Assembly (NCBI GenBank): GCA_947475875.1
Contig: CANJME010000007.1
Span: forward strand, 1-64,000
Length of the DNA: 64,000 nt
Reading direction: 5' to 3'
Origin: Caulobacteraceae bacterium
Lineage (GTDB): Bacteria > Pseudomonadota > Alphaproteobacteria > Caulobacterales > Caulobacteraceae
In this document: in pieces, positions 1 through 64,000 of the stretch
Layout: each line of letters opens with the position of its first letter
Numbering within the stretch: the first letter of the stretch is position 1
The notes under the pieces: generated by a model
What the model was told of the DNA's origin: nothing
Seen by the model: the letters and a program-made list of their open reading frames with translations, nothing else
Databases searched by the model: none
Made by a program: the position numbers and the translations under genes

Positions 1-1262
<1,262 letters not shown>

Positions 1263-1269
1263 CGGGGAA

Positions 1270-1298
1270 ATCATAGGCCGGAATACGAGCGCGGAAAA
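1270..1298 (-). promoter_or_regulatory. Candidate sigma-70 promoter of thiC
   Basis: On the minus strand a TATGAT hexamer (1270-1275) lies 17 bp after TTTTCC (1293-1298). A start about seven bases downstream would place the 5' end of the RNA at roughly 1262, exactly where the TPP aptamer begins. The -10 box is good and the -35 box is weak, so this is a candidate supported mainly by its fit to the riboswitch. Confidence 0.4.
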
Positions 1299-1309
1299 GC
1301 ACAGACCTC

Positions 1310-1434
1310 TTTCCCTCCCGCTTGTCGGGAGGGACAGGGCGCGAAGCGCCCAGGGTGGGCTACCCCTGCCGCCTAATTGCCCACCCGTCTCGACGCTTCG
1401 CGCCGAGCCACCCTCCCGACAAGCGGGAGGGAAA
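1310..1434. repeat. Bipartite palindromic intergenic element (REPIN-like, family A)
   Basis: Positions 1310-1333 and 1411-1434 form a perfect 24-bp inverted repeat, and each arm is itself a hairpin (CCCTCCCGCTTGTCGGGAGGG). Inside sit a second pair, CAGGGTGGGC and GCCCACCC, and the block GAGACGGGTGGG on the minus strand. The same layout recurs at 50971-51096 and 52787-52911. It fills the gap between the VOC gene and the thiC leader and may also act as a terminator for the former. Confidence 0.85.
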
Positions 1435-1435
1435 G

Positions 1436-1876
1436 CTACCCCGACGCCTTCTCGCGCATCCGCGCCGCCACATCGGCCATGCTCTTGCGCCGCCCCGGCA
1501 GCTGGATGAATTCGAGCAGGGTCCCGTCCGGATCGCGCACGAACACCACTCGCACATTGCCGAACACCTCGGGCGCCTCGGAGCGGATGTAGCCGGCCGT
1601 CTTCAACGCCGCGTGGGTGGCGTCGATGTCCTCGACCGAGAACGCCGCGCAGCTGTGGCCCAGCACGTCACGCGGCGCCTTGGCCCCCGGCTCGGCGGCC
1701 TGTTTCAACAGCTCAATCGTGTGCCCGCCGATCAGCCCCAGCACCGGCCCGCCGTCGGCCCGCCCATCGATGAAGACGTCATAACCGAAGACGTCCTGGT
1801 ACCATTTCACCGACCGGTCCTGATCGGTCACCCGGATGGCGGTGTGCGACAGGCCTTTGACGGGGGCGACAGCCAT
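1436..1876 (-). CDS. VOC-superfamily (glyoxalase-like) protein
   Basis: A 146-residue single-chain protein of the vicinal oxygen chelate fold. Two beta-alpha-beta-beta-beta modules can be read, and the positions that normally bind the metal are occupied by H11, E55, H74 and E122, the 2-His/2-Glu set of glyoxalase-type enzymes. The motif pair SHTAIRVTD and DPDGTLLEFIQL is typical. The ATG at 1876 is chosen because GGAGAA lies just upstream; the frame is open a little further. It begins 10 bases after the ancestral stop of kup, so the two were probably one transcript. Whether the substrate is methylglyoxal-glutathione or something else cannot be told. Confidence 0.85.
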   Translation of the reverse strand: MAVAPVKGLSHTAIRVTDQDRSVKWYQDVFGYDVFIDGRADGGPVLGLIGGHTIELLKQAAEPGAKAPRDVLGHSCAAFSVEDIDATHAALKTAGYIRSEAPEVFGNVRVVFVRDPDGTLLEFIQLPGRRKSMADVAARMREKASG

Positions 1877-1886
1877 TGCGGTTCTC

Positions 1887-2081
1887 CTAAACACTCACCT
1901 GCGAGCCCATCTCCACCACCCGGCCCGGCGGCAGGTGGAAGAAGCCGGCGGTTTCGGCGGCGTTCTTGGTCATGGCGATGAAGAGTTTGTCCTGCCAGAG
2001 CGGCAGCTGCGACTTGGATGAGATCACCACCGAACGGCGCCCCAGGAAGAAGCTCGTGTTCATGATGTCGAACTTGATGCC
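1887..2081 (-). other. In-frame 3' remainder of kup after the amber codon
   Basis: Directly after the TAG that ends the kup frame, the same frame continues for 64 codons (GIKFDIMNTSFFLG to RVVEMGSQVSV) and ends at a TAG at 1887-1889. This matches the normal end of Kup proteins, where a conserved NTSFFLGR-like block and a final RVVEMG-type motif are expected. The segment is coding-like, but without read-through it would not be translated as part of the transporter. Confidence 0.85.
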
Positions 2082-3857
2082 CTACTTGCGGCAGGCGGCC
2101 AGAGCCTTGGGCACATCGGGGCTTTCCATGTAGCCCCAGGTGGCGTTGACCCGCCAGAAATCGGGCGACAGCTGTTCGACCGTCAGCCGCCGCTCGGCCG
2201 GAATGCGCGGCTCGGGCGCGGTGTTTACCGTCAGGATGATGTTGCGCTCATGCAGGATGCGGTTGTGTTTGAGATTGTGCATCAGGGCCATGGGCGCGCC
2301 ATCCGGGTCCGAGGTCAGGAACACGGCCACGCCCGGCACCTTTTTCGGCGGACGGGCGTCGAGCATGCCGACCACTTCCATCAGCGGCGTTGCCTCTTTC
2401 GCCGCCTTGGCCTGGATAATCTCGCGGCCGCGCACCCAGACGGCCATGATGGTGACGACGCCACAGCCGACCATCAGCGACAGGAAGCCGCCTGAGGGGA
2501 TCTTCAGGGCATTGGCGCCCAGGAACACGAAGTCGATGATCCAGGCCGGCGAGACGATCAGGATCGCCTTCCACAGCGGCCATTTCCACAGGCCCCGCAC
2601 CACAAAGAACGACAGCGAGGTGGTGACCAGCACGGTGCCGGTGACCGCCAGACCATAGGCGTGGGCCAGGGCGTCTGAGTTCTTGAAGATCGCCACCAGC
2701 ATGACGACGCCGATCAGCAGCACGCCGTTGACGGCCGGCAGGAAGACCTGGCCCGCCTCATGCTCGGAAGTGTTGCGCACCACGAGGCGTGGCAGGAGGC
2801 CCATCTGGATCGCCTGGCTGGTGATTGAAAAGGCGCCGGTGATCACCGCCTGTGAAGCGATGACGGTAGCGATGGTGGCCAGCAGCACCAGCGGGGCGCG
2901 GACGATCTCGGGCGCCATCAGGAAGAACCAGTCGGCGTTTTCGACCCGAGCTCCGTGCGCGGCGTCAACCGCCTTTAGCGCCATGGCCCCCTGGCCGAGA
3001 TAGTTGAGCATCAGGCAGGGCAGAACCAGGAATATCCAGGCTGCGGCGATGGGCTTCCTGCCAAAGTGGCCCATGTCGGCGTAGAGGGCTTCCGCCCCCG
3101 TCACGGTCAGGAACACCGCGCCCAGCACGAAGAGGCTGATAGCCGGATGATCGATCAGGAAGCTGGTGGCGGCGAGCGGATTGAGCGCCATCAGCCCCTG
3201 CGGCGCGTCGATCAGGTGATAGACGCCCAGGATCGCCAGGACGAGAAACCAGACCACGCAGATCGGGCCGAACCAGCGGCCGACCCGGCCCGTTCCGCGC
3301 GATTGCATGGCGAAGAGACCCACGAGGATCACCAGGGTGACGATCATGATCTCTTGCGGACTGACGTAAGGCTTGGCCACGGGGATCGTTCGAAGCCCTT
3401 CCACCGCCGAGAGCACCGAATAGGACGGGGTGATCATCGCATCGCCGTAGAAGAGGGCGGCGCCCGCGATTCCCAACGCAAAGATCGTGAAGGTGCGCTT
3501 GCCCTTCATCCGCTCGGCAAGCGCCATCAGCGAGAGGACACCCCCCTCTCCTCGGTTGTCGAGCCGCATGATGAAGAAGACGTACTTGACCGTGACCACC
3601 AGGATCAGGGCCCAGATGGCCAGCGAGACGACGCCCAGCGCCGCCGCCGTGGTCACCCCGTCCGGCGAAGCCGCCGCCAAAGCCTGACGAAAGGCGTAGA
3701 TCGGACTGGTGCCGATATCGCCATAGACTACGCCCACGGACCCAAGGGCCAGCGGCCAGAACCGCGCGCCGGGGCTTTTCGGAGCCGGCGTGGAGGATTG
3801 TTGGCTGAGGTCGGAAGATGCCGATGTGGACGCAGCGAACCCTTGTTCGCCCGTCAT
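2082..3857 (-). CDS. kup: Kup-family potassium:proton symporter, truncated by an in-frame amber stop
   Basis: Low-affinity K+ uptake protein of the inner membrane. The N-terminal GVVYGDIGTSPIYAFRQAL signature, about twelve hydrophobic segments and a hydrophilic C-terminal domain identify the family. The ATG at 3857 follows AGGA; a TTG 18 bases further up has no better signal. The frame stops at codon 592 (ALAACRK then TAG), where relatives have Gln and then a further 60-70 residues; those residues are still encoded down to 1887. The lost piece is the end of the cytosolic domain, while the membrane core is intact, so partial function is possible. A single C-to-T change (CAG to TAG) explains the stop. 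It may be a real mutation or a sequencing error. Confidence 0.9.
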   Translation of the reverse strand: MTGEQGFAASTSASSDLSQQSSTPAPKSPGARFWPLALGSVGVVYGDIGTSPIYAFRQALAAASPDGVTTAAALGVVSLAIWALILVVTVKYVFFIMRLDNRGEGGVLSLMALAERMKGKRTFTIFALGIAGAALFYGDAMITPSYSVLSAVEGLRTIPVAKPYVSPQEIMIVTLVILVGLFAMQSRGTGRVGRWFGPICVVWFLVLAILGVYHLIDAPQGLMALNPLAATSFLIDHPAISLFVLGAVFLTVTGAEALYADMGHFGRKPIAAAWIFLVLPCLMLNYLGQGAMALKAVDAAHGARVENADWFFLMAPEIVRAPLVLLATIATVIASQAVITGAFSITSQAIQMGLLPRLVVRNTSEHEAGQVFLPAVNGVLLIGVVMLVAIFKNSDALAHAYGLAVTGTVLVTTSLSFFVVRGLWKWPLWKAILIVSPAWIIDFVFLGANALKIPSGGFLSLMVGCGVVTIMAVWVRGREIIQAKAAKEATPLMEVVGMLDARPPKKVPGVAVFLTSDPDGAPMALMHNLKHNRILHERNIILTVNTAPEPRIPAERRLTVEQLSPDFWRVNATWGYMESPDVPKALAACRK

Positions 3858-3978
3858 CGATTTCCTGGTCTCCAAACGACTCGGGGACCATCCCCCGGCT
3901 GTCGTGGGCGCGGCCTGTACGCCCGTCGCTGCACTGCAGCAAGAACTACCGGATCACATCGGCGTGAGCGCTCAAGCT

Positions 3979-4801
3979 TCATAGCCTGGCCGCTGAAAAG
4001 GTATCGCAATTGTCGGGGTCACCGCCTTCGAACCCGCGTTGAAACCACCGCATCCGCTGGGCGCTCGTGCCATGGGTGAAGCTGTCGGGCATGACCCGAC
4101 CTCCAGCCTGGCGCTGCAGGGTGTCGTCGCCCACGCCGGAGGCGGCGGCCAGGCCGCTCTCGACATCGCCCGGCTCGATAACGATGGCTCCGACCTTTCC
4201 CGCATGGGCCGCCCATACGCCGGCGTAACAGTCGGCCTGCAGCTCCGCCCGCACCGAGCCGGACGCCGCGCGCCCCCAGCCGGCGGCTCTTGTCCATTTC
4301 GCCGGTCAGGTTCTGGACGTGGTGGCCGATCTCGTGGGCGATGACATAGGCGCGGGCGAATTCCCCCCTGGCCCCATAGGTGGTTTCCAGTTCGCGCCAG
4401 AAACTGAGGTCGAGATAGACCTTGCGGTCGTTTGGACAATAGAACGGCCCCATGGCGGCCTGACCCGTTCCGCAAGCGGTGGTGGTTGCGGCGTCATAGA
4501 GCACGACGCCGGCCGGCGGCCGGTATCCGGACAAGAGCTTTGACCAGACGTCCGTGGTCGAGGTTTCGATCACATCCACAAAGGCGCCGGCCTCGTCCTG
4601 TGGGCTGCCCACGACCCCGTGCTGCTCAGCCGGCGCGCCGCCCTGCGCCAGATTGAGAGCGTCCTCCGGGCTGACTCCGAAGACGAAATAGGCGATGGCC
4701 GCAACAACCAGACCTCCGGCGCCGAGGCCACCGGCGGCGATCCCGCCCATGCCGCGCCGGTCTTCGATATTGCCCGACCGCCTGCCGCCACTCCAACGCA
4801 T
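3979..4801 (-). pseudogene. YpfJ-type neutral zinc metallopeptidase, frameshifted
   Basis: Membrane-anchored zincin-like protein (Zn_peptidase_2 family). The N-terminus MRWSGGRRSGNIEDRRG is the family hallmark. A hydrophobic segment follows at about residues 20-42, and the zinc motif HEIGHH lies at residues 156-161. After about residue 178 the frame leaves the family pattern, but the next frame gives the expected continuation, [17 protein letters not shown] to the end [18 protein letters not shown]. The break lies between about 4255 and 4280 in a GC-rich stretch. Joining the two frames gives about 274 residues, close to the usual length. The ATG at 4801 follows GGAG. A clean single break with both halves conserved suggests a recent lesion or a sequence error. 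Confidence 0.85.
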
Positions 4802-4901
4802 GCCAGATCTCCACCATTCCGTGAGATCAACCTAGGCCGCTAACCGCACTCATGTGAAGTCATCAGGCTGTGGGGGTTCCGCGTGACCGGAATCAGACCT
4901 T

Positions 4902-5630
4902 CTAGCGCGCGGCCCTGGTCTGTTGGCGCACCTGAAGCACGGCCTGAACCGCTCCGGTCTGCTGGCTGAGTTCCAGGGCCTGCTCAAGGGTGATCCGAAG
5001 CCCGCCGACCGTACCGCGTTCCAGCGACTCTTTCCACGCGCCGAACTGACTGAAACAGCCCGGCTGGATGGCGACCGCAATGGTGGTGGCGTCGGAGATG
5101 TGGTCGTCCATGCGCCGCGCCGCGCCGGTCAGACAGGCCGTGTAGGCGTCAGCGGCGGCCTGTTTCTGGGCGTTGGTGGCCATACCGTAGCTGGGCTGTG
5201 GGTTGGAGAATGGCGAGATCTTGGGCAGCGACGCCGTCGGAGCCGGAACGGGTGTCGAAGCGGAAGCTGACTGGGCCGCCCTCAGCGCCGCCTGATTGGC
5301 TTGCTGCTGGCGCTCGATGGCGGACAGGCGGGCATCCACATCCAGCTGCCTCAGGTCCTCAATGCGAGCCTGCGAGGTATTGGGAATCTGGGCCGGCCTA
5401 AGGGCCGTTTCATTCTGACGCTGGGCTTCCAGCGCCTCGACACGGGCCTGCAACTCGCGCTGCTGGTTGGCCTGCTCCATCTGCTGGCGCTGGCCATCCT
5501 GGGCGGTGCGTTCAGCCTCGCCCACGGCGCGAAGGGCGGCCATGCGATCTCGCTCGGCCTGGTCCTGGGCGAAGGCGGGAACGGCCACGGCCGCCAACGC
5601 GGCCACGAGGATCAGGGGACGTAACGGCAT
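4902..5630 (-). CDS. Secreted or periplasmic coiled-coil protein of unknown function
   Basis: A 242-residue protein with a clear signal peptide (MPLRPLILVAALAAVAVPAFA, cleavage likely after AFA). Residues 25-120 are rich in Gln, Glu, Arg and Ala with heptad-like spacing and look like a long coiled coil. A Pro/Ser linker follows. The C-terminal half contains two cysteines (TACLTGAARR and QPGCFSQFGAW) that could form a disulfide bond. I recognise no named family. The next gene upstream on the same strand is another exported protein of unknown role, about 100 bases away, so the two may act together in the envelope. Confidence 0.75.
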   Translation of the reverse strand: MPLRPLILVAALAAVAVPAFAQDQAERDRMAALRAVGEAERTAQDGQRQQMEQANQQRELQARVEALEAQRQNETALRPAQIPNTSQARIEDLRQLDVDARLSAIERQQQANQAALRAAQSASASTPVPAPTASLPKISPFSNPQPSYGMATNAQKQAAADAYTACLTGAARRMDDHISDATTIAVAIQPGCFSQFGAWKESLERGTVGGLRITLEQALELSQQTGAVQAVLQVRQQTRAAR

Positions 5631-5729
5631 GGAAAACCTCCGGCGCGTTGCACGGGTTGAACCACGGATATAGTCACCCCGGCTCCTACACGGCAGACGT
5701 CACGCCAATATTTCTCGGCGATTACAGAG

Positions 5730-6446
5730 CTAGCTGGTGAACCGGTAACGCCCGCGCCGATCGGGACAGACGCGGGCGTAGTGGTACTCCACCGCCTTGG
5801 TTCGTGTGGTGATCGGCGCCACCGCCAGACGGCAGCCTTCCGCGAAATAGTACTGCTGGTCGTGCTCGCCGTTGCGCTGCTTGCGCACGGCGGACTCCCG
5901 GTAGGGGAAGGTCTGGTCGGAGCTGAAATAGAAGCCGTCGGGATCGCATTCCGGCGCATAGCGGCGGCCCGAGGTTTCGCTTGAAGCCAGATTAACCCCC
6001 AGGGTGCCGTCAATCAGCGCGCCAAGCACGGCGCCCTCGCTCTTGGAGCTTGCCGCCGCCGGGCCTGAGCCCAGAGCGCCGGCCATGGCGGCGGCCAGCG
6101 CCGCCCGGTCGGTTTCCGGCCGCCGGAAGCAGGTCGAGCCGAGATAGGGCGCGCCACCGGTGGGCGAATAGGCCTGCGGCGGCGGAGCCGGGGGTGGCGG
6201 CGGGGCGGCTGGCGCCATGGGCGGGCGATGGGTGCGGTCGTAGGTTCCGCGGCCGTGCTTCCGGTCATAGTCGGCGCGGGCGGCTTCGTAGCGGGCGAGT
6301 GCAGCTTTATAGTCGGCCAGGGCAGTTTCGTAGGCCTGCTGCTGTTCTGCGTAGGTCAGGCGGCCGACCCTGGAAGCTTGCGCGCCGGCGGGGGCCGGCG
6401 CCATCGCCAGGCTCGCCAAGACAATCGCCGCCATAAATCGGTTCAT
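5730..6446 (-). CDS. Exported protein of unknown function with proline-rich linker
   Basis: A 238-residue protein with a signal peptide ending near AGAQA. Residues 30-65 form a charged, Tyr-rich helical segment (YAEQQQAYETALADYKAAL), followed by a poly-proline linker (APPPPPAPPPQ). A segment of small residues (GAVLGALIDGTLGVNLA) resembles a glycine-zipper membrane element. The C-terminal domain holds three cysteines and ends RGRYRFTS. I know no named family. It is co-directional with the coiled-coil secreted protein downstream, so a shared envelope role is possible but not shown. Confidence 0.75.
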   Translation of the reverse strand: MNRFMAAIVLASLAMAPAPAGAQASRVGRLTYAEQQQAYETALADYKAALARYEAARADYDRKHGRGTYDRTHRPPMAPAAPPPPPAPPPQAYSPTGGAPYLGSTCFRRPETDRAALAAAMAGALGSGPAAASSKSEGAVLGALIDGTLGVNLASSETSGRRYAPECDPDGFYFSSDQTFPYRESAVRKQRNGEHDQQYYFAEGCRLAVAPITTRTKAVEYHYARVCPDRRGRYRFTS

Positions 6447-6593
6447 GGATCACTCCCCGCCCTATCCTAGCAGACCGGTTGCCGGGGCGCCGACACCCCC
6501 GTTAGATCGATCGATCAAAATAACGTGGATTTGCGGTCACGGTTGCAGTGGGCCAAACAGGCGCCTGACAATCGGGGCCAGAGAAGGGGCGCG

Positions 6594-7373
6594 ATGAGCG
6601 ATTCGACCACCGATACGATCGAGGAACAGGCCCTTGCCCTGCTGTCGGCCCGCGACCAGCCGAGGCGGCGGGCGCGCCCGCGCGTCGGCCGGGCCCTGGC
6701 TGAGGCCTCCGAACACATGCTGCCGATCGAGTCTGGCGAGATCGCCGCCTGGCGCCTGGGCGAGGGCCCGGCGGTGCTGATGATCCACGGCTGGGAGGAT
6801 GACAACGCGCTCTGGGGACCGGCGGTCGATCTCTTCGCCCAGTGGGGCCGGCCCGTGGTGGTGATCGATCTGCCGGGGCATGGGCTTTCCACCGCGACCG
6901 ACGCTACTATCCGCAGCGCCGGCCAGGCGGTGATCGCGGCGGCGCAAACCCTGGGACCCATCGAAGCGGTGATCGGCCATTCCTACGGCTGCGGGGCGAT
7001 CATCCACGCGCTGAGTCATGGCCTGAGGGTCTCGAAAGCGGTGCTGATCGCCAGCCCCTTGCCGCGCACCCGTCCGCGCAAGCCGCTCGAGGTTGAGGCC
7101 GAGCCTGAAGTCATCGCCAGAGCTGAGGAAATCCGTCAGGCGCGCGCGGCGAACCAGACCGAAAAGATCGAAGCCGCCATCGCCGGCATGACGACGCCGT
7201 GCCTGGTGGTCTGCTCCATCGACGACGAGCAGACGCCGCTGTCCAATTCGCAGCGCCTGGCGCAGCTGTGGCCGGGCGCCGATCTCTTCCTCGCTGACCA
7301 GCTGGGCCACCGGTTTGTAGCCCAGGACGGGGACGTACTGGCGCGGGTGGTCAGCTGGATCGAAGGCGCCTAG
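6594..7373 (+). CDS. Alpha/beta hydrolase
   Basis: A 259-residue cytosolic hydrolase. The nucleophile elbow GHSYG places Ser at residue 130, the oxyanion block MIHGWEDD is near residues 63-70, and the later SIDDEQ and LGHRFV supply likely acid and base residues. The protein opens with about 40 residues of Arg-rich leader before the fold. The start at 6594 is preferred because AAGGGG precedes it; the frame is open 23 codons further up without a ribosome site. It stands alone between oppositely oriented genes. Substrate unknown. Confidence 0.88.
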   Translation: MSDSTTDTIEEQALALLSARDQPRRRARPRVGRALAEASEHMLPIESGEIAAWRLGEGPAVLMIHGWEDDNALWGPAVDLFAQWGRPVVVIDLPGHGLSTATDATIRSAGQAVIAAAQTLGPIEAVIGHSYGCGAIIHALSHGLRVSKAVLIASPLPRTRPRKPLEVEAEPEVIARAEEIRQARAANQTEKIEAAIAGMTTPCLVVCSIDDEQTPLSNSQRLAQLWPGADLFLADQLGHRFVAQDGDVLARVVSWIEGA

Positions 7374-7375
7374 GA

Positions 7376-7419
7376 GCGCTTTCAGGCGAAGTGAAAACCG
7401 GTTCGCCGTCCGAAAGCGC
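7376..7419. repeat. Imperfect palindromic intergenic element
   Basis: GCGCTTTC (7376-7383) and GAAAGCGC (7412-7419) form an 8-bp outer stem; GGCGAA and TTCGCC form an inner stem around AACCGG. This sits between convergent genes three bases after the hydrolase stop and could serve as a two-way transcription end. The rest of the gap to 7473 shows nothing else. Confidence 0.6.
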
Positions 7420-7473
7420 GACAACTCAGAATTACATGAGCGCCCCCCGCGCGAAGTCGCGGCGGACCGCGCT

Positions 7474-8463
7474 CTAGTCTTCGTCGTCCCAGTCCTCGTC
7501 GTCGTCATCGTCCGTGGCCGGAGCTTCTGTGCCCTCGGCCAGCGCGCGGTAGATGTAGGCTGTCGCCGAGCCAGTGACCACAACCGCGAGCGATCCGAAA
7601 ATGCCGCCAAACACATAGCGTGTGATCGCCACAGGATCGAACAAGGCCGCCAGGCTGCTGTAATCGGGTTGGGAGAAGCTGTTCAGTTCGCCTCCGGTGG
7701 CCAGAGTCACACCGGCCAGCACGCCGATGTAGAGGCACAAGACCGGGATCAGCGTGATCAGGCTGAGCAAGAGGGCGCCGACAACCTTCCAGTACCGGCC
7801 CTTGGTCAGCCCCCAGGAACCGAAGATGCGGATGCCGCGCTCAGCGACCGTCTGGGCGGACGCCAGAGCGAACCGGGCGCCGCTCAGAAAGATCAGCAGA
7901 CCGAGAACCCCATAGACCCCGAAGATGGTGTACAGCATCGAGGCAGGCGGCCGGCCACCCTGGCTCAGCGTTTGCATCGCTCCCGCGCCTCCAGCGCCGA
8001 TCATCACCGCGACCGCAGCGATCTGGCCGACGACGGCCAGGATGATCGAGGGGATGGCCATGATCACGCCGATGGTCACCATGACGACCACAAGGCGCAA
8101 CTCGTCGCCCATGAAGCCAATGAAGGGAAATCGGCTGGCCTTAGGCCGCAGGACCGCGCGGTTGACGGCGCCGCCGTTGACGGCAGCAACGCCCAGGGCG
8201 GCGACAACCGCCAGGAAGATGAACTGGAAAATCGGCCCGAGCAGGCCCAGCATGGCCTGCGGATCGGGCGTCTCCCCGGCCATTTGCTTGGCCTGCAGGC
8301 TCTGCATTTCCACCATCTCGGGCCCAGCGATCTTGAACGCCATCAGGGCGATCGCCATGACGCTAAGAGCGCCGAAAATCGCCAGCACAAGCGACAGCGC
8401 CGGCCGGCGGAAATAAAGCCCGTAACCCGAGAACGCCGCCTTGGTGACTGAAAAGTCGTTCAT
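7474..8463 (-). CDS. Multi-pass membrane protein with acidic C-terminal tail
   Basis: A 329-residue integral membrane protein with about six hydrophobic segments (near residues 25-47, 80-105, 125-165, 185-205, 225-255 and 285-310) and a tail of almost only Asp and Glu (DDDDDEDWDDED). The ATG at 8463 follows a good GGAGGCGAAGC site; an earlier in-frame start is less likely. It begins 25 bases after macB and so is the third gene of the macAB operon. No named family recognised; a helper or regulator of the efflux pump would fit the position. Confidence 0.8.
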   Translation of the reverse strand: MNDFSVTKAAFSGYGLYFRRPALSLVLAIFGALSVMAIALMAFKIAGPEMVEMQSLQAKQMAGETPDPQAMLGLLGPIFQFIFLAVVAALGVAAVNGGAVNRAVLRPKASRFPFIGFMGDELRLVVVMVTIGVIMAIPSIILAVVGQIAAVAVMIGAGGAGAMQTLSQGGRPPASMLYTIFGVYGVLGLLIFLSGARFALASAQTVAERGIRIFGSWGLTKGRYWKVVGALLLSLITLIPVLCLYIGVLAGVTLATGGELNSFSQPDYSSLAALFDPVAITRYVFGGIFGSLAVVVTGSATAYIYRALAEGTEAPATDDDDDEDWDDED

Positions 8464-8488
8464 TGCTTCGCCTCCCTCGCGATCGCCT

Positions 8489-10456
8489 CTATTCGCGGGC
8501 GAGCGCATCCACCGGATCCAGCATAGCCGCGCTGCGGGCCGGAAGAAATCCGAACACCATGCCGATCAGGGTCGAGACCCCGAACGCGGCGGCCATGGTC
8601 CAGGTGGAAAAGACCAGGCTGAAACTCTTCACGAACAGGCTGAAAATAAAGCCCGCGAACATAGAAAGGCCGACGCCCAGCGCCCCGCCGAGCAGGCACA
8701 CTAGCACGGCCTCAATCATGAACTGGGACAGGATGTCGCTGCGCCGGGCGCCCACCGCGGTGCGCACCCCGATCTCGCGCGTGCGCTCGGAAACCGATAC
8801 CAGCATGATGTTCATCACCCCGATTCCTCCGACCAGCAGCGCGATGCCGCCAATGGCTCCGAACAGCCCGGAGAAGACCACGGTAATCTGGTTGAGCTGG
8901 GAGCGAATGGCTTCCGAGGAAACCACAAAGAAGTCCTGTTTTCCATGGCGCGCCGTGAGCACCGGGATCAGCGCCTTTTCGGCAGCAGGTGACGAAATCC
9001 CATCCTTGATCCGGACCGTAATTTGCTGAACAAATCCCTGCCTCGCGAGCCGGGTCATGACCGTCGTATAGGGCGCCCAAACCTGAAGCCGGTCTCCGCC
9101 GAAAGCCGAAGCCAATCCCTCGGCTGGAGCCGTTACTCCGACCACGGTGGCAGGCACACTGCCGAGCAGAATGGTCTGTCCAATAGGATCGACGTTCGGG
9201 AACAACTTCTTGACCGTGTTAGGGTCAATGACGACGATCTGCGAAGCGCGGAGCACAGCGTCTTCTGAAAATCCCCGGCCCTTCTCGATGGTAATCGCCT
9301 GGACCCGGAAGTGCTGCGTTCCGACGCCTTGAATGGATCCCACACCAGACGCACTACCTGCCCGCAGTGTGCGTGAAGTCGTGATTACGGGCGAAGCACT
9401 GTCGACATAAGCGAGTCGTTCAAGCGCCTCTGCATCTTCAGGTCTCAGAGTTTGTACGCTTGCGGCTCGGGTATCACCGGCCTCCTGCCCGGGATAGATG
9501 TTTATCGTGTCGGCGCCGAGGGATCCGACGCCAGCAAGAACTGACTTCTGGGCGCCGCCAATCACCGCCAGTATGGTCACCACCGAGGCGATGCCGATGA
9601 TGATCCCCAGCATGGTCAGAACCGTGCGCAGCTTGTGCGCATTCATGGCGATCAGCGCCATGCGGAAGGCATCGCCCAGCCGATCGATGACCGCGGCCCA
9701 GCTTTCCTTGATCGGCTGAACGATCAGCTTCTTGGGCTCGGGCGCTGGCCCTGCCTCGGGGTTGGAACGGTCGGCTACAACCTCGCCGTCGCTGATTTCA
9801 ATAATCCGGCGGGCGTGCATGGCCACCTTGGGATCGTGGGTGACCAGGATGATGGTGTGCCCCTCGGCATTCAACTCCTTGAGGATCTTCATCATCTCGG
9901 CGCCGCTGCGCGTATCGAGCGCGCCGGTAGGCTCATCGGCCAGAATCACCTGGCCGCCATTCATCAGCGCCCGGGCCACCGAGGTGCGCTGCTGTTGGCC
10001 GCCGGACATCTCGTTCGGCCGGTGCGACAGCCGGTCTGCCAGACCAAGGCGCGTTAGCAGCGCGGTCGAGCGTTGGCGCCGCGCGCCCGCCGATTTCCCG
10101 GCATAAATGGCCGGCACCTCGACATTGCCGCGCGCGTCCAGGTCGGCCAGCAGGTGATAGCGCTGGAAGATAAAGCCGAAATGCTCGCGGCGAAGAGCGG
10201 CCAACTCATCGGGCGACATCTTCTTAACGGATCGCCCGGCGACGCGGTAGCCGCCCTGAGATGGCCGGTCAAGGCAGCCCAGGATGTTCATCAGGGTCGA
10301 CTTGCCCGAACCCGACTGACCGATGATTGCGACCATCTCGCCAGCGTCGATCTTCAAATTCAAGTTCTTGAGCGCATGGATTGGCTGATCGCCGGCGGGA
10401 TAGGTCCTCCAGACGTTCTTTAGCTGAAGCAGGGGCGGCTCGCTCTTTTCGGGCAC
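8489..10456 (-). CDS. macB: MacB-type ABC transporter (ATPase fused to permease)
   Basis: Inner-membrane component of a tripartite pump that drives export of substrates from the periplasm. The N-terminal ATPase has Walker A GQSGSGKST, signature MSGGQQQR and Walker B VILADEPTG; the permease half has the MacB layout of one N-terminal and three C-terminal membrane helices with a periplasmic domain between. At 655 residues it matches the family. The start is GTG at 10456, four bases after the macA stop and preceded by AGGA. Related LolCDE-like or antimicrobial-peptide exporters share the fold, so the cargo is not predicted. Confidence 0.93.
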   Translation of the reverse strand: MPEKSEPPLLQLKNVWRTYPAGDQPIHALKNLNLKIDAGEMVAIIGQSGSGKSTLMNILGCLDRPSQGGYRVAGRSVKKMSPDELAALRREHFGFIFQRYHLLADLDARGNVEVPAIYAGKSAGARRQRSTALLTRLGLADRLSHRPNEMSGGQQQRTSVARALMNGGQVILADEPTGALDTRSGAEMMKILKELNAEGHTIILVTHDPKVAMHARRIIEISDGEVVADRSNPEAGPAPEPKKLIVQPIKESWAAVIDRLGDAFRMALIAMNAHKLRTVLTMLGIIIGIASVVTILAVIGGAQKSVLAGVGSLGADTINIYPGQEAGDTRAASVQTLRPEDAEALERLAYVDSASPVITTSRTLRAGSASGVGSIQGVGTQHFRVQAITIEKGRGFSEDAVLRASQIVVIDPNTVKKLFPNVDPIGQTILLGSVPATVVGVTAPAEGLASAFGGDRLQVWAPYTTVMTRLARQGFVQQITVRIKDGISSPAAEKALIPVLTARHGKQDFFVVSSEAIRSQLNQITVVFSGLFGAIGGIALLVGGIGVMNIMLVSVSERTREIGVRTAVGARRSDILSQFMIEAVLVCLLGGALGVGLSMFAGFIFSLFVKSFSLVFSTWTMAAAFGVSTLIGMVFGFLPARSAAMLDPVDALARE

Positions 10457-10460
10457 GATG

Positions 10461-11630
10461 CTATTTTCCTGCCCAGGGTGGCCTGCCCTTGGTCTTTGGA
10501 AGTGCGGATACCGAGCCATCCAGCACGTCGCTAACCACGACCTTGTCGCCATCTTTCAAGCCATCGAGCACTTGAGCCTGAACATTGTTGTTCACGCCGA
10601 TGCGAACCCTGCGCTCCTCGGTCTTGTTTTCGCCGACCAGCACCTTGACCTTGTAACTCCCGTCGGCCTGTTTTTCGCGCAAGGCACCGGCCGGCATGGT
10701 CAGCACCTGCTTGACCTCTTCGAGCACAACGCTGACCTCGGCGGTCATGCCCGGGCGTAGCATGCCGTCGGGATTGGGAACGTCGAAAACCGCATTGTAA
10801 TAGACCGGCGCATTGGCGGGACCGACCAGAAACTGGTTGGCGTTTTCCGGGGCCGGATCGATGCTGCGCAGGTTCGCATAGTACTTGCGGTCCGGATCGC
10901 CCAGGACCTTGAAATAGACCTTCTGGCCGGCGTGGATGCCGACCACGTCGGCCTCGGAAATCTGTGCCCGCACCGTCATCACATCGAGCTTGGCCAGGCG
11001 CACGATGGTTGGAGCGGACTGGATGGAGTTCACCGTCTGGCCCTGCCGAACCAGCACCGAGGCCACGATGCCGGCGATCGGGGCGGTGATGGTGGTGTGG
11101 GAAAGGTCGACCTGGGCCTTCTCGAAGCTGGCCTGGGCCTGGCGGATCTGGGCCTCGACGCCTTTCAGTTGAGCATCGGCGATCCGCATGGAGGCCTGGG
11201 CCTGTTCGAACTGGGCGCGACTTGTAACGCCCCGGTTCAGCAACTCCTGCTGCCGGTCGAATTCCAGGCGCGAGCGCTCGATGGTCGCTTCCTGGGAAAT
11301 TTTCTGGGCCGCCGCCTGGGCCTGGGTCGCCTCGGCGTTGCGCAGGGTGGTCTGCTGGGTGGACGGATCGATGATGGCGATCACATCGCCCGCCTTGACG
11401 CGATCACCGACATCCACCTTCAGCGCCTGGATCTGACCCGAAGCCTGGGCGCCGACATCAATGACGGTTTGCGGCTGCAGAACGCCTGTGCCGAGCACGG
11501 TCTTCTCGATATCGCCGACCTTGACAGCCTCGGTCAGGAACCGCTCGTCGCGGCCGGAGCCCCGCGCGCAGGCCGCAAGGGACACCGTCAGCCCGAGGGC
11601 CGCCAACAGGAAAAAAGTCCGCTTTTTCAT
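10461..11630 (-). CDS. macA: MacA-type periplasmic adaptor (membrane fusion lipoprotein)
   Basis: A 389-residue HlyD/RND-type adaptor that would link MacB to an outer-membrane channel. The N-terminus MKKRTFFLLAALGLTVSLAAC carries a lipobox (LAAC), so it is probably lipid-anchored. Next come half of a biotinyl-lipoyl domain (GVLQPQTVIDVGAQASGQI), a long alpha-hairpin coiled coil (about residues 95-170, rich in Gln/Ala), the second lipoyl half (TTITAPIAGIVASVLVRQG) and beta-barrel domains. The ATG at 11630 follows GGCGGGTGG. No outer-membrane TolC gene is adjacent. Confidence 0.93.
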   Translation of the reverse strand: MKKRTFFLLAALGLTVSLAACARGSGRDERFLTEAVKVGDIEKTVLGTGVLQPQTVIDVGAQASGQIQALKVDVGDRVKAGDVIAIIDPSTQQTTLRNAEATQAQAAAQKISQEATIERSRLEFDRQQELLNRGVTSRAQFEQAQASMRIADAQLKGVEAQIRQAQASFEKAQVDLSHTTITAPIAGIVASVLVRQGQTVNSIQSAPTIVRLAKLDVMTVRAQISEADVVGIHAGQKVYFKVLGDPDRKYYANLRSIDPAPENANQFLVGPANAPVYYNAVFDVPNPDGMLRPGMTAEVSVVLEEVKQVLTMPAGALREKQADGSYKVKVLVGENKTEERRVRIGVNNNVQAQVLDGLKDGDKVVVSDVLDGSVSALPKTKGRPPWAGK

Positions 11631-11807
11631 TCCACCCGCCGATTGGCGCCCACGCCCTTTGGGCCCTGCCGCGCTATGTGGTGAGGGTCCGAACGAATGC
11701 AAGGCTCGATAGCAAGGCCCTAATCGAAAGTCGATCAATAATTCATGAAAATCAATCAATTAAGCTGCCGTTAGGTAAGCCAAATTGTCGCGGCCTCGCG
11801 CCGGCCT

Positions 11808-12689
11808 CTAGCAACGCAAGGTTTGGGGTGCGATCGCGCGGAACGCGAGGGGCCGAAATGTGATTTCCACGGATCGACCGAGTTGCGTTTTCTCGCCATC
11901 GAGGATGGCCGGGACGCGGCTGCGGCTCGAGATTTTTAGACTTTTCACCCGAGCCAGGGTCACCGACGGATCGCTGCGCCAGTCGGAGAATATGGCCAGA
12001 AAGGCCAGCCGGAACATGGATACGGCCGTCGCGTGATCCAGCGCCACCGCCTCCAGCCAGCGTTCGTCATCCTCCAGGGCGCTCGAGATCAGCGGGCAGA
12101 TCACCGCCACCGCTTCGGCGCGGCCTGATGACTCATCGTCCAGCCTGTAGCCGACTGTCTCGGCGTGACGCCGAATGGCGGTGACCGATCGCTTGACCGC
12201 CTCGGCGAAGTCACCCTCCCGAACCGCCTCGCGCGCGTCGGCCCACAGGGACGGGGCGCCCACCACCACCGCGCAATAGAAGGGATGGCCATTGGCGCTT
12301 CCCCCACTGACGTCGCGCACGCAAGGCTGGGCAAGGGTCTTCTCCAGCGCAATCTCCCACCCCACATCACCATAGAGTGCGTGGGGCAGCATGTTCATAG
12401 TGCCGCCCGGCAGGGGAATGAGCAGCTTGCCGGCTGCCCCGCACTTCTCGGCGGCGGCGCGAATTGTGCCGTCGCCGCCCAGCACGATGACGACATCTGC
12501 CCCTGCGACGGCGTCGGTGAGAGCCTGATCCAGGGCGTCCGGGCCGACCACCACCGTTTCGGCCTTCGCAAGTTCGGCCTGTTCGAACAGGCGCTGGATC
12601 CTGGCTTCGGATGTTTCATCACAGCCGCCGCTGCCGGTGTTCAGCACCGCGATCAGCCGTCCGCGCAGAGCTTTTTCGGCCTCTGTCAC
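11808..12689 (-). CDS. Diacylglycerol kinase-family lipid kinase
   Basis: A 293-residue protein with the DAGK catalytic domain. The nucleotide-binding loops VIVLGGDGTIRAAAE (near residue 85-99) and IPLPGGTMNMLPHAL (near 111-125) are the defining motifs, as in YegS, DgkB and related lipid or sphingoid kinases. Its start overlaps the stop of the upstream phosphoesterase by four bases (ATGA), so the two are co-translated and may act on the same phospholipid head-group pathway. The exact lipid is unknown. Confidence 0.9.
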   Translation of the reverse strand: MTEAEKALRGRLIAVLNTGSGGCDETSEARIQRLFEQAELAKAETVVVGPDALDQALTDAVAGADVVIVLGGDGTIRAAAEKCGAAGKLLIPLPGGTMNMLPHALYGDVGWEIALEKTLAQPCVRDVSGGSANGHPFYCAVVVGAPSLWADAREAVREGDFAEAVKRSVTAIRRHAETVGYRLDDESSGRAEAVAVICPLISSALEDDERWLEAVALDHATAVSMFRLAFLAIFSDWRSDPSVTLARVKSLKISSRSRVPAILDGEKTQLGRSVEITFRPLAFRAIAPQTLRC

Positions 12690-13483
12690 GCGCCGCCCCG
12701 CGGCCGCAGATAGACGGTCCAGCTGCGTCCCGCCGTCAGGCGCTCGCCGTCCCAGGCCATCAGGGTGACAGTCATCGCCAGCCCGTCGATCTCGATGACA
12801 TTGAAGCTGGGCCGCGAGCCTCGTTCGCGCAGCGAAAGGGTGCCAGCACCAACGGTAAAGGTGCGTTTGTCGCCGTAGGGCAAGGGATGCACGAACGGCA
12901 TGTGCAGGTGGCCGGAGATCACGACGTCGACGCCCGCCGTGTTCAGGGCCCGCGCCGCCCGGTGGCCGCCGCGCACGCGGGAGGTGATCGGCTCGCCCGG
13001 CTCTTCAAGGAGTGGATGATGACAAACGGCGATGCGGTAGGCCCCGGCCGGCGCGGCGGCGAGAATCGCGCAGACGTCTCGTGATTGTGCGCGCGAGACA
13101 TGGCCCTTCGACCAGTTGAGCCGCACCTGCCAGCCGCGGGCGCTGTTGAAGGCGCAAACGCGAATGTCCGGCCGGTTGAAACGGTCGCAGTCTGCCGGCC
13201 CCAGCGTGCGCTCATAGCGGCCGAACGGGTCGAAGATGCGCTGGATCATCCCGAACCATGGCGTGTCGTGATTGCCCGGCGTCAGCATCTGCGGACCCGG
13301 CAGGGATTTCAGCCAGGCGGCAGCGGTCTCGAACTCATCCCATCTTCCCCACTGGGTGATGTCGCCGCTGACAATCAGCAGGTCGAACGGGCTCGTCCGC
13401 ACATAATCCGCCGCCGCCGCGACCGCGGCGCGGTTCTCGCTGTTGAAGTGGATGTCGGTGAGGTGGATGAGGCGCAGGGACAC
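12686..13483 (-). CDS. Calcineurin-like metallophosphoesterase
   Basis: A 265-residue phosphoesterase with the full two-metal signature: LTDIHFN, SGDITQWG, TPGNHDTP, VCHHPLLEE and ISGHLHMP in order. This is the layout of CpdA-like or UDP-diacylglucosamine hydrolase-like enzymes. The translational overlap with the downstream lipid kinase suggests a role in lipid or phosphate turnover, but the substrate cannot be read from sequence. Confidence 0.92.
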   Translation of the reverse strand: MSLRLIHLTDIHFNSENRAAVAAAADYVRTSPFDLLIVSGDITQWGRWDEFETAAAWLKSLPGPQMLTPGNHDTPWFGMIQRIFDPFGRYERTLGPADCDRFNRPDIRVCAFNSARGWQVRLNWSKGHVSRAQSRDVCAILAAAPAGAYRIAVCHHPLLEEPGEPITSRVRGGHRAARALNTAGVDVVISGHLHMPFVHPLPYGDKRTFTVGAGTLSLRERGSRPSFNVIEIDGLAMTVTLMAWDGERLTAGRSWTVYLRPRGGA

Positions 13484-13519
13484 AGCTTAACCGGAACGGG
13501 CCGCGGGGACTCCGGTTCC

Positions 13520-13930
13520 TCAGGCGGCGCTTTCCGCCGCCAGGCGCGCCCGAATGTCACGGTAGGCCGCCGCGATCAGATCGCTCAACGCGGCCTCGTT
13601 CGCCTCCTGGCCCCAGCGCAGCTTCACGTGGCGCATGCGCAGGCCGCCGCCTTCCAGGAGCCCGGCGGGATCGTCGAGTTCCGCCCCATGGAAAAAGCCG
13701 ACATTCACGTGGGCCTTGTAGGCGCCGACATAGGCGAAGGCCGCGTCCCCCGCGCAGGCGGTGGGACAGTGGTCGTGCATCAGCTCGTGCACGTCCGGCC
13801 CACAATTGCGCATCTGCTCGAACCAGGGCCGGGCCAGCCAGCGCAGCTCGCCGTCCGGTACCGCAAACCAGGCCTCGACGGCGGGGTCTCGCTGAAGGGC
13901 GCTCGGGAACCGGAAAAGGTCGCTGGCCAT
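13520..13930 (-). CDS. DUF1801 (YdhG-like) protein
   Basis: A 136-residue protein with the DUF1801 pattern: a central AYVGAYKAHVNVGFFHGAELDDP block followed by MRHVKLRW. The family is widespread and uncharacterised, with an iron-chaperone-like (frataxin-like) fold reported for relatives. The ATG at 13930 is chosen because upstream codons run into the tRNA gene, which shares the strand. No obvious operon partner. Confidence 0.85.
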   Translation of the reverse strand: MASDLFRFPSALQRDPAVEAWFAVPDGELRWLARPWFEQMRNCGPDVHELMHDHCPTACAGDAAFAYVGAYKAHVNVGFFHGAELDDPAGLLEGGGLRMRHVKLRWGQEANEAALSDLIAAAYRDIRARLAAESAA

Positions 13931-13953
13931 CTCGGACTCCGACGTCCGTTGAT

Positions 13954-14038
13954 TGGTGCGGGCGGTCGGGGTCGAACCGACACTCCTTTCGGAACCGGAT
14001 TTTGAGTCCGGCGCGTCTGCCAATTCCGCCACGCCCGC
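13954..14038 (-). tRNA. tRNA-Leu (anticodon CAA)
   Basis: Minus-strand sequence begins GCGGGCGTGGCGGAATTGGC and ends CGCCCGC plus discriminator A and an encoded CCA. The acceptor stem pairs perfectly, the D-loop has GGC, the anticodon loop reads CTCAAAA (anticodon CAA, decoding UUG), a long class II variable arm follows, and the T-loop GGTTCGACCCC is canonical. Length is 85 including CCA. Confidence 0.97.
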
Positions 14039-14079
14039 AATGGCAGACGGGTTAGCGAATTGGCGGGGGCTCGTCCACC

Positions 14080-14541
14080 TCAACCACCCGGCCTGCTCAG
14101 CACCGCCTCAACGTCGATCGTCCCGTCGCCCGCGGCGGTGGCTGTCAGGTTGGTCACCGCGATGGCCTTGTGTTCGGCGAGGCGCCGCGTCCAGGCCAGG
14201 AACTTCGTCGGGTCGGTTCCTTCCAGGTGGATGGTCACCCCGACATCACCGCTGGCCTCCATCTTCCCCACGCGCACGCCGGCCTCCCCAGCGCTCGCAA
14301 CGACCTCGCTTTCCAGCGGGCTCACCTTGTCGAGTTTTGCAAGATCGGCCCGAACCCGTTCAGCCTCAACGGTAACGCGCTGCGCGCTCTCCAGCCGCAC
14401 CGCCGCCGCGTTCCGCCACGAACCGAGCGGCGCCCAGAGTCCATACCAATAAACCAGCGCCCCAATGAGCACCGCCAGGGCGCCGATCATCCAGCGCTCA
14501 CGAGGGCTTCGCTCGTCCCACAAGGCGGCGGGCAATGTCAT
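14080..14541 (-). CDS. gspM: Type II secretion inner-membrane protein GspM
   Basis: A 153-residue bitopic membrane protein: short cytosolic N-terminus (ERSPRERWMIGALAVLIGAL), one transmembrane helix at about residues 17-35, then a periplasmic ferredoxin-like domain. Weakly conserved, but it is the last gene of an intact gsp operon and overlaps gspL by ATGA, exactly the expected position. GspM stabilises GspL in the assembly platform. Confidence 0.9.
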   Translation of the reverse strand: MTLPAALWDERSPRERWMIGALAVLIGALVYWYGLWAPLGSWRNAAAVRLESAQRVTVEAERVRADLAKLDKVSPLESEVVASAGEAGVRVGKMEASGDVGVTIHLEGTDPTKFLAWTRRLAEHKAIAVTNLTATAAGDGTIDVEAVLSRPGG

Positions 14542-15608
14542 GGCGCACGCGTCAGGGTCAGGTCGGTCGAAATCCGCCCCCCTGCCTCGGTCGATCCGTC
14601 TTCCCGCAACGCAAAGCCGCTGGGGCCAAGGGCCCCCGCCAGTGTCGCGACATCGGAATAGTTGTCGTGCGTCAGCGTCAGCCGCATCGCGCCGCCTGAG
14701 CGGTAGGAAAGCGATTGCAGCTTTGCGCCCGGCAGCCGCTCCAGCGCCTTGAACACCACCGCCATCGCCTCCGAAAAGTCCCGCCCCTGCTGCATCGATG
14801 CGCCCATGGAAATCAGGCGCCGGGTATCGCCCCTGGCGGCGGTCGCGCGTTCGACCCGCCCGACCGCCATGTCATCCCGCGCAATATAGGCTGCCCGGAT
14901 CAGCAGCGGCGAGACCAGCGCCAGGCCTGCCAGCACCGCGGCGCGCCGCCAGCTGCCTGAGGCGGTCTTCCCCATCTTGTCGAACGCGCCCTGCAACAGA
15001 TTGACCGGTGCTCCGGAGGCGGCGCTAGCTGCGAAATGGCTGTCGATGCGGCTAGACTCATCCGCAACATCCAGCGTCAGGCCAGTGATGAGTTGCGCGG
15101 CCAACTCCGGCTCGACGGTGAAGGCGAGGCCGCGGCCTCGGACGGCCAGAGCTTCGCCGAGGTTGGCGGCGACCAGGCCATCGCCCTCCGGCGCTGGAAG
15201 CATCAGGTGGTCGGGGACGACGGCGTCGGGAACGACGCCGAGCGCACGGGCCTGATCGAGCAGGGCCGCAAGCCGCGCCTTGGCGATGATCGAGACAGGG
15301 CGAAGGCCGCCGGCGCCAACCGGGCCGAGGGCGAAGTGGAGATCCTCTCGCGGCTGAGCCAGTTCGTCCTGCAGCATCATGGCGGCGGCGGTCCGGGCCT
15401 GGCCGGGGCTGGCGGCCTTCAGAGCGATCCAATGGGTGGTCACGTCGACGCCGGAGATGACGAGCAGCGTAGTTCCCTTGAACGGAGCGCTCGCGCCCTG
15501 TCCGCCCAGCGTTCCACGCGTGGCGATCATGCCCGCCGCGTCGACCACCAGGTAGGGCGACGGCTCCCCGGCGCGGGGCGCGAGCAGGACGAGGCGGGTC
15601 AGGCTCAT
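14538..15608 (-). CDS. gspL: Type II secretion inner-membrane protein GspL
   Basis: A 356-residue protein with an actin-like cytosolic domain (roughly residues 1-215), one membrane helix near 220-240 and a periplasmic domain. It connects the GspE ATPase to the platform. Sequence identity to known GspL is low by eye; the call relies on the domain layout plus position between gspK and gspM with ATGA overlaps on both sides. Confidence 0.9.
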   Translation of the reverse strand: MSLTRLVLLAPRAGEPSPYLVVDAAGMIATRGTLGGQGASAPFKGTTLLVISGVDVTTHWIALKAASPGQARTAAAMMLQDELAQPREDLHFALGPVGAGGLRPVSIIAKARLAALLDQARALGVVPDAVVPDHLMLPAPEGDGLVAANLGEALAVRGRGLAFTVEPELAAQLITGLTLDVADESSRIDSHFAASAASGAPVNLLQGAFDKMGKTASGSWRRAAVLAGLALVSPLLIRAAYIARDDMAVGRVERATAARGDTRRLISMGASMQQGRDFSEAMAVVFKALERLPGAKLQSLSYRSGGAMRLTLTHDNYSDVATLAGALGPSGFALREDGSTEAGGRISTDLTLTRAP

Positions 15609-16540
15609 TCGTCGGCCGTCCAGCGGCGGGCGCGCAGGGCGGTCTGGCCGTCGCCCACCTGTTCGATCAGCGAGGTCATCAGCACTTCACCGCCGGCGTA
15701 GTCTGCGTGAGCGGTGAGCTCGTAGTAGCGGCTGCGAACCGAAAGCTGCCCGGCGGGAGCGCGGGCGACGCCGCGCAGCGAGGGCTCGGCGAGGAAGGCC
15801 GCCACATCGCGCCACCCGCCCTTGGCCCGCGCCGCCAGGGCCCGGCGCCCGGCGTCGGGCGAGATCGCCCCGTCGGAGAGCGCGGTCAGCAGCACGGCCT
15901 TGTCGGCGGCGAGTTCATTGACGTTGAGCATCGTGGTCTCTGGCACGGGCAAGGCGCAGACATAGGGGCGGACCAGGCGGTAGACCGCCGCGTCATAGCC
16001 GCGAACGGCGCGCAGTTCGCTGGTTTCCTGAAGCAGCGCGCCCGAGGTGCGGTAGCCGGCATAGGCGTCATCTTCGGCGCCCGCCGTCGAGCGCCCGCTG
16101 TCGCTGTCGATCCAGTCGGAGAGGGCCTCCGAAAGCTCCTGTCCCCTCCGCTCCGGCAGGCCGAGCGTGGTCAGCAGCGCCCGGTATTGCCTTAACGACC
16201 CTTCGCGCCGCAGCCAGTGACCAGGCGATCCCTCGACTACGCTGTTGAGATTGAAACAGGCGCCGCCATCCTCCAGACGCGCCCGCACGGTCCCGCCCTC
16301 GACCGGGTAGCTCCGCCACTCGCCGGTCAGGCCTGGCCCCAGTCCCTGCGCCAGCTGGCCCCGCGCCAGGGTCTCCGCGCCGAGCGCATACCAGCGGCCC
16401 TGTTCGAGCGCCTCGGCATTGGTGGTTCGCCGCACCGAAAAGCGGATGTCGTCCAGCACCGCCGAGGCCAGCGCCGCCATCACCGCGACGAGGAGGAGCA
16501 CGGTCAGGAGGGCCGCGCCGCGTTTGGAGGGTGGCTTCAT
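15605..16540 (-). CDS. gspK: Type II secretion minor pseudopilin GspK
   Basis: A 311-residue large pseudopilin. The N-terminus has a short leader ending in Gly before AALLTVLLLVAVMAALASAV; as usual for GspK, the Glu at mature position 5 is absent, fitting its role at the pilus tip. The central region CFNLNSVV and SDWIDSD are family landmarks. Start taken at the ATG at 16540 overlapping the gspJ stop. Confidence 0.94.
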   Translation of the reverse strand: MKPPSKRGAALLTVLLLVAVMAALASAVLDDIRFSVRRTTNAEALEQGRWYALGAETLARGQLAQGLGPGLTGEWRSYPVEGGTVRARLEDGGACFNLNSVVEGSPGHWLRREGSLRQYRALLTTLGLPERRGQELSEALSDWIDSDSGRSTAGAEDDAYAGYRTSGALLQETSELRAVRGYDAAVYRLVRPYVCALPVPETTMLNVNELAADKAVLLTALSDGAISPDAGRRALAARAKGGWRDVAAFLAEPSLRGVARAPAGQLSVRSRYYELTAHADYAGGEVLMTSLIEQVGDGQTALRARRWTADE

Positions 16541-17067
16541 GCGCCCTCCCCCGCCACCAGAAAGAGCTGGCTGAGACCGCCCAGTCCGGCGACGGTGACG
16601 TCGAGCCGCAGGGCGGCCGGCAGGGCGCCTTCGGGCGGCGTCTCGGCCCAGCCGTCGGGACCGAGATAGAACACCCGGGCCGCCGAAACCTTGTCGATCA
16701 GCACCTGGGGCGCGCCCGGCGCGGCGCCACTGAGCGCCGGTCCCGAAACCCGCTCCAACCGACCTTCCACGGCCCGATACTCGACAGCCTGCATTGAAGG
16801 ACGGGCCGCACCGTCGGGATTTTCCCATCCTCGGCGGACTAGGCGCAGCAGAACCGGTCCGTCGCCGGGAGCCACTTGCACCGCCTGCGACAGATCGGCG
16901 CCGATCAGCGCACGGGCGGTCTGCACCTGGCCTGTGCGGGCGGTATGGACGCTGACCGTGGCCTGGTTGTCGACCGCCAGGCGCAGCAGAGCGACGCCGC
17001 CCGAGCCCACGAGACCAAAAATGAACAGGGCGACCAGCACCTCGATGAGAGAAAACCCGGCCTTCAT
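16537..17067 (-). CDS. gspJ: Type II secretion minor pseudopilin GspJ
   Basis: A 176-residue pseudopilin with prepilin-peptidase site MKAG/FSLIEVLVALFIFG. GspJ forms the tip complex with GspI and GspK that primes pseudopilus assembly. Both ends overlap neighbours by four bases, so the gene is translationally coupled. Confidence 0.93.
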   Translation of the reverse strand: MKAGFSLIEVLVALFIFGLVGSGGVALLRLAVDNQATVSVHTARTGQVQTARALIGADLSQAVQVAPGDGPVLLRLVRRGWENPDGAARPSMQAVEYRAVEGRLERVSGPALSGAAPGAPQVLIDKVSAARVFYLGPDGWAETPPEGALPAALRLDVTVAGLGGLSQLFLVAGEGA

Positions 17068-17414
17068 TTCAGCACGCTGAGCCGGGCCAGAACCTGATTG
17101 CCACCGGCCTCGCGTACGGCGATGTCGACGCGGGCAAGGCCGCGCTCACCCGCCGGCGCGGCGGTTTGGGTCCAGTCCCACAGACGTCCGGCCTGGCGTT
17201 CCTGGCCGCGCAGTTCGCCTGACGCCACGCGCGGCCCAACCGCCACCGCGACCGCGCGGTTGCCGGCGACGATGCCCGCCAGGGTCCGCTGCTCGACCAC
17301 CCCGGCCGAGCGGGTGTTTTCCCCGGCCAGATGCGTCAGCGCTATGCCGGCCAGGCCCAGCACCGCCATAGCGACCATGACTTCCAGCAGAGAAAACCCT
17401 TGCTTAGGCGCCAT
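17064..17414 (-). CDS. gspI: Type II secretion minor pseudopilin GspI
   Basis: A 116-residue pseudopilin with the type IV prepilin site QG/FSLLEVMVAMAVLGLAG. It is in the expected place between gspH and gspJ and of the expected small size. The start overlaps the 3' end of gspH by 11 bases. Confidence 0.93.
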   Translation of the reverse strand: MAPKQGFSLLEVMVAMAVLGLAGIALTHLAGENTRSAGVVEQRTLAGIVAGNRAVAVAVGPRVASGELRGQERQAGRLWDWTQTAAPAGERGLARVDIAVREAGGNQVLARLSVLK

Positions 17415-17844
17415 CGACGACGACCTTTCCGCTCGGATCGACGCTCACCCCGGCCGAACGCCGTCCGTCGGTGAGGACCACGCTGGCGGGGTCCGCCAGA
17501 CCGATGGCGTCGAAGACGATCCGCTCGCCGCTCTGCGAAGCCGCATGCACCCCGTTCGCCCACCGGCCCGCCTGGAACGAGCGGCCGGTCAGAGGTTTGC
17601 GCACACCGCCCTGCAGACTCTCGAAAGCATAGCCCGTAGGCGTCAGCCGAACCTCCACCGTCCGGCTGGTCAGGATCGCCTCGTCCCTTGCGCGGGTCAG
17701 CGCCGCGCCGAACCGGGCCGCATCGTGGGTGACGCCGCCCGCTTGCGGCGAGGTCAGCACCACCATGCCGGCGGCGAGGCCGACGATGGTGACGGTCACC
17801 ATCACCTCGACCAGCGAAAACCCGCGCCTACCAGTTCCCGACAT
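17404..17844 (-). CDS. gspH: Type II secretion minor pseudopilin GspH
   Basis: A 146-residue pseudopilin beginning MSGTGRRG/FSLVEVMVTV; the cleavage Gly, Phe+1 and Glu+5 are all present. The body contains the ARDEAILTSRTVEVRL motif typical of GspH. The reading frame is open far upstream, but the ATG at 17844 is the only one that gives a short leader. Confidence 0.93.
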   Translation of the reverse strand: MSGTGRRGFSLVEVMVTVTIVGLAAGMVVLTSPQAGGVTHDAARFGAALTRARDEAILTSRTVEVRLTPTGYAFESLQGGVRKPLTGRSFQAGRWANGVHAASQSGERIVFDAIGLADPASVVLTDGRRSAGVSVDPSGKVVVDGA

Positions 17845-18268
17845 CGGCGTTCGACCCCTCTCCGCCCGGCTTGCCGTCGGCGCCCAGTGTATAGACATCG
17901 AAGCCGCCCGAGCGGCCGGGAACCGCATAGAGATAGGGTCTTCCCCAGGGGTCTTCTGGCAGCCGTTTGATATAGCCGCCGGGCCGGTAAAGTTCCGGGT
18001 GGGCGAGCCCGGCGGGCGCACGGGCGAGCGCGGTCAGCCCCTGTTCGCCGGTCGGATAGGCAAGGTTCTCCAGCTTGTAGGTCTCAACCGCCTGTTCGAG
18101 GGCGGCGACGTCGGTCCGCGCCTTTTCGGTGCGGGCGCGGTCAAGGCTCGGCAACACATTGAGCAGCACCACGGTGGCGAGGATGCCGATGATGACCACC
18201 GCCACCATGATCTCGACCAGGCTGAAACCGGCTTTCGAATTCGCGCTGGGCACGGCTGCTCTCCTCAT
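17828..18268 (-). CDS. gspG: Type II secretion major pseudopilin GspG
   Basis: A 146-residue major pseudopilin. The leader ends KAG before FSLVEIMVAVVIIGILATVV, and the C-terminal half carries the GspG signatures AYPTGEQGLTAL, GGYIKRLPEDPWGRPYLY and GADGKPGGEG, which supplies the calcium-binding loop. This subunit polymerises into the piston-like pseudopilus. Confidence 0.96.
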   Translation of the reverse strand: MRRAAVPSANSKAGFSLVEIMVAVVIIGILATVVLLNVLPSLDRARTEKARTDVAALEQAVETYKLENLAYPTGEQGLTALARAPAGLAHPELYRPGGYIKRLPEDPWGRPYLYAVPGRSGGFDVYTLGADGKPGGEGSNADVGNW

Positions 18269-19467
18269 CTCAAGGTCAGGGTGTCGAGTTGCAGGATAGG
18301 CAGGAGGATCGAGAGCACGATCGTCCCGACCACTACGCCCATGACGATGATGATCGCCGGCTCCAGCAGACTTAGGGCCGCCTGCGAGGTGGTCGCCACA
18401 TCGCGCTCCAGATAGTCGGCGGCGGCGTCGAGCAAGGCGGGAAGTTCTCCCGAGGCCTCGCCGCTGGCGGTCATATGGACGAGCACCGGCGGGAATACAC
18501 CAGCCTTGCGCATGGCGGCGGAGAGCGAGCCGCCCTCGCACACCGCGCCGGCCAGCTCCAGGGTGGCGGCTCTGAGGGCCCGATTTCGCACGGTCGGCGC
18601 AGCGAGGCGCAGGCCTTCCAGCATCGGCGCGCCCGAAGCCGACATGGCCGCGAGCGTGCGAGCCAGCCGCGCGGCGTTGTGGGCGCGGATGAGGCGGCCT
18701 GCGCCCGGTAAGCTCAGCAGCCAGCTGTCGAAGGCAAGGCCAGGTCCGGGCCTCGCCAGCAGCCGGAGTGCGCCAAAGCCTGCGGCAACGACGACGAGGG
18801 CCGCCAGCCAACCCCAGGCGGCCAGGATCCGGGAAAGGCCGATGACGATCCGGGTCAGCGGCGGCAAGGCCTGGCCCAGGGTGTCGAATTGATCGACGAT
18901 CTTGGGGACCACGAAGATCATCAGGGCGGTGGTAACGGAGAGGGCCACGAGGGTCAGGGCGGCAGGATAAACCAGCGCGGCGGTGAGGCGGCTGCGTGAA
19001 GCCTGTTCCCGCTCGGTGAGGTCGGCCAGCCGGTCCAATATCCTCGGCAGGGCGCCCGTGCTTTCGCCGGCCGCGATCATGGCGCGAACGAGCAGAGGGA
19101 AGGCATCGCCCTGTCGCGCCATGGCTTCCGACAGCCGCCCGCCCTCGCGGACGCCGGCATGGACCGCAGCCAGAAGGGTGCGGATGCGCGGGTTCTCCTC
19201 CTGGGCCGTGAGCGTCGCCAGCGCCTCTTCCAGCGGTGAGACTTTGATCAGTGTGGAGAGCTGGCGCATGACCAGGGCCAGCGTCGCGGGATCGAGTTTC
19301 CGGCGCCCGGGCGCGGCCCGGTCATCGTCATTGGCGGCCGCGAGTTTCACCGGCGTCAGCCGCCGGCGCACCAGCCTTGCACGGGCCTCGGCCTCGTCCT
19401 GGGCGCGGACGACGCCGGTGGCGCTCAGACCCTCGGCGTCGAGGGCGAGATATTCAAACCGCGCCAT
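18265..19467 (-). CDS. gspF: Type II secretion inner-membrane platform protein GspF
   Basis: A 400-residue polytopic protein with two repeated cytosolic helical domains (each with a PLLVRAMIAAGESTGALP or PVLVHMTASGEASGELP block) and three membrane helices. It is the core of the assembly platform. The ATG at 19467 sits six bases after GGAGG in GGAAGGAGGTGATC, a near-perfect anti-16S match lying inside the gspE 3' end. This would favour strong independent initiation. Confidence 0.96.
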   Translation of the reverse strand: MARFEYLALDAEGLSATGVVRAQDEAEARARLVRRRLTPVKLAAANDDDRAAPGRRKLDPATLALVMRQLSTLIKVSPLEEALATLTAQEENPRIRTLLAAVHAGVREGGRLSEAMARQGDAFPLLVRAMIAAGESTGALPRILDRLADLTEREQASRSRLTAALVYPAALTLVALSVTTALMIFVVPKIVDQFDTLGQALPPLTRIVIGLSRILAAWGWLAALVVVAAGFGALRLLARPGPGLAFDSWLLSLPGAGRLIRAHNAARLARTLAAMSASGAPMLEGLRLAAPTVRNRALRAATLELAGAVCEGGSLSAAMRKAGVFPPVLVHMTASGEASGELPALLDAAADYLERDVATTSQAALSLLEPAIIIVMGVVVGTIVLSILLPILQLDTLTLR

Positions 19468-20914
19468 GATCACCTCCTTCCGGACGGGTGACGCGCAGGG
19501 CCTCTTCGACGGTTGTGAGGCCGTCCTGAACCGCGGCCTTTGCCGCCTTGGCCAGAGGCTTGGCCTCTCTGAACGCAGCCTTGATGATGGCGGCTTCCGA
19601 AGCGCTGGCGCCGATCAGCGCCCGAACCTCGTCGGTCACGCCAATCGCTTCATAGAGGCCGACCCGGCCGACATAGCCGGAGCCCTTGCAGGCCTCGCAA
19701 CCGACCGGCCGCCAGACGCTGCGGCCCGGCTTGACGCCGAGCAGCGACGCCAGCCCGTCGGCGGGATGTTCCCCGCGGCACCGCGGGCAGAGCCGCCGGA
19801 CCAACCGCTGGGCCACGATCAGCCGGAGACTCGAGGCCAGCAGGAAGGGCTCGATGCCGAAGTCGCGCAGCCGGGTGATGGCGCCCACCGCATCATTGGT
19901 GTGCACGCTGGTGAGGACCAGATGTCCGGTCAGGCTGGCCTGGACAGCGATCTGGGCGGTCTCGGCGTCGCGCACCTCGCCGACCATGACCACATCGGGG
20001 TCCTGACGCAGGATGGCGCGCAGACCCGCCGCGAAGGTCATGCCGACCTTCGGATTGACCTGGGTCTGGCCGACGCCCTCGACCGCGTATTCGACCGGGT
20101 CTTCAATGGTCAGGATATTGCGGGCGGTTTCGTTGAGCGCCGACAGCGCGGCATAGAGCGTGGTGGTCTTGCCCGAGCCGGTCGGGCCGGTGACCAGGAT
20201 GATGCCATTCGGCTCGCGCAGGGCGGTCCGAAAGGCGGTCAGCACGGCCTCGCTCATGCCGAGGTCACCCAGCGCCAGGCTCGTCTGATCCTTGTCGAGG
20301 ATGCGCAGCACCACCCGCTCACCGGCCCGGGCCGGCAGGGTGGAAACCCGCACATCCAGCAGCTTGCCGCCGAGCGACAGACCGATGCGCCCGTCCTGCG
20401 GCAGGCGCCGTTCGGCGATATCCAACCGGGCCATGACCTTGATGCGCGAGGCGATCAATTGGGTCAGCCGGGCCGGCAGGCGGACGGTCTCGCGCAGGAC
20501 GCCATCAACGCGCAGACGCACGATCAGATCATTTTCGAACGGCTCGATATGGATGTCGGAGGCGCCCAGGCGCACGGCCTCGGCGATCAGGCCGTTGATC
20601 AGCCGGATGACCGGCGCGTCATCCTGGCCGTCGAGCAGGTCAGCGGCGGGATCGACGAGGGATTCCAGCCCCCCTGCCAGCGCAAGGCTGTCCTCCAGCC
20701 CGGCGCTCCGGCCTCCGTAGACTTCCGAAAGCCTGTTTTCGAAAGCGCGGCGACCCAGCGGCTCCACATCCAGCGGACGGCCGAGCGCCCGGCGCGCCTC
20801 GATCAGGGCGGCGGGATCGGCGCCCTCGCGCAAACCCACGCTCGCCCGCTCGCCCAAGGAGAGGAGGACCACTCCCGAGCGCTTGGCGAAGGCGTAGGGA
20901 AGTTCGGGACTCAT
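19454..20914 (-). CDS. gspE: Type II secretion ATPase GspE
   Basis: A 486-residue cytosolic hexameric ATPase that powers pseudopilus growth. Walker A is GPTGSGKTTT, the Asp box is ILTIEDPVEYA, Walker B is LRQDPDVVMVGEVRD and the His box LTGHLVLTSVHTND. The zinc-binding tetracysteine is intact (CPRC then CEAC), which marks GspE rather than PilT-type ATPases. Overlaps gspD by four bases. Confidence 0.97.
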   Translation of the reverse strand: MSPELPYAFAKRSGVVLLSLGERASVGLREGADPAALIEARRALGRPLDVEPLGRRAFENRLSEVYGGRSAGLEDSLALAGGLESLVDPAADLLDGQDDAPVIRLINGLIAEAVRLGASDIHIEPFENDLIVRLRVDGVLRETVRLPARLTQLIASRIKVMARLDIAERRLPQDGRIGLSLGGKLLDVRVSTLPARAGERVVLRILDKDQTSLALGDLGMSEAVLTAFRTALREPNGIILVTGPTGSGKTTTLYAALSALNETARNILTIEDPVEYAVEGVGQTQVNPKVGMTFAAGLRAILRQDPDVVMVGEVRDAETAQIAVQASLTGHLVLTSVHTNDAVGAITRLRDFGIEPFLLASSLRLIVAQRLVRRLCPRCRGEHPADGLASLLGVKPGRSVWRPVGCEACKGSGYVGRVGLYEAIGVTDEVRALIGASASEAAIIKAAFREAKPLAKAAKAAVQDGLTTVEEALRVTRPEGGDHGAV

Positions 20915-22842
20915 GGCGCGGGGGGCTGGGCCTTGAGGTAATCGCGCACGGCCGCCTCCAGCGCGCTCTTGGCGTCCGGCCGGGCGGCGGCCTCATCAGC
21001 GCGCATATACTCGTAACGCTGGGCGGCCAGGACCTCGGCGTCGCGAGCGGACTTCAGAATGGTCGGCCGGATGAAAACCATAAGGTTGCGGCGAGTGCGA
21101 TTGGTGCTGCTGGACCTGAACAGGCCGCCGATGCCGGGCAGGTCACCGAGGCCCGGAACCTTGTCGGCGCCGGTAGTGTCCGACTGATCGAGCAGGCCGC
21201 CGAGCACGACGATGTCGCCGTCGTCCACCATGACGTTGGTCTCAAACTCGCGCTTGTTGAAGATCGGGTCGGTGGTCGCCCCGGCGGCCTGGGCCGCCAC
21301 GCTAGAGACCTCCTGCTTGATGGCGAGCGTAATGCCGCCGCCGGCGTTGATCTGGGGCGTCACCCGCAGCTGCACGCCGACATCGCGCCGCTCCACCGTG
21401 CGGAACGGGTTGGAGTTGCTGGCGCTCAGCACCTCGCCGGTGGTGACCGAGATTTCCTGGCCGACCGAGAGGTTGGCTTCCTTGTTGTCCAGCGTAACGA
21501 TCGACGGAGTCGAGAGCAGGTTCGAGGCCGAGTCACTCTTCACCGCATTGATGATGGCGCCGATGACCACATCGCCCGCGCGGCCGCCGACGCCGCCCAC
21601 GAGGCCGGGCGTGGTGTTGATGGAGTTGACGGCGTTGGTGGTCAGGGCGGCCTGCGCCGCGCTGCCGGGCGTCAGATTGTTCTGGCCCGCCGCCGCCGAA
21701 ATGACGCCCATCAGGCTGGGCGAGCCGGCCGGGAAGTTGGTCACCACCCCGCCCGAGCCGCCGCCGAGGCCAAACTGGACGCCGAGGTTCTGCGCCAGGG
21801 TGTCGGAGATCTCGACGACGATGGCGGTGACCAGCACCTGCTGGCGGCGCACGTCCAGCTGGCGGATCACGCCGGCAAGTTCGGCCTGGGTTTTGGGATC
21901 GGCGCTGATGACCAGGGCGTTGCCGCCCTCGAACAGCGCCACGCTGGGCGAGCGCGGGCCGGACCGGATGGCCGCGGGCGCAGGCGCTGCGCCGGCGGCG
22001 GCGGGCCCACTTTGCTGCGGCGCCTGGCCGATCATTTGCTGCAGCACCGGCAAGAGGTCCTTGGCGCTGGCATTTTCCAGCCGCACCACCTGCACTTCGG
22101 CATTGGAGGGCTCGCGGGCGTCGAGCTCTCGGATGATCGCCTGGGCCTGGGCGACCAGAACCGGATCGCCGCGCAGTACGATGGCGCGCCCGCCGGGGGC
22201 CGCCGCCAGGGCCAGCCGAGGCGCCGGCCGCGCCGCGCCGCCCGCGGACGGCGGCGAGATCAAAGGCCCGGCGGCCTCGATAACCTCACGGGCCGTTGAG
22301 TTCTGCAGTTCGACGGTCGTCAGCTCCGTTCGGTCCTGGTCGATCTGGTCGATCAGCCCGGCGATCCTCCCGACGTTGTCGGCATAGTCGACGACGATCA
22401 GCACATTGCCCGGTGCGGCCAGTGCAACGCCGGACTTTCCGATCAACGGTCGCAGCGTCTGGGCCGCGTCGGCGGCGTCAAGGGTCTTGAGGAAAAACAG
22501 GCGCGTGGCGAAGCCGGCCGGCGCGCTGGCGGCGCCCTCTTCCGGCGCTATGCGGAAGGTGTTGGGTCCAGCCGGGATGACCACGAGGCCGTTGGCGCGC
22601 AAGGTCGTCTGCATCAGCTCGAATAGCTGATCGCGTGAGAGCGGCCGGTCGCTGACGACCGTGACCGTGCCCTGCACCCGGGGATCGACGATGAGGGTGC
22701 GGCCGCTCGCCCGCGCCACGTCCTGCACAAAGACGCGGATGTCGGCGTTTTGCAGGTTGAGCGCTTGGGATTGCGCGTGCGCGGCGACCGGCCCGAAGGC
22801 CAGGCCGAGGCTGAGAGCGAGAGCGGCGGCCTTAAGTCTCAA
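20911..22842 (-). CDS. gspD: Type II secretion outer-membrane secretin GspD
   Basis: Outer-membrane channel of the T2SS. After a signal peptide (KAAALALSLGLAFGPVAAHA) come the N0 domain (LNLQNADIRVFVQDVARASG), N1-N3 ring-building domains interrupted by a Pro/Ala-rich insert, and the C-terminal secretin domain with VPGLGDLPGIGGLFRSSS. I place the start at the TTG at 22842, because GGGAGGGAG lies just upstream and it gives a normal leader; an earlier in-frame TTG at 22878 adds 12 residues that do not look like a signal. No gspS pilotin is nearby. Confidence 0.95.
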   Translation of the reverse strand: MRLKAAALALSLGLAFGPVAAHAQSQALNLQNADIRVFVQDVARASGRTLIVDPRVQGTVTVVSDRPLSRDQLFELMQTTLRANGLVVIPAGPNTFRIAPEEGAASAPAGFATRLFFLKTLDAADAAQTLRPLIGKSGVALAAPGNVLIVVDYADNVGRIAGLIDQIDQDRTELTTVELQNSTAREVIEAAGPLISPPSAGGAARPAPRLALAAAPGGRAIVLRGDPVLVAQAQAIIRELDAREPSNAEVQVVRLENASAKDLLPVLQQMIGQAPQQSGPAAAGAAPAPAAIRSGPRSPSVALFEGGNALVISADPKTQAELAGVIRQLDVRRQQVLVTAIVVEISDTLAQNLGVQFGLGGGSGGVVTNFPAGSPSLMGVISAAAGQNNLTPGSAAQAALTTNAVNSINTTPGLVGGVGGRAGDVVIGAIINAVKSDSASNLLSTPSIVTLDNKEANLSVGQEISVTTGEVLSASNSNPFRTVERRDVGVQLRVTPQINAGGGITLAIKQEVSSVAAQAAGATTDPIFNKREFETNVMVDDGDIVVLGGLLDQSDTTGADKVPGLGDLPGIGGLFRSSSTNRTRRNLMVFIRPTILKSARDAEVLAAQRYEYMRADEAAARPDAKSALEAAVRDYLKAQPPAP

Positions 22843-22919
22843 GATCGCGCTCCCTCCCCATTCGGCGCCGGCGTTCAAGGTCTGAACAAAAGCACGGACA
22901 GCGCCCTGCCCAAAGCCTT

Positions 22920-23339
22920 TTACGGCGAGCGCGGCGGGGTCGAGGTGTAGCTGCCCGCGGGCGACCCGGATGCAGCCGGACGGGCGAGCGCCAGGCGGCT
23001 GCGAACCCCGCCCTGAGCGAGGGTCACATGGTCGCCGGCGATGGCGGCGAGGGCCACGCCGGGGCTAACCTCCTCGCCGACCTTGAAGACCTTTTGCGGT
23101 CCGCCTGGCGCGCCGATAATCGCCGTGCCGCCGGATCCCGAGCGCACGCCGAAGAGGATCAGACCGGGCGCGGCGGGTGCGGTTTCGGAGGTGGCGGCCG
23201 GCGAAGGGGCCGAGCCGAACGGATTGAACCGCTCCAGCACCGCGAGGTCGACCGGCGCCTCCGTCTTAGCCGCAGCCGGAGCGCCTTGCGTTTCGGGCTC
23301 AAGGAAGACCCACACCAGCCGCGCGCCCTGGACGACCAA
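22920..23339 (-). CDS. gspC: Type II secretion protein GspC (start uncertain)
   Basis: Bitopic protein that ties the inner platform to the secretin. The visible product has part of a membrane helix (MVVQGARLVWVFLEP), a Pro/Ala linker and the HR domain (LILFGVRSGSGGTAIIG and KVFKVGEEVSPGVALAAIAG). The end after residue 105 lacks a clear PDZ domain, so this is a short form. The in-frame sequence continues upstream to 23402 without ATG, GTG or TTG and encodes the rest of the helix (RLRLLVELALAVVLVVQ). The listed TTG is thus a minimum; a CTG near 23375 or 23396, directly after the upstream gene, may be the true start. Confidence 0.85.
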   Translation of the reverse strand: MVVQGARLVWVFLEPETQGAPAAAKTEAPVDLAVLERFNPFGSAPSPAATSETAPAAPGLILFGVRSGSGGTAIIGAPGGPQKVFKVGEEVSPGVALAAIAGDHVTLAQGGVRSRLALARPAASGSPAGSYTSTPPRSP

Positions 23340-23398
23340 AACGACGGCCAGAGCCAGTTCGACCAGCAGCCTCAGCCGTGAGGAGGCGCCCGCCAGGA

Positions 23399-24604
23399 CT
23401 ATTGCCCCAGCGCGACCTGGGTTCCGCGCACCCCGCTCATCGGCTCGGAGATCACCGTGTTCCAGGCGATCTGCTGCAGCAGGCGTTCACGTGGCGCCGA
23501 TGTGGGATCGTCCTTGTTGACCAGGGCCTGCAGGCCAACCGGGCTTTGCCGGTACATCGCCGCGAACCAGACATAGGCCACCAGGTGCGCCGTCGGGTCG
23601 GTTGGATGGCCGATCGGGTCGCGATGCATCTCCGATTGCTTGGTCAAGCCCGGCGCCTTGCCGCCAATCACCTGTTCACGCAGCGTGTAGACTGCCTGGC
23701 CCGAGGGCACGACATAGGCGACCTGGTGGCCGGCGCGGCTGTTGATGCCGTTCAGCTGGGTGCGCATCTTTTCCAGGTAACCGCCCGGCGCGGCCAGGCT
23801 CTTTTCCCAGCCCTGCACCTCGGCCAGCGTGGCCTTGTCACGATCGGCGTTGGTGAACGAGCCTCCGCCCGTGCCTCCGACCGCGGGCGTCGAACCATGG
23901 CCGTCGTAGGCGCCCCATGAGTTCTGCACCATGATGCGAGCGTTCTTGTTGTGAGCGATGACGAAGTCGCCGAACTGGTCGATGGCCGGCTCGGGCATGA
24001 TGGCGTTGGGTGACATGGTGAAAACGTCCACCTTGTCGCCGCTCGTCGCGAGCGCGGCCTTGGCGATGTTGTTGCAGTCGTTCCCCGCGCCCTGGTCCCA
24101 ATGCTGCTTGGGCGTAGAGCCGCCGATCATCTGCACGGCCAGGAATTCCTGACCGGTGAGGCCCTTTTCATTGGTGAGCTGAGTGAGGAGGGGCACCTGA
24201 GGACCCGGAGGGGCGGCGGCGCGCGCGGCGGCCGCCGCCGTCTGGCGCGCGGCCTGACGCTCCGCCTGCGCAGGGTTGGCCGCGCGGCCCGGGCCGGCAG
24301 CGGGCGCGCCCTGAGCCGCAGCACCTGCGGCGCCGCCTCGGGCGGCGACGGCGTTCGGGTTCGGCGGCGCTGCACATCCTGGACCCGCGATGGGCGTACG
24401 GGCTCCCGGCGTCGAGATGAACACGTTGAAACTGTGGGTGGCCATGACGATCTTCTGGCCCTTGGTGATCGGCGCGGTGGCCGCGGCCGGAGCTTGCTGT
24501 GCCTGAGTGAGCGCAGGGACCGCTACGAGCAGGCCGACCGTCATCGCGCCGGCGGCGATGCTCACCCCATCCATTTTCAACAAACGCCTGAATTCAAACG
24601 ACAT
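23399..24604 (-). CDS. Putative secreted SGNH-hydrolase-like protein
   Basis: A 401-residue protein with a signal peptide (cleavage near TQAQA/QQ). The pattern resembles SGNH hydrolases of the DUF4886 kind: block I IVMATHSFNVF with Ser58, the GGSTPKQHW block, and a final DPIGHP (Asp329, His333) followed by AHLVAYVWFAAMY. This is a motif-level match, not a firm family call. Residues 80-137 are an Ala/Gly/Pro-rich insert. It lies between phoD and gspC on the same strand with a 66-base gap, so it is a strong candidate for T2SS cargo induced under phosphate starvation. A hairpin (GCCCCA pairing with TGGGGGC) precedes the start. Confidence 0.6.
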   Translation of the reverse strand: MSFEFRRLLKMDGVSIAAGAMTVGLLVAVPALTQAQQAPAAATAPITKGQKIVMATHSFNVFISTPGARTPIAGPGCAAPPNPNAVAARGGAAGAAAQGAPAAGPGRAANPAQAERQAARQTAAAAARAAAPPGPQVPLLTQLTNEKGLTGQEFLAVQMIGGSTPKQHWDQGAGNDCNNIAKAALATSGDKVDVFTMSPNAIMPEPAIDQFGDFVIAHNKNARIMVQNSWGAYDGHGSTPAVGGTGGGSFTNADRDKATLAEVQGWEKSLAAPGGYLEKMRTQLNGINSRAGHQVAYVVPSGQAVYTLREQVIGGKAPGLTKQSEMHRDPIGHPTDPTAHLVAYVWFAAMYRQSPVGLQALVNKDDPTSAPRERLLQQIAWNTVISEPMSGVRGTQVALGQ

Positions 24605-24671
24605 TTTACGCCCCCATCACCGTTTTTTGTGAATTGGGGCGATACTAGACCCGGCGGGCCGCCATCGGCAA

Positions 24672-26315
24672 CTAGGCGTCAGTCAGGCGGCTCGATCCGG
24701 CGGCCACCGCGAATTTCTTGCGGGTGGAAAGCACGCCGTTCCTGTCGGTGACCTTGTCCAAAACCTTGAACTCGCTCTGCCAGCGCTCGGGCGTGACGTC
24801 GCAGATCAGATATCCGCGCTGATGATTGATAAACTTCAGCTCGGCGTTGGCGCCGACCAGGGGATTGGAGCCGCCCGGATCGTCCTGGCCGTTGCCGCCC
24901 GAGGTGACCGAGGTGGACACGAACTCGATGCCGATCGGCTTTACGCCCGGCGTGCGGCCGTCGAGATGCAGCTCGCCCGCATAGTTCACATGCTCATCGC
25001 CGGTCAGGACGATGACGTTCGGGGTCTTGTGTTGCTGCATGCGGGCCAGGACCCGGTTGCGCGGCGTACGGTACCCGGCCCAGCTGTCGATGTTGTAGCG
25101 CAGCGCCGGACCCGGATCGCGGTCGAGGTCCATCATCATCACCTGCTGGGCGAGGACATTCCAGCGCGCCTTCGAGGCGTCGAGCCCGGCGCCGAGCCAG
25201 GCTTCCTGCCGCTGGCCCATGAACTGCGCTGTCGTTGCCGAGACCTGTTCGAGGGTGCATCCAGCCGCCTGGTCGTTGCAGGGCTGGTTGCTCCGGAACT
25301 GGCGGGTGTCGAGGAAATTGAGGTTCATCAGCGTGCCGTACTGGGCACGGCGATAGATCTGGATGGCGGGACCGTTCGGCATCGAACTCGCGCGCAGCGG
25401 CATGTGCTCATAGTAGGCTTGGGCGGCCGCCTGGCGGCGCAAGGCGAAGAGCGCTGGCGGCGTACCATTTTCGTCCCACTGCGAGGCCCAGTTGTTCTCG
25501 GTCTCATGGTCGTCCCAGACCGTGTACCAGGCGTGGGCGGCATGAGCGGCTTGAAGGTCGGGATCGGATTTGTACTGGGCGTAGCGGCGGCGGTAGTCGT
25601 CGACACTGTAGATTTCACCACCGAAATGGGCGCGGGGATTGGGCGCCGCGGCGGCAGGCGCGCCAGCCGCCGGAGCGGTGGCCACCAAGGCCGCGGCCGG
25701 CGCCTGACCACCACCGCCGCCCTCATAGATGTAGTCGCCGTAGCAGAAGACGAAATCGAGGTCCTCGGCGGCAAGATACTTGTGGGCGGTGAAGAAGCCG
25801 GCCGGATAGCTTTGGCAGCCGGCGACGCCAAACTTCGAATTGGCAAGGTTGGTCGCCAGGGCGGGTGCGGTCTTGGCCCGGCCTGTCGGGCTCTGCACGC
25901 CGCCGGCGCGGAACCGGTACCAATAAGGCCGGGCGGGCATCAGACCGGTGACCTCGACATGCACCGAGTGGGCGAGGAAAGGCGAGGCCTGGGTCTTGCC
26001 GGTCTGGACGATGGTGGCGAAACGCTCGTCGCTGGCGACTTCCCAGTCCACGTCGATGCGGGATGACGGCATGCCGAATCCGACCTGAAACGGCTCGGGC
26101 GCAAGGCGCGTCCAGATGACAAAGCCGTCGGGCGCAGGATCACCGGTGGCGATGCCAAGTTGAAAGGGGTTCTTCGAGAACGTCGGCGTCTGTTGTTGGC
26201 CGAGGGCGCGCCCGCCCATCAACGGGGCGGCTATGAAGACACCGGCGGCCGCGCCGAACCGGCGAATGACCATGCGGCGGGTGTGTTCAAGCCGCTCGTT
26301 GTAGGAATCGGTCAT
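24672..26315 (-). CDS. phoD: PhoD-family alkaline phosphatase/phosphodiesterase
   Basis: A 547-residue periplasmic or secreted enzyme that releases phosphate from phosphodiesters and monoesters with calcium and iron. A twin-arginine leader is visible (VIRRFGAAAGVFIA). The PhoD N-terminal domain is followed by metal-site motifs GDYIYE, WDDHETENN and LTGDEHVNYAGEL. Between GDYIYE and the next core helix lies an insert of about 30 Gly/Ala/Pro residues (199-228), next to the active site. A Pho-box-like element stands about 45 bases upstream. Tat export followed by T2SS transit is the usual route for such phosphatases. Confidence 0.95.
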   Translation of the reverse strand: MTDSYNERLEHTRRMVIRRFGAAAGVFIAAPLMGGRALGQQQTPTFSKNPFQLGIATGDPAPDGFVIWTRLAPEPFQVGFGMPSSRIDVDWEVASDERFATIVQTGKTQASPFLAHSVHVEVTGLMPARPYWYRFRAGGVQSPTGRAKTAPALATNLANSKFGVAGCQSYPAGFFTAHKYLAAEDLDFVFCYGDYIYEGGGGGQAPAAALVATAPAAGAPAAAAPNPRAHFGGEIYSVDDYRRRYAQYKSDPDLQAAHAAHAWYTVWDDHETENNWASQWDENGTPPALFALRRQAAAQAYYEHMPLRASSMPNGPAIQIYRRAQYGTLMNLNFLDTRQFRSNQPCNDQAAGCTLEQVSATTAQFMGQRQEAWLGAGLDASKARWNVLAQQVMMMDLDRDPGPALRYNIDSWAGYRTPRNRVLARMQQHKTPNVIVLTGDEHVNYAGELHLDGRTPGVKPIGIEFVSTSVTSGGNGQDDPGGSNPLVGANAELKFINHQRGYLICDVTPERWQSEFKVLDKVTDRNGVLSTRKKFAVAAGSSRLTDA

Positions 26316-26358
26316 GGTCCACTCCTTGTCGGTTTGAACTCAGAGGTATCGCCGCGGG

Positions 26359-26387
26359 ATGACAGGTCTGTGCGGCGTAGATGACAG
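26359..26387 (-). promoter_or_regulatory. Pho-box-like element upstream of phoD
   Basis: The minus strand carries CTGTCAT twice, 22 bp apart, with a weaker heptamer (GCCGCAC) in phase between them. Pho boxes bound by PhoB are CTGTCAT-type heptamers spaced by 11 bp. The element lies between pstA and phoD, so phoD may have its own PhoB-dependent promoter besides reading from pst. Confidence 0.75.
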
Positions 26388-26395
26388 TTTGAAAA

Positions 26396-27265
26396 CTAGC
26401 CCTTTCGTCCCCGCGACATGTACGCGTGACCCAGCCGGCTGGTGACGTTCAGGACCAGCACGCCGAAGGTAATGATAAGGGCTCCTGCCCAGGCCAGGTC
26501 AACCCATTCCTGATATGGGCTCTGGGCATAGCGGTAGATTGCCATCGGCAGGCTGGACATCGGCTTGGACATGTTGAGCGAAAAATTGAAGCTGCCGAAG
26601 GAGGTGACGATCAGCGGCGCGGTTTCGCCGGCGATCCGCGCCACTGCCAGCAGCAGCCCGGTCAGAATGCCGCCGAACCCGGCCGGCAAGACGATGCTCC
26701 AGATGGTGCGGGCCTCGCGGGCGCCGAGTGCGATTGAGGCTTCGCGATAACCGTCCGGCACCAGTTTCAGAATGTCCTCGGTGGTCCTGGCCACGACCGG
26801 CATGGCCAGGAGCGCGAGCGCGACAGATCCGGCATAACCGGAAAAGCCGCCGGTGGGCCTGACGACGACTTGATAGACAAACAGACCGATCAGGACCGAC
26901 GGTGCGGTCAGAAGGATGTCGTTAACGAAGCGCACGAGCGTCGCGAACCGGCCGGTGCGGCCGACTTCGGAGAGGTACACCCCGACCGCGACGCCAAGCG
27001 GTCCGCCCAGGGCGATACCACCCAGCACCTGCAGCAGACTGCCCATGATGGCGTTGGAAAGTCCGCCGTGCTGCCCCGGCGTCTTCATCGGCTGGGTGAA
27101 GGCCTCGAGGGAAAGCCCGACCGTTCCCTTTTGCAACAGGGTGAAGAGGATCACGGCCAGAACGATCAGCCCGACGAGCGCCGCCAGAATGCAAAGACCG
27201 TTCATCACCGCCGAGACGATTCGCCGGCGGGCATAGTTTCCAGGATTGAAAGGCCTCATGGTCAT
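26396..27265 (-). CDS. pstA: Phosphate ABC transporter permease PstA
   Basis: A 289-residue inner-membrane permease with six helices. The cytosolic EAA-type loop that contacts the ATPase reads YREASIALGAREARTIWSIVLP, and the ending ETAPLIVTSFGSFNFSLN is typical of PstA. Its ATG overlaps the pstC stop by four bases. No pstB ATPase gene follows; the next gene is phoD, so the ATPase must be supplied from elsewhere. Confidence 0.95.
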   Translation of the reverse strand: MTMRPFNPGNYARRRIVSAVMNGLCILAALVGLIVLAVILFTLLQKGTVGLSLEAFTQPMKTPGQHGGLSNAIMGSLLQVLGGIALGGPLGVAVGVYLSEVGRTGRFATLVRFVNDILLTAPSVLIGLFVYQVVVRPTGGFSGYAGSVALALLAMPVVARTTEDILKLVPDGYREASIALGAREARTIWSIVLPAGFGGILTGLLLAVARIAGETAPLIVTSFGSFNFSLNMSKPMSSLPMAIYRYAQSPYQEWVDLAWAGALIITFGVLVLNVTSRLGHAYMSRGRKG

Positions 27266-28218
27266 GCCATGCGCCCTTGTCTCAGCAGCATGCGAGCCGC
27301 CGCCAGCACGAGGAACGAGATCAAGAACAGGAAGAAGCCGAGCGCGAACAGGGCGGCCAGTTTGAGCGAGCCCTGCTCGGCGTCCGGGAACTCATTGGCA
27401 ATCACCGAGGCGATGCTGGAGGCGGGCGCGAAGAAACTGTCTGGCAGGCGGTTGGCGTTACCGATCACGAAAGTGACGGCCATGGTCTCGCCGAGCGCCC
27501 GGCCCAGGGCCAGGAACACCGCCCCGAACAGGCTGCCGCGCACGGCCGGAATGATGACGCCGACCAGAGTTTCCCACTTCGTGGCGCCCATGGCGTAGCC
27601 GCCGTCCTTGAGCAACTGGGGTGTGGTGAGCAACACATCCCGGGTTGCGGCCGCAATGAGGGGCAGGATCATGATGGCCAGAACGATCCCGGCGGTGAGT
27701 AGGCCCACGCCGAGCGGGGCGCCGGAGAACCAGTAGAAATTTCCGGCGGCGGGAATGAAGCTAAAGGTCTGGGTGAGCCACGGCTGCACCTGCGATCCCA
27801 TGGCCGGGGCCAGCACGAAGAAACCCCACATGCCGTAGACGAGGCTGGGGACCGCCGCGAGAAGCTCGATGGCGACCCCAAGGGGTCCGCGCAGGGGCCG
27901 GGGGCAGGTCTCGGTGAGGAAATAGGCGATGCCGAAACCCACCGGCCAGGCCAAGGCGATGGCGATGGCGGATGTGGCGAGCGTGCCGACAATCGCGGGC
28001 CCGGCGCCGTAGAGATCGCGCACTGGATCCCACTGATTGAGCCAGAGGAAGGCGGGGCCAAAGGCCGCAAAAGCGTCGCGGCCGGCCAGGAACAGAATGA
28101 TCAGGATCGCAGCCAGGGTGATCAGGACGATCGAGGCCGCCGTCCACAGCGATCCCTTGAGGATCGTATCGCCCCAGTGGTGGCGCTTTTGCATGCCGGG
28201 AGCTGTATCGGCGGTCAT
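27262..28218 (-). CDS. pstC: Phosphate ABC transporter permease PstC
   Basis: A 318-residue permease partner of PstA. Family landmarks are YGMWGFFVLAPAM, YAMGATKWETLVGVIIPA and ALGRALGETMAVTFVIGN. The ATG at 28218 is preferred; an earlier in-frame ATG at 28260 falls inside a strong hairpin that follows pstS and would add 14 Pro-rich residues. Confidence 0.95.
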   Translation of the reverse strand: MTADTAPGMQKRHHWGDTILKGSLWTAASIVLITLAAILIILFLAGRDAFAAFGPAFLWLNQWDPVRDLYGAGPAIVGTLATSAIAIALAWPVGFGIAYFLTETCPRPLRGPLGVAIELLAAVPSLVYGMWGFFVLAPAMGSQVQPWLTQTFSFIPAAGNFYWFSGAPLGVGLLTAGIVLAIMILPLIAAATRDVLLTTPQLLKDGGYAMGATKWETLVGVIIPAVRGSLFGAVFLALGRALGETMAVTFVIGNANRLPDSFFAPASSIASVIANEFPDAEQGSLKLAALFALGFFLFLISFLVLAAARMLLRQGRMA

Positions 28219-28249
28219 GTCGGGGCCTACCGGCGGGGGCAAAACAAAG

Positions 28250-28273
28250 GGGCGGGACATCGCTGTCCCGCCC
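28250..28273 (-). terminator. Hairpin between pstS and pstC (attenuator or processing site)
   Basis: GGGCGGGACA and TGTCCCGCCC form a perfect 10-bp stem with a four-base loop, followed on the minus strand by CCTTTGTTTTG. It lies 17 bases after the pstS stop. Such a structure lets the binding protein be made in excess over the permeases, either by partial termination or by protecting the pstS message. Confidence 0.75.
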
Positions 28274-28289
28274 GGTTGGGATACTCAGG

Positions 28290-29354
28290 TTAGCGGCAGC
28301 CTGTCCAGATGGCCTTGCCGGCGGGATCCTTCACCTGGCACCATTTCTGGCGAACCTGGTCCTGCACCGCGGCCGGCAGCATCACGTAGCGCAGCTGATC
28401 GGCGGCGGGCTTGCCGTTTTTGAAGGCCCAGTCGAAGAACTTCATGACCCGCAGCGAGGCCGCGGCATCGTTCGGATTCTTCGGCAGCAGGATGTAGGTC
28501 GGGCCGACGATCGGCCAGTTAGTGGCGCCGGTGGTGTTATTCATGCTGACCTGCATGTTCGGCGCATTGGTCCAGTTGACCGTGGCCGCAGCCGCCGCAA
28601 ACCCGGCCGCGCTGGGCTTCACGAACTGCCCCGACCGATTCTGCATCATCGGGGTCTGCATGTTGTTTTCAACGGCGTAGGCATACTCGACATAGCCGAT
28701 GCCGCCGCGGGTGTTACGAATTCCTCCCGCGACACCTGAGTTACCAGGACCACCGATTCCTGTCCGCCAGGCCACAGAATTTCCCGCGCCGAGGGCGGTG
28801 TTGAATGGCAAATTCACCGAGGCGATGTAGCTGGTGAAAATGTTGGTCGTGCCCGAGGAATCGGACCGATAGACCGGCGCAATGGCCAAGGCCGGCAGGT
28901 TGACGCCGGGATTGAGGGCGGTGATCGCCTTGTCATTCCACATGCGGACCTTGCCGAGGTAGATGTCGCCGACGAGGGGCCCGGTCAACTTCAGGGCGTT
29001 ACCGTCAACCCCCGGAATATTCACGGCCATGACGACGCCCCCGATTACGGCGGGAAATTGCAGAAGGTTCTGGCTCTGCAAGCGTTCCGGCGCAACCGCG
29101 GCATCGGAGGCGCCGAAGTTCACGGTCCGGTTCATGATCTGCGTAACCCCGGCGCCAGAACCAATCGCTTGGTAGTTCAAGCGGTCGCCGCTGGCGGTCG
29201 CATACTGTTCGGCCCAGCGCGTGTAGATTGGGGCCGGGAAGGTCGCGCCCGCGCCAGTGAATTCAGCCGCGAAGGCCGCAACCGCGCCAGCGGCAACGAT
29301 CGCTCCCAGCGCGCCGCCGACAATCCGTCGGGTCCAGGTTTTCGGGGTTTTCAT
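28290..29354 (-). CDS. pstS: Phosphate-binding protein PstS
   Basis: A 354-residue periplasmic receptor for the Pst high-affinity phosphate transporter. The signal peptide ends near AAFAA, and the mature protein opens with EFTGAGATFPAPIYTRWAEQY, the PstS hallmark; the phosphate loop YRSDSSGTTNIFTSY is intact. A clear Pho box lies 35-63 bases upstream of the ATG. First gene of a pstS-pstC-pstA set. Confidence 0.97.
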   Translation of the reverse strand: MKTPKTWTRRIVGGALGAIVAAGAVAAFAAEFTGAGATFPAPIYTRWAEQYATASGDRLNYQAIGSGAGVTQIMNRTVNFGASDAAVAPERLQSQNLLQFPAVIGGVVMAVNIPGVDGNALKLTGPLVGDIYLGKVRMWNDKAITALNPGVNLPALAIAPVYRSDSSGTTNIFTSYIASVNLPFNTALGAGNSVAWRTGIGGPGNSGVAGGIRNTRGGIGYVEYAYAVENNMQTPMMQNRSGQFVKPSAAGFAAAAATVNWTNAPNMQVSMNNTTGATNWPIVGPTYILLPKNPNDAAASLRVMKFFDWAFKNGKPAADQLRYVMLPAAVQDQVRQKWCQVKDPAGKAIWTGCR

Positions 29355-29388
29355 CTGAGTGCTCCTTCAGTCTCTCGTGCGAGTGTTT

Positions 29389-29417
29389 GCAACAGTTCCG
29401 TGACAGGTCCGTGACAG
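29389..29417 (-). promoter_or_regulatory. Pho box of pstS
   Basis: The minus strand has three heptamers in strict 11-bp phase: CTGTCAC, CTGTCAC and CTGTTGC, with four-base spacers GGAC and GGAA. This fits the PhoB consensus very well. It begins 10 bases after the porin stop codon, so pstS has its own promoter. Confidence 0.9.
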
Positions 29418-29426
29418 TCGGGCGCG

Positions 29427-30824
29427 CTACCAGTCGAACTGGGTGCGGAAGGTCACGGCCTTGATGGTGTTGTCCTTGTGGGTCGAGTTATTGACCGTGT
29501 AGTCGACGTCGGTCGACGAGACGTTCAGCTGAAACTTAACGTGGTCGATCGGCACCACGGTGACGCCGCCGGTCCAGCCCGAGGTAGTGTTGCGGTTCGC
29601 GCCGAAGGACGTGTCCGAAAGATCCAGCTTCTCGTAGCGGGCCGAGAGCAGGACGTGGCCGATGCCGCCGTCCGACCCGAAGGTGCGCAAGGGAACCACA
29701 TTTTTGAAGCTGCCGTCGGCGGCGTTATAGTTGCGGCTCTCGCCGGTGGGCGACCAGTAGAGATCGACGTAGTAGCCGCTCGCCGTCGCATCGATGCCGC
29801 GGCCGGTTTGGTACTGGCCGTATTCGGCCTGCGCACCGAAGGCGTTGTGCTGCAGGACCAGTTCGCCGCCGTAGTACATGTCCTGGCCGAAGCTGGCGGT
29901 GCCGGCGTTGTTGGAGGCCTTGTTGGAGAGGGCGCCTGGCGAATAGGAGAGCGCGGTGCGGCCGCCACCGGCCGTGTTACCGGCGTCGCGGTAACGGGCC
30001 GTGGCGCCGAAAGCCACCAGGTTCAGCCCTTCCGGCGTCCGCTCATAAATCGGCGCGAAGGTGCCGCGGGTGATCAGGAACCCGGCTTCCGATCCGAACG
30101 AAGCGGTATCGAGCTTTTCCGGACCGTCGTTGGACTGCAGGCCGACGCCCCAGGACCAGTTGCCGCCGTTCATAGTGTAGGTCACTCCGGGCTTCTTGCC
30201 GAAGCCCCCGGCGCTGATCAGGAACGAACGCTCATTGAACGGCGTGGTCAGTGAAGAGTCGCGATCCTCCAGCGGCGAGACCGAGTTGGTGATCCCGACG
30301 ATGATCGATGAGTCGGCGGTAAGAGCATATTCCAGATAGAGGTCGTCGGCCTTGATTTGCACGGCCTGGTTGGCGCCGGCGCCGCTCGAGCCCGAGCCGT
30401 TGCCGAAGGTGAAGTCGAGCTTGACGTTGTAGCGCCACTGCTCCGACAGGCGGCCGTCGACGCCAAGGAAGGCGCGGCGGGCGTAGGAGCGCACGCCCGA
30501 CTCGAACGTGCCGGTTCCCGCCGCGTTAGCGTAGTCAGCGTCGGTGTAGGCGATGTCGTACATGAAGCGGCCGTTGACATGGAAACGGCGGTCTTCCTCG
30601 CGGGTCTCGGTCGCGCCATTCCAGCGCGTCGAGGCGGTGATGCAGGGGCCCGACGGCACCGGGCAGTTGGGAATGGGCTGCATCGGCGGCTGGGCTTCGG
30701 GTTGAGTCTCCGGCGCCGGAGCCCGATCGGGGCGCAGAGCGTCTTGCGCATTGGCGGCGCCCGCTGTCAGGGTCGTGGCGAAGGCGGCGAAGGCCGCGCC
30801 CACGAGGAGTCCGTGTTTGGTCAT
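29427..30824 (-). CDS. Phosphate-selective porin O/P family
   Basis: A 465-residue outer-membrane beta-barrel. A signal peptide ends near AANA, a Pro-rich N-terminal linker follows, and the barrel carries alternating aromatic strands with the terminal ...FRTQFDW, an aromatic C-terminal residue as used for BAM recognition. OprP and OprO relatives form trimeric channels for phosphate or pyrophosphate. Location directly before pstS and opposite a PhoD gene supports a phosphate role. The Pho array upstream (30927-30988) probably drives it. Confidence 0.9.
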   Translation of the reverse strand: MTKHGLLVGAAFAAFATTLTAGAANAQDALRPDRAPAPETQPEAQPPMQPIPNCPVPSGPCITASTRWNGATETREEDRRFHVNGRFMYDIAYTDADYANAAGTGTFESGVRSYARRAFLGVDGRLSEQWRYNVKLDFTFGNGSGSSGAGANQAVQIKADDLYLEYALTADSSIIVGITNSVSPLEDRDSSLTTPFNERSFLISAGGFGKKPGVTYTMNGGNWSWGVGLQSNDGPEKLDTASFGSEAGFLITRGTFAPIYERTPEGLNLVAFGATARYRDAGNTAGGGRTALSYSPGALSNKASNNAGTASFGQDMYYGGELVLQHNAFGAQAEYGQYQTGRGIDATASGYYVDLYWSPTGESRNYNAADGSFKNVVPLRTFGSDGGIGHVLLSARYEKLDLSDTSFGANRNTTSGWTGGVTVVPIDHVKFQLNVSSTDVDYTVNNSTHKDNTIKAVTFRTQFDW

Positions 30825-30926
30825 GATATTGATAACCCCTTCTCGATTTGGCCGTAGCGGCCTTCAGGCCTTGGGGGCTCTCAACGCGGCCCCACCGGCG
30901 ATTGACCGAGGGGTTAATGAGGACTC

Positions 30927-30988
30927 ATGTAACGAACGCGACGGTTCACCGACGGAAATGTGACGTTTCGGACTCGGATTTGTGACAG
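30927..30988. promoter_or_regulatory. Six-unit phased Pho-box-like array between porin and second phoD
   Basis: Read on the minus strand, six heptamers start exactly every 11 bp: CTGTCAC, CCGAGTC, ACGTCAC, CCGTCGG, CCGTCGC, GTTACAT. The first and third are close to the PhoB half-site, the others are weaker, but the phase never slips over 62 bp. It sits in the only gap between two divergent phosphate-related genes and could serve both. The distal end is 28 bases from the second phoD start. Confidence 0.65.
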
Positions 30989-31016
30989 CGCTGGGGATGG
31001 ATTTTTGGAAGGGCGC

Positions 31017-32567
31017 ATGGACAGACGGGAACTCTTCCTTGGCGGACTGGCCGCCGGCGCAAGTCTGGCGGCCTTTGGCGCGCCGTTCCGCGCCGCGGCC
31101 TCGGCGCCGCCGTTCACACTCGGCGTCGCGTCCGGTTCGCCGAGCCCGGACGGCTTTGTCATCTGGACCCGCATCGCCCCCGATCCCGCCGCGCCGGATG
31201 GCATGGGCGGGGTGACGACGCCGGCGCAGGTCGCCTGGGAGGTCGCCGAGGACGAAGCCATGCGCCGCATAGTCCGGCGCGGGTCTGCCATGACCACTCC
31301 GGCCGAGGCCCACGCCTTGCATGTCGAGATCGGTGGCCTGAAGCCCGATCGTCCCTACTGGTACCGCTTCACGGCCATGGGCGAGATGAGCGCGATCGGC
31401 CGGGCGCGAACCGCCCCGGCCCGCGGCGCGCGCAACAGCCGGCTTAAGCTGGCGATGGCCTCGTGCGCGCACTGGGAAACCGGCTGGTTCTCGGCCTACC
31501 GGCACATGGCGGCCGAGGACCATGACCTGACGCTGTTCCTCGGCGACTATATCTATGAGTACGGCAACCCGGCGACCCGAACCAACCTCGTTCGCCGCGT
31601 CCCCATGGTCGCCGAGTGCCGCACGCTGGTGGAATACCGCAACCGCTATGCGCTCTATCGCACCGATCCGGACCTGCAGGCGCTGCATGCGGCCGCCCCG
31701 TGCCTGGCCACCTGGGACGACCACGAGGTGCAAAACGACTACAGCGCCGACTTCTCACAGATCGGCACAATCCTCGTGGAGGAGTTTCGCGCTCGGCGCC
31801 TGGCGGCCTACCGGGCTTTCTACGAACACATGCCGCTGCGCCCGAGCGTGTTGGCCAATGCCCCGGAGATGCGTATCTACGGCCGGTTCGACTATGGCGC
31901 CCTCGCCCGCATCACCGTGCTGGACGGCCGCCAGTACCGCAGCATCCAGCCCTGTACCGTCGGCGGATCACGCCGCGGCCACGTGGCGCCCAACACCTGC
32001 GCCGACCTGACCGACCCAGGCCGCTCCATGCTGGGCATGGATCAGGAACGCTGGCTCTACGATGGCTTCAAGACCGGCCGCGCCCGCTGGAATGTCATCG
32101 CCCAGGACCTGCTGGTCGCGCCCCTTGCGCAAAAGACAACCGACGGTCAGCCCGGAACCTTCACCGAGGGCTGGTCGGGCTATGACGCCAACCGCGGGCG
32201 CATGCTGAACGCCATCGCCACGAGCCGGCTCAATAACCCGGTGTTCTTCGGCGGCGACATGCACGCCTATTTCACCGCAGATCTGAGGCGCAATGGCTTC
32301 ACCGGCCCCACCATCGCCACCGAATTCATCGGAACATCCGTCACCTCGGACAATGCCGCCGACAGCCTGGCGTCGACGTTGCCCGACAACCCGCACATCA
32401 AGTTCTTCGATAACCGCCATCACGGGTACATGACGGCGGAGCTGACGCCCTCGCGGATGGAAACCGCCTTCCGCGTGGTCTCCGACCGCAGCGACCCCAG
32501 GGCCACGGTCTCGACCTTGAAACGCTATGGCGTGGAGAACGGCCGGCCAGGCGCGGTCGAAATCTAG
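31017..32567 (+). CDS. phoD: PhoD-family alkaline phosphatase (second copy)
   Basis: A 516-residue PhoD enzyme. The leader MDRRELFLGGLAAGASLAAF is a twin-arginine signal with RRELFL. Catalytic and metal motifs are LGDYIYEYG, WDDHEVQND and GGDMHAYFTADL. It lacks the Ala/Pro insert seen in the first copy and is clearly divergent, so this is not a recent duplication. The ATG at 31017 follows GGAAGG. Its last bases overlap the end of a convergent gene. Confidence 0.95.
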   Translation: MDRRELFLGGLAAGASLAAFGAPFRAAASAPPFTLGVASGSPSPDGFVIWTRIAPDPAAPDGMGGVTTPAQVAWEVAEDEAMRRIVRRGSAMTTPAEAHALHVEIGGLKPDRPYWYRFTAMGEMSAIGRARTAPARGARNSRLKLAMASCAHWETGWFSAYRHMAAEDHDLTLFLGDYIYEYGNPATRTNLVRRVPMVAECRTLVEYRNRYALYRTDPDLQALHAAAPCLATWDDHEVQNDYSADFSQIGTILVEEFRARRLAAYRAFYEHMPLRPSVLANAPEMRIYGRFDYGALARITVLDGRQYRSIQPCTVGGSRRGHVAPNTCADLTDPGRSMLGMDQERWLYDGFKTGRARWNVIAQDLLVAPLAQKTTDGQPGTFTEGWSGYDANRGRMLNAIATSRLNNPVFFGGDMHAYFTADLRRNGFTGPTIATEFIGTSVTSDNAADSLASTLPDNPHIKFFDNRHHGYMTAELTPSRMETAFRVVSDRSDPRATVSTLKRYGVENGRPGAVEI

Positions 32568-32878
32568 GGCGTGGCTGGGGGCGCTCTGACGGCAAGGCGC
32601 TGGGCGGCGGCCTCGACGCGGGCCAGCAGGCGGCGCAGGGTCTGAACCTCGCTCGGCGAGAAATTGACCAGCAGCGCGGCCTCGTAGGCCCGGGCGAGCT
32701 GAACCGCTTCCATCGGCGGATCGCCCGCCGCATCCAGAACCGACGGCGCTACCCCGCGGGTGGCGAGCCCCTGATCGATCAGCCGGCCGACCGCCTCTGC
32801 TGCGCGGGCCAGACGCTCGGGCAGATAGCCGTCGTGACCCGCCTCCGGCTGGGCCGCTTGCGCAGCGTTGCGGCTCAT
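32564..32878 (-). CDS. Small helical protein of unknown function
   Basis: A 104-residue protein, mostly helical and Ala/Arg-rich. The C-terminal part (ALLVNFSPSEVQTLRRLLAR) resembles the last helices of MarR-type regulators, but no winged helix precedes it, so I do not call it a regulator. The ATG at 32878 follows GGAGGGAACAGGCG, a good ribosome site. It converges on the second phoD with a four-base overlap. Confidence 0.65.
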   Translation of the reverse strand: MSRNAAQAAQPEAGHDGYLPERLARAAEAVGRLIDQGLATRGVAPSVLDAAGDPPMEAVQLARAYEAALLVNFSPSEVQTLRRLLARVEAAAQRLAVRAPPATP

Positions 32879-33027
32879 CGCCTGTTCCCTCCAGTGCCTA
32901 TGGGTGGAACGTGATTTGAGCGCCAAGGACCAACCGCGCCGAATACTCTGAGGCGCTCTGCGCCATTCCGCCCAAGGACCGGGCGCCCGGGGGCAGGAGC
33001 CGCCCGCAATCGCGGCAATATCGGCGC

Positions 33028-33330
33028 CTAGGCCGGTGTCGGACGGCGGATCAGGCAGCTGGCCCTGACCCCATCTTCGAACCCTGGTTCGCCGCGAAAA
33101 ACCGTGACCTCGCAAAGAATGTCGCCGCCGATCGCCTCGGCCCAGACATAGGCGCGCTCAAAGGTCGCCTCGCTGCCGTCGGGGGCAAAACCCTCGAAGG
33201 CGTCGCCCCAGGGCGTAACCTTGGCCAGCGCCGCCCAGTCGAGGGCGGCCGCGTGGGTCAGTTCCTCGGCCGCGGCTGCGGCCAGGACGGGATCGCCCTC
33301 GGCAGACGTATCCGGCTTTCCTTTGCTCAT
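33028..33330 (-). CDS. Hypothetical protein, 100 residues
   Basis: A small, acidic, soluble protein (MSKGKPDTSAEGDPVLAAAA start) with a compact C-terminal beta-rich segment (AYVWAEAIGGDILCEVTVFRG) ending in Arg-Pro. It diverges from the DedA-like gene with 20 bases between start codons. I recognise no family. Coding bias fits a real gene but support is moderate. Confidence 0.6.
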   Translation of the reverse strand: MSKGKPDTSAEGDPVLAAAAAEELTHAAALDWAALAKVTPWGDAFEGFAPDGSEATFERAYVWAEAIGGDILCEVTVFRGEPGFEDGVRASCLIRRPTPA

Positions 33331-33350
33331 GGCCCCGATATAGGTGGCCC

Positions 33351-33929
33351 ATGCTGAGAAAGCTCTACGATTGGGTATTGCGGCTCGCCGCCAGCCGCCA
33401 TGCGGGCCTTTGGCTCGGCGTTATCGCCTTCGCCGAGGCCTCGGTCTTTCCCGTGCCGCCCGACGTCATGCTGGCGCCGATGGTCTATGCCCGACCGGAA
33501 AGGGCCTGGCGCCTGGCCTTCATTTGCACCCTGGGTTCGCTATTGGGCGGCGTGACCGGTTACGCGATCGGGGTCTTCCTGCAACCGCTCGCCCTGAGCA
33601 TCCTGACGCTTTTCGGCCACCCAGAAGGTCTGGCAGAGTTCCAGGCGGCGTTCGGCAAGTGGGGCATCTGGGTTATCCTGATCAAGGGCCTGACCCCGAT
33701 CCCCTTCAAACTGGTGACCATCGCCTCGGGCCTCGCCCGGTTCAACCTGCCCATGTTCATCGGCGCGGTGATCATAACGCGGGGCCTGCGGTTCTTGATC
33801 GTGGCGGCGCTGTTCAAGAAGTTCGGCCCCACCATCCAGCCGATCATTGAACGGCGCCTGGCTCTGGTCACCCTGATTGTCGTGGCCGTGGTGATTTTGG
33901 GGGTGCTCGCGGCGGCGCTTATCCACTAA
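33351..33929 (+). CDS. YqaA/DedA-like membrane protein
   Basis: A 192-residue SNARE-associated/VTT-type membrane protein. The landmarks are the acidic re-entrant motif FAEASVFPVPPDVMLAPM and the second half GLTPIPFKLVTIASGLARFN. This family is linked to lipid-carrier flipping (undecaprenyl phosphate or phosphatidylethanolamine) and envelope integrity. It is followed by dsbB- and coq7-like genes on the same strand with short gaps. Confidence 0.88.
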   Translation: MLRKLYDWVLRLAASRHAGLWLGVIAFAEASVFPVPPDVMLAPMVYARPERAWRLAFICTLGSLLGGVTGYAIGVFLQPLALSILTLFGHPEGLAEFQAAFGKWGIWVILIKGLTPIPFKLVTIASGLARFNLPMFIGAVIITRGLRFLIVAALFKKFGPTIQPIIERRLALVTLIVVAVVILGVLAAALIH

Positions 33930-33938
33930 AACGTGACC

Positions 33939-34487
33939 ATGAACGCGATCAGCGCCCTCATCCGCACCGTCGTCCGGCACTGGCTTTGGATCGCGCTTGG
34001 GACCTGCGTCGTGCTGCTCGGGGCGGCCAACTATATAGAGCACGTCGACGGCATTCGTCCCTGTCACCTCTGTCTAGAACAGCGCAAGGCCTACTGGGCG
34101 GGCGGCGGCATCGCCCTGGTCGGCGCCGCGGTGGGCTGCACGCGCTGGGGACCCAGGACGTTCCGTATCTTTTGCGCCCTGCTGGCCGTGGCCTTCGCCT
34201 ACGGCCTCTGGCAGTCGGTGTTCCAGACCGGTGGGGAGTATCACTGGTGGACGCTGCCCGAGAGCTGCGAGGCCGACCCGCACGCCAAGCCGGTGACGGC
34301 GGAGAACCTGAAAGGCCTGCTCGACGGCTCGTTCATCCCGCAGATCGTCAACTGCGGAAAACCGGCCTGGTGGTTCCCGCACATCGGCGAGTTCAAGGGT
34401 CTGACCATGGCCGCCTGGAACGCCATCATCTCGTTCAAACTGGTAGCGTGGAGCCTCTTCGCCGCCTGGCGGGGGCAGAAAAAGTGA
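33939..34487 (+). CDS. DsbB-family disulfide bond oxidoreductase
   Basis: A 182-residue inner-membrane quinone-dependent oxidase with four helices. The redox pair CHLC follows the first helix (GIRPCHLCLEQRKAYW), and the second loop has cysteines in LPESCEAD and IVNCGKPAWWF; W-F after the last cysteine is typical. It would reoxidise a DsbA. The start may also be the GTG two codons earlier. Four-base overlap with coq7 downstream, an interesting pairing because DsbB hands electrons to ubiquinone. Confidence 0.92.
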   Translation: MNAISALIRTVVRHWLWIALGTCVVLLGAANYIEHVDGIRPCHLCLEQRKAYWAGGGIALVGAAVGCTRWGPRTFRIFCALLAVAFAYGLWQSVFQTGGEYHWWTLPESCEADPHAKPVTAENLKGLLDGSFIPQIVNCGKPAWWFPHIGEFKGLTMAAWNAIISFKLVAWSLFAAWRGQKK

Positions 34488-35047
34488 GCGAGCGCCCCAT
34501 CCCGCCCCGCCCGGGCCTGGGCGCCGGTCGGGCCCGACTGGCCGAAATGCTGCGCGTTGATCATGCGGGCGAGCTGGCGGCCGTGCATATCTATCGAGGC
34601 CAGCGGGCCGTGCTGAACGGCGCTCGCGGCAAGGACCGCATCGCCTTCCAGCTGCAGGAGATGGAGTCGCACGAAGCGGTCCACCTGAAACGCTTCGACG
34701 ACATCCTGAACGAGCGAAAGGTCCGCCCCACCCTGATGGCCCCGGTCTGGCGGCTGGCAGGATTTGCGCTGGGCGCGGGCACGGCCCTGATGGGCGAAAA
34801 AGCCGCGCACGCCTGCACCGAGGCGGTGGAGACGGTGATCGAGGACCATTACGCGAGGCAGATTGAAGAGCTATCCGCCCGCGAGCCCGACCTGGCGGCC
34901 GAACTCTCCGCCTTCCGCGACGACGAACTCGCCCACCGCGACCAGGCGGTGCAGGAAGGCGCGAAAGACGCGCCGGGATATCCCGTGCTAGCGGCCGTGA
35001 TCCGCGCTGGTTGCCGGGCTGCGATTGCAGTGAGCGAGAAGATCTAA
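34484..35047 (+). CDS. coq7: COQ7-type demethoxyubiquinone hydroxylase
   Basis: A 187-residue di-iron monooxygenase of ubiquinone synthesis that adds the last ring hydroxyl. The two iron half-sites are seen as MLRVDHAGELAAVHIYRGQ with EMESHEAVHL, and ETVIEDHYARQIEEL with DDELAHRD. Start is GTG in a GTGA overlap with the dsbB stop; the same DNA is also open in a longer frame from inside dsbB, which is not the real start. Confidence 0.93.
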   Translation: MSERPIPPRPGLGAGRARLAEMLRVDHAGELAAVHIYRGQRAVLNGARGKDRIAFQLQEMESHEAVHLKRFDDILNERKVRPTLMAPVWRLAGFALGAGTALMGEKAAHACTEAVETVIEDHYARQIEELSAREPDLAAELSAFRDDELAHRDQAVQEGAKDAPGYPVLAAVIRAGCRAAIAVSEKI

Positions 35048-35051
35048 GGCA

Positions 35052-35615
35052 CTAAGCCTCCAGCCGGACGTCCCAGTAGAGGTAGTCGAGCCAGCTTTCG
35101 TGCAGGTGGCCGGGCGGGAACTGACGCCCGCGTTCGAGCAGCTGGAAATGGTCCGGCCGGCGCGGCGTCAGCCTCGGAAACATGCGCGCCTCGGTCGGCG
35201 TGCGGCCACCCTTGAGCAGGTTGCAGGGCGCGCAGGCCGCGACGATGTTCTCCCAGGTGGTGCGCCCGCCCTTGGATCGCGGGATCACATGGTCGAAGGT
35301 CAGGTCCTCGCCCTTGCCGCAATATTGGCAGCAGAAACCGTCGCGCAGGAAAACGTTGAAACGGGTGAAGGCCGGCGAGCGGTCCTGGCGAACATACTGG
35401 CGCAACGAGACCACGCTGGGCAGGCGCATTTCGAAGGTAGGGGAGTGGATCAGCCGGTCATAGCTGGCGATCACGTCAACCCGTTCCAGGAAGACCGCCT
35501 TGACGACTTCCTGCCAGGGCCAGAGGGACAGCGGATAATAGGACAGCGGCCGAAAGTCGGCGTTGAGCACCAGGGCCGGATGACCCGAGAGCGTCCTTTC
35601 CGCCGCCTGCAACAT
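35052..35615 (-). CDS. HNH endonuclease family protein
   Basis: A 187-residue protein with a DUF-type N-terminal domain (VLNADFRPLSYYPLSLWPWQ) and a C-terminal HNH module: FCCQYCG, LTFDHVIPRSKGG, WENIVAACAPCN. Both zinc CxxC pairs and the catalytic His are present. This family is single-copy in many alphaproteobacteria and need not be mobile. GGAG stands six bases before the ATG at 35615. Converges on coq7 with a four-base gap. Confidence 0.9.
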   Translation of the reverse strand: MLQAAERTLSGHPALVLNADFRPLSYYPLSLWPWQEVVKAVFLERVDVIASYDRLIHSPTFEMRLPSVVSLRQYVRQDRSPAFTRFNVFLRDGFCCQYCGKGEDLTFDHVIPRSKGGRTTWENIVAACAPCNLLKGGRTPTEARMFPRLTPRRPDHFQLLERGRQFPPGHLHESWLDYLYWDVRLEA

Positions 35616-35724
35616 CACCAGCTCCGCACGGGGACTGGACTATGATCGGGAACGCTGAACCTGAAGACCCCAACTCCCTCTTGAAAGGCCGGAATCGCTG
35701 TGGGCGACACCATGGGGCGAAGAT

Positions 35725-35762
35725 AATCCCGATATCGTGACAGCTTCAACCGTATCGGGATT
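35725..35762. repeat. Perfect inverted repeat upstream of the HNH gene
   Basis: AATCCCGATA (35725-35734) and TATCGGGATT (35753-35762) are exact inverse copies with 18 bases between. It lies in the 224-base gap between the HNH gene and the small peptide gene, about 110 bases before the HNH start. It could be an operator or a terminator; no T-run follows. A second GC-rich stem (CCGTCCG with CGGACGG, about 35778-35808) in the same gap could end the peptide transcript. Confidence 0.6.
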
Positions 35763-35839
35763 TGGCGTCGGGAGGGACCGTCCGATGTCTGCGAGAGGCG
35801 GACGGCCCCTCCCCGCCGGGCGCGTATCTGGGGGGAGGG

Positions 35840-35944
35840 TTACGCGCCGAGAACCAGGGTGGCGCCGGCGAGAAGAACGCCCAGGGCGACCAGAAGCACC
35901 GACACCTTGTCGATAACTCGTTCGAAAACTTGAACCTTTTGCAT
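35840..35944 (-). CDS. Small single-helix membrane peptide, 34 residues
   Basis: A short ORF starting MQKVQVFERVIDKVSVLLVA and ending GATLVLGA. It has a short amphipathic charged N-terminus (Lys, Glu, Arg, Asp) and one hydrophobic helix of about 20 residues, so it should insert in the inner membrane. GGGAG lies eight bases before the ATG, and a well-formed sigma-70 promoter (36026-36053) precedes it by about 80 bases. These three independent signals make it credible despite its size. No known family. It diverges from a TetR gene. Confidence 0.65.
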   Translation of the reverse strand: MQKVQVFERVIDKVSVLLVALGVLLAGATLVLGA

Positions 35945-36025
35945 GACTGAAACTCCCATCCTCTTGCCCTTGCGGGCCTCCTGCAGGCGCCCCGAAGCGG
36001 GTCGCCGTCCTATCTGGACAGTGCT

Positions 36026-36053
36026 TAGATAGCATACATCTGAACGGCGTCAA
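36026..36053 (-). promoter_or_regulatory. Sigma-70-type promoter of the small peptide gene
   Basis: Minus strand TTGACG (36048-36053), 16-bp spacer, then TATCTA (36026-36031) preceded by TGC, an extended -10. The predicted start is about 75 bases before the peptide ATG, leaving a leader long enough for control. Confidence 0.6.
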
Positions 36054-36060
36054 GATAATC

Positions 36061-36099
36061 TTTACAGCGTTTGGATATCGGACTAGGGTGTGTCCAAAC
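36061..36099 (+). promoter_or_regulatory. Candidate promoter and operator dyad of the TetR gene
   Basis: TTTACA (36061-36066), 17 bp, then TAGGGT (36084-36089) can serve as a promoter. The dyad GTTTGGA (36069-36075) and TCCAAAC (36093-36099) brackets the -10 box. A repressor binding this dyad would block the promoter, so autoregulation by the TetR protein is likely; the small peptide promoter is only a few bases away and could be controlled too. Confidence 0.45.
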
Positions 36100-36130
36100 G
36101 GCCACAACAAGGCCGAAGAGGAACCGGCCC

Positions 36131-36748
36131 ATGACCAAAAAGCCCGAGGAAGCGCGCGCCTATCACCACGGCGACCTTCGCCGGGCGCTGATCCTGGCGG
36201 CCGAACGGATCCTCGAAAAGGATGGCCCGAACGCCCTTTCGCTGCGCGCCGTGGCCCGCGAGGCCGGTGTTTCAGCCGCCGCGCCCTATCACCATTTCAA
36301 GGACAAGGACGAGCTGCTGGCCGCCGTCGCTCACCAGGGGTTTGAGATGCTGGCCGAGGCCATGGCCAAGGCGGCCGACCAGGTCGAAGACCCCTTTGCG
36401 CGCGTCAACGCCATCGGGGTGGCCTATGTCTGTTTCGCCCGCGATAACCGGGCGCTCTATCATTTGATGTACGATTCCAACCGCCGGGAGAATTTCCGCG
36501 CCGAACCGCGCAAGTCCGGCGAAGGCCCCGGCGGCGTTACGGTCAGGGCCCTGACCCGGGCGGCGGGCGGCGCCGAGGTCGATCCCCTGCAACTGGAGCT
36601 GCGCCAGGTGGCCGGCTGGTGCATCACCCATGGCCTGGCGGAGATGGAAGCCAGTCGCGAATTCGCGGACCTCAAGCAACGGCTGGGCGGCGACAAAGCC
36701 TTCTACAGCGCGGTGCTCGCGCAACTGGCCCCCCCGCGCAAAGGGTGA
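36131..36748 (+). CDS. TetR-family transcriptional regulator
   Basis: A 205-residue repressor. The N-terminal helix-turn-helix reads AERILEKDGPNALSLRAVAREAGVSAAAPYHHFKDKDELL, cut here as a continuous TetR motif near residues 23-62. The C-terminal domain has a TetR_C WHG-type look (ARDNRALYHLMYDS). ATG at 36131 follows AGAGGAA. It overlaps gluQ by GTGA, which may be accidental co-transcription. The likely target is its own divergent region with the membrane peptide. Confidence 0.92.
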   Translation: MTKKPEEARAYHHGDLRRALILAAERILEKDGPNALSLRAVAREAGVSAAAPYHHFKDKDELLAAVAHQGFEMLAEAMAKAADQVEDPFARVNAIGVAYVCFARDNRALYHLMYDSNRRENFRAEPRKSGEGPGGVTVRALTRAAGGAEVDPLQLELRQVAGWCITHGLAEMEASREFADLKQRLGGDKAFYSAVLAQLAPPRKG

Positions 36749-37569
36749 TCACGCGTTTTGCCCCCTCGCCCACCGGCTATCTCCACTGGGGGCACGCCTT
36801 TTCGGCCTTGACGGCCTTCGCCTCGGCGCACGAGGCGGGAGACCGGTTCATCCTGCGCATCGAGGACATCGACGCCACCCGCTGCCGGCCGGAGTACGAG
36901 GCGGCGATCTTCGAGGACCTCGCCTGGCTGGGCCTTTCCTGGGAATCGCCCGTCCGCCGCCAGTCCGACCACATGGCGGACTATCGCATCGCCCTGGATA
37001 GCCTGACCGCCAGGGGTCTGGCCTATCGCTGTTTCCGCACCCGGCGCGAGGTGGTGGACGCCATGGCGAGCGCCCCGCACGGACCGCAGGAAGCCTTTAC
37101 CGGCGCGGCCCTGCCTGCAGCCGAGGAGGCGCGGCGGCTGGGGGCCGGAGAGGCATTCGCCTGGCGGCTATCGCTGTTGGCGGCGAGGGATGAACTTGGC
37201 GCGGCCTGGGACGACCTTAGTTTCGTCGACGAGATCGCCGGGCCCACAAAAGCCCGCCCCGAACTGGCCGGAGACATCGTGCTGGCGCGCAAGGACGTCG
37301 GCGTCGCCTACCACCTGGCCGTGGTCCATGACGACGCCCTGCAGGAGATCACCCACGTCATCCGCGGCGAGGACCTGTTCGAAGCCACCCACATCCAACG
37401 CCTGCTGCAGGCGCTGCTGGGCCTGCCGAAGCCGGTTTATCGGCATCATCGGTTGGTCATGGGTGACGACGGCAAACGCCTGGCCAAGCGCGACAAGGCC
37501 GAGACCTTGAGCGAGCTGCGGGCGCGCGGCGTCACCGCCGCCGACGTGCGGGCCGGCCTGGGCTTCTAG
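36745..37569 (+). CDS. gluQ: Glutamyl-Q tRNA(Asp) synthetase
   Basis: A 274-residue paralogue of the catalytic core of glutamyl-tRNA synthetase that attaches glutamate to queuosine in tRNA-Asp. The HIGH motif region reads RFAPSPTGYLHWGHAFSAL and the KMSKS-like region is GKRLAKRDKAE; the anticodon-binding domain is absent, as expected. The zinc-ligand cysteines found in some homologues are not evident near AYRCFRTRREV. Start is the GTG inside the TetR stop. Confidence 0.93.
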   Translation: MITRFAPSPTGYLHWGHAFSALTAFASAHEAGDRFILRIEDIDATRCRPEYEAAIFEDLAWLGLSWESPVRRQSDHMADYRIALDSLTARGLAYRCFRTRREVVDAMASAPHGPQEAFTGAALPAAEEARRLGAGEAFAWRLSLLAARDELGAAWDDLSFVDEIAGPTKARPELAGDIVLARKDVGVAYHLAVVHDDALQEITHVIRGEDLFEATHIQRLLQALLGLPKPVYRHHRLVMGDDGKRLAKRDKAETLSELRARGVTAADVRAGLGF

Positions 37570-38189
37570 CCCTTCAACAGCGCGTCGATCAGGGCGTGGG
37601 CTTCCCTACCGTTCCAGTCGGCAGGGCCTTCGAGGCGCGCGACCTCCATCCCGTCCTTGCCGTAGAAGAAAGTCGTCGGGAAATTGGTCGCGCCAGGCTG
37701 AAACTTGAAGGCGTAGTCGATGCCGCCAGCGGAATAGAACTTGAGCGGCGGCGTGCCGGCCAGTTGCGCCCTGGCTTTTTCCAGGTCCGCCGGCACATCG
37801 CTGTTCACCGCGATCACCATGACATCCTTGCCTTCATAGGCCTTTTGCAGGGCGGCCAGGGTCGGCATTTCGGTCCGGCAGGGCAAGCACCAGGTGGCCC
37901 ACAGATTCACGACCAGCACCTTGCCCTTCAAGTCGGTCAGCTTGACGGGATTGCCGTCGGGACCGGTGAGGGCGACGTCGGGCGGCGGCGCGGCCGGCGG
38001 CTCCATCGCCACCGGGGCCTCGGGATACTTCGGATTGACCGGGTTCATCACCCCCGGGACCTTGAGCAGGGCGAGATCACCCTTGCGATATTTGGTCATG
38101 CCGGTGGAGGGCGAGCAGCCTATGGCGTATAGCAAGCCCGCGCCGCACAATACGGCCACGCTCAACCTGAGTTTCCGGACGTTCTGCAT
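37566..38189 (-). CDS. TlpA/ResA-type thioredoxin-like protein
   Basis: A 207-residue membrane-tethered thiol-disulfide protein. The N-terminal hydrophobic segment ends LLYAIGCSP, which may be a lipobox. A Pro-rich linker leads to a thioredoxin fold with [12 protein letters not shown] and the cis-Pro in TNFPTTFF. Family roles are cytochrome c or oxidase maturation. The start codon touches the argH start codon (cat/atg). Confidence 0.9.
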
Positions 38190-39620
38190 ATGACCAAGTC
38201 TCCACCCAAAGCTCGGGGCTCCAATGCCCAAGGAACGGCTGCAGGGCAAGCGATGTGGGGCGGCCGTTTTTCGGAAAAGCCCTCCGACCTGATGCAGGCG
38301 ATCAATGTCTCCATCGGTTTTGACCGGCGGCTGGCCATGCAGGATCTGGCCGGATCGCGGGCCCATGCCGCCATGCTGGCCAAGGTGGGCGTGATTTCAA
38401 CGAAGGACGAGGCCGCCATCCAGAAGGGTCTGTCGAAAATCGAGGCCGAAATCCGCAAGGGCGCGTTTCCGTACCGGGACGAGTTCGAGGACATCCACCT
38501 CAATATCGAGGCGCGGCTGAAAGAACTGATCGGCCCGGCGGCCGGGCGGCTGCATACGGCCCGGTCACGCAACGACCAGGTGGCGCTGGATTTCCGCCTC
38601 TGGGTGCGCGAGGCCTGTGACCGGTCGATTGGCCAAATCGAGGCGCTGCAACGGGCGCTGCTCGCCAAGGCTGAACCCAACGCCGATACCCTGATGCCGG
38701 GCTTCACCCATCTGCAGCCCGCCCAGCCGGTGACCTTTGGCCATCACCTGATGGCTTATGTCGAGATGTTCGGCCGCGACGCTTCCCGCTTTGCCGATGC
38801 ACGGACGCGGATGAACGAGAGCCCTCTGGGCGCGGCGGCGCTGGCCGGCTCCCCCTTCCCGATCGACAGGCAGATGACGGCCAAGGCCTTGGGCTTTGAC
38901 GGGCCGACCCATAATTCGCTGGATAGCGTCGCGGCGCGGGACTTTGCGCTGGAGGCGCTCTCGGCGGCGACCATCTGTTCGGTGCACCTGTCGCGCCTGG
39001 CCGAAGAGATCGTGCTGTGGGTGACGCCCCAGTTCAGCTTCATCACCCTGTCCGACGCCTTCACCACCGGCTCGTCGATCATGCCGCAGAAGAAGAATCC
39101 GGATGCCGCTGAACTCGTCCGCGCCAAGATCGGCCGGGTGATGGGCGCTCTGACGGGCCTCACCCTGGTGATGAAGGGCCTGCCCATGACCTATTCAAAG
39201 GACATGCAGGAAGACAAGGAACAGGTCTTCGCAGGCTTCGACGCCCTCGAACTGAGCCTGGCCGCTATGACCGGGATGGTCGCCGACCTGACGCCCAATG
39301 CCGCGCGCATGGAAGCGGCCGCCGGGTCCGGCTATTCGACCGCCACCGACCTTGCCGACTGGCTGGTGCGGGAAACCGGCCTGCCGTTCCGCGAGGCGCA
39401 CCATGTGACGGGCGCTGCGGTCAAGCGCGCGGAAAAGCTGGGTGTCGGTTTGGCTGACCTGCCGCTCGCGGACTTGCAGAAACTGAACGCGAACATCACC
39501 AAATCCGTCTATGGGGTGCTGACGCCGAAGGCCTCGGCCGCCAGCCGCAAATCCTATGGCGGCACGGCTCCGGCCCAGGTGCGAAAGCAGATCAAGCGCT
39601 GGAAGGAAAAGCTCGCATGA
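38190..39620 (+). CDS. argH: Argininosuccinate lyase
   Basis: Last step of arginine synthesis: argininosuccinate to arginine and fumarate. A 476-residue member of the fumarase/aspartase superfamily with the signature [14 protein letters not shown], substrate motif [13 protein letters not shown], and [16 protein letters not shown]. The first 21 residues precede the conserved [14 protein letters not shown]; the ATG at 38253 is an alternative start. The listed ATG has no Shine-Dalgarno and may be leaderless. Followed by lptM and lysA with ATGA overlaps. Confidence 0.95.
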
Positions 39621-39742
39621 CCCGCGCCATTATCGTTCTCGCGGTCGCCGCGATCGCCCTTTGCGCCTGCGGCAAGCGCGGCGAACTGCAGCGTCCCGGC
39701 CCCCGGTTCGACGAGCCAACGAGAGCCGCTCCCGCCAAATGA
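39617..39742 (+). CDS. lptM: LptM/YifL-type small lipoprotein
   Basis: A 41-residue lipoprotein: [18 protein letters not shown] leader with lipobox, then [16 protein letters not shown], which matches the CGxKGxL pattern of LptM. LptM helps oxidative maturation of the LPS translocon LptD. The gene fills the gap between argH and lysA with ATGA overlaps at both ends, the same neighbourhood seen in many proteobacteria. Easy to miss because of its size. Confidence 0.88.
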
Positions 39743-41019
39743 ATCACTTCGAACTCCAGAACGGCGAGCTCGCCTGCGAAGGCGCGCCGCTGACGGCCAT
39801 CGCCAAGGCCGTCGGCACGCCGGTCTATGTCTACTCGACGGCGACGCTGGTCAGGCATTACCAAGTGTTCACCGGCGCCTTCCGGGCCCATCCTAACCTC
39901 GGCGAGCCGCTGGTCGCCTATGCCGTGAAGGCCAATTCGAACCTCTCGGTGCTGAAAACCCTGGGCGATCTGGGGGCCGGGGCCGACACCGTGTCGGAAG
40001 GCGAAATCCGCCGCGCGCTCGCCGCCGGCATTCCGCCCGAGCGGATCGTCTTTTCCGGCGTCGGCAAGACGGCCCGCGAGATCGCCTTCGCCCTGAAAGT
40101 CGGCGTCGCCGAGATCAACGTCGAATCCGAGCCCGAGATGCTGATGGTCGCGGGCGTCGCCGCCCAGCTGGGCATGCGGGCGACCATCGCCATCCGGGTC
40201 AATCCCAATGTGTCGGCCGGCGGTCATGCCAAGATCGCCACCGGCAAGGCCGTGGACAAGTTCGGCGTCTCCTTCGCCGAGGCCGCGCGTCTCTATGCCA
40301 ACGCCTCGAACAACGCCGCGCTGAACCCGGTGGGTGTCGCCTGCCACATCGGCAGCCAGATCACCGACCTTGCCCCCATGCGTGAGGCCTTCACCAAAAT
40401 GCGGGGCCTGGTTGAACAGCTGCGCGTCGAGGGGCTGAAGGTCGAACGGCTAGATCTCGGCGGCGGCCTGGGCGTGCCCTATTTCCACATGCCCGACCCG
40501 CCAGGCGTGAAGGACTACGCCGCCATGATCGCCGAGGTGCTGGGCGATCTGAAAGTGCAGCTGGCCTTCGAGCCCGGCCGGCTGATCGCCGCCAATGCCG
40601 GCGTGCTGCTGGCTCGCGTGCTGCACATCCACGAGCGGCCGGAGGGCCGGCGCTTCGCTGTGCTGGACGCGGCCATGAACGACCTCGTACGGCCGGCCAT
40701 GTACGACGCCTATCACGACATCCGGCCGGTCAAGCCGCGCGAGGGCGAGCCCCTGCTCTATGACGTGGTCGGCCCGGTCTGCGAAACGGGTGATACCTTC
40801 ACCCGCGAGCGTCTCTTGCCGCCCCTGGAAGCCGGCGATCTCGTCGCCTTCATGAGCGCCGGGGCTTACGGGGCCTCGATGTCCAGCGAATACAACACCC
40901 GCCCCCTCGTTCCAGAGGTTCTGGTCAAGGGCGGCAATTTCGCGGTCGTGCGGCCCCGGCCCAGCTACGACGAGATGCTGGCGAGGGAACCGCTGGCGGA
41001 GTGGCTGGGGTCGCACTAG
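39739..41019 (+). CDS. lysA: Diaminopimelate decarboxylase
   Basis: Final step of lysine synthesis, PLP-dependent. 426 residues; the PLP lysine lies in AYAVKANSNLSVL, the glycine loop in DLGGGLGVPY, and the dimer-site motifs GPVCETGD and AGAYGASMSSEYN are intact. Fold-type III. Start at the ATG overlapping the lptM stop. Confidence 0.97.
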   Translation: MNHFELQNGELACEGAPLTAIAKAVGTPVYVYSTATLVRHYQVFTGAFRAHPNLGEPLVAYAVKANSNLSVLKTLGDLGAGADTVSEGEIRRALAAGIPPERIVFSGVGKTAREIAFALKVGVAEINVESEPEMLMVAGVAAQLGMRATIAIRVNPNVSAGGHAKIATGKAVDKFGVSFAEAARLYANASNNAALNPVGVACHIGSQITDLAPMREAFTKMRGLVEQLRVEGLKVERLDLGGGLGVPYFHMPDPPGVKDYAAMIAEVLGDLKVQLAFEPGRLIAANAGVLLARVLHIHERPEGRRFAVLDAAMNDLVRPAMYDAYHDIRPVKPREGEPLLYDVVGPVCETGDTFTRERLLPPLEAGDLVAFMSAGAYGASMSSEYNTRPLVPEVLVKGGNFAVVRPRPSYDEMLAREPLAEWLGSH

Positions 41020-41045
41020 GCTCGAACAAGGAGAGCAACGCGCCC

Positions 41046-41744
41046 ATGACCGCCATCGCACGCGTCTTCGGTTCCAGCTTCTTGTCACTTGTCGTTGCGG
41101 CCGTTCTTGGCGTTTGCATCCCTTCAACAACGCTCGCCGGGGACGATGCTCGGACGAGGTATGCAAACCGCATCGCCATTCCGCCTAGTTCATGCGCGCT
41201 AGAAACGCCCCCTAGTGCCCCACCGCGCCTTTCAGCCCACGTGAGGGCCGAAGCCGACATGCTGTACTTTGACCTACGCAACGATGGCTCACAGAGTCTG
41301 TGCATCTGGTCGCCGTTCGGACAGCCCTACTTCCCTGACACGCTGATGATGGTGCATTTGCGCGACGAGGACGGCCGCAAGAGCGATCTTCACACAGCTT
41401 CACCCCACTCCCAGCTTTATTCACCTGATGAGATGCGGCCTCGAATGGTCCGCTTTCCCCCCGGCGCCAAACTTCAGGGCAGGTATGACCTGTCGGCGCT
41501 GAGGGTGTTCATCGGCTCAACCGCACTCCGGAGTGGTTTTGAGAACGAGATGCCAATGCGTTTTGATTTGTTGGTGACGTACCAGGAGAGAGTCCCTCCT
41601 CCTGGCCAGCCGAAGATTATTGACTCGGCGTCTCGAGGGCTGAAGGAACTTTCGATCTCTCCTCCAGAGAGCTGTTTTTTGCGGGTTTCTGGCGAAACCT
41701 ATTCTGCAGAGTGCAAGCCGGCCGACAGTCCTATCCGCCAGTAG
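41046..41744 (+). CDS. Exported protein of unknown function
   Basis: A 232-residue protein with a signal peptide ending near TTLAG. Four further cysteines are scattered in the mature part, and the sequence is beta-rich. No named family. Codon use differs from the neighbours: many third-position A and T (for example TCT, CCT, TTT, TTG near the 3' end), so acquisition by transfer is possible. The last 14 bases overlap the end of the convergent phosphoribosyltransferase gene. Start follows AAGGAG at a somewhat long distance. Confidence 0.75.
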   Translation: MTAIARVFGSSFLSLVVAAVLGVCIPSTTLAGDDARTRYANRIAIPPSSCALETPPSAPPRLSAHVRAEADMLYFDLRNDGSQSLCIWSPFGQPYFPDTLMMVHLRDEDGRKSDLHTASPHSQLYSPDEMRPRMVRFPPGAKLQGRYDLSALRVFIGSTALRSGFENEMPMRFDLLVTYQERVPPPGQPKIIDSASRGLKELSISPPESCFLRVSGETYSAECKPADSPIRQ

Positions 41745-42249
41745 TTATTCCGGGCCAGCCTCTTCCCCGACCGGCATTGTCCATCCCGTAGCCGACCAGG
41801 AATTCCGCCGGCGCCTCCCAGGCGACAAAATCGGGAACGATGGCCCGGTCCGAGGGCCAGGGTTTGCGCGCGAAGACGCAGGTCTGGACCTCGGCGGCCC
41901 CGGCTTCGCGAACCATCCGGGCTGCCTGGGCCAAAGACGTTCCGGAATCCAGGACGTCATCGATGATCAGCACCCTTCGCCCGGCGATTTCGCGCTGCAG
42001 GCCGGCGCGCACCTCGCAGGCGCCGGCGCTTGTCCGCGCATCGCCATAACTGGCCAGCCACAGGCAGTCGAATAACGGATCGCGGCCGAGCCTCGCCAGG
42101 GCCCGGGTCAGGTCGGCGGCGAACCAGAGGCCGCCGGTCAGCAGGCAAACGCAGACCGTGTAGTCATCGATGGCCGGCGCGATCTTGCGGGCGATGGTCT
42201 CGACGCGAGCGGCGATTTCGCCCTCGGTTAGGAGGCAAGTATCCGGCAT
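41731..42249 (-). CDS. Phosphoribosyltransferase, hypoxanthine type
   Basis: A 172-residue type I PRTase. The PRPP loop is VLIIDDVLDSGTSL and the pyrophosphate loop is LLTGGLWFAADL. The hood region EFLVGYGMDN resembles hypoxanthine-guanine enzymes, so purine salvage is the likely role, though a xanthine or generic PRTase cannot be excluded. Confidence 0.85.
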   Translation of the reverse strand: MPDTCLLTEGEIAARVETIARKIAPAIDDYTVCVCLLTGGLWFAADLTRALARLGRDPLFDCLWLASYGDARTSAGACEVRAGLQREIAGRRVLIIDDVLDSGTSLAQAARMVREAGAAEVQTCVFARKPWPSDRAIVPDFVAWEAPAEFLVGYGMDNAGRGRGWPGITTGG

Positions 42250-42257
42250 TTTTTCAT

Positions 42258-42362
42258 CCGCTCATCCCCGCGAAGGCGGGGACCCATGCAGCCCTTGCCA
42301 TATCACCGCCCGCCGAGGGGTTGAAAGATTGGCTGGGTCCCCGCCTTCGCGGGGATGAGCGG
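42258..42362. repeat. Bipartite palindromic element (family B)
   Basis: A perfect 29-bp inverted repeat: 42258-42286 and 42334-42362, each arm with an inner hairpin TCCCCGCGAAGGCGGGGA. This is the alphaproteobacterial 'CCCCGCgaaGGCGGGG' type, different in sequence from the family at 1310, 50971 and 52787. It lies between the zinc-ribbon gene stop and the phosphoribosyltransferase start. Confidence 0.85.
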
Positions 42363-42365
42363 TTG

Positions 42366-43247
42366 TTAGTGGTGTTCGCTGTGGGCCGCCGCAGGCGGCT
42401 CGGCGCCCGTATAGCTGGCGGGCAGCAGCACGGCCGGTTCAGGCTCGCCCACCGGTTCGGGTTCAGAGGCGCGCAAGACCGGCGCCGGCGCCTTGGGGGC
42501 GGCCTGGCTGTGGGCGGAAGGACGCAGGGCCGGGACCTTGGCCCCCAGTTCAAAGCTGACCTCGACCTTTTCGGCGGTGGGCGGCGGGTCGAGCATCGGG
42601 ATAACGAAATGGTGAGCCTCGCCGGGCGCGACGCGGGCGTCCTCGATGCGGCTGACCATGGAGGCGACGCGCACGCCTGCGCGATTGAACACGCTGATGC
42701 GCAGGGGCGGGGTGTTTGCCGCCGCACTTTCGATGTTGCGGATTTCGCCGGAGACCACCAGGGCGGAATGGCCATCCTGCAGAGCCGGGCGGGCGGAGAT
42801 GTTTTCGAACGTCAGACCAATGGCGTTCACCCTCAGGCCCGCCATGGCGTAGGCGCTGGCGGCGCGAGGGATTAGCCGCACAACCTCGACCCGGAAAACG
42901 ATGCTGGCGGCGAGCGCGCCGGCGAGGATGGCGATCAGCGAGGCCCAGACGACGCCGTGGGCCACAGCCCGGCGCAGGGCGCTCTTTTCCGCCGCCTGGG
43001 CGCGGAACTTCTGGGGCAGGGCTTTGGGGAATTCGCGGACTTCCTCGGCGGGCTCTGCGGGTGCGGCGGCTTCGACCGCCATGGCGCCCACCTCCGGCAC
43101 AATCGTCAGTTCAAGCTCGACGTCGCCCTGCGCCCTCGCCGTCCACCGCGCGCCGCAGGCCGCGCAGCGCACGGCCTTGCCTTCGCCGCCAAGCTTGGCG
43201 TCGTCGACGAAATAGCGGGTAGCGCAGTCGGGACAGGTCAGTATCAT
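42366..43247 (-). CDS. MJ0042-type zinc-ribbon membrane protein (DUF3426-like)
   Basis: A 293-residue protein starting MILTCPDCATRYFVDDAKLG, with a four-cysteine zinc ribbon (CPDC and CAAC), a variable acidic linker, one transmembrane helix near residues 96-118, and a periplasmic domain (IRNIESAAANTPPLRISVFN) like DUF3426. A low-complexity Pro/Ala tail follows. The gene commonly lies opposite ftsE in alphaproteobacteria. Function unknown. Confidence 0.88.
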   Translation of the reverse strand: MILTCPDCATRYFVDDAKLGGEGKAVRCAACGARWTARAQGDVELELTIVPEVGAMAVEAAAPAEPAEEVREFPKALPQKFRAQAAEKSALRRAVAHGVVWASLIAILAGALAASIVFRVEVVRLIPRAASAYAMAGLRVNAIGLTFENISARPALQDGHSALVVSGEIRNIESAAANTPPLRISVFNRAGVRVASMVSRIEDARVAPGEAHHFVIPMLDPPPTAEKVEVSFELGAKVPALRPSAHSQAAPKAPAPVLRASEPEPVGEPEPAVLLPASYTGAEPPAAAHSEHH

Positions 43248-43312
43248 TAGGCCGACTTGACGGAAGCTCCTTCAGCGGCCCCCACGCCCGGGAGCCGTTA
43301 ACTACAGGCCCC

Positions 43313-44071
43313 ATGGACAACAACGCCGGTCTACAGACCCAGGACGGACATTCGACCGAAACCGGCCCGGAAAACGGGGCGGCGCCCCGGGACGATGCGG
43401 TCGTACGCTTTGACAACGTCGGCTTCAGATACGGCCGCGCGCCCGAGGTACTGACAGACCTGTCCTTTGAATTGCTTAAGGGCTCTTTCCACTTCCTTAC
43501 CGGGGCGTCCGGAGCGGGCAAAACATCGCTCTTAAGCTTAATATATCTCGCCAACCGACCCTCGCGGGGCCTGATCGAGCTGTTTGGACGCCAGACCGCC
43601 ACCCTCAAACGCGACGCCATGCCGGCGATTCGCCGCCGGATCGGGGTGGCTTATGAGGACATCCGCCTGCTCGATCACCTCAGTGCGTTTGATAATGTCG
43701 CCCTGCCCCTGCGGCTGGCGCGGATGCCGCTCAAGGCGTGGCGCAAGGACGTCGTCGAGCTCTTGGAATGGTTCGGCCTCGCCGAGCGCGGACACGCCAT
43801 GCCGCCGACGCTGTCGGGCGGCGAGCGCAAGCGGCTGGGTCTGGCGCGGGCCATCGTCGGGCGGCCGGAACTGATTCTGGCCGATGAGCCGACCGCCTAT
43901 GTCGATCCGGCCATGGGCGCGCGGATCATGAAGCTGCTCATGCAGCTGTCCAAGCAGGGAACCACGGTGGTGGTCGCCACCCACGACATCAATTTCGTCG
44001 CCGATTCCGGCCGGCCGGTGCTGCATCTGGATGACGGATGCCTGACCGCCTACGGGGCGGGCATGAAATGA
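43313..44071 (+). CDS. ftsE: Cell-division ABC transporter ATPase FtsE
   Basis: A 252-residue ATPase that with FtsX controls septal peptidoglycan hydrolases. Walker A is GASGAGKTS (Lys70), signature LSGGERKR (167-174), Walker B ILADEPTAYVD and His switch ATHDINFV. A 30-residue charged N-terminal extension precedes the ABC core. The Q-loop, normally FQD, reads AYEDIRLL, so Gln is replaced by Glu115, and DEPTG reads DEPTA. Both are unusual for an active ABC ATPase. Confidence 0.93.
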   Translation: MDNNAGLQTQDGHSTETGPENGAAPRDDAVVRFDNVGFRYGRAPEVLTDLSFELLKGSFHFLTGASGAGKTSLLSLIYLANRPSRGLIELFGRQTATLKRDAMPAIRRRIGVAYEDIRLLDHLSAFDNVALPLRLARMPLKAWRKDVVELLEWFGLAERGHAMPPTLSGGERKRLGLARAIVGRPELILADEPTAYVDPAMGARIMKLLMQLSKQGTTVVVATHDINFVADSGRPVLHLDDGCLTAYGAGMK

Positions 44072-44970
44072 GCCCGTTCTCCGCCCTCGATTTCAGGCGC
44101 GACACCTGGCGGCCCGGTCCCTTGCTGCCGCCGGGGCGCGGGCGGGATTCTGTGCTGATCTTCGTGGTGGCGATCCTGACCTTCCTAGCCTGTATGGCGG
44201 GCATCGGTTCATTGGGCGCAAACCGTGCGGCCAACGGCTGGCAGGCCCAGCTGGTCGGATCGGCCAGTGTGATCATCCGCCCCTCCGGCGCAGAGGGCGC
44301 GGACGCCGCCGCCATCAAGGCGGCCGAGGTGCTGTCGGGCGTCGCCGGCGTCGAACAGGCCAAGCTGCTGGAGCGGCGCGAAGCCGAGGACCTGCTGCGC
44401 CCTTGGCTTGGCGGCCAGGCCCTGGCCGACCTGCCCATTCCCCAACTGATCGCCGTCGACCTCAAAGCCAAGTCGCCGGCAACGGCCGCGTCCCTGCGCC
44501 AGGCTCTCGCCGCCGCGGGCGTCGATGGTGAGGTCGACGATCACTCGATGTGGAGCAAGCAGATTGTCGGCGCCGGCGTGCTGGCCCGCGTGGCGGCGCT
44601 GGGGGCGGCGGTGCTGTTGGCGCTGGCGGCGGGCGCGGTGATCAATTTCGCCACCCGCGCCTCGATCCGCGCCCATGAGGAGGCGATCCATCTGCTGCAC
44701 TATTCCGGCGCGGAGGACCGGCTGGTCGCCGACATCCTCGCCCAGCGCTTTGCCTGGCTGAGCCTGCAGGCCGCCGCGATCGGCGCCGTGCTGGCGGCGG
44801 GACTGGCCGGGACGCTGCGGGTGATGGGCGGAACTCAAGGCCTGGTCCCGTTCCTGCCGGTGCACTGGGTCGATCTCGCGGTCGTTGTGGTGGCGCCCAT
44901 TGCCGCCGGAGGGGTCGGCGCGCTCGCCGCCCGCGCCGCCGCTCTTCGCCTGTTGAGCCGGATTCCGTGA
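44068..44970 (+). CDS. ftsX: Cell-division membrane protein FtsX
   Basis: A 300-residue partner of FtsE with four membrane helices (near residues 30-50, 175-200, 225-250 and 265-290) and a periplasmic loop between the first two that would contact a hydrolase activator. ATGA overlap with ftsE. Weakly conserved family; the pairing makes the call firm. Confidence 0.92.
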   Translation: MSPFSALDFRRDTWRPGPLLPPGRGRDSVLIFVVAILTFLACMAGIGSLGANRAANGWQAQLVGSASVIIRPSGAEGADAAAIKAAEVLSGVAGVEQAKLLERREAEDLLRPWLGGQALADLPIPQLIAVDLKAKSPATAASLRQALAAAGVDGEVDDHSMWSKQIVGAGVLARVAALGAAVLLALAAGAVINFATRASIRAHEEAIHLLHYSGAEDRLVADILAQRFAWLSLQAAAIGAVLAAGLAGTLRVMGGTQGLVPFLPVHWVDLAVVVVAPIAAGGVGALAARAAALRLLSRIP

Positions 44971-45587
44971 AAACTCTGGCGGCCATTCTGATCGTGGTCA
45001 TGCTGTGGGGCGTGGGTCTGTTGGCCTTCGCCGCGCGGGTGGAGCGCTCGACCCCGGCGCCTGAACCGGCGGCCGCCGACGCCATCGTCGCCCTGACCGG
45101 CAACGCCACTGAGCGGCTTACCGTGGCGGTTTCCCTGCTGGAAAAGGACAAGGGCCGCAAACTGCTGATCTCTGGGGTCAACCCCGAGGTCAAGGCCCGT
45201 GAACTGCAACCCGTGACCAAGGCCGCCAAGGGGCTGTTCGAGTGCTGCATCCAGATGGGCTTCAAAGCCGCCGACACCCGCGGCAATGCGTCGGAAACGG
45301 CCGCCTGGGCCAGGCAACAGGGCTACAAGAGCCTGATCGTCGTGACCGCCGACTACCACATGCCCCGGGCCATCCTGGAAATCCGGGCGGCAGCGCCGCA
45401 CGTAGCCCTGACCCCCTATCCCGTCGTCACCCACGAGATCGACGCCCATCGCTGGTGGGAAACCGGCGCCGGCGCGCGGCGAATGAGCATCGAGTATTGC
45501 AAATACCTGGCGGTATTGGGCAGTGAGGCCTTCCTCAGCCTCGGCCCCAAGCCAGACAAGACCCCGGCAAAGACCAAGACCCCATGA
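44967..45587 (+). CDS. YdcF/ElyC-like DUF218 protein
   Basis: A 206-residue membrane-anchored protein with one N-terminal helix and the DUF218 pattern: DAIVALTGNATERL, LLISGVNP, DTRGNASETAAWA and VVTADYHMPRAILE. ElyC relatives affect undecaprenyl-carrier and cell-wall metabolism. GTG start in a GTGA overlap with ftsX, so it belongs to the ftsEX transcript. Confidence 0.88.
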   Translation: MKTLAAILIVVMLWGVGLLAFAARVERSTPAPEPAAADAIVALTGNATERLTVAVSLLEKDKGRKLLISGVNPEVKARELQPVTKAAKGLFECCIQMGFKAADTRGNASETAAWARQQGYKSLIVVTADYHMPRAILEIRAAAPHVALTPYPVVTHEIDAHRWWETGAGARRMSIEYCKYLAVLGSEAFLSLGPKPDKTPAKTKTP

Positions 45588-46291
45588 CCGTCCTGCGATC
45601 CCTGATCTTCACCTTGTGGATGTACGTCGGCTCGGCCGTCATCGCCATCGTCTCGGTTCCGCTGCTGGTCCTGCCGCGGCGAGGCACGGTCGGCCTGCTG
45701 CATTTCTGGGGCGGCTATGTTCGCCTGGGTCTCGGTCTGATCTGCGGGGTGCGGATCGAAGTGCGGGGAACAGCGCCTACCGGCGCCGCGCTGATCGCCG
45801 CCAAGCACCAGGGCCTGCTGGATATCGCCGGAGCTTTCACCCTCTTGCCCGACACCTGCTTCGTCATGAAAAAGGAGCTGTTGGCGGTGCCGTTCTTCGG
45901 TTGGTACGCGCTGCACGCCGGCATGATCGTGGTCAACCGCGAGGGTCATTCGGCGGCGTTGCGCAAACTGGTGGCCGACACGCTGGATCGCATGCAGCTC
46001 GAGCGTCAGGTGGTGATCTTTCCCGAGGGCACCCGCAAGGCGCCGGGCGCGCCGGCCGACTACAAGCCGGGCATTGCCGCCCTCTACCGCGACCTTGGCC
46101 TGCCCTGCATTCCGTGCGCGACCAACTCCGGCGTTCACTGGCCGGCCAAGGGCATCATGCGCTACCCCGGCGTGGTGGTGTTCGAATACCTGGAACCGAT
46201 CCCCGCCGGCCTGAAACGCGGCGAGTTCATGAAGATGCTGGAAGAGCGGATCGAGACAGCGTCCCAGGCGTTGCTCGACGAGGGGCTGTAG
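45584..46291 (+). CDS. plsC: 1-acyl-sn-glycerol-3-phosphate acyltransferase
   Basis: A 235-residue membrane acyltransferase that makes phosphatidic acid. Catalytic HX4D is seen in AAKHQGLLDIAG, and the phosphate-binding FPEGTRK lies near residue 147; a third motif VPFFGWYALHAGMIVVNR is also present. ATGA overlap with the DUF218 gene, so ftsE-ftsX-DUF218-plsC form one unit that joins division and envelope lipid synthesis. Confidence 0.93.
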   Translation: MTVLRSLIFTLWMYVGSAVIAIVSVPLLVLPRRGTVGLLHFWGGYVRLGLGLICGVRIEVRGTAPTGAALIAAKHQGLLDIAGAFTLLPDTCFVMKKELLAVPFFGWYALHAGMIVVNREGHSAALRKLVADTLDRMQLERQVVIFPEGTRKAPGAPADYKPGIAALYRDLGLPCIPCATNSGVHWPAKGIMRYPGVVVFEYLEPIPAGLKRGEFMKMLEERIETASQALLDEGL

Positions 46292-46363
46292 CAGACTCGA
46301 ACCCGCCGCCGATCGCGCGCATCGCAAGGCCCAACCGGCCCAGGCCAGGGCGCGGCTGAGAGA

Positions 46364-46799
46364 CTATCGCTTTGCCAGGCCCTCAAGCGGTGCGACCCCT
46401 GAGACCGAGGGGGCAAGCGCGGGCTGGTCGATTTCGAAATAGGCCTCCTTCGGGAGGCCTGCCGCCCAAACCGCGATCTGCGGCCTGAGGGTGGCGATGG
46501 CGTTGTGGTCGGGAGCATAGAATGCGACTTCGTCACCGCCTACGACGCTCAACGGAACCTGGCTCTTGAGACTGCCGAGCCTGACCCCGCCGGAAGGGCG
46601 CTCAGGCAGCCATCCATCGTAAATCATGATCAGCTTGACGCCCTCTTCGCGTGCGAGATCGGCCATCCACTCGACAGTTTGGCTGCGGCGCCCGGCGAGC
46701 CCAGACTCCACAGATCAACAACCTCGCTATCGGCCAGCTGACCCATCCGATGCCGTTGACCGTGACGAGGCCTTTGATGTGGTCAACGACAAGGCGCCG
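46364..46799 (-). pseudogene. Decayed remnant of a larger membrane glycosyltransferase-like gene
   Basis: Three consecutive conserved-looking pieces lie in different frames on the minus strand: RLVVDHIKGLVTVNGIG, then GQLADSEVVDLWSLGSPG, then EWMADLAREEGVKLIMIYDG up to a stop at 46364. The order resembles the C-terminal soluble region of large polytopic glycosyltransferases of the GT39-like kind, which is my inference. A TGA at 46800-46802 closes the first piece. The gene is therefore broken at several points, unlike the single breaks at 2.1 and 4.3 kb. Confidence 0.6.
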
Positions 46800-46877
46800 T
46801 CATCTACCGGCCTGCCCTCATGCGATTGATCGGCCGCCTGCCGATCTGACCTGGCCCGCTCGTGAGTTTGGTGCGGG

Positions 46878-46957
46878 CGGCTCGCCCCCTCCACCACGCC
46901 TTCGCCCTTCGGGCTCGACGCGGTCCCCCTCCCCCATGGCTGCGCGATGGAGGAGGT
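46878..46957. repeat. Palindromic element (family C) upstream of pseB
   Basis: Shares GGCTCGCCCCCTCCACC, GCGGTCCCCCTCCCCCAT and a closing GGAGG with the element before pseI. The stem is imperfect here (CCTCCCCCAT versus ATGGAGGAGG). It ends 74 bases before the pseB start. Confidence 0.7.
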
Positions 46958-47031
46958 TTGCCGCAGTGGTCAGCGGACTCGCGCATCGTTGGGCTTGGCT
47001 CCAGCTGATTCGCCTGGGGCTGGAGCCCGCC

Positions 47032-48072
47032 ATGACCGACACCGCCACGCGCCGGTTCGCCCCGCAGACCTCGGTCCTGGACGGCAAGGTCGTGATGATC
47101 ACCGGCGGCACGGGATCGTTCGGGCGCCGCTTCGTCGGCCGGGCGCTGCGCAACGCCAAGCCGCGCAAGCTGATCGTCTATTCGCGCGACGAGCTGAAAC
47201 AGAGCGAGATGCAGGAGCAGCTGGCCGACGCGTTCCCGCCCGAAACCCTGCAGGCCATGCGCTTTTTCATCGGCGATGTGCGCGACCGGGCGCGGCTGAC
47301 GCTGGCCTTGCGCGGCGTCGATGTGGTGATCCACGCCGCCGCCCTGAAACAGGTGCCGGCCGCCGAGTACAATCCCAGCGAATACATCCACACTAATGTA
47401 CTAGGGGCCGAGAACGTGGTGTGGGCGAGCCTGACCAACCGCGTGGGCCGGGTGGTGGCGCTCTCCACCGACAAGGCCTGCAATCCGATCAATCTCTATG
47501 GCGCGACGAAGCTTGCCTCCGACAAGACCTTTGTGGCGGCCAACAACCTGGCCGGCGACATCGGCACGAAGTTTTCCGTGGTCCGCTACGGCAATGTGGT
47601 GGGATCGCGCGGGTCGGTGGTGCCGCTGTTCCGCAAGATGATCGACCGGGGCGTCACCGAATTTCCCATCACCGATCCGCGGATGACGCGGTTCTGGATC
47701 ACCCTGAACCAGGGCGTCGACTTCGTGCTTTCCAGCCTGGAGATGATGCGCGGCGGCGAGGTGTTCGTGCCCAAGATCCCGTCGATGAAGATGCCGGACC
47801 TGCTGGAAGCCATGGCGCCGGGATCGACCATGAAGGTGATCGGCATCCGGCCCGGCGAAAAGCTGCACGAGATCATGATCTCGCCGGACGATGCGCGGAA
47901 CACGGTGGACCTCGGTGACCGCTATGTGATCGAGCCGGCGTTTGCGGAATACACTCGGCAGTCCTTCGCGGCCGATGGCGGCAAGCGGGTCGACGACGGC
48001 TTTCTCTATTCCAGCGACGTCAACGAGGAGTGGCTGGACGCTGCCGGCCTGAAGGCCATGCTGGAGGCCTGA
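47032..48072 (+). CDS. pseB: UDP-GlcNAc 4,6-dehydratase/5-epimerase (pseudaminic acid synthesis)
   Basis: First step of CMP-pseudaminic acid synthesis. 346 residues of the extended SDR family: cofactor loop VMITGGTGSFGRRF, catalytic Asp-Lys in STDKACNP and Tyr in NLYGATKLASDK, with the family block RYGNVVGSRGSVVPLF. The FlmA protein of Caulobacter is this enzyme. The ATG at 47032 follows TGGAG; the long open frame upstream runs through the repeat and is not coding. Confidence 0.95.
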   Translation: MTDTATRRFAPQTSVLDGKVVMITGGTGSFGRRFVGRALRNAKPRKLIVYSRDELKQSEMQEQLADAFPPETLQAMRFFIGDVRDRARLTLALRGVDVVIHAAALKQVPAAEYNPSEYIHTNVLGAENVVWASLTNRVGRVVALSTDKACNPINLYGATKLASDKTFVAANNLAGDIGTKFSVVRYGNVVGSRGSVVPLFRKMIDRGVTEFPITDPRMTRFWITLNQGVDFVLSSLEMMRGGEVFVPKIPSMKMPDLLEAMAPGSTMKVIGIRPGEKLHEIMISPDDARNTVDLGDRYVIEPAFAEYTRQSFAADGGKRVDDGFLYSSDVNEEWLDAAGLKAMLEA

Positions 48073-48073
48073 G

Positions 48074-49204
48074 GTGGCCTTCCTGCCCTACGGCCGCCAG
48101 GTGATCGAGGACGACGACATCGCCGCCGTGGCCGAGGCGCTGCGGAGCGACTATCTGACCACTGGACCCAAGGTCGCCGAGTTCGAGGCGGCGTTCGCCG
48201 AGGCGGTGGGCGCCAGCCACACAGTCGCCTGCAACAGCGGCACGGCGGCGCTGCATCTGGCCATGCTGGCGATCGGGGCGGGGCAAGGCGACGTGGCCAT
48301 CGTGCCCTCGATCACCTTTCTCGCCACCGCCAATGCCGCCCGCTACTGCGGCGCCGAGGTGGTGTTCGCCGATGTCGACCCGATAACTGGCCTGATGACC
48401 GAGGCCAGCCTGATGGACGCCTTTTCCAAGGCCGTGTCGCGCGGCAAGCTGAAAGCGATCCTGCCGGTGCATCTGGCCGGACGGATGGTCGATACGGGCC
48501 CGATGGCGGCGCTCGTCCGGCAATTCGGCGGCCATGTGATTGCCGACGCCTGCCATGCCCTGGGCTCGACGCTGAATGGGCTGACGCCGGCCCAGAGCGC
48601 CGAGATGGCCTGCTATTCGTTTCACCCGGTCAAGACCATGACCACCGGCGAGGGCGGCATGGTCACCATGCCCGACAGCGGGGCGGCCGAGCGGGCGAAG
48701 CTCTATCGCAGCCACGGCATGATCCGCGGCGGCGATGTGGCGCACTACGACATGGTCGACCTGGGGTTCAATTTCCGCATCCCGGATATCCTCTGCGCCC
48801 TGGGACTTTCCCAGCTAAAAAAGCTCGACCGGTTCGTGGCTCGGCGCCGCGAGATCGCCCGGCTCTATGATGCGAAATTGCCCGGTCTGTCGCCGCACTT
48901 GCAGACCTGCCCATCGCGGGCTGATGAGGCCCTGCACCTCTACACCGTGCTGATCGATTTCAAGGCGCTGGGGCATGAGCGGACCGCGGTGATGGAACAG
49001 CTCCGCCAGGCCGGGATCGGAACCCAGGTGCACTACATTCCCGTCCACCTGCAGCCCTATTACGCGGGTCGATATGGCGTCGAACGCCTGCCCGGCGCCG
49101 AGGCGTGGCACGAGAAAACCCTGTCCCTGCCGATCTTTCCGGCCATGAGCGATGGCGATGTCGACCGGGTTGTCGAGGCGCTGGAAAAGGCGCTCAGGCC
49201 ATGA
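48074..49204 (+). CDS. pseC: PseC-type aminotransferase
   Basis: Second step: PLP-dependent transamination at C4 of the keto sugar. 376 residues of the DegT/DnrJ/EryC1 family; the PLP lysine is Lys187 in CYSFHPVKTMTTGEGG, and the substrate motif HLAGRMVDT is present. GTG start one base after the pseB stop. Corresponds to FlmB of Caulobacter. Confidence 0.95.
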   Translation: MAFLPYGRQVIEDDDIAAVAEALRSDYLTTGPKVAEFEAAFAEAVGASHTVACNSGTAALHLAMLAIGAGQGDVAIVPSITFLATANAARYCGAEVVFADVDPITGLMTEASLMDAFSKAVSRGKLKAILPVHLAGRMVDTGPMAALVRQFGGHVIADACHALGSTLNGLTPAQSAEMACYSFHPVKTMTTGEGGMVTMPDSGAAERAKLYRSHGMIRGGDVAHYDMVDLGFNFRIPDILCALGLSQLKKLDRFVARRREIARLYDAKLPGLSPHLQTCPSRADEALHLYTVLIDFKALGHERTAVMEQLRQAGIGTQVHYIPVHLQPYYAGRYGVERLPGAEAWHEKTLSLPIFPAMSDGDVDRVVEALEKALRP

Positions 49205-49214
49205 GCGTGCGCCC

Positions 49215-49267
49215 GGCTCGCCCCCTCCACCGCTGCGCGGTCCCCCTCCCCCATAAATGGGGGAGGT
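49215..49267. repeat. Palindromic element (family C) abutting the pseI start
   Basis: CCTCCCCCAT (49245-49254) and ATGGGGGAGG (49257-49266) form a perfect 10-bp stem with a two-base loop. The right arm holds the only Shine-Dalgarno of pseI and ends two bases before its ATG. The left flank matches the element at 46878. Confidence 0.8.
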
Positions 49268-49268
49268 T

Positions 49269-50312
49269 ATGATCGAAATCGCCGGCCGCAAGATCGGGCC
49301 TGACCAGCCGCCCTATATCGTCTGCGAGCTGTCGGGCAATCACAACGGTTCACTGGACCGGGCGCTTGCCCTGGTAGATGCGGCCGCCGCCACCGGCTGC
49401 GACGCCATCAAGATCCAGACCTACACGGCCGACACCATCACGCTCGATAGCGACGCCCCCGACTTCCTGGTCAAGGGCGGCCTGTGGGACGGGATGAGCC
49501 TGCACGCGCTCTATCAGCTGGCCTCCACCCCCTATGAATGGCACCCGGCGCTGTTCGAGCGGGCCGCCAAGCTGGGCGTGACGATGTTCTCGACGCCCTT
49601 CGACGACACAGCCGTCGATCTGCTCGAGAGCCTGAACGCGCCGGCTTACAAGATCGCCTCTTTCGAGGTGGTCGACCTGCCGCTGGTCGCCCGCGTGGCG
49701 CGCTGCAAAAAGCCGATGATCATCTCCACCGGCATGGCCAATGAGGCCGAGATGGCCGAGGTGGTGGACACCGCGCTGAGCAACGGCGCGGCGGGCGTGG
49801 TTTTGCTACACTGCACCTCCAGCTACCCGGCGCCCATGGACTCGGCCAATGTGCGCAATGTGCCGATGCTGGCCGAGCGGTTTGGCGTGGTGGGCGGCCT
49901 TTCCGACCATACCATGGGCACGGCGGCGTCCGTGGCGGCGGTGGCGCTGGGCGCCTGCCTGATCGAAAAGCACTTCACCCTGGCCCGCGCCGACGGCGGG
50001 CCGGACGCCGACTTTTCGCTGGAGCCGGCCGAGTTCTCCGCCCTGGTGCGCGACTGCAAGGACGCCTGGTCAGCCGTCGGCACGGCCGGGTTCGAACGCG
50101 CGGGTGTGGAGGTGGGCAATATCAAGTTCCGCCGCTCGCTCTATGTGACCGCGGACGTGAAGGCGGGGGAGGCGCTGACCCCGGCCAATGTGCGGTCCGT
50201 GCGCCCCGGTCACGGCCTGCCGCCGAAGGTGCTGCCTGAGGTGCTTGGCCGGCGCGCCGCCCGCGATCTCTCCTACGGCGAGCCGCTCGCCTGGGATATG
50301 CTCGCTGAATGA
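49269..50312 (+). CDS. pseI: Pseudaminic acid synthase
   Basis: Condenses the deacetylated trideoxy-altrose with phosphoenolpyruvate. 347 residues; NeuB-type TIM barrel (CELSGNHNGSLDRAL, DAIKIQTYTADT, LHCTSSYPAP, IEKHFTLARADGGPDADFS) followed by a C-terminal SAF domain. The ATG at 49269 is favoured; another in-frame ATG at 49257 lies inside the hairpin arm. Matches NeuB-like genes tied to flagellin glycosylation in Caulobacter. Confidence 0.95.
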   Translation: MIEIAGRKIGPDQPPYIVCELSGNHNGSLDRALALVDAAAATGCDAIKIQTYTADTITLDSDAPDFLVKGGLWDGMSLHALYQLASTPYEWHPALFERAAKLGVTMFSTPFDDTAVDLLESLNAPAYKIASFEVVDLPLVARVARCKKPMIISTGMANEAEMAEVVDTALSNGAAGVVLLHCTSSYPAPMDSANVRNVPMLAERFGVVGGLSDHTMGTAASVAAVALGACLIEKHFTLARADGGPDADFSLEPAEFSALVRDCKDAWSAVGTAGFERAGVEVGNIKFRRSLYVTADVKAGEALTPANVRSVRPGHGLPPKVLPEVLGRRAARDLSYGEPLAWDMLAE

Positions 50313-50962
50313 GCCGCGAGACCTGGACCGCGTTCGACGCCTATATCGAAGACCGGCTGGTGGGCCGGGACGCGGGCCTGGAGGCGGCCCTGGCGGACAG
50401 CGCGGCGGCGGGCCTGGCGCCGATCGCCGTCTCGCCGGCCTATGGCAAGCTGTTGCACATCCTGGCGCTGAGCATTGGGGCCAAACGCATCGTCGAGGTG
50501 GGGACGCTCGGCGGCTATTCCACCATCTGGCTGGCGCGGGCGTTACCCGCGGGCGGCAAGCTGACCACCCTCGAGATCGATCCGCCGACGGCGAAGGTGG
50601 CGCGGGCCAACATTGACCGCGCGGGAGTGGGCGGAAAGGTGGAGATCATCGTCGGCCCGGCGCTGCAGAGCCTGCAAAAGCTGGAAGGCCCGTTCGATCT
50701 CGCCTTCATCGACGCCAACAAGAACCAGAACCCGGAGTATTTCACCGAATGCCTGGCGCGCATGCGCTCCGGCGGCCTGATCATCGTCGACAATGTGGTG
50801 CGCGACGGGCGGGTCCTGAACGCCGCCAGCGAAGACCCCGACATCAAGGGCGTGCGCCGCCTCTTCGACCTGATGGGCCATGAGCCGCAGGTGACGGTGA
50901 CGGCGATCCAGACGGTGGGGGTGAAGGGTTATGACGGTTTGGCGATCGCACGGGTGAACTAG
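50309..50962 (+). CDS. SAM-dependent O-methyltransferase (caffeoyl-CoA type)
   Basis: A 217-residue class I methyltransferase. SAM motif I is IVEVGTLGGYSTIWLA, the acidic ribose-binding residue lies in LTTLEIDPPTAKV, and the metal-site region is FDLAFIDANKNQNPEYF with GLIIVDNVVRDG. Family members methylate catechol-like or other hydroxyls with a divalent metal. ATGA overlap with pseI makes it part of the pse operon, so methylation of a sugar or glycan is possible, but the fold gives no direct support for that. Confidence 0.88.
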   Translation: MSRETWTAFDAYIEDRLVGRDAGLEAALADSAAAGLAPIAVSPAYGKLLHILALSIGAKRIVEVGTLGGYSTIWLARALPAGGKLTTLEIDPPTAKVARANIDRAGVGGKVEIIVGPALQSLQKLEGPFDLAFIDANKNQNPEYFTECLARMRSGGLIIVDNVVRDGRVLNAASEDPDIKGVRRLFDLMGHEPQVTVTAIQTVGVKGYDGLAIARVN

Positions 50963-50970
50963 GACCCATC

Positions 50971-51096
50971 GTTCCCTCCCGCGTGCCGGGAGGGTGGATC
51001 GGCGCGTGGCGCCGAGACGGGTGGGCGAGTCGGAAGACCTAAGTTGCCCACCCTGGCCGCTTCGCAGCCTTTCCCTCCCAACAAGTGGGAGGGAAA
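50971..51096. repeat. Bipartite palindromic intergenic element (family A)
   Basis: Left hairpin CCCTCCCGCGTGCCGGGAGGG, then GAGACGGGTGGGC, a short spacer, GCCCACCCTGG and a right hairpin CCCTCCCAACAAGTGGGAGGG. It fills the gap between the convergent methyltransferase and pseG genes. Same family as 1310-1434. Confidence 0.85.
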
Positions 51097-51098
51097 GA

Positions 51099-52058
51099 TC
51101 AAACCAGCGCCAGCACCGCCTCGGCGACGCGTTCTACCCCCTTGCCATCGAACAGCGCCTGACCGTGGCGGGAGAGGGCGGCGCGCAGGGCGGAGTCGGC
51201 GGCAAGCCGGGTGAAGGCTTCCGCAAACCGCTGATCGAAGTCGGGCGCGGCCACGTCCAGCACCAGGGCGGCGCGCAGCGCCTCCAGCTGGCGGGCGATC
51301 GCCTGCTGGTTGGGCGCGAGGATCAGGAGCAATGTCGGAACACCCACCACCGCCCGCTCCCACTGGCTCCCGCCGCCCGCGCCGATGGCGAAATCGGCAG
51401 AGGCGGTGAGATCGGCCATGTTGCGGGCGTTGACGTAGACGGCGATGCGCGGATCGGCGGCGGCCAGTGACCGCACATCATCAAGGCTCGCGGCCCGGTC
51501 GCCCAGCACCACATCCATCGCCTCCCACCCGGAAAGCCTGATCAGCAGGTCCAGAACACGCGCCGTTATCCCACCCACATCCGTCAGGCCCAACGACACC
51601 AGCAGACGGCTTCCACCCTCCGCACGGCGGGCGCGGGCATCAGCGCGAACGGAGGCGAACTCCGGCCGCACCGGGGAATAGGTGACACCCGCCAGCACGC
51701 GCGCTGGACCCGGATAGTCGTCGGCGGTGCGGCCAAGGCCGGAGTCTATGATCAGGTCGCAGGCGTGGCTGCGCAGGACATCGTCGAAGACCGCGACCTT
51801 CATGCCCCGGCCGCCGAAAGCCTGCTCGTCAGCGGCGGTGTAGCCATAACCATCCAGGATGGCGATGTCGGCGGGCCAGTCCTCGGCGACGATCGGCATG
51901 CCCTCTGCAAAGGCCGCGATCACCGGCCGGGCGGCCGGCTGCACCGCGAAGGCGCAAGTCGCGCCCCGGCGGGAGAGCTCGCCGGCGAGCGTCAGGCAGC
52001 GCATCACGTGCCCGCCGCCGATCTGCTCGCCATACTCCGGCAGGAAAAGGACTCTCAT
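51099..52058 (-). CDS. pseG: UDP-2,4-diacetamido-2,4,6-trideoxy-altropyranose hydrolase
   Basis: Removes UDP before the PseI step. 319 residues with a GT-B-like fold: GGGHVMRCLTLAGEL at the N-terminus, then DSGLGRTADDY, LLVSLGLTDVGG, and GAGGGSQWERAVVGVP in the nucleotide site. Placed on the opposite strand to pseBCI and coupled to rsmE by ATGA. Corresponds to FlmD of Caulobacter. Confidence 0.92.
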   Translation of the reverse strand: MRVLFLPEYGEQIGGGHVMRCLTLAGELSRRGATCAFAVQPAARPVIAAFAEGMPIVAEDWPADIAILDGYGYTAADEQAFGGRGMKVAVFDDVLRSHACDLIIDSGLGRTADDYPGPARVLAGVTYSPVRPEFASVRADARARRAEGGSRLLVSLGLTDVGGITARVLDLLIRLSGWEAMDVVLGDRAASLDDVRSLAAADPRIAVYVNARNMADLTASADFAIGAGGGSQWERAVVGVPTLLLILAPNQQAIARQLEALRAALVLDVAAPDFDQRFAEAFTRLAADSALRAALSRHGQALFDGKGVERVAEAVLALV

Positions 52059-52771
52059 CGCCAGTCCCCGGCGGCGGCCTGCCAGAGCGTCATGGCGCTG
52101 ATCGCGGCGGTGTCGGCGCGCAGGATGCGGGGGCCAAGGGTTGCGGGAACCACGAATGGCAGGCCGCGCAGGCGCTGGCGTTCTTCCGGCGAAAAGCCGC
52201 CCTCCGGCCCGATGAGGATAGCACAGGGACCGGAGGCGCCGCCCAGGGCCTCGATCACGGGCCTCGCGTCACCGCCCTCGTCGCAGAAGAGCAGGGATCG
52301 CCCGCCGTCCCAGCCATCGAGCAGGAGATTGAGCTTCACCGGCTCAAGCACTTCGGGCACGTCCAGCCGGCCCGTCTGTTCGGCAGCTTCGGTGGCGATG
52401 ACCGTCAGGCGCTCGATCCGCACCCGTTCGGCGTTGGTGCGCTGGGTGAGCACGATCCGCACCCGGCGCGCGCCCAGTTCGGCGGCCTTTTCGACGATAG
52501 TCTCCAGCCGGCTGCGTTTGACGGCCGCGACGATCAGATCGAGATCCGGCGGGACTTGTTGCGCGCGCAGTCGCGCCTCGCAGCGCAGCAGACTGACCTT
52601 CTTCCTCGTCTCGACGATCAGCGCCTTCCACTCGCCGTCGCGACCGTTGAACAGCGCGAGGTCGGCTCCGACTGCCTGGCGCATGACATTCACCAGATAA
52701 TGCGTCTGCTCAGGACCGAGAACGATCTCGGCGCCGGCGGCGAGCGGGTCTGGGACGAAGAGTCGGATCAC
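52055..52771 (-). CDS. rsmE: 16S rRNA m3U1498 methyltransferase
   Basis: A 238-residue SPOUT methyltransferase with an N-terminal PUA-like domain and the trefoil-knot motifs ILIGPEGGFSPEE and LGPRILRADTAAI. Modifies U1498 of 16S rRNA. ATGA overlap with pseG. Confidence 0.95.
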   Translation of the reverse strand: MIRLFVPDPLAAGAEIVLGPEQTHYLVNVMRQAVGADLALFNGRDGEWKALIVETRKKVSLLRCEARLRAQQVPPDLDLIVAAVKRSRLETIVEKAAELGARRVRIVLTQRTNAERVRIERLTVIATEAAEQTGRLDVPEVLEPVKLNLLLDGWDGGRSLLFCDEGGDARPVIEALGGASGPCAILIGPEGGFSPEERQRLRGLPFVVPATLGPRILRADTAAISAMTLWQAAAGDWR

Positions 52772-52786
52772 CTGGGCAGCATTACA

Positions 52787-52911
52787 TGTCCCTCCCCTTT
52801 ATGGGGAGGGTGGCTCGCGAAGCGAGACGGGTGGGGAACAGCGGTGGCGCATTAACGTGCCCCACCCTGATCGCTGCGCGATCTGTCCCTCCCCATAAAG
52901 GGAAGGGAAAG
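52787..52911. repeat. Bipartite palindromic intergenic element (family A)
   Basis: Left hairpin CCCTCCCCTTTATGGGGAGGG, then GAGACGGGTGGGG, spacer, GCCCCACCCTGA and right hairpin CCCTCCCCATAAAGGGAAGGG (one mismatch between outer arms). It lies between ilvE and rsmE. Third copy of the family. Confidence 0.85.
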
Positions 52912-52917
52912 TCGAGG

Positions 52918-53805
52918 TCAGGCCGATACCAGCGTCCGCCGCACCATGGCCGCGTAGTCCTCCGCCAGGCTGAGCGAGATATTGCCCGGCTTGAAGGTAT
53001 GCTCGCCGATCTCACCCACCGGGGTGACCTCGGCCGCCGAGCCGGTGATGAACACCTCGGAGAAGGTTCCCAGTTCCTCGATCGGGATGTGCCGTTCGAT
53101 CACCTCGAAGCCGCGTTGGCGGGCGATTTTGATCACCGACTGGCGGGTCAGGCCGTTAAGGAAATTGTCGGGCGTGGGCGTGTGGATCGCCCCGTCGCGG
53201 ATCAGGAAGATGTTCGCGCCCGTGGCCTCGGCGATATAGCCGCGGCTGTCCTGCATCAGAGCGTCGGCATAGCCATCGCGCTCCGCCGCGTGTTTCGACA
53301 GCGTGCAGATCATGTAGAGACCGGCGGCCTTGGCATGCACGGGGGCGGCGTTGGCGTCGGGGCGGCGGTACTTGGCGTGGGTCAACCGGATGCCACGCTT
53401 TTTCTGTTCCGGATCGAAGTAGCTCGGCCAGTCCCACACGGCCACGGCCAGGTGGATGGTCGATTGCTGGGCCGAGACCCCGATCATCTCCGAACCGCGC
53501 CAGGCGATCGGGCGGATGTAGCAGTCTTCCAGCCCGTTCTTCTTGCAGGCCTCAAGCTTGATGCGGTCGAGTTCCTCCACCGACACCGGCAGATTGAAAT
53601 CCATGATTTCGGCCGAATTGGCCAGGCGCCTGGAGTGGGCGGTCATCTCATAAATGGTCCCGCCATACATGCGCTCGCCCTCGAACACGGCCGAGGCATA
53701 GTGCAGGCCGTGGGTCAGTACGTGCACCTTCGCCTCGCGCCAGGGCACGAACTGGCCGTCCAGCCAGATCCATCCATCGCGATTATCGAAAGGCACCAGT
53801 GACAT
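52918..53805 (-). CDS. ilvE: Branched-chain amino-acid aminotransferase
   Basis: PLP-dependent class IV aminotransferase for Leu, Ile and Val. 295 residues. The PLP lysine is probably in VHAKAAGLYM, with YIAEATGANIFLI and EVFITGSAAEVTPV for the phosphate cup. The ATG at 53805 is taken because it gives the usual family N-terminus; upstream codons are open but weak. Divergent from the two-component genes with an 80-base gap. Confidence 0.93.
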   Translation of the reverse strand: MSLVPFDNRDGWIWLDGQFVPWREAKVHVLTHGLHYASAVFEGERMYGGTIYEMTAHSRRLANSAEIMDFNLPVSVEELDRIKLEACKKNGLEDCYIRPIAWRGSEMIGVSAQQSTIHLAVAVWDWPSYFDPEQKKRGIRLTHAKYRRPDANAAPVHAKAAGLYMICTLSKHAAERDGYADALMQDSRGYIAEATGANIFLIRDGAIHTPTPDNFLNGLTRQSVIKIARQRGFEVIERHIPIEELGTFSEVFITGSAAEVTPVGEIGEHTFKPGNISLSLAEDYAAMVRRTLVSA

Positions 53806-53885
53806 AGCCTGCAATTCTCCTCTTAAAGTCGGGCGCGCTTTTAAGCATCGCGCATGACGAACCGCTATAGCAATATAGCCCCCGC

Positions 53886-54590
53886 ATGAACGCCACAACC
53901 GACGCCCCTGCCCGCCACCTGCTGGTGGTCGACGACGACGACCGGATCCGCGAGCTTCTCAAGGAGTTCCTGACCCGCGCCGCCTTCCGCGTCACCGTGG
54001 CCCCGGATGCGGCCGGCGCCCGGCGGATGATGGCGACGCTGGATTTCGACCTGGTGGTGCTGGACGTGATGATGCCCGGCGAGGACGGGTTCTCGCTGAC
54101 CAAATCGCTCAGAGCCCGTGGCGGGGCGGCGGGGGCGACGCCGGTTCTGCTGCTCACCGCCCGGGGCGAGGCGCGCGACCGCATCGAGGGCCTGTCGCTG
54201 GGCGCCGACGATTATCTGGCCAAGCCGTTCGAGCCGCAGGAATTGCTGCTGCGCATCGAAGCCATCCTGCGCCGGGCCGCTTCCCGGCCTTCGCGGCGCG
54301 AGCCCGTACGCCTGGGCGCCTTCACCTTCGATACCGAGCGCAGCGAGCTCTTTCACGGCGAGACGCTGGTGAGGCTGACCGAAGCCGAAGCACAACTGCT
54401 GCAGCGGCTGGCGCTCAATGCCAACGCCCCCATCGAGCGGATGGATCTGGCCAGCCAGGCCTCCGACGCGGCCGGCCGGGCGGTCGACGTGCAGGTCACG
54501 CGTCTGCGCCGCAAGATCGAGGCCGACCCCAAGAACCCGCGCTATCTGCTTACCGCCCGGGGCGTCGGCTATATGCTGGCGCCCGACTGA
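53886..54590 (+). CDS. OmpR/PhoB-family response regulator
   Basis: A 234-residue regulator. Receiver domain with acidic pocket VVDDDDR, phosphorylation site Asp60 in VVLDVMMPG, Thr in LLLTARG, and Lys in YLAKPFEP. The C-terminal winged helix ends VDVQVTRLRRKIEADPKNPRYLLTARGVGYML. It overlaps the sensor gene by one base. The ilvE-regulator-sensor order is common in alphaproteobacteria (PetR-like). The signal is unknown; it is not adjacent to the Pho genes. Confidence 0.93.
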   Translation: MNATTDAPARHLLVVDDDDRIRELLKEFLTRAAFRVTVAPDAAGARRMMATLDFDLVVLDVMMPGEDGFSLTKSLRARGGAAGATPVLLLTARGEARDRIEGLSLGADDYLAKPFEPQELLLRIEAILRRAASRPSRREPVRLGAFTFDTERSELFHGETLVRLTEAEAQLLQRLALNANAPIERMDLASQASDAAGRAVDVQVTRLRRKIEADPKNPRYLLTARGVGYMLAPD

Positions 54591-55927
54591 TGGCCCTGCC
54601 CCGCCCGCTCGCGCGCCTCTTCGGGCCGCGGATGATCAAGCGCTGGCTGCCCACCAGCCTCTTCGGGCGCTCGTTCCTGATCATTGTGCTGCCCATCGCC
54701 ATCATGCAGCTGGCGGTCACCTGGCTCTTCTTCGTGCAGCACGAAAACGCCATTACCGCGCGCCTGGCCGAGGGTCTGGCCGAGGAGATCGCCTCGATCA
54801 GCCACCAGTATCAGGAGAACCCCGCCAACCTTCCGGCCCTGGTCAAACAGGCCCAGGCGCTCGACCTGTCGGTGATGTTCAAGCCCGAGGACCTGCCCCG
54901 GGACAACCGGCGCAACTTCTTCCTGTCGGTGGACCAGACCCTGTCGAAAGCCTTGCGCGAGCATCTGGGCACGGACCAGAGCTTCTGGTTCGACACCACC
55001 CGCTATCCCTATCAGGTGCCCATCTGGATCAAGGTCGACGGCGGGTCGCTCGCCTTCATTGCGCCCAAGGAACGGGCCTTCGCGACGCAAGGCAGCCAGT
55101 TTGTATTCTATTCGTTGATCACCACCCTGCTGCTGACGGCTGTAGCCCTGTTGTTCATCCGCAACCAGGTGCGCGCCATTGAGCGCCTGGCGAACGCGGC
55201 TGAAGCCTTCGGCCAGGGCGGCGATGTCTCGACCTTCAAACCGCACGGCGCGCGCGAGGTGCGGCAGGCCGGGGAAGCATTCCTGGCCATGCGCGCCAAT
55301 ATCCGGCGGCTGATGGCGTCGGTCAGCCATGACCTGCGCACGCCGCTGACGCGCCTGAAGCTGGAACTGGCCCTGAAAGACCCCTCCGAACGCAACGAGG
55401 GGATGAAGCGCGACCTCGCCGAAATGGAGCACATGATCGACGAGTACCTCGATTTCGCGCGCGGCGCCGGCGGCGAGGCGGCCGAGCCTGTCCGGCTGAT
55501 GGATATCATCGACATGGTGGCGCACGGCGCCCGCCGCTCGGGCGCGGACGTCAGCACCCGTGGCGATCCGGAGCTGGTGGCGCCGGTCAAGCGCGGGGCC
55601 CTGACCCGGGCGATCACCAACCTGACCCACAATGCCGCGGCCCACGCCAGCCGCGTCGAGATCGGACTGACCGAGGCGGGCGGCGATGTGGTGATCACCG
55701 TCGACGACAATGGCCCCGGTATCGATCCGGAACGCTATGAGGAAGCCTTCAAACCATTCACCCGCCTGGACGAGGCCCGCAACCAGAACGAGAAAGGCGT
55801 CGGCCTGGGCTTGGCCATCGTCCGTGACGTGGCCCGATCACATGGCGGCGATGTGACGCTCAGCAAGTCGCCGCTGGGAGGCCTGCGGGCGGAGGTGTGG
55901 CTGCCGGTTTCGGGCAAGCACTCATAA
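54590..55927 (+). CDS. EnvZ-type sensor histidine kinase
   Basis: A 445-residue inner-membrane sensor. Two helices (27-50 and 171-190) flank a periplasmic domain of about 120 residues, then a HAMP domain, the phosphoacceptor His247 in SVSHDLRTPLTR and ATPase boxes N (NLTHNAAAHA), G1 (DDNGPGI) and G2 (GVGLGLAIV). Partner of the upstream response regulator. Confidence 0.94.
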   Translation: MALPRPLARLFGPRMIKRWLPTSLFGRSFLIIVLPIAIMQLAVTWLFFVQHENAITARLAEGLAEEIASISHQYQENPANLPALVKQAQALDLSVMFKPEDLPRDNRRNFFLSVDQTLSKALREHLGTDQSFWFDTTRYPYQVPIWIKVDGGSLAFIAPKERAFATQGSQFVFYSLITTLLLTAVALLFIRNQVRAIERLANAAEAFGQGGDVSTFKPHGAREVRQAGEAFLAMRANIRRLMASVSHDLRTPLTRLKLELALKDPSERNEGMKRDLAEMEHMIDEYLDFARGAGGEAAEPVRLMDIIDMVAHGARRSGADVSTRGDPELVAPVKRGALTRAITNLTHNAAAHASRVEIGLTEAGGDVVITVDDNGPGIDPERYEEAFKPFTRLDEARNQNEKGVGLGLAIVRDVARSHGGDVTLSKSPLGGLRAEVWLPVSGKHS

Positions 55928-55968
55928 GCCAGCCAAGTCAGCGGAGGCGTCGGTCCGGCAGCGGACGT

Positions 55969-56643
55969 TCAGAACTTTTGGGAAGGGTGGGAAGCGGGCG
56001 CCGGGTCGAGGTTGCGGCGCAAGGCGTGGACCGCCTCGGTGATCTGGCCGGGCTTGAGGGTTGAGCGGGCCCAGTCGAACCTGTCCCGCGTCATCGCCCA
56101 GATATAGGTCGCGTCCTGCGCGGGCAGGACCAGCACCATGGCTTCGTCGCTGGCCAGCAGGGCCTGGGTGTCGGCGGCCGCAAGCGGCAGCGGCCGGGTC
56201 AGTTCGGTGAAGCTGGGGAACTTCTCTTCGATCTGGGACTCCAGGGTCGCCAATTCCCGGGACAGTCCGGCCTCCTCGTCGCGCAAGGCGCCCACCTGGG
56301 CCCGCGCGCTGATCGCCTGAAGGCTGGTCCATTGGGTGTCAGCCGCGCTCTGGATGCGTTTGCGCAGGTCGGCAATGCGCCTATTCAGGCTCTCGCGCTG
56401 GCGGACAATGCGGGCAAGGTCGCTGTCGCCCTGGCCCAGTTGGGCCGCCACATGGGTCATGGCGTCGGCAGCCGAAGAGGTCATGGCGCCATGCGCGGCG
56501 GAGAAGGCCTCGGCCCTAAAGATCGCCTGCTGCGCCGCAGGCACGGCCGCGTGCCCGACGGGCCCTGAAAGCAACACGCCTGCGCACACCATAGCCAACG
56601 CCGGCAGGGACAATTGCGACCAGGAAATGGAGAAACGCTTCAT
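55969..56643 (-). CDS. CHAT-family protein truncated before the protease domain
   Basis: A 224-residue protein with a signal peptide (LALAMVCAGVLLSGPVGHA region) and a helical coiled-coil segment (RIVRQRESLNRRIADLRKRI). It then reaches the opening of a CHAT domain: TRPLPLAAADTQALLASDEAMVLVLPAQDATYIWAMTRD. It ends soon after, at SHPSQKF, where the catalytic His/Cys part should follow. Only 41 bases separate its stop from the end of the histidine kinase gene, so the missing half is not nearby. It lies 61 bases after the TPR gene, and fused TPR-CHAT proteins are common, so this looks like a split and then shortened derivative. Confidence 0.7.
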   Translation of the reverse strand: MKRFSISWSQLSLPALAMVCAGVLLSGPVGHAAVPAAQQAIFRAEAFSAAHGAMTSSAADAMTHVAAQLGQGDSDLARIVRQRESLNRRIADLRKRIQSAADTQWTSLQAISARAQVGALRDEEAGLSRELATLESQIEEKFPSFTELTRPLPLAAADTQALLASDEAMVLVLPAQDATYIWAMTRDRFDWARSTLKPGQITEAVHALRRNLDPAPASHPSQKF

Positions 56644-56704
56644 GAATCCGACGCTGCCTTTAGCCGGGCGCAATGGCAACAAGGGGTGGAGACGTTCCGG
56701 TCCC

Positions 56705-58963
56705 TCAAGGCTGATGCGCCAGGGTCCAGGCCGTGGTGACCTGTCTTTCAAAGATGAATGTGTTCTGGCTGAGCCAGACGCGGGCGTCCTCGTCGGCGCC
56801 GGTCGCGCCGCGATCGCGATAGCGCGCCGCCAGAAGCACGCCGGCCTTGGAGACCGCGTCATAGGCGCGTGCCAGGTGTCCCATCTGGGATTCAATAGAG
56901 GCCAGATTGGAATAGGCCGTCGTCATGGCGCGCGCATCGTAACCGCCGCCACTTTCCCTCTTCTGTTCCAAAGTCTGAATGAAACCGGCAAGGAGACTCT
57001 GCGCCTCATCAAGGTTTCCCATTCCCGCAAGGCTGAGGGCCAGGTCGTTGGCGGCGGCCAGGGTGGCAGGATCGGTCTCGCCCTTGACGACCCGCCAGCT
57101 GTCGAGAGCGGTTCGCTGCAATCCCGCCGCGTCTTCAAATTTCCCGGCATTGTAAAACAGGCCGCCGATCAGTTTCGCCGAAGTAATCGAATCGGGGTCC
57201 CGCGCGCCAAACAGGCGCTGCCGGTTCAGCCCGATCCGGCCGGCCAGGTCCAGGGCTTCATCCAACCGGCCCAGCGCTCCCAGGTTCAGCGCCAGGGCGC
57301 TGCCCAGCGACATGGTCGCGCGATCATCATCGCCCAGCACGACTCGCAGGGTTTCGTAGGTCTGCCGGTTCAACGCCTCGGCGTCGGCCACCCGGCCCTT
57401 GTTCAGATAGACTTGGGCCAGCTCACTGATGACGACCAGGGTGTTGGGGATCTGCTGGCCGATATTCTCCCGCTGGGCGGCCAGGGCGCGCTGGTCGGTG
57501 ATCGACGCGGGAAGCAGGCGCCGGGTCGCGGCGAGCAGTTCCTGGTCCAGAACTTCGGCCTCGGCCAAATGGTCCATGGCCAGCAGAATTCCGGCATAGG
57601 CGCTGCCCGCGGCCTGGGCGTTCAGATTGTCCTGGCCGGACTGGCGCCGGCGCACCTCCCAGACATGACGCGCCAGGGGCTCGGCCTCCGCCAGATTGCC
57701 CCGCTGCTTCAGGGTCATGACCAGGGCGGTCTCGAAGATCAGCGTCGAGTCATGCTCGTCGCCCAGGACCTTTCGCAGGGCCGTCAGGCCCTGGCGCTGC
57801 AGGCGTTCGGCTTCCTCAAACCGGTTCAGGTGCGTGAGCGTGCCCGCCAGTATGCCGGCGGCGATGACGGCTTCTTCGCTATCAGGGCCGAACAGGGCCT
57901 GGCGGCCGGCCATGGCGTGGCGCTGCAGGCTTTCGGCCTCGGTGAACTTTTGTTGCTCTTGCAGCACCCTTGACAGCGTTAGTTCGGATTCCAGCGTCTC
58001 ACGGGACTCCTGGCCCGAGAGCCTGCGCCTGACCGCCAGGATCGGGCGCTGAACGGCTTCGGCCTCGTCCATGCGGCCGGCCCGGAAGAGCGCCGCGCTC
58101 ACGCGCTCCCCCGCCAGTAGCGTTCTTGAGTCTTCGTCGCCGTAAGCCTCCCGCAACGTGGTCCAGACCTGGCGCTCGATGACCACCGCGTCCTCCACCC
58201 GGCCCATGAGCATAAGGATCTCGGCCAGGTCCGCGCCGGCCTCGATCGTGTCCGCAGCGGCAAGGCCGCCTCGTCGTTTCAGACTGGCCCACACCTGCCG
58301 CTGGGTCGCTTCACCGCCCACCAGATCGCCCAACTGCTGGTGGAGCAGCATCAGGCCGTCACGGGCTTCCACGGTGTCTGGAGCGTCCGGGCCCTGCGCG
58401 GCTTCATAGGCGGCCAGAAGCGACACCTGCAGCGGCAGGGCCTCGGGATAGCGGTTCAGGTTGCGTAACACTGTGGCCAGTCCGTCTTGCATGCTGAGCG
58501 TCGTCCGGTCGGCAGACCCGAAGGCGGCCAGGGCGGTGTCGTACGCCCAGCGCTGGACGGTCAGGGCTTCTTCATTCCGCCTGAGGAGCGTGAGGGCAAC
58601 GGCGTAGTTCCGGCCGTCGGCAATGGCCGAGCGGCTCTGGTCTCCGCCGGCCTCCCGCCGGGCGGCCCACAGCGTCCGGTAAAGCGCTTCGGCTTCCGCG
58701 CCCCTTCCGGACCGGAGCAGCAACTGGCCGAGGCCTTCGCGCGCGTCCATGCCTTCGAAGCTGTCCTGAATGCCAGCGGCGGTCGCGGCCTGGACGGCGT
58801 TGCGCAGGGTCTGCTCGGCGCCCCTGACGTCCCCGGCGGCGAGCTCGCGCACGCTCGCCTGGGTCATCCGCTCAACTTCGTCGGCCGGCGCCGCCGCGCT
58901 CGCCGCAGAGACCGGAACACCAAGGACGATCGCCAAACACATACTGACGGCCAAGCGTCTCAT
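56705..58963 (-). CDS. Exported tetratricopeptide-repeat protein
   Basis: A 752-residue protein with a signal peptide ending near SAASAAA and about fourteen TPR-like repeats of 40-42 residues, many with the core AEALQRQ or AEALNRQTYE followed by DD/DE-rich turns (for example EDAVVIERQVWTTLREAYGDED). The repeats resemble kinesin-light-chain-like TPRs that precede CHAT domains. No enzyme domain is present. The next gene downstream carries the start of a CHAT domain, so the two together resemble one TPR-CHAT protein. Confidence 0.9.
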   Translation of the reverse strand: MRRLAVSMCLAIVLGVPVSAASAAAPADEVERMTQASVRELAAGDVRGAEQTLRNAVQAATAAGIQDSFEGMDAREGLGQLLLRSGRGAEAEALYRTLWAARREAGGDQSRSAIADGRNYAVALTLLRRNEEALTVQRWAYDTALAAFGSADRTTLSMQDGLATVLRNLNRYPEALPLQVSLLAAYEAAQGPDAPDTVEARDGLMLLHQQLGDLVGGEATQRQVWASLKRRGGLAAADTIEAGADLAEILMLMGRVEDAVVIERQVWTTLREAYGDEDSRTLLAGERVSAALFRAGRMDEAEAVQRPILAVRRRLSGQESRETLESELTLSRVLQEQQKFTEAESLQRHAMAGRQALFGPDSEEAVIAAGILAGTLTHLNRFEEAERLQRQGLTALRKVLGDEHDSTLIFETALVMTLKQRGNLAEAEPLARHVWEVRRRQSGQDNLNAQAAGSAYAGILLAMDHLAEAEVLDQELLAATRRLLPASITDQRALAAQRENIGQQIPNTLVVISELAQVYLNKGRVADAEALNRQTYETLRVVLGDDDRATMSLGSALALNLGALGRLDEALDLAGRIGLNRQRLFGARDPDSITSAKLIGGLFYNAGKFEDAAGLQRTALDSWRVVKGETDPATLAAANDLALSLAGMGNLDEAQSLLAGFIQTLEQKRESGGGYDARAMTTAYSNLASIESQMGHLARAYDAVSKAGVLLAARYRDRGATGADEDARVWLSQNTFIFERQVTTAWTLAHQP

Positions 58964-59316
58964 TGCGATGCACGCTGCCCGTGGACGGCGCCAATGACAA
59001 CCTTCAAACGAGGGGTGGGGCCGGTTTGTCCAAGATCAGGATTAGAGTCTGCCCGGCCAGGTCGGCGCCGTCGGGGACGGATTATGCGCGCCGCTGGTGC
59101 TGTCGGTGACGCGACTGATACAGCGGGCTGGTTTGGCCCATATCTGGAAGCGGTCTACACCGGTCCAGAAGCTACCGGGAACCGGACCCTCCCAACGGCT
59201 CAAAAGAGTCACGACCGGACCACGGTGTGCCGCCAAACGAACTTCCGCTTAGGTTTGAACTCCGTCATCGCCATGGCGTCCGAAAGCGGACATGAGTTGG
59301 GTTATGAGTAAACGGC
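58964..59316. other. Intergenic stretch without a convincing gene
   Basis: About 350 bases between the TPR and proC genes, both on the minus strand. Open frames exist on both strands but have no ribosome site, no family match and no clear codon bias. Expected content is the TPR promoter near 58975-59040 and the proC end. I see no strong hairpin or repeat. Confidence 0.5.
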
Positions 59317-60108
59317 CTAGCCGAGTTCCTTCGCCCGGCTCACCGCCGCCTCGACCGCCTCCTCAAGCAGCGACGGAAACCCGCCTTCTCCCATCAGCAC
59401 CTTAAGCGCCGCTTCAGTGGTGCCGCCGGGCGAGGTGACCTGGCGGCGCAGTTCGGCAGGATCATCACCGCTCTGGCCCATCAAGGCGGCGGCGGAGATT
59501 ATGGTCTGGCGGGCGAGTTTCTGGGCGTCGTGGACTTCGAGGCCGGCTTTCGCGCCGGCCGCCTCCAGCGCCTCGATGAAAGCGTAAAGATAGGCAGGCG
59601 CGGAACCCGACACCGCCGTCGCGGCATCCATCAGCTCTTCGTGGGTCAGATCGACGGTGGCCGCGACCGGATCGAACAGGGCGTGGGCGGCGGCCCGGGC
59701 CACGGAATCGGTCGAGAAGATCGAAGCCACGCCCTTGCCGATGGCGACCGCCGTGGTCGGCATGACCCGGGCCACCTTACGTGGCGCGAAAGCGTCTTCC
59801 AGCACCTGCAGCGAGACGCCGGCGGCGATGGAGACAATGACCGCGTCCATGGACAGCAGAGGTTCGGTTTCGGTCGCCGCGACCTTCCACATCTGCGGTT
59901 TGACGCTGATCACCACGGTGCGGGCCTGGGCCAGCATATTGTCAGGAGGATTGATGTGGCCGGCGGCGAGACTCTCGGGCGAGGGCGTCGGATCGCGCAC
60001 CATTAACTCTGACGGGGCAAACGTTCCCGCATCCAGCCAGCCGCGCACCAGCGCGCCGCCCATGCGGCCACCGCCAAGCAACAGAACAGGGCTGTGTTTT
60101 CCAGGCAT
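59317..60108 (-). CDS. proC: Pyrroline-5-carboxylate reductase
   Basis: Last step of proline synthesis. 263 residues; Rossmann loop LLGGGRMGGALVRGW, and the C-terminal dimer signature SGSAPAYLYAFIEALEAAG with QTIISAA and VTSPGGTTEAAL. Start overlaps the last base of the YbjN gene stop. Confidence 0.96.
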   Translation of the reverse strand: MPGKHSPVLLLGGGRMGGALVRGWLDAGTFAPSELMVRDPTPSPESLAAGHINPPDNMLAQARTVVISVKPQMWKVAATETEPLLSMDAVIVSIAAGVSLQVLEDAFAPRKVARVMPTTAVAIGKGVASIFSTDSVARAAAHALFDPVAATVDLTHEELMDAATAVSGSAPAYLYAFIEALEAAGAKAGLEVHDAQKLARQTIISAAALMGQSGDDPAELRRQVTSPGGTTEAALKVLMGEGGFPSLLEEAVEAAVSRAKELG

Positions 60109-60617
60109 TACGCCCGGCCGACGGTCTCGAAGAGGCAGGACGATATCGCGTCCTGCGCGCTCTTGCCGTGGTTCAGCAGGAAGTCGAAGGCCGGGTAGAA
60201 CCGGTCGGCGGCTTCCACCGCCGCATCGATCATGGCCGCGGCCTGTGCCAGGGTGGGACGCTCGCCTTCTGGCAGCGGAAGGGCGTGACGGAACAGCAGT
60301 TCGTCATCCTCGGCCCACAGCTCGAAGTGGCCGATCCAGACCCGCTGGTTGACGTGGGCCAGAAGCTCATAGAGGCCCGGCCGGAATTCCGCGGCGACCT
60401 GCAGGTCGAGCGCCAGGCAAAGCTGCAGGCAGCCGGCTTCCTCGCGCCAGGCGAACCACAGTTCGTAATCCTTCCAGTCCCCGATCAGCGAGAAGGCGAG
60501 ATCCCCGTCGTCGGTGCGGTCGAAGGTCAGATTTTCCGAAGCCAGGACGTGCTCGACGACATCCAGCGGGTCGGCGACCAGCAGGGCGTCGTCTTCATCC
60601 GGGTGCGGAATATCCAT
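60108..60617 (-). CDS. YbjN-domain protein
   Basis: A 169-residue protein of the YbjN/type III chaperone-like fold. Recognisable blocks are DPLDVVEHVLASENLTFDR, FEL and LLFRHALPL, with a C-terminal helix DAAVEAADRFYPAFDFLL. Relatives are sensory or chaperone-like regulators of unclear role. One-base overlap with proC. Confidence 0.85.
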   Translation of the reverse strand: MDIPHPDEDDALLVADPLDVVEHVLASENLTFDRTDDGDLAFSLIGDWKDYELWFAWREEAGCLQLCLALDLQVAAEFRPGLYELLAHVNQRVWIGHFELWAEDDELLFRHALPLPEGERPTLAQAAAMIDAAVEAADRFYPAFDFLLNHGKSAQDAISSCLFETVGRA

Positions 60618-60714
60618 GTCTCGCGGTCCTTTCGGGGGCCGAGAATCAACGCGTGAAGAAAACCCTAGACTGCTTCGCGCCCAAGGTCACACAGGCTTCT
60701 TGTGGTTGGGGAAA

Positions 60715-61035
60715 CTAGCTCGCTTTGCGGGCGCGTGGCTTCGCCTTTGAGGCTGTATTGGGGGCCGCTTTGGGAGCTGCAGCGGACTTCGGCGCGGCCT
60801 TGGCTTTGGGCGCCGGGGCATCCCCGCGAAGGGCCGCGATCTCGGCGCGCAGGGCTGCGATCTCGCTCTTCAGCACATCCAGCTCGTCGCGGCGGACGAG
60901 GTCAAACTCGGCGACGAACCTGTCGCCCTGAGCGCGGAGCGCGGTCTTGGCTTCATCGCCGGCGGCCTGGGCCAGGCCCATGGCGGCCTGGGTGATCTTG
61001 GCGAGTTCGTCCATCAAGGGGTTCTGGGTCTGCAT
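60715..61035 (-). CDS. ubiK: UbiK-type ubiquinone accessory factor
   Basis: A 106-residue BMFP-type protein. The opening PLMDELAKITQAAMGLAQA is the family signature; an amphipathic coiled coil follows (VRRDELDVLKSEIAALRAEI), then a Lys/Ala/Pro-rich tail that is low complexity. UbiK helps assemble the soluble ubiquinone-synthesis complex. In the same window coq7 supplies another quinone step. Confidence 0.88.
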   Translation of the reverse strand: MQTQNPLMDELAKITQAAMGLAQAAGDEAKTALRAQGDRFVAEFDLVRRDELDVLKSEIAALRAEIAALRGDAPAPKAKAAPKSAAAPKAAPNTASKAKPRARKAS

Positions 61036-61074
61036 GCCCCCTATATGGCTGAGAGAGCCGCTTTTCGAAAGAGG

Positions 61075-62427
61075 TCAGTCGTCTTCATGCGGTGCATGAA
61101 TATCCGCGCCGCGGGTTTCCAGAAGCAGCACCACGGAGATGATGGTCAGCAACGCGGACCCCGCAATGTAAACCGACACCCAAACGATGCCGTAATTCTT
61201 CCAAAGCGCCACGGCGACGATCGGCGCCAGGGCCCCGCCGAGGATGGCCCCGAACTGATAGCCCAGCGAGGCGCCGGAATAGCGCACCTTGGTCGAGAAC
61301 AGCTCGGTGAAGAACGCCGCCTGGGGCCCGTATTGCAGGGCCACCCCGATGAGGCCGCCGGTGATCCCCAGCACGATCAGCGGGAAACTCCCCGTCGCGA
61401 TCAGCGGAAAAAGGGCGAAGGACCAAATGGCCGAGATCACCGCACCGGTGATGAAGATCCCCCGCCGTCCGTGCCGATCGGAGAAGGACGAGGCCCAGAA
61501 CTGGATCGGAATCTGGATCATGGAGCCGATCAGAACCGCCGACAGCACGGTGTTCCGCGTCAGGCCAGGACCCAGGTCCTTGTTGGTGCCAAAGGTGATG
61601 GTGAAGACGACCAGGATGTAGAAAAACACCTGGATGCAGAGGAAGGCGCCGGCCGCCAGCGCCACGCGATCGGGATGGCGCGCCAGCACTTCGAGGATGG
61701 GCGAGCGCGGGGCCTTTGCTCCAGGCCCGGCCGCCAGCTCCTTGGCCTTTCGGGCCGCCTCGAGCGCCTTGAAGGCGGGAGTGTCTTCGAGCTTGAGTTG
61801 GACATAAGCGCTGATGGCGATGAGGACGGCGCTGGCGATGAAGGGCAGGCGCCAGCCCCACGCCTTGAAGCTTTCGTCGGGCAGGAAGCCGCTGACGCCC
61901 AGGAAGGCCAGATTGGCCAGGATCATGCCCACCGGGGCGCCAGCCTGGGAGAAGGCCCCGTAAAAGCCACGCCGGTCGGGCGGCGCGTTTTCGGTCACCA
62001 GCAGCGTCGCCCCACCCCACTGGCCACCGATGGCCAGACCTTGAGTGAAGCGCAGCAGAATGAGCATCACCGGCGCGGCCACGCCCACGGTTCCATAGGT
62101 CGGCAGAAAGCCGATAAGGGTCGAGGCGATCCCCATCATCATCAGGGCGATGACCAGGGTACGCTTGCGCCCGATCCGGTCGCCAAAGTGGCCAAAGATA
62201 ATGCCGCCGACCGGCCGGGCCACAAACCCAACCGCGAAGGTAGAGAGCGAGGCGATCTGCGCCACCAGCGGGGGCATGTCGGCTGGAAAAAACGCGGTCG
62301 GAAAGATCAGGGCGGCGGCGGTGCCGTAGAGAAAGAAGTCGTACCACTCGATGCTGGCCCCCGCGAGCGCGGTCATGGCGACCCGGCGCAGGCTGGTCGG
62401 ATCGGCGGCGGGAATTGATGTGGTCAT
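61075..62427 (-). CDS. MFS transporter, metabolite:H+ symporter (MHS) family
   Basis: A 450-residue protein with 12 helices. N-terminal SIEWYDFFLYGTAAALIFP and the loop GDRIGRKRTLVIALMMMG are the MHS hallmarks shared with KgtP, ShiA and ProP. A second half loop SDRHGRRG is present. Substrate is likely an organic acid or osmolyte; not predictable. Confidence 0.9.
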   Translation of the reverse strand: MTTSIPAADPTSLRRVAMTALAGASIEWYDFFLYGTAAALIFPTAFFPADMPPLVAQIASLSTFAVGFVARPVGGIIFGHFGDRIGRKRTLVIALMMMGIASTLIGFLPTYGTVGVAAPVMLILLRFTQGLAIGGQWGGATLLVTENAPPDRRGFYGAFSQAGAPVGMILANLAFLGVSGFLPDESFKAWGWRLPFIASAVLIAISAYVQLKLEDTPAFKALEAARKAKELAAGPGAKAPRSPILEVLARHPDRVALAAGAFLCIQVFFYILVVFTITFGTNKDLGPGLTRNTVLSAVLIGSMIQIPIQFWASSFSDRHGRRGIFITGAVISAIWSFALFPLIATGSFPLIVLGITGGLIGVALQYGPQAAFFTELFSTKVRYSGASLGYQFGAILGGALAPIVAVALWKNYGIVWVSVYIAGSALLTIISVVLLLETRGADIHAPHEDD

Positions 62428-62470
62428 CGGCCTTGCCCTCTTTTTTCTAAGGTTACGCTAAGCCACCCCG

Positions 62471-62501
62471 GAAAAACGGAAGGGGCCCGAAGGCCCCTTC
62501 C
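62471..62501 (-). terminator. Rho-independent terminator of the last MFS gene
   Basis: On the minus strand GGAAGGGGCC, loop TTCG, GGCCCCTTCC, then GTTTTTCC. A 10-bp GC-rich stem with a UUCG loop and a short U-run, 21 bases after the stop codon of the upstream (minus) MFS gene. Confidence 0.9.
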
Positions 62502-62522
62502 TTTAGTCTTGGTCGTTCCGGT

Positions 62523-64000
62523 TCAGGCGGCCTTCTTCTTGAAGACGTCACCTAGGCCCCACAGGCCGACGACGGCCATCAGAACCATCAGGAGATCCCT
62601 GATCAGGCCGTTGAGGACCTGCGCGTCGGTGATGCCACCGGAGTGCTGGGCTCCAGTGCCGAAGGCGTTGCCCTGGATCAGGCTGGTGAAGGCATCCAGG
62701 TCACCCATCGGCGGGTGGTTGGTCAGGAACTGCTCGGCGACCAGAATGATGGCGATGCCGCCGAAGCCGACCAGCAACTTGAAGACCTTGGCGTTGCGGG
62801 CCATGGCCGCCTCACTGGGGGGACCGTTGGCGACTTCCTTCTTGATGCAATAGGCCATCCCAAGCAGAGCCAGAATCGCCAGGACATAGAACGGCGTCAG
62901 GAAGTAGAGGGCGTGCTGCAGACCGTCAGCGGAAGCGGCGCCGCAAGCGGCCTTGGCGGCATCGATTGCGGTCTTGCAGAGCTCGGGCGTCAGGCTGGCG
63001 GCGGTGAGATTGCCTTCATTGAAGTGGTCGCTGAGGATACCGATCATGGTCGGACCGCCGCCCAGGCCGATCAGGTTCAGCACCAGAAGCAGCATGGCGC
63101 CGGAGATGGTGCGCTGCGTGGCCTTGACCGAGTTCTGAACCACAGCCAGGGCCGGGGCCAGATAGAAAATGTTGAAGAAGGTCGGGATGGCCAGGAAGGC
63201 CAGCTTGCCGATCATGGTCGGCGCCCAGACAAAGCCGAGGAAACCTGGAAGCCCCAGGGCAAGGGCGGCAGCGGGCAGCAGGCCATAGTTGACCTTGGAT
63301 TTCTTCGCCAGCCAGTCCACGACCTTGCCGGACAGCGCGGTTCCAAGACCCATCGAGGCCGCCAGCATCAGGGCATAGTTGGTGTTCATCAACGCCCATT
63401 CTTCCTTGCCGAATTCGCGCTGCATGAAGACGACGGTCCAGTTGAGGATCGCGTAGCCGACGAAGGCGGCCATGGCGCAGGCGATCGCCGAGACCAGCAG
63501 CATCGGGCGGCCGAAGAACTCGTTGAGCGACTTGGAGAACGGTTGGGGGACGTGAATAGCCGGAGCCTCGGACATATGGACGTCCAGCTTCACATCCGTG
63601 GCGCCCTTTTTCGGTTCGCGCACGATCAGCAACAGCAGGAACGAGGCGAGCATGCCGGCAACGCCGATAATGATGAACGCCATGCGCCAGCCTCCGTGGC
63701 CATCGGCGTCGTCAAACGTCTTGGCGATCGTGGGCCCCACATAGGTGCCAAGCGCCATCCCGAACGGCACGCCCAGAGAAAATAGCGCCAGCGCCAGGCC
63801 CCGCTTCTCGGCCGGGAAATAGTCCGACACGATGGAATAGGAGGGGGGCGCGCCCGCCGCCTCGCCAACGCCGACGCCCATCCGGGCCACCGCCATCACG
63901 GGGAAGCTGTTGGCCCGGCCGCACAGCAGGGTGAAGAGGCTCCAGATGAAACACCCGGCGGCCAGGATTCGCACCCGGACGGAGCGGTCGGCCAGCCAGC
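62523..64000 (-). CDS. MFS transporter, spinster-like (partial, N-terminus outside window)
   Basis: At least 492 codons on the minus strand, open to the window edge (WLADRSVRVRILAAG at its start). Landmarks are the GEAAGAPPSYSIVSDYFPAEKRG segment after the third helix and a second loop VVDWLAKKSK. This resembles the spinster-type lipid or sugar-phosphate transporters. A loop of about 45 residues precedes the last helix pair. N-terminal two helices are missing from view. Confidence 0.88.
   Translation of the reverse strand, partial: WLADRSVRVRILAAGCFIWSLFTLLCGRANSFPVMAVARMGVGVGEAAGAPPSYSIVSDYFPAEKRGLALALFSLGVPFGMALGTYVGPTIAKTFDDADGHGGWRMAFIIIGVAGMLASFLLLLIVREPKKGATDVKLDVHMSEAPAIHVPQPFSKSLNEFFGRPMLLVSAIACAMAAFVGYAILNWTVVFMQREFGKEEWALMNTNYALMLAASMGLGTALSGKVVDWLAKKSKVNYGLLPAAALALGLPGFLGFVWAPTMIGKLAFLAIPTFFNIFYLAPALAVVQNSVKATQRTISGAMLLLVLNLIGLGGGPTMIGILSDHFNEGNLTAASLTPELCKTAIDAAKAACGAASADGLQHALYFLTPFYVLAILALLGMAYCIKKEVANGPPSEAAMARNAKVFKLLVGFGGIAIILVAEQFLTNHPPMGDLDAFTSLIQGNAFGTGAQHSGGITDAQVLNGLIRDLLMVLMAVVGLWGLGDVFKKKAA

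Follow-up and report, generated by a model that had tools for sequence, protein, structure and literature searches.

Type II secretion systems (T2SSs) are usually studied as virulence machines, and both their regulation and their clients are hard to predict. In Caulobacter crescentus, elpS lies directly upstream of the gsp genes and is strongly induced by phosphate starvation (PMC2996285), and a later transcriptome places the T2SS in the PhoB regulon (PMC11208175), so that the kind of link between T2SS and phosphate considered here is already known. The T2SS is dispensable for bringing ElpS to the surface and required for its release, probably via a secreted protease (PMC2996285); the precedent invoked in a sequence-only reading of the present locus, that C. 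crescentus secretes a lipoprotein by its T2SS, is therefore a slight misreading. In poor medium, C. crescentus gspE and gspL are up only 1.7-fold and GspL protein is unchanged, and the gsp genes are expressed in rich medium (PMC2996285). In Pseudomonas fluorescens, the PstS-like gene psp is Pi-induced but its same-strand neighbor hxcR is not (PMC2225411), which is the main caution against taking adjacency as coregulation. A text search for pst and T2SS gene clusters yielded four papers, none of which, to go by the titles, is about a pst–T2SS island.

The window analyzed here is a 64,000-nucleotide stretch of a contig from a Caulobacteraceae genome of 2.85 Mb in 49 contigs. Reading from 30824 to 14080 on the minus strand, Pfam and NCBIfam profiles identify a Porin_O_P porin, pstS, pstC, pstA, phoD, an SGNH-like gene, and gspC–M, which bears out the gene list and order of the sequence-only reading. 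The stretch given in that reading ends at 32567 and takes in a second, divergent phoD; this gene had been overlooked, as had the fact that pstB, phoU, and phoB are not among the island genes. The features are as follows.

30960..32567, plus strand, second PhoD-family phosphatase gene, divergent from the porin (NCBIfam NF058638, 459 bits, below the model's own cut-off)
29427..30824, minus strand, phosphate-selective porin, Porin_O_P (Pfam PF07396, 2.6e-35)
29389..29417, minus strand, predicted Pho box before pstS, three heptamers with 11-bp spacing (CTGTCACGGACCTGTCACGGAACTGTTGC)
28290..29354, minus strand, pstS (TIGR00975/NF008171, over cut-off)
27262..28260, minus strand, pstC (TIGR02138, over cut-off)
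26396..27265, minus strand, pstA (TIGR00974, over cut-off)
26359..26387, minus strand, Pho-box-like pair before phoD, CTGTCAT-N15-CTGTCAT
24672..26315, minus strand, phoD, exported alkaline phosphatase/phosphodiesterase (Pfam PF09423, 1e-103; twin-arginine-like leader by eye)
23399..24604, minus strand, SGNH-like exported protein of a rare family without a name (no Pfam over cut-off)
22920..23396, minus strand, gspC (PF11356; start codon uncertain)
20911..22878, minus strand, gspD, secretin (PF00263, PF03958, PF21305)
19454..20914, minus strand, gspE, ATPase (PF00437, PF22341)
18265..19473, minus strand, gspF (PF00482)
17828..18268, minus strand, gspG, major pseudopilin (TIGR01710, over cut-off)
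17404..17844, minus strand, gspH (PF12019)
17064..17414, minus strand, gspI (PF02501)
16537..17067, minus strand, gspJ (PF11612)
15605..16546, minus strand, gspK (PF21687, PF03934)
14538..15608, minus strand, gspL (PF05134, PF12693)
14080..14541, minus strand, gspM, final gene of the island (PF04612)
13954..14038, minus strand, tRNA-Leu(CAA), island boundary (ARAGORN)

The core T2SS genes C to M are present in order, including those for the secretin, ATPase, and pseudopilins, and the ORF table gives overlaps of a few bases between most adjacent gsp genes. The SGNH-like gene lies 67 bp from phoD, the gspC frame starts a few bases from the SGNH stop codon, and 41 bp separate the end of gspM from tRNA-Leu. 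Neither gspN/gspO nor a TonB receptor gene is found at the T2SS locus of the window; for the prepilin peptidase (GspO), two candidate Peptidase_A24 genes are found elsewhere in the genome, on contigs C6 and C38. The SGNH-like protein has its best Pfam hint in DUF4886 (E 0.02, below cut-off), and a PDB sequence match, 3ksu, is at chance level. Its relatives occur in only two genomes of the genome-contig scan, metagenome-assembled genomes (MAGs) labelled Caulobacteraceae and Hyphomonadaceae, and none was found in 384 other genomes of the class; an AlphaFold model from three sequences (pLDDT 32) is too poor for judging the fold. Two further features of the porin–pstSCA block are its flanking by two PhoD-family genes in opposite orientations (30960–32567 and 24672–26315) and a strong GC-rich hairpin with a T-rich tail (28250–28273) that straddles the pstC start and perhaps tunes pstS over pstCA.

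The Pst transporter of this genome is split across two loci, since the sole PstB over the family cut-off is encoded on contig C15, within a phoR–[Pho box]–pstB–phoU–phoB array (G000 L051:776-4237), and pstSCA occupies 26396–29354 of the window. The same split is found in G015, a genome of the same genus, whereas in G030 pstC and pstA precede pstB. Window PstC is 80% identical to that of G015 and 32% identical to that of G030, and the window Pst permeases differ from the long type present in the latter; window PstSCA and the C15 PstB possibly form a hybrid transporter.

Comparison with G015 defines how the two halves of the island meet. The two genomes are collinear on both sides, with the second phoD, the porin gene, and pstSCA at equivalent places on one side and tRNA-Leu followed by HlyD/MacB genes on the other, and on the tRNA side the DNA match sets in 2 bp from the gspM stop codon. 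The pstA–tRNA interval is only ≈0.6 kb in G015, without phoD, SGNH, or gsp genes, and ≈12.3 kb in the window, where it holds phoD–SGNH–gspC–M; the join is therefore a 12.3-kb difference between pstA and tRNA-Leu, and it is lineage-specific. Collinearity of both flanks with G015 makes mis-assembly of the MAG contig unlikely, and integration at the tRNA-Leu 3′ end is ruled out because the T2SS sits on the 5′ side of the tRNA. G030 has another layout at macAB. In G015, apparent scraps of a metallophosphoesterase gene and a PAP2-like gene follow tRNA-Leu (L012:7572-8000), so this locus appears to have lost material there as well. In GspD, GspE, and GspF trees, the window forms a long branch beside the other T2SSs of the family, and a clade of genera g1, g7, and g22, as in the RpoB tree, is not rejected by the T2SS data (p-AU 0.124). 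The GC content of the gsp genes (0.67–0.73) is slightly higher than that of the pst genes (0.63–0.66), which is not decisive, and trees and GC content are both compatible with gain of the block in the window or with its loss in G015. A join private to one genome, absent from G015 and, the g22 arrangement described below aside, from 77 other T2SS loci examined upstream, is what would be expected if the T2SS had simply landed, or been left by deletion, beside pstA, with its own phosphate-independent promoter and no control by the phosphate genes.

Regulatory sequences in the window bear on this in both directions. We used a Pho-box matrix (7-4-7, CTGTCAT repeats) hand-written from the published consensus, which ranks predicted sites and is no proof of binding. 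No site in the 64 kb scores higher than the box before pstS (21.3, p 0.001). The site before phoD is not canonical and is moderate by the standard matrix (p 0.03); it consists of a pair of perfect CTGTCAT heptamers with 22-bp spacing, unique in the window and arising in 0 of 100 shuffles. Of the two Pho-box-like sites claimed earlier, one is thus strong and one moderate. With the 7-4-7 matrix, no Pho box was found directly before the SGNH-like gene or gspC (best score before gspC 3.0, p 0.95), as a chance neighborhood would predict, and the psp/hxc precedent likewise documents adjacency without shared Pi control (PMC2225411). Arguing the other way, phoD, which stands between pst and gsp, bears a Pho-like site, and a scan of 22800–26500 for sigma-70-like promoters, an insensitive one, found none. 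Read-through from phoD would have 2.9 kb to cover to gspC, over an interval without a clear terminator (three terminator-like sites versus 2.6 expected).

We then placed the locus in the context of its family. Of 390 family genomes, 139, from four of 22 genera, encode a canonical GspD; in the window's own genus, one genome of three does so. In all, 78 T2SS loci of relatives were examined, 18 earlier and 60 new. The six loci laid out in detail share the order elpS-like lipoprotein, TonB-dependent receptor, and gspC onward, with elpS present in 61 and the TonB receptor in 62 of the 78. No ElpS was found anywhere in the window's genome, and phoD and the SGNH-like gene therefore take the place of elpS upstream of gspC, in the position that elpS and the TonB receptor occupy in relatives. 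Of the 72 family loci that could be tested, 31 carry a Pho box immediately ahead of gspC, well above expectation, although the counts come from related loci and are not independent events; by genus, the loci with a box are 14 of 16 in g7, 14 of 25 in g22, and three of 31 in g3, most of whose loci have no detectable gspC box. Controls gave two of 72 on the reverse strand, two of 72 in the gspC interior, and none of 72 in the upstream gene. Pho boxes in the T2SS loci of the family speak against a neighborhood formed by chance. Beyond these loci, G026 carries a PstS-like gene (L032:17946-18986) with its own Pho box (L032:19151-19168) just downstream of the T2SS genes, and G017, in which no canonical GspD was found, encodes an ElpS-like protein of 55% identity (L122; G017:C1:519979-521451).

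The first 18 relatives had no pstC near gspD, the two lying >100 kb apart or on different contigs, but the idea that the window is the sole pst–T2SS linkage of the family did not survive the 60 further loci. In four genomes of genus g22 (G660, G623, G666, and G669; L185–L189), one strand carries pstS–pstC–pstA–pstB–HTH–elpS–TonB receptor–gspC onward, the small HTH regulator between pstB and elpS being read by eye. Pho boxes with a score of at least 15 precede pstS in G666 and G669 and gspC in G623. PstC of these islands is ≈30% identical to window PstC, and GspD of the four genomes forms one clade inside g22, apart from the window. That the pst genes are unrelated and the genes between pst and gsp are different indicates that pst–T2SS linkage arose at least twice. 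The second, independent island argues more strongly than any other evidence for a functional link between pst and the T2SS, and a linkage in another genus with other pst genes is not what a fortuitous or selfish juxtaposition would lead one to expect; we regard such an origin for the window's island, with a T2SS outside the control of the phosphate genes, as unlikely.

We favor the reading that the T2SS of the window answers to phosphate, at a probability of roughly 60%, a judgment based on comparisons and a single Pho site of moderate quality. The earlier claim of phosphate induction gains indirect support: phosphate control is credible because of the gspC Pho boxes of the family, the g22 islands, and the C. 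crescentus PhoB regulon. Against it stands the lack of a box at gspC itself. Under phosphate control, the island would serve phosphate scavenging, with a complete core T2SS (gspC–M) placed behind pst and phoD. Low phosphate would generate PhoB~P, made with the C15 phoR–pstB–phoU–phoB locus, which would bind upstream of pstS, at the Pho box, and upstream of phoD, at the Pho-box-like pair; transcription would run through phoD–SGNH–gspC–M, with the pstS promoter perhaps contributing as well. The candidate T2SS clients would be exported PhoD, the SGNH-like protein, or both. The freed phosphate would enter via the porin and a Pst transporter with PstSCA encoded at this locus and PstB on C15. The role that a Pho box immediately upstream of gspC would play in relatives would fall, in the window, to operon fusion, the box being absent here. 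We infer phoD–SGNH–gsp cotranscription, PhoB binding, and the clients.

A variant in which only phoD, with or without the SGNH-like gene, is Pi-induced and gspC–M is weakly constitutive with partial read-through, so that the T2SS stands ready in rich medium and its clients are induced, would match the behavior of C. crescentus, where the gsp genes are expressed in rich medium, GspL is similar in rich and poor medium, and elpS is strongly induced (PMC2996285). The later transcriptome, with its T2SS as part of the C. crescentus PhoB regulon (PMC11208175), argues against it, and there is little room for a separate promoter before gspC because that gene opens beside the SGNH stop; we consider the variant improbable. 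Going beyond phosphate control of the window, we propose tentatively, at somewhat short of even odds, that the Caulobacteraceae T2SS is a standing phosphate-starvation arm to which selection has fused pst at least twice with unrelated cassettes, and that in the window the fusion supplanted an ancestral gspC Pho box, with PhoD/SGNH succeeding ElpS as clients. Gene order and recurrent Pho-box sequences predict, family-wide, phosphate as the signal and PhoD and the SGNH-like protein as candidate clients, and the two independent pst–T2SS fusions offer a natural test of whether linkage follows coregulation.

Set beside described systems, the Pseudomonas hxc T2SS and psp resemble the window in placing a T2SS beside the gene for a phosphate-scavenging exoprotein, but belong to another bacterial class, have no pst transporter in the cluster, and, in P. 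fluorescens, have an hxcR that is not Pi-induced. The g22 islands share co-directional pst genes leading into the T2SS and differ in their pst type, in including pstB, in carrying elpS and a TonB receptor instead of phoD and SGNH, and in the Pho box of their own, or weaker sites, that precede elpS/gspC. The C. crescentus elpS–TonB receptor–gspC–N locus is likewise a family-type T2SS tied to the phosphate-starvation response, with a gene for an exported phosphate-mobilizing protein directly upstream of gsp; PhoB control is a further likeness, which for the window is predicted from the comparison. Unlike C. crescentus, the window is without elpS, a TonB receptor, and gspN/gspO at the locus and without a gspC Pho box, and a porin–pstSCA–phoD–SGNH run leads into gspC. 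The link, earlier called unusually direct, is not wholly new as a linkage, given that C. crescentus elpS adjoins gsp; what is new here is the operon-style wiring, with phoD and SGNH replacing elpS and the TonB receptor.

Follow-up and report, generated by a model that had tools for sequence, protein, structure and literature searches.

Does the pair formed by a TPR protein and the short protein encoded behind it, both apparently exported, represent a working system that dispenses with a protease, or what is left of one that had it? The two genes lie in a 64,000-nucleotide stretch of a Caulobacteraceae genome (assembly GCA_947475875.1, contig CANJME010000007.1), which is referred to below as the window. 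The original prediction interpreted them as a split TPR-CHAT system that has lost its protease half, being either a decaying system or a protease-free scaffold in the periplasm. Examination of the locus, its relatives and predicted structures leads us to favor, with a probability of roughly 0.8, the view that these two genes are left over from an operon for an exported TPR protein and a stand-alone CHAT protein, borne on a segment of about 3.4 kb, in which the CHAT gene is cut before its catalytic domain, leaving no protease. It is best read as a decayed or dead-on-arrival operon and looks like gene decay of the usual sort, not like a protein of a novel kind; this comes closest to the first of the two options.

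Organization of the locus

Both frames of the original prediction, of 752 and 224 residues, are present as described (Table 1). The shorter one, the stump gene, begins 61 nt behind the stop of the TPR gene on the same strand, and the claimed distance of 41 nt between it and the stop of the kinase gene at 55927 is correct. Judged by eye, the N-termini of both proteins resemble signal peptides, and the products, if made, would probably be periplasmic. Of the flanking genes, the first is presumably a histidine kinase, as we take it from its sequence, and the second is assumed to be proC. No match to a sigma-70-type promoter or a terminator was found in 55700-59500. A label considered for the TPR protein, NCBIfam FxSxx_TPR, reaches 237.7 bits against a cut-off of 300 and was taken as repeat similarity only. 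TPR proteins of the window type share a C-terminal motif, AGW.WAHQP or close to it (L075-L079, L107:3263-5926); the corresponding end of the window protein (56705-56745) reads TAWTLAHQP.

Table 1. Features of the TPR/CHAT locus, in window coordinates
Feature	Coordinates	Strand	Remarks
Histidine kinase gene (presumed)	54590-55927	+	convergent neighbour of the stump gene
Stump of exported stand-alone CHAT gene	55969-56643	-	224 aa; N-terminus resembling a signal peptide, then coiled coil, three strands, one helix; no catalytic half
TPR gene	56705-58963	-	752 aa; Pfam finds many TPR_10/TPR_12 repeats; upstream member of the pair
proC (presumed)	59317-60108	-	borders the insert on the side away from the kinase gene
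Segment absent between kinase gene and proC of same-genus genome G001	55908-59315	.	about 3.4 kb; right end ambiguous by 3 bases (CGG)

The 224-residue protein ends before the CHAT domain

The closest relatives of the stump are two CHAT proteins of 587 residues from Caulobacter-type MAGs (L089/L090), with 50-52% identity (51-52% to L009, 50% to L010), whose His and Cys lie in the motifs ATHALMGG and LSACNTA, respectively. In the intact 587-residue form PF12770 scores 191 bits over residues 242-583. Since the stump can be aligned to that form only as far as residue ~212, it represents the region preceding the Pfam CHAT domain, with no PF12770 sequence left, and Pfam reports no CHAT match in it at E <= 1. 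It ends ahead of both catalytic motifs, and its last ~10 residues have no counterpart in any relative. Between the stump and the kinase gene, none of the three minus-strand frames showed any more CHAT sequence, and a PF12770 search of the same genome did not recover the missing catalytic half, its single match being a separate, intact CHAT gene. This latter gene, on contig C1 (L001, G000:C1:75641-79648), adjoins one for a CHASE2-domain protein.

The central claim of the original prediction, that the CHAT gene has lost its protease half, is thus borne out by a TPR/CHAT pair without a catalytic part, as compared with intact relatives of 587 residues bearing both His and Cys. The statement that the protein stops before the catalytic residues also holds, and no hidden CHAT remainder came to light in other frames or in the rest of the genome. 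Its description as a coiled coil plus the beginning of a CHAT domain is only half right: the coiled coil is present, but what follows comprises the first three strands and the helix that precede the Pfam domain.

Predicted structures place the cut in a linker. The model of an intact relative (pLDDT 81.6) shows long helices forming a coiled coil (33-138), strands (164-191), a helix (195-209) and a low-confidence linker (214-231), followed by the CHAT domain; the cut in the stump corresponds to this linker, which we take to be disordered. Among solved structures, the intact model is matched best by Csx29 from Craspase (E 8.6e-11) and by separase (E 7.4e-9), with modest TM-scores of ~0.4 by query length, and the sequence of the intact protein matches no solved-structure chain at E <= 1. 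Modelled alone, the stump yields a pLDDT of 81.9, and a search of solved folds with this model found nothing at E <= 1e-3. A defence-system label was rejected: the PADLOC matches of the stump are weak (E 0.0025 and 0.0078) and lie over the coiled coil, and PADLOC has no match for the TPR protein or for the intact CHAT protein.

Relatives retain the protease, and the stump shows mixed signs of constraint

With the stump as query, matches at E <= 1e-3 were obtained in 59 of 299 genomes of the family. After the two closest proteins come about 15 stand-alone CHAT proteins at 36-42% identity, and among more distant relatives are many fused forms of ~1000 residues or more. Outside the window, every place found at E <= 1e-5 in these 299 genomes retains an open frame of 531 residues or more; in a search of 398 genomes of the order at E <= 1e-15, all 18 matches outside the window have at least 581. 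Hence no recurring short form lacking CHAT was detected at these thresholds. Weaker short matches comprise an unrelated alanine-rich protein in G002 (E 1.7e-4), which was discarded, and a 96-residue frame in G216 (E 3.9e-4). A contig scan that used only the stump recovered no relatives, and one with alignment A2 returned 79 loci (among the best 80), every one with both catalytic motifs. Given that one of the two search patterns of A2 falls within the catalytic half and that the loci were confined to the best 80, this set is biased to full-length forms, and the claim that no short form recurs accordingly rests on the stump-query searches. Orthologues that always lack CHAT, which would have severed the connection to this domain, are therefore not what is observed; the orthologues do carry it. 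Moreover, a signal-peptide-like N-terminus of its own and a length of ~590 residues constitute the normal form of stand-alone exported CHAT proteins in the clade of the stump, so that the second signal peptide, which had seemed an oddity, is not one.

These searches bear on whether the 224-residue protein might function without a protease, as a scaffold or a dominant-negative partner still bound to the TPR protein in the periplasm. The features that would be expected of a selected short protein, and which speak against decay, are the position of the cut at a domain boundary and the confidently predicted fold of the stump. Its codon pattern is likewise intact (GC3 84.9%, as against 79-88% in neighbouring genes), and the TPR gene just upstream is open over its full length. 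However, as a conserved form such a scaffold is contradicted by the relatives, in that none of comparable score is without the protease part; the C-terminal residues resemble those of no relative, and the divergence of the stump is somewhat raised. We accordingly regard this explanation as improbable. A more specific version, in which the stump has been retained as a periplasmic regulator whose coiled coil and first strands of the CHAT fold still dock on the TPR protein and block or mimic a CHAT protease, would be distinctly improbable as well.

The divergence was assessed on an alignment and tree of 30 protein rows covering the shared N-terminal part. Of 17 positions that are conserved across 80% or more of the other rows, the stump keeps 13 and its two sisters all 17, the kept fraction across all 29 other rows ranging from 0.50 to 1.0. 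Its branch measures 0.43 versus ~0.28-0.31 for the sisters, and it is less alike than the sister L090 to 23 of the 27 outgroup rows. Such sequence evidence gives a mixed and weak indication of relaxed constraint; recent truncation explains the pattern, and so would weak constraint.

The pair probably lies on a segment inserted between the kinase gene and proC

In G001, a genome of the same genus, the stops of the kinase gene and proC overlap. The window matches it up to 55907 and then again from 59313, and therefore holds about 3.4 kb extra, near one edge of which lies the cut in the CHAT gene. The C-terminus of the kinase is also altered, reading LPVSGKHS before the stop in the window versus LPA, LPG or LP in five relatives. 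Among 12 genomes the two genes are adjacent in two, separated by 1.85-2.2 kb in two (G006, G018), and unlinked, far apart or on other contigs in eight; in G253 they are ~180 bp apart. As polarised by these few genomes, the TPR gene and the stump likely sit on a segment inserted between kinase and proC. Close to each end of the insert, at 55920-55927 and 59302-59309, stands the 8-mer ACTCATAA, the two copies being inverted relative to one another; this may be due to chance. A repeat pair at the joint (D6, 55989-56011 and 57509-57531, 91%) was put down to chance similarity within GC-rich sequence.

We propose that a segment with a complete TPR gene and the 5' part of a CHAT gene was placed between the two resident genes. 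The CHAT gene would have been severed within the linker that precedes the catalytic domain, most likely upon insertion or by a deletion at the segment edge, and truncation and insertion were probably a single event. The cut gene could not give rise to a protease. The TPR protein may still be made, and the 224-residue product, if made at all, would be a leftover coiled-coil protein, probably devoid of function.

The joint could alternatively be an artefact, with the organism possessing a complete CHAT gene and the contig misjoined at the stump. The genome is indeed a draft of 49 contigs, and the same insert is seen in no second genome among those compared. Nevertheless, the PF12770 search finds no fitting catalytic half in an assembly rated 100% complete, the stump runs into its neighbour inside a 143-kb contig, and a long repeat able to cause a misjoin is absent at the joint, all of which make an assembly error very unlikely.

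Split pairs are a natural arrangement

In the tree the stump groups with the two closest intact proteins (support 97/89), and the next neighbour of this group is a protein from a Rhizomicrobium MAG (L107; 95/93). In this locus an 887-residue TPR gene overlaps a 549-residue CHAT gene by 4 nt, both being intact, and in a Sphingomonadaceae MAG (L119) a 454-residue TPR gene precedes a CHAT gene of 611 residues. The order, TPR to CHAT on the same strand, equals that of the window, with the TPR gene directly upstream and N-termini that by eye look like signal peptides; these pairs differ from the window in that their CHAT proteins are complete. The TPR proteins of L107 and the window are distant (21% identity over 409 residues). 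The existence of such complete pairs implies that a split TPR and CHAT pair is a natural arrangement in which a second signal peptide is normal. Fused forms, which the original prediction suggested be sought among relatives, do occur in the family, as in G183, where both matches fall in one 1008-residue frame, but the window parts are two separate genes rather than one chain, the stump clusters with stand-alone forms bearing signal-peptide-like N-termini and natural split pairs exist, so that a fused gene that was split in the window lineage and then lost its end is the explanation we deem least probable.

TPR genes of this type are found in other settings too. A second one in the same genome is broken too, in line with decay: L072 (G000:C42, 127-705), 45% identical to residues 6-175 of the window protein, ends beside a contig end that encodes the start of a putative IS3-type transposase, and its remainder was not found. 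Two others (L077:3883-5742 and L078:9038-11377) have a VWA/YfbK protein close by rather than a CHAT gene.

The intact system and its relation to known systems

Stand-alone exported CHAT proteins of Caulobacteraceae, represented by L089/L090 and by those of Brevundimonas, resemble the stump in their N-terminus (signal-peptide-like by eye), coiled coil and first strands, and differ from it in their complete CHAT domain with His and Cys and in that they usually lie behind a further exported protein. This exported-looking partner, termed PPC-like here for its C-terminus (Pfam gives it no match), is encoded immediately ahead of the stand-alone CHAT gene at 15 of 19 loci and at 26 of the 79 obtained in the A2 scan (among the best 80). 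It has the C-terminal motif GDGDTNIDL...DHYPVC (e.g. L009:645-1355, L003:2162-2866, L168-L191) and was not found in the genome of the window. The closest intact CHAT gene (L037, L038, L075, L076; G253, G202) is clustered with genes for a response regulator, a histidine kinase, a caspase-like C14 protein, a PPC-like protein, a DUF900 hydrolase and TPR proteins. Among 26 strong PPC-like loci of the family, viewed with 1.5 kb of flank, 15 have the CHAT gene next in line and 11 lack it there. Given that absence of CHAT from such loci is common in the family, a broken copy in the window is unremarkable.

By itself the window pair is thus one more broken gene. It does, however, point to a Caulobacteraceae family of exported stand-alone CHAT proteins beside exported TPR or PPC-like proteins, often absent from otherwise conserved loci, for which a search of the open-licence literature found no paper. 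The PPC-like proteins are natural first candidates for substrates or regulators of CHAT.

In its intact form, we infer that the exported CHAT protein could be a periplasmic cysteine protease of the caspase/separase type, governed by the exported TPR protein, given its predicted fold and the known action of Csx29. The latter is a TPR-CHAT protease that becomes active once its partner binds a target (PMC9729208). Csx29 of type III-E CRISPR (Craspase) is alike in joining a TPR part to a separase-like CHAT protease, and the model of the intact relative matches it; it differs in being a single chain, bound to a CRISPR effector and activated by target RNA according to the same paper, and nothing of that kind was seen in the window pair. 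HetF of cyanobacteria, described as a putative protease with a CHAT domain (PMC8406250), differs in its biology and is comparable to the intact protein by domain only.
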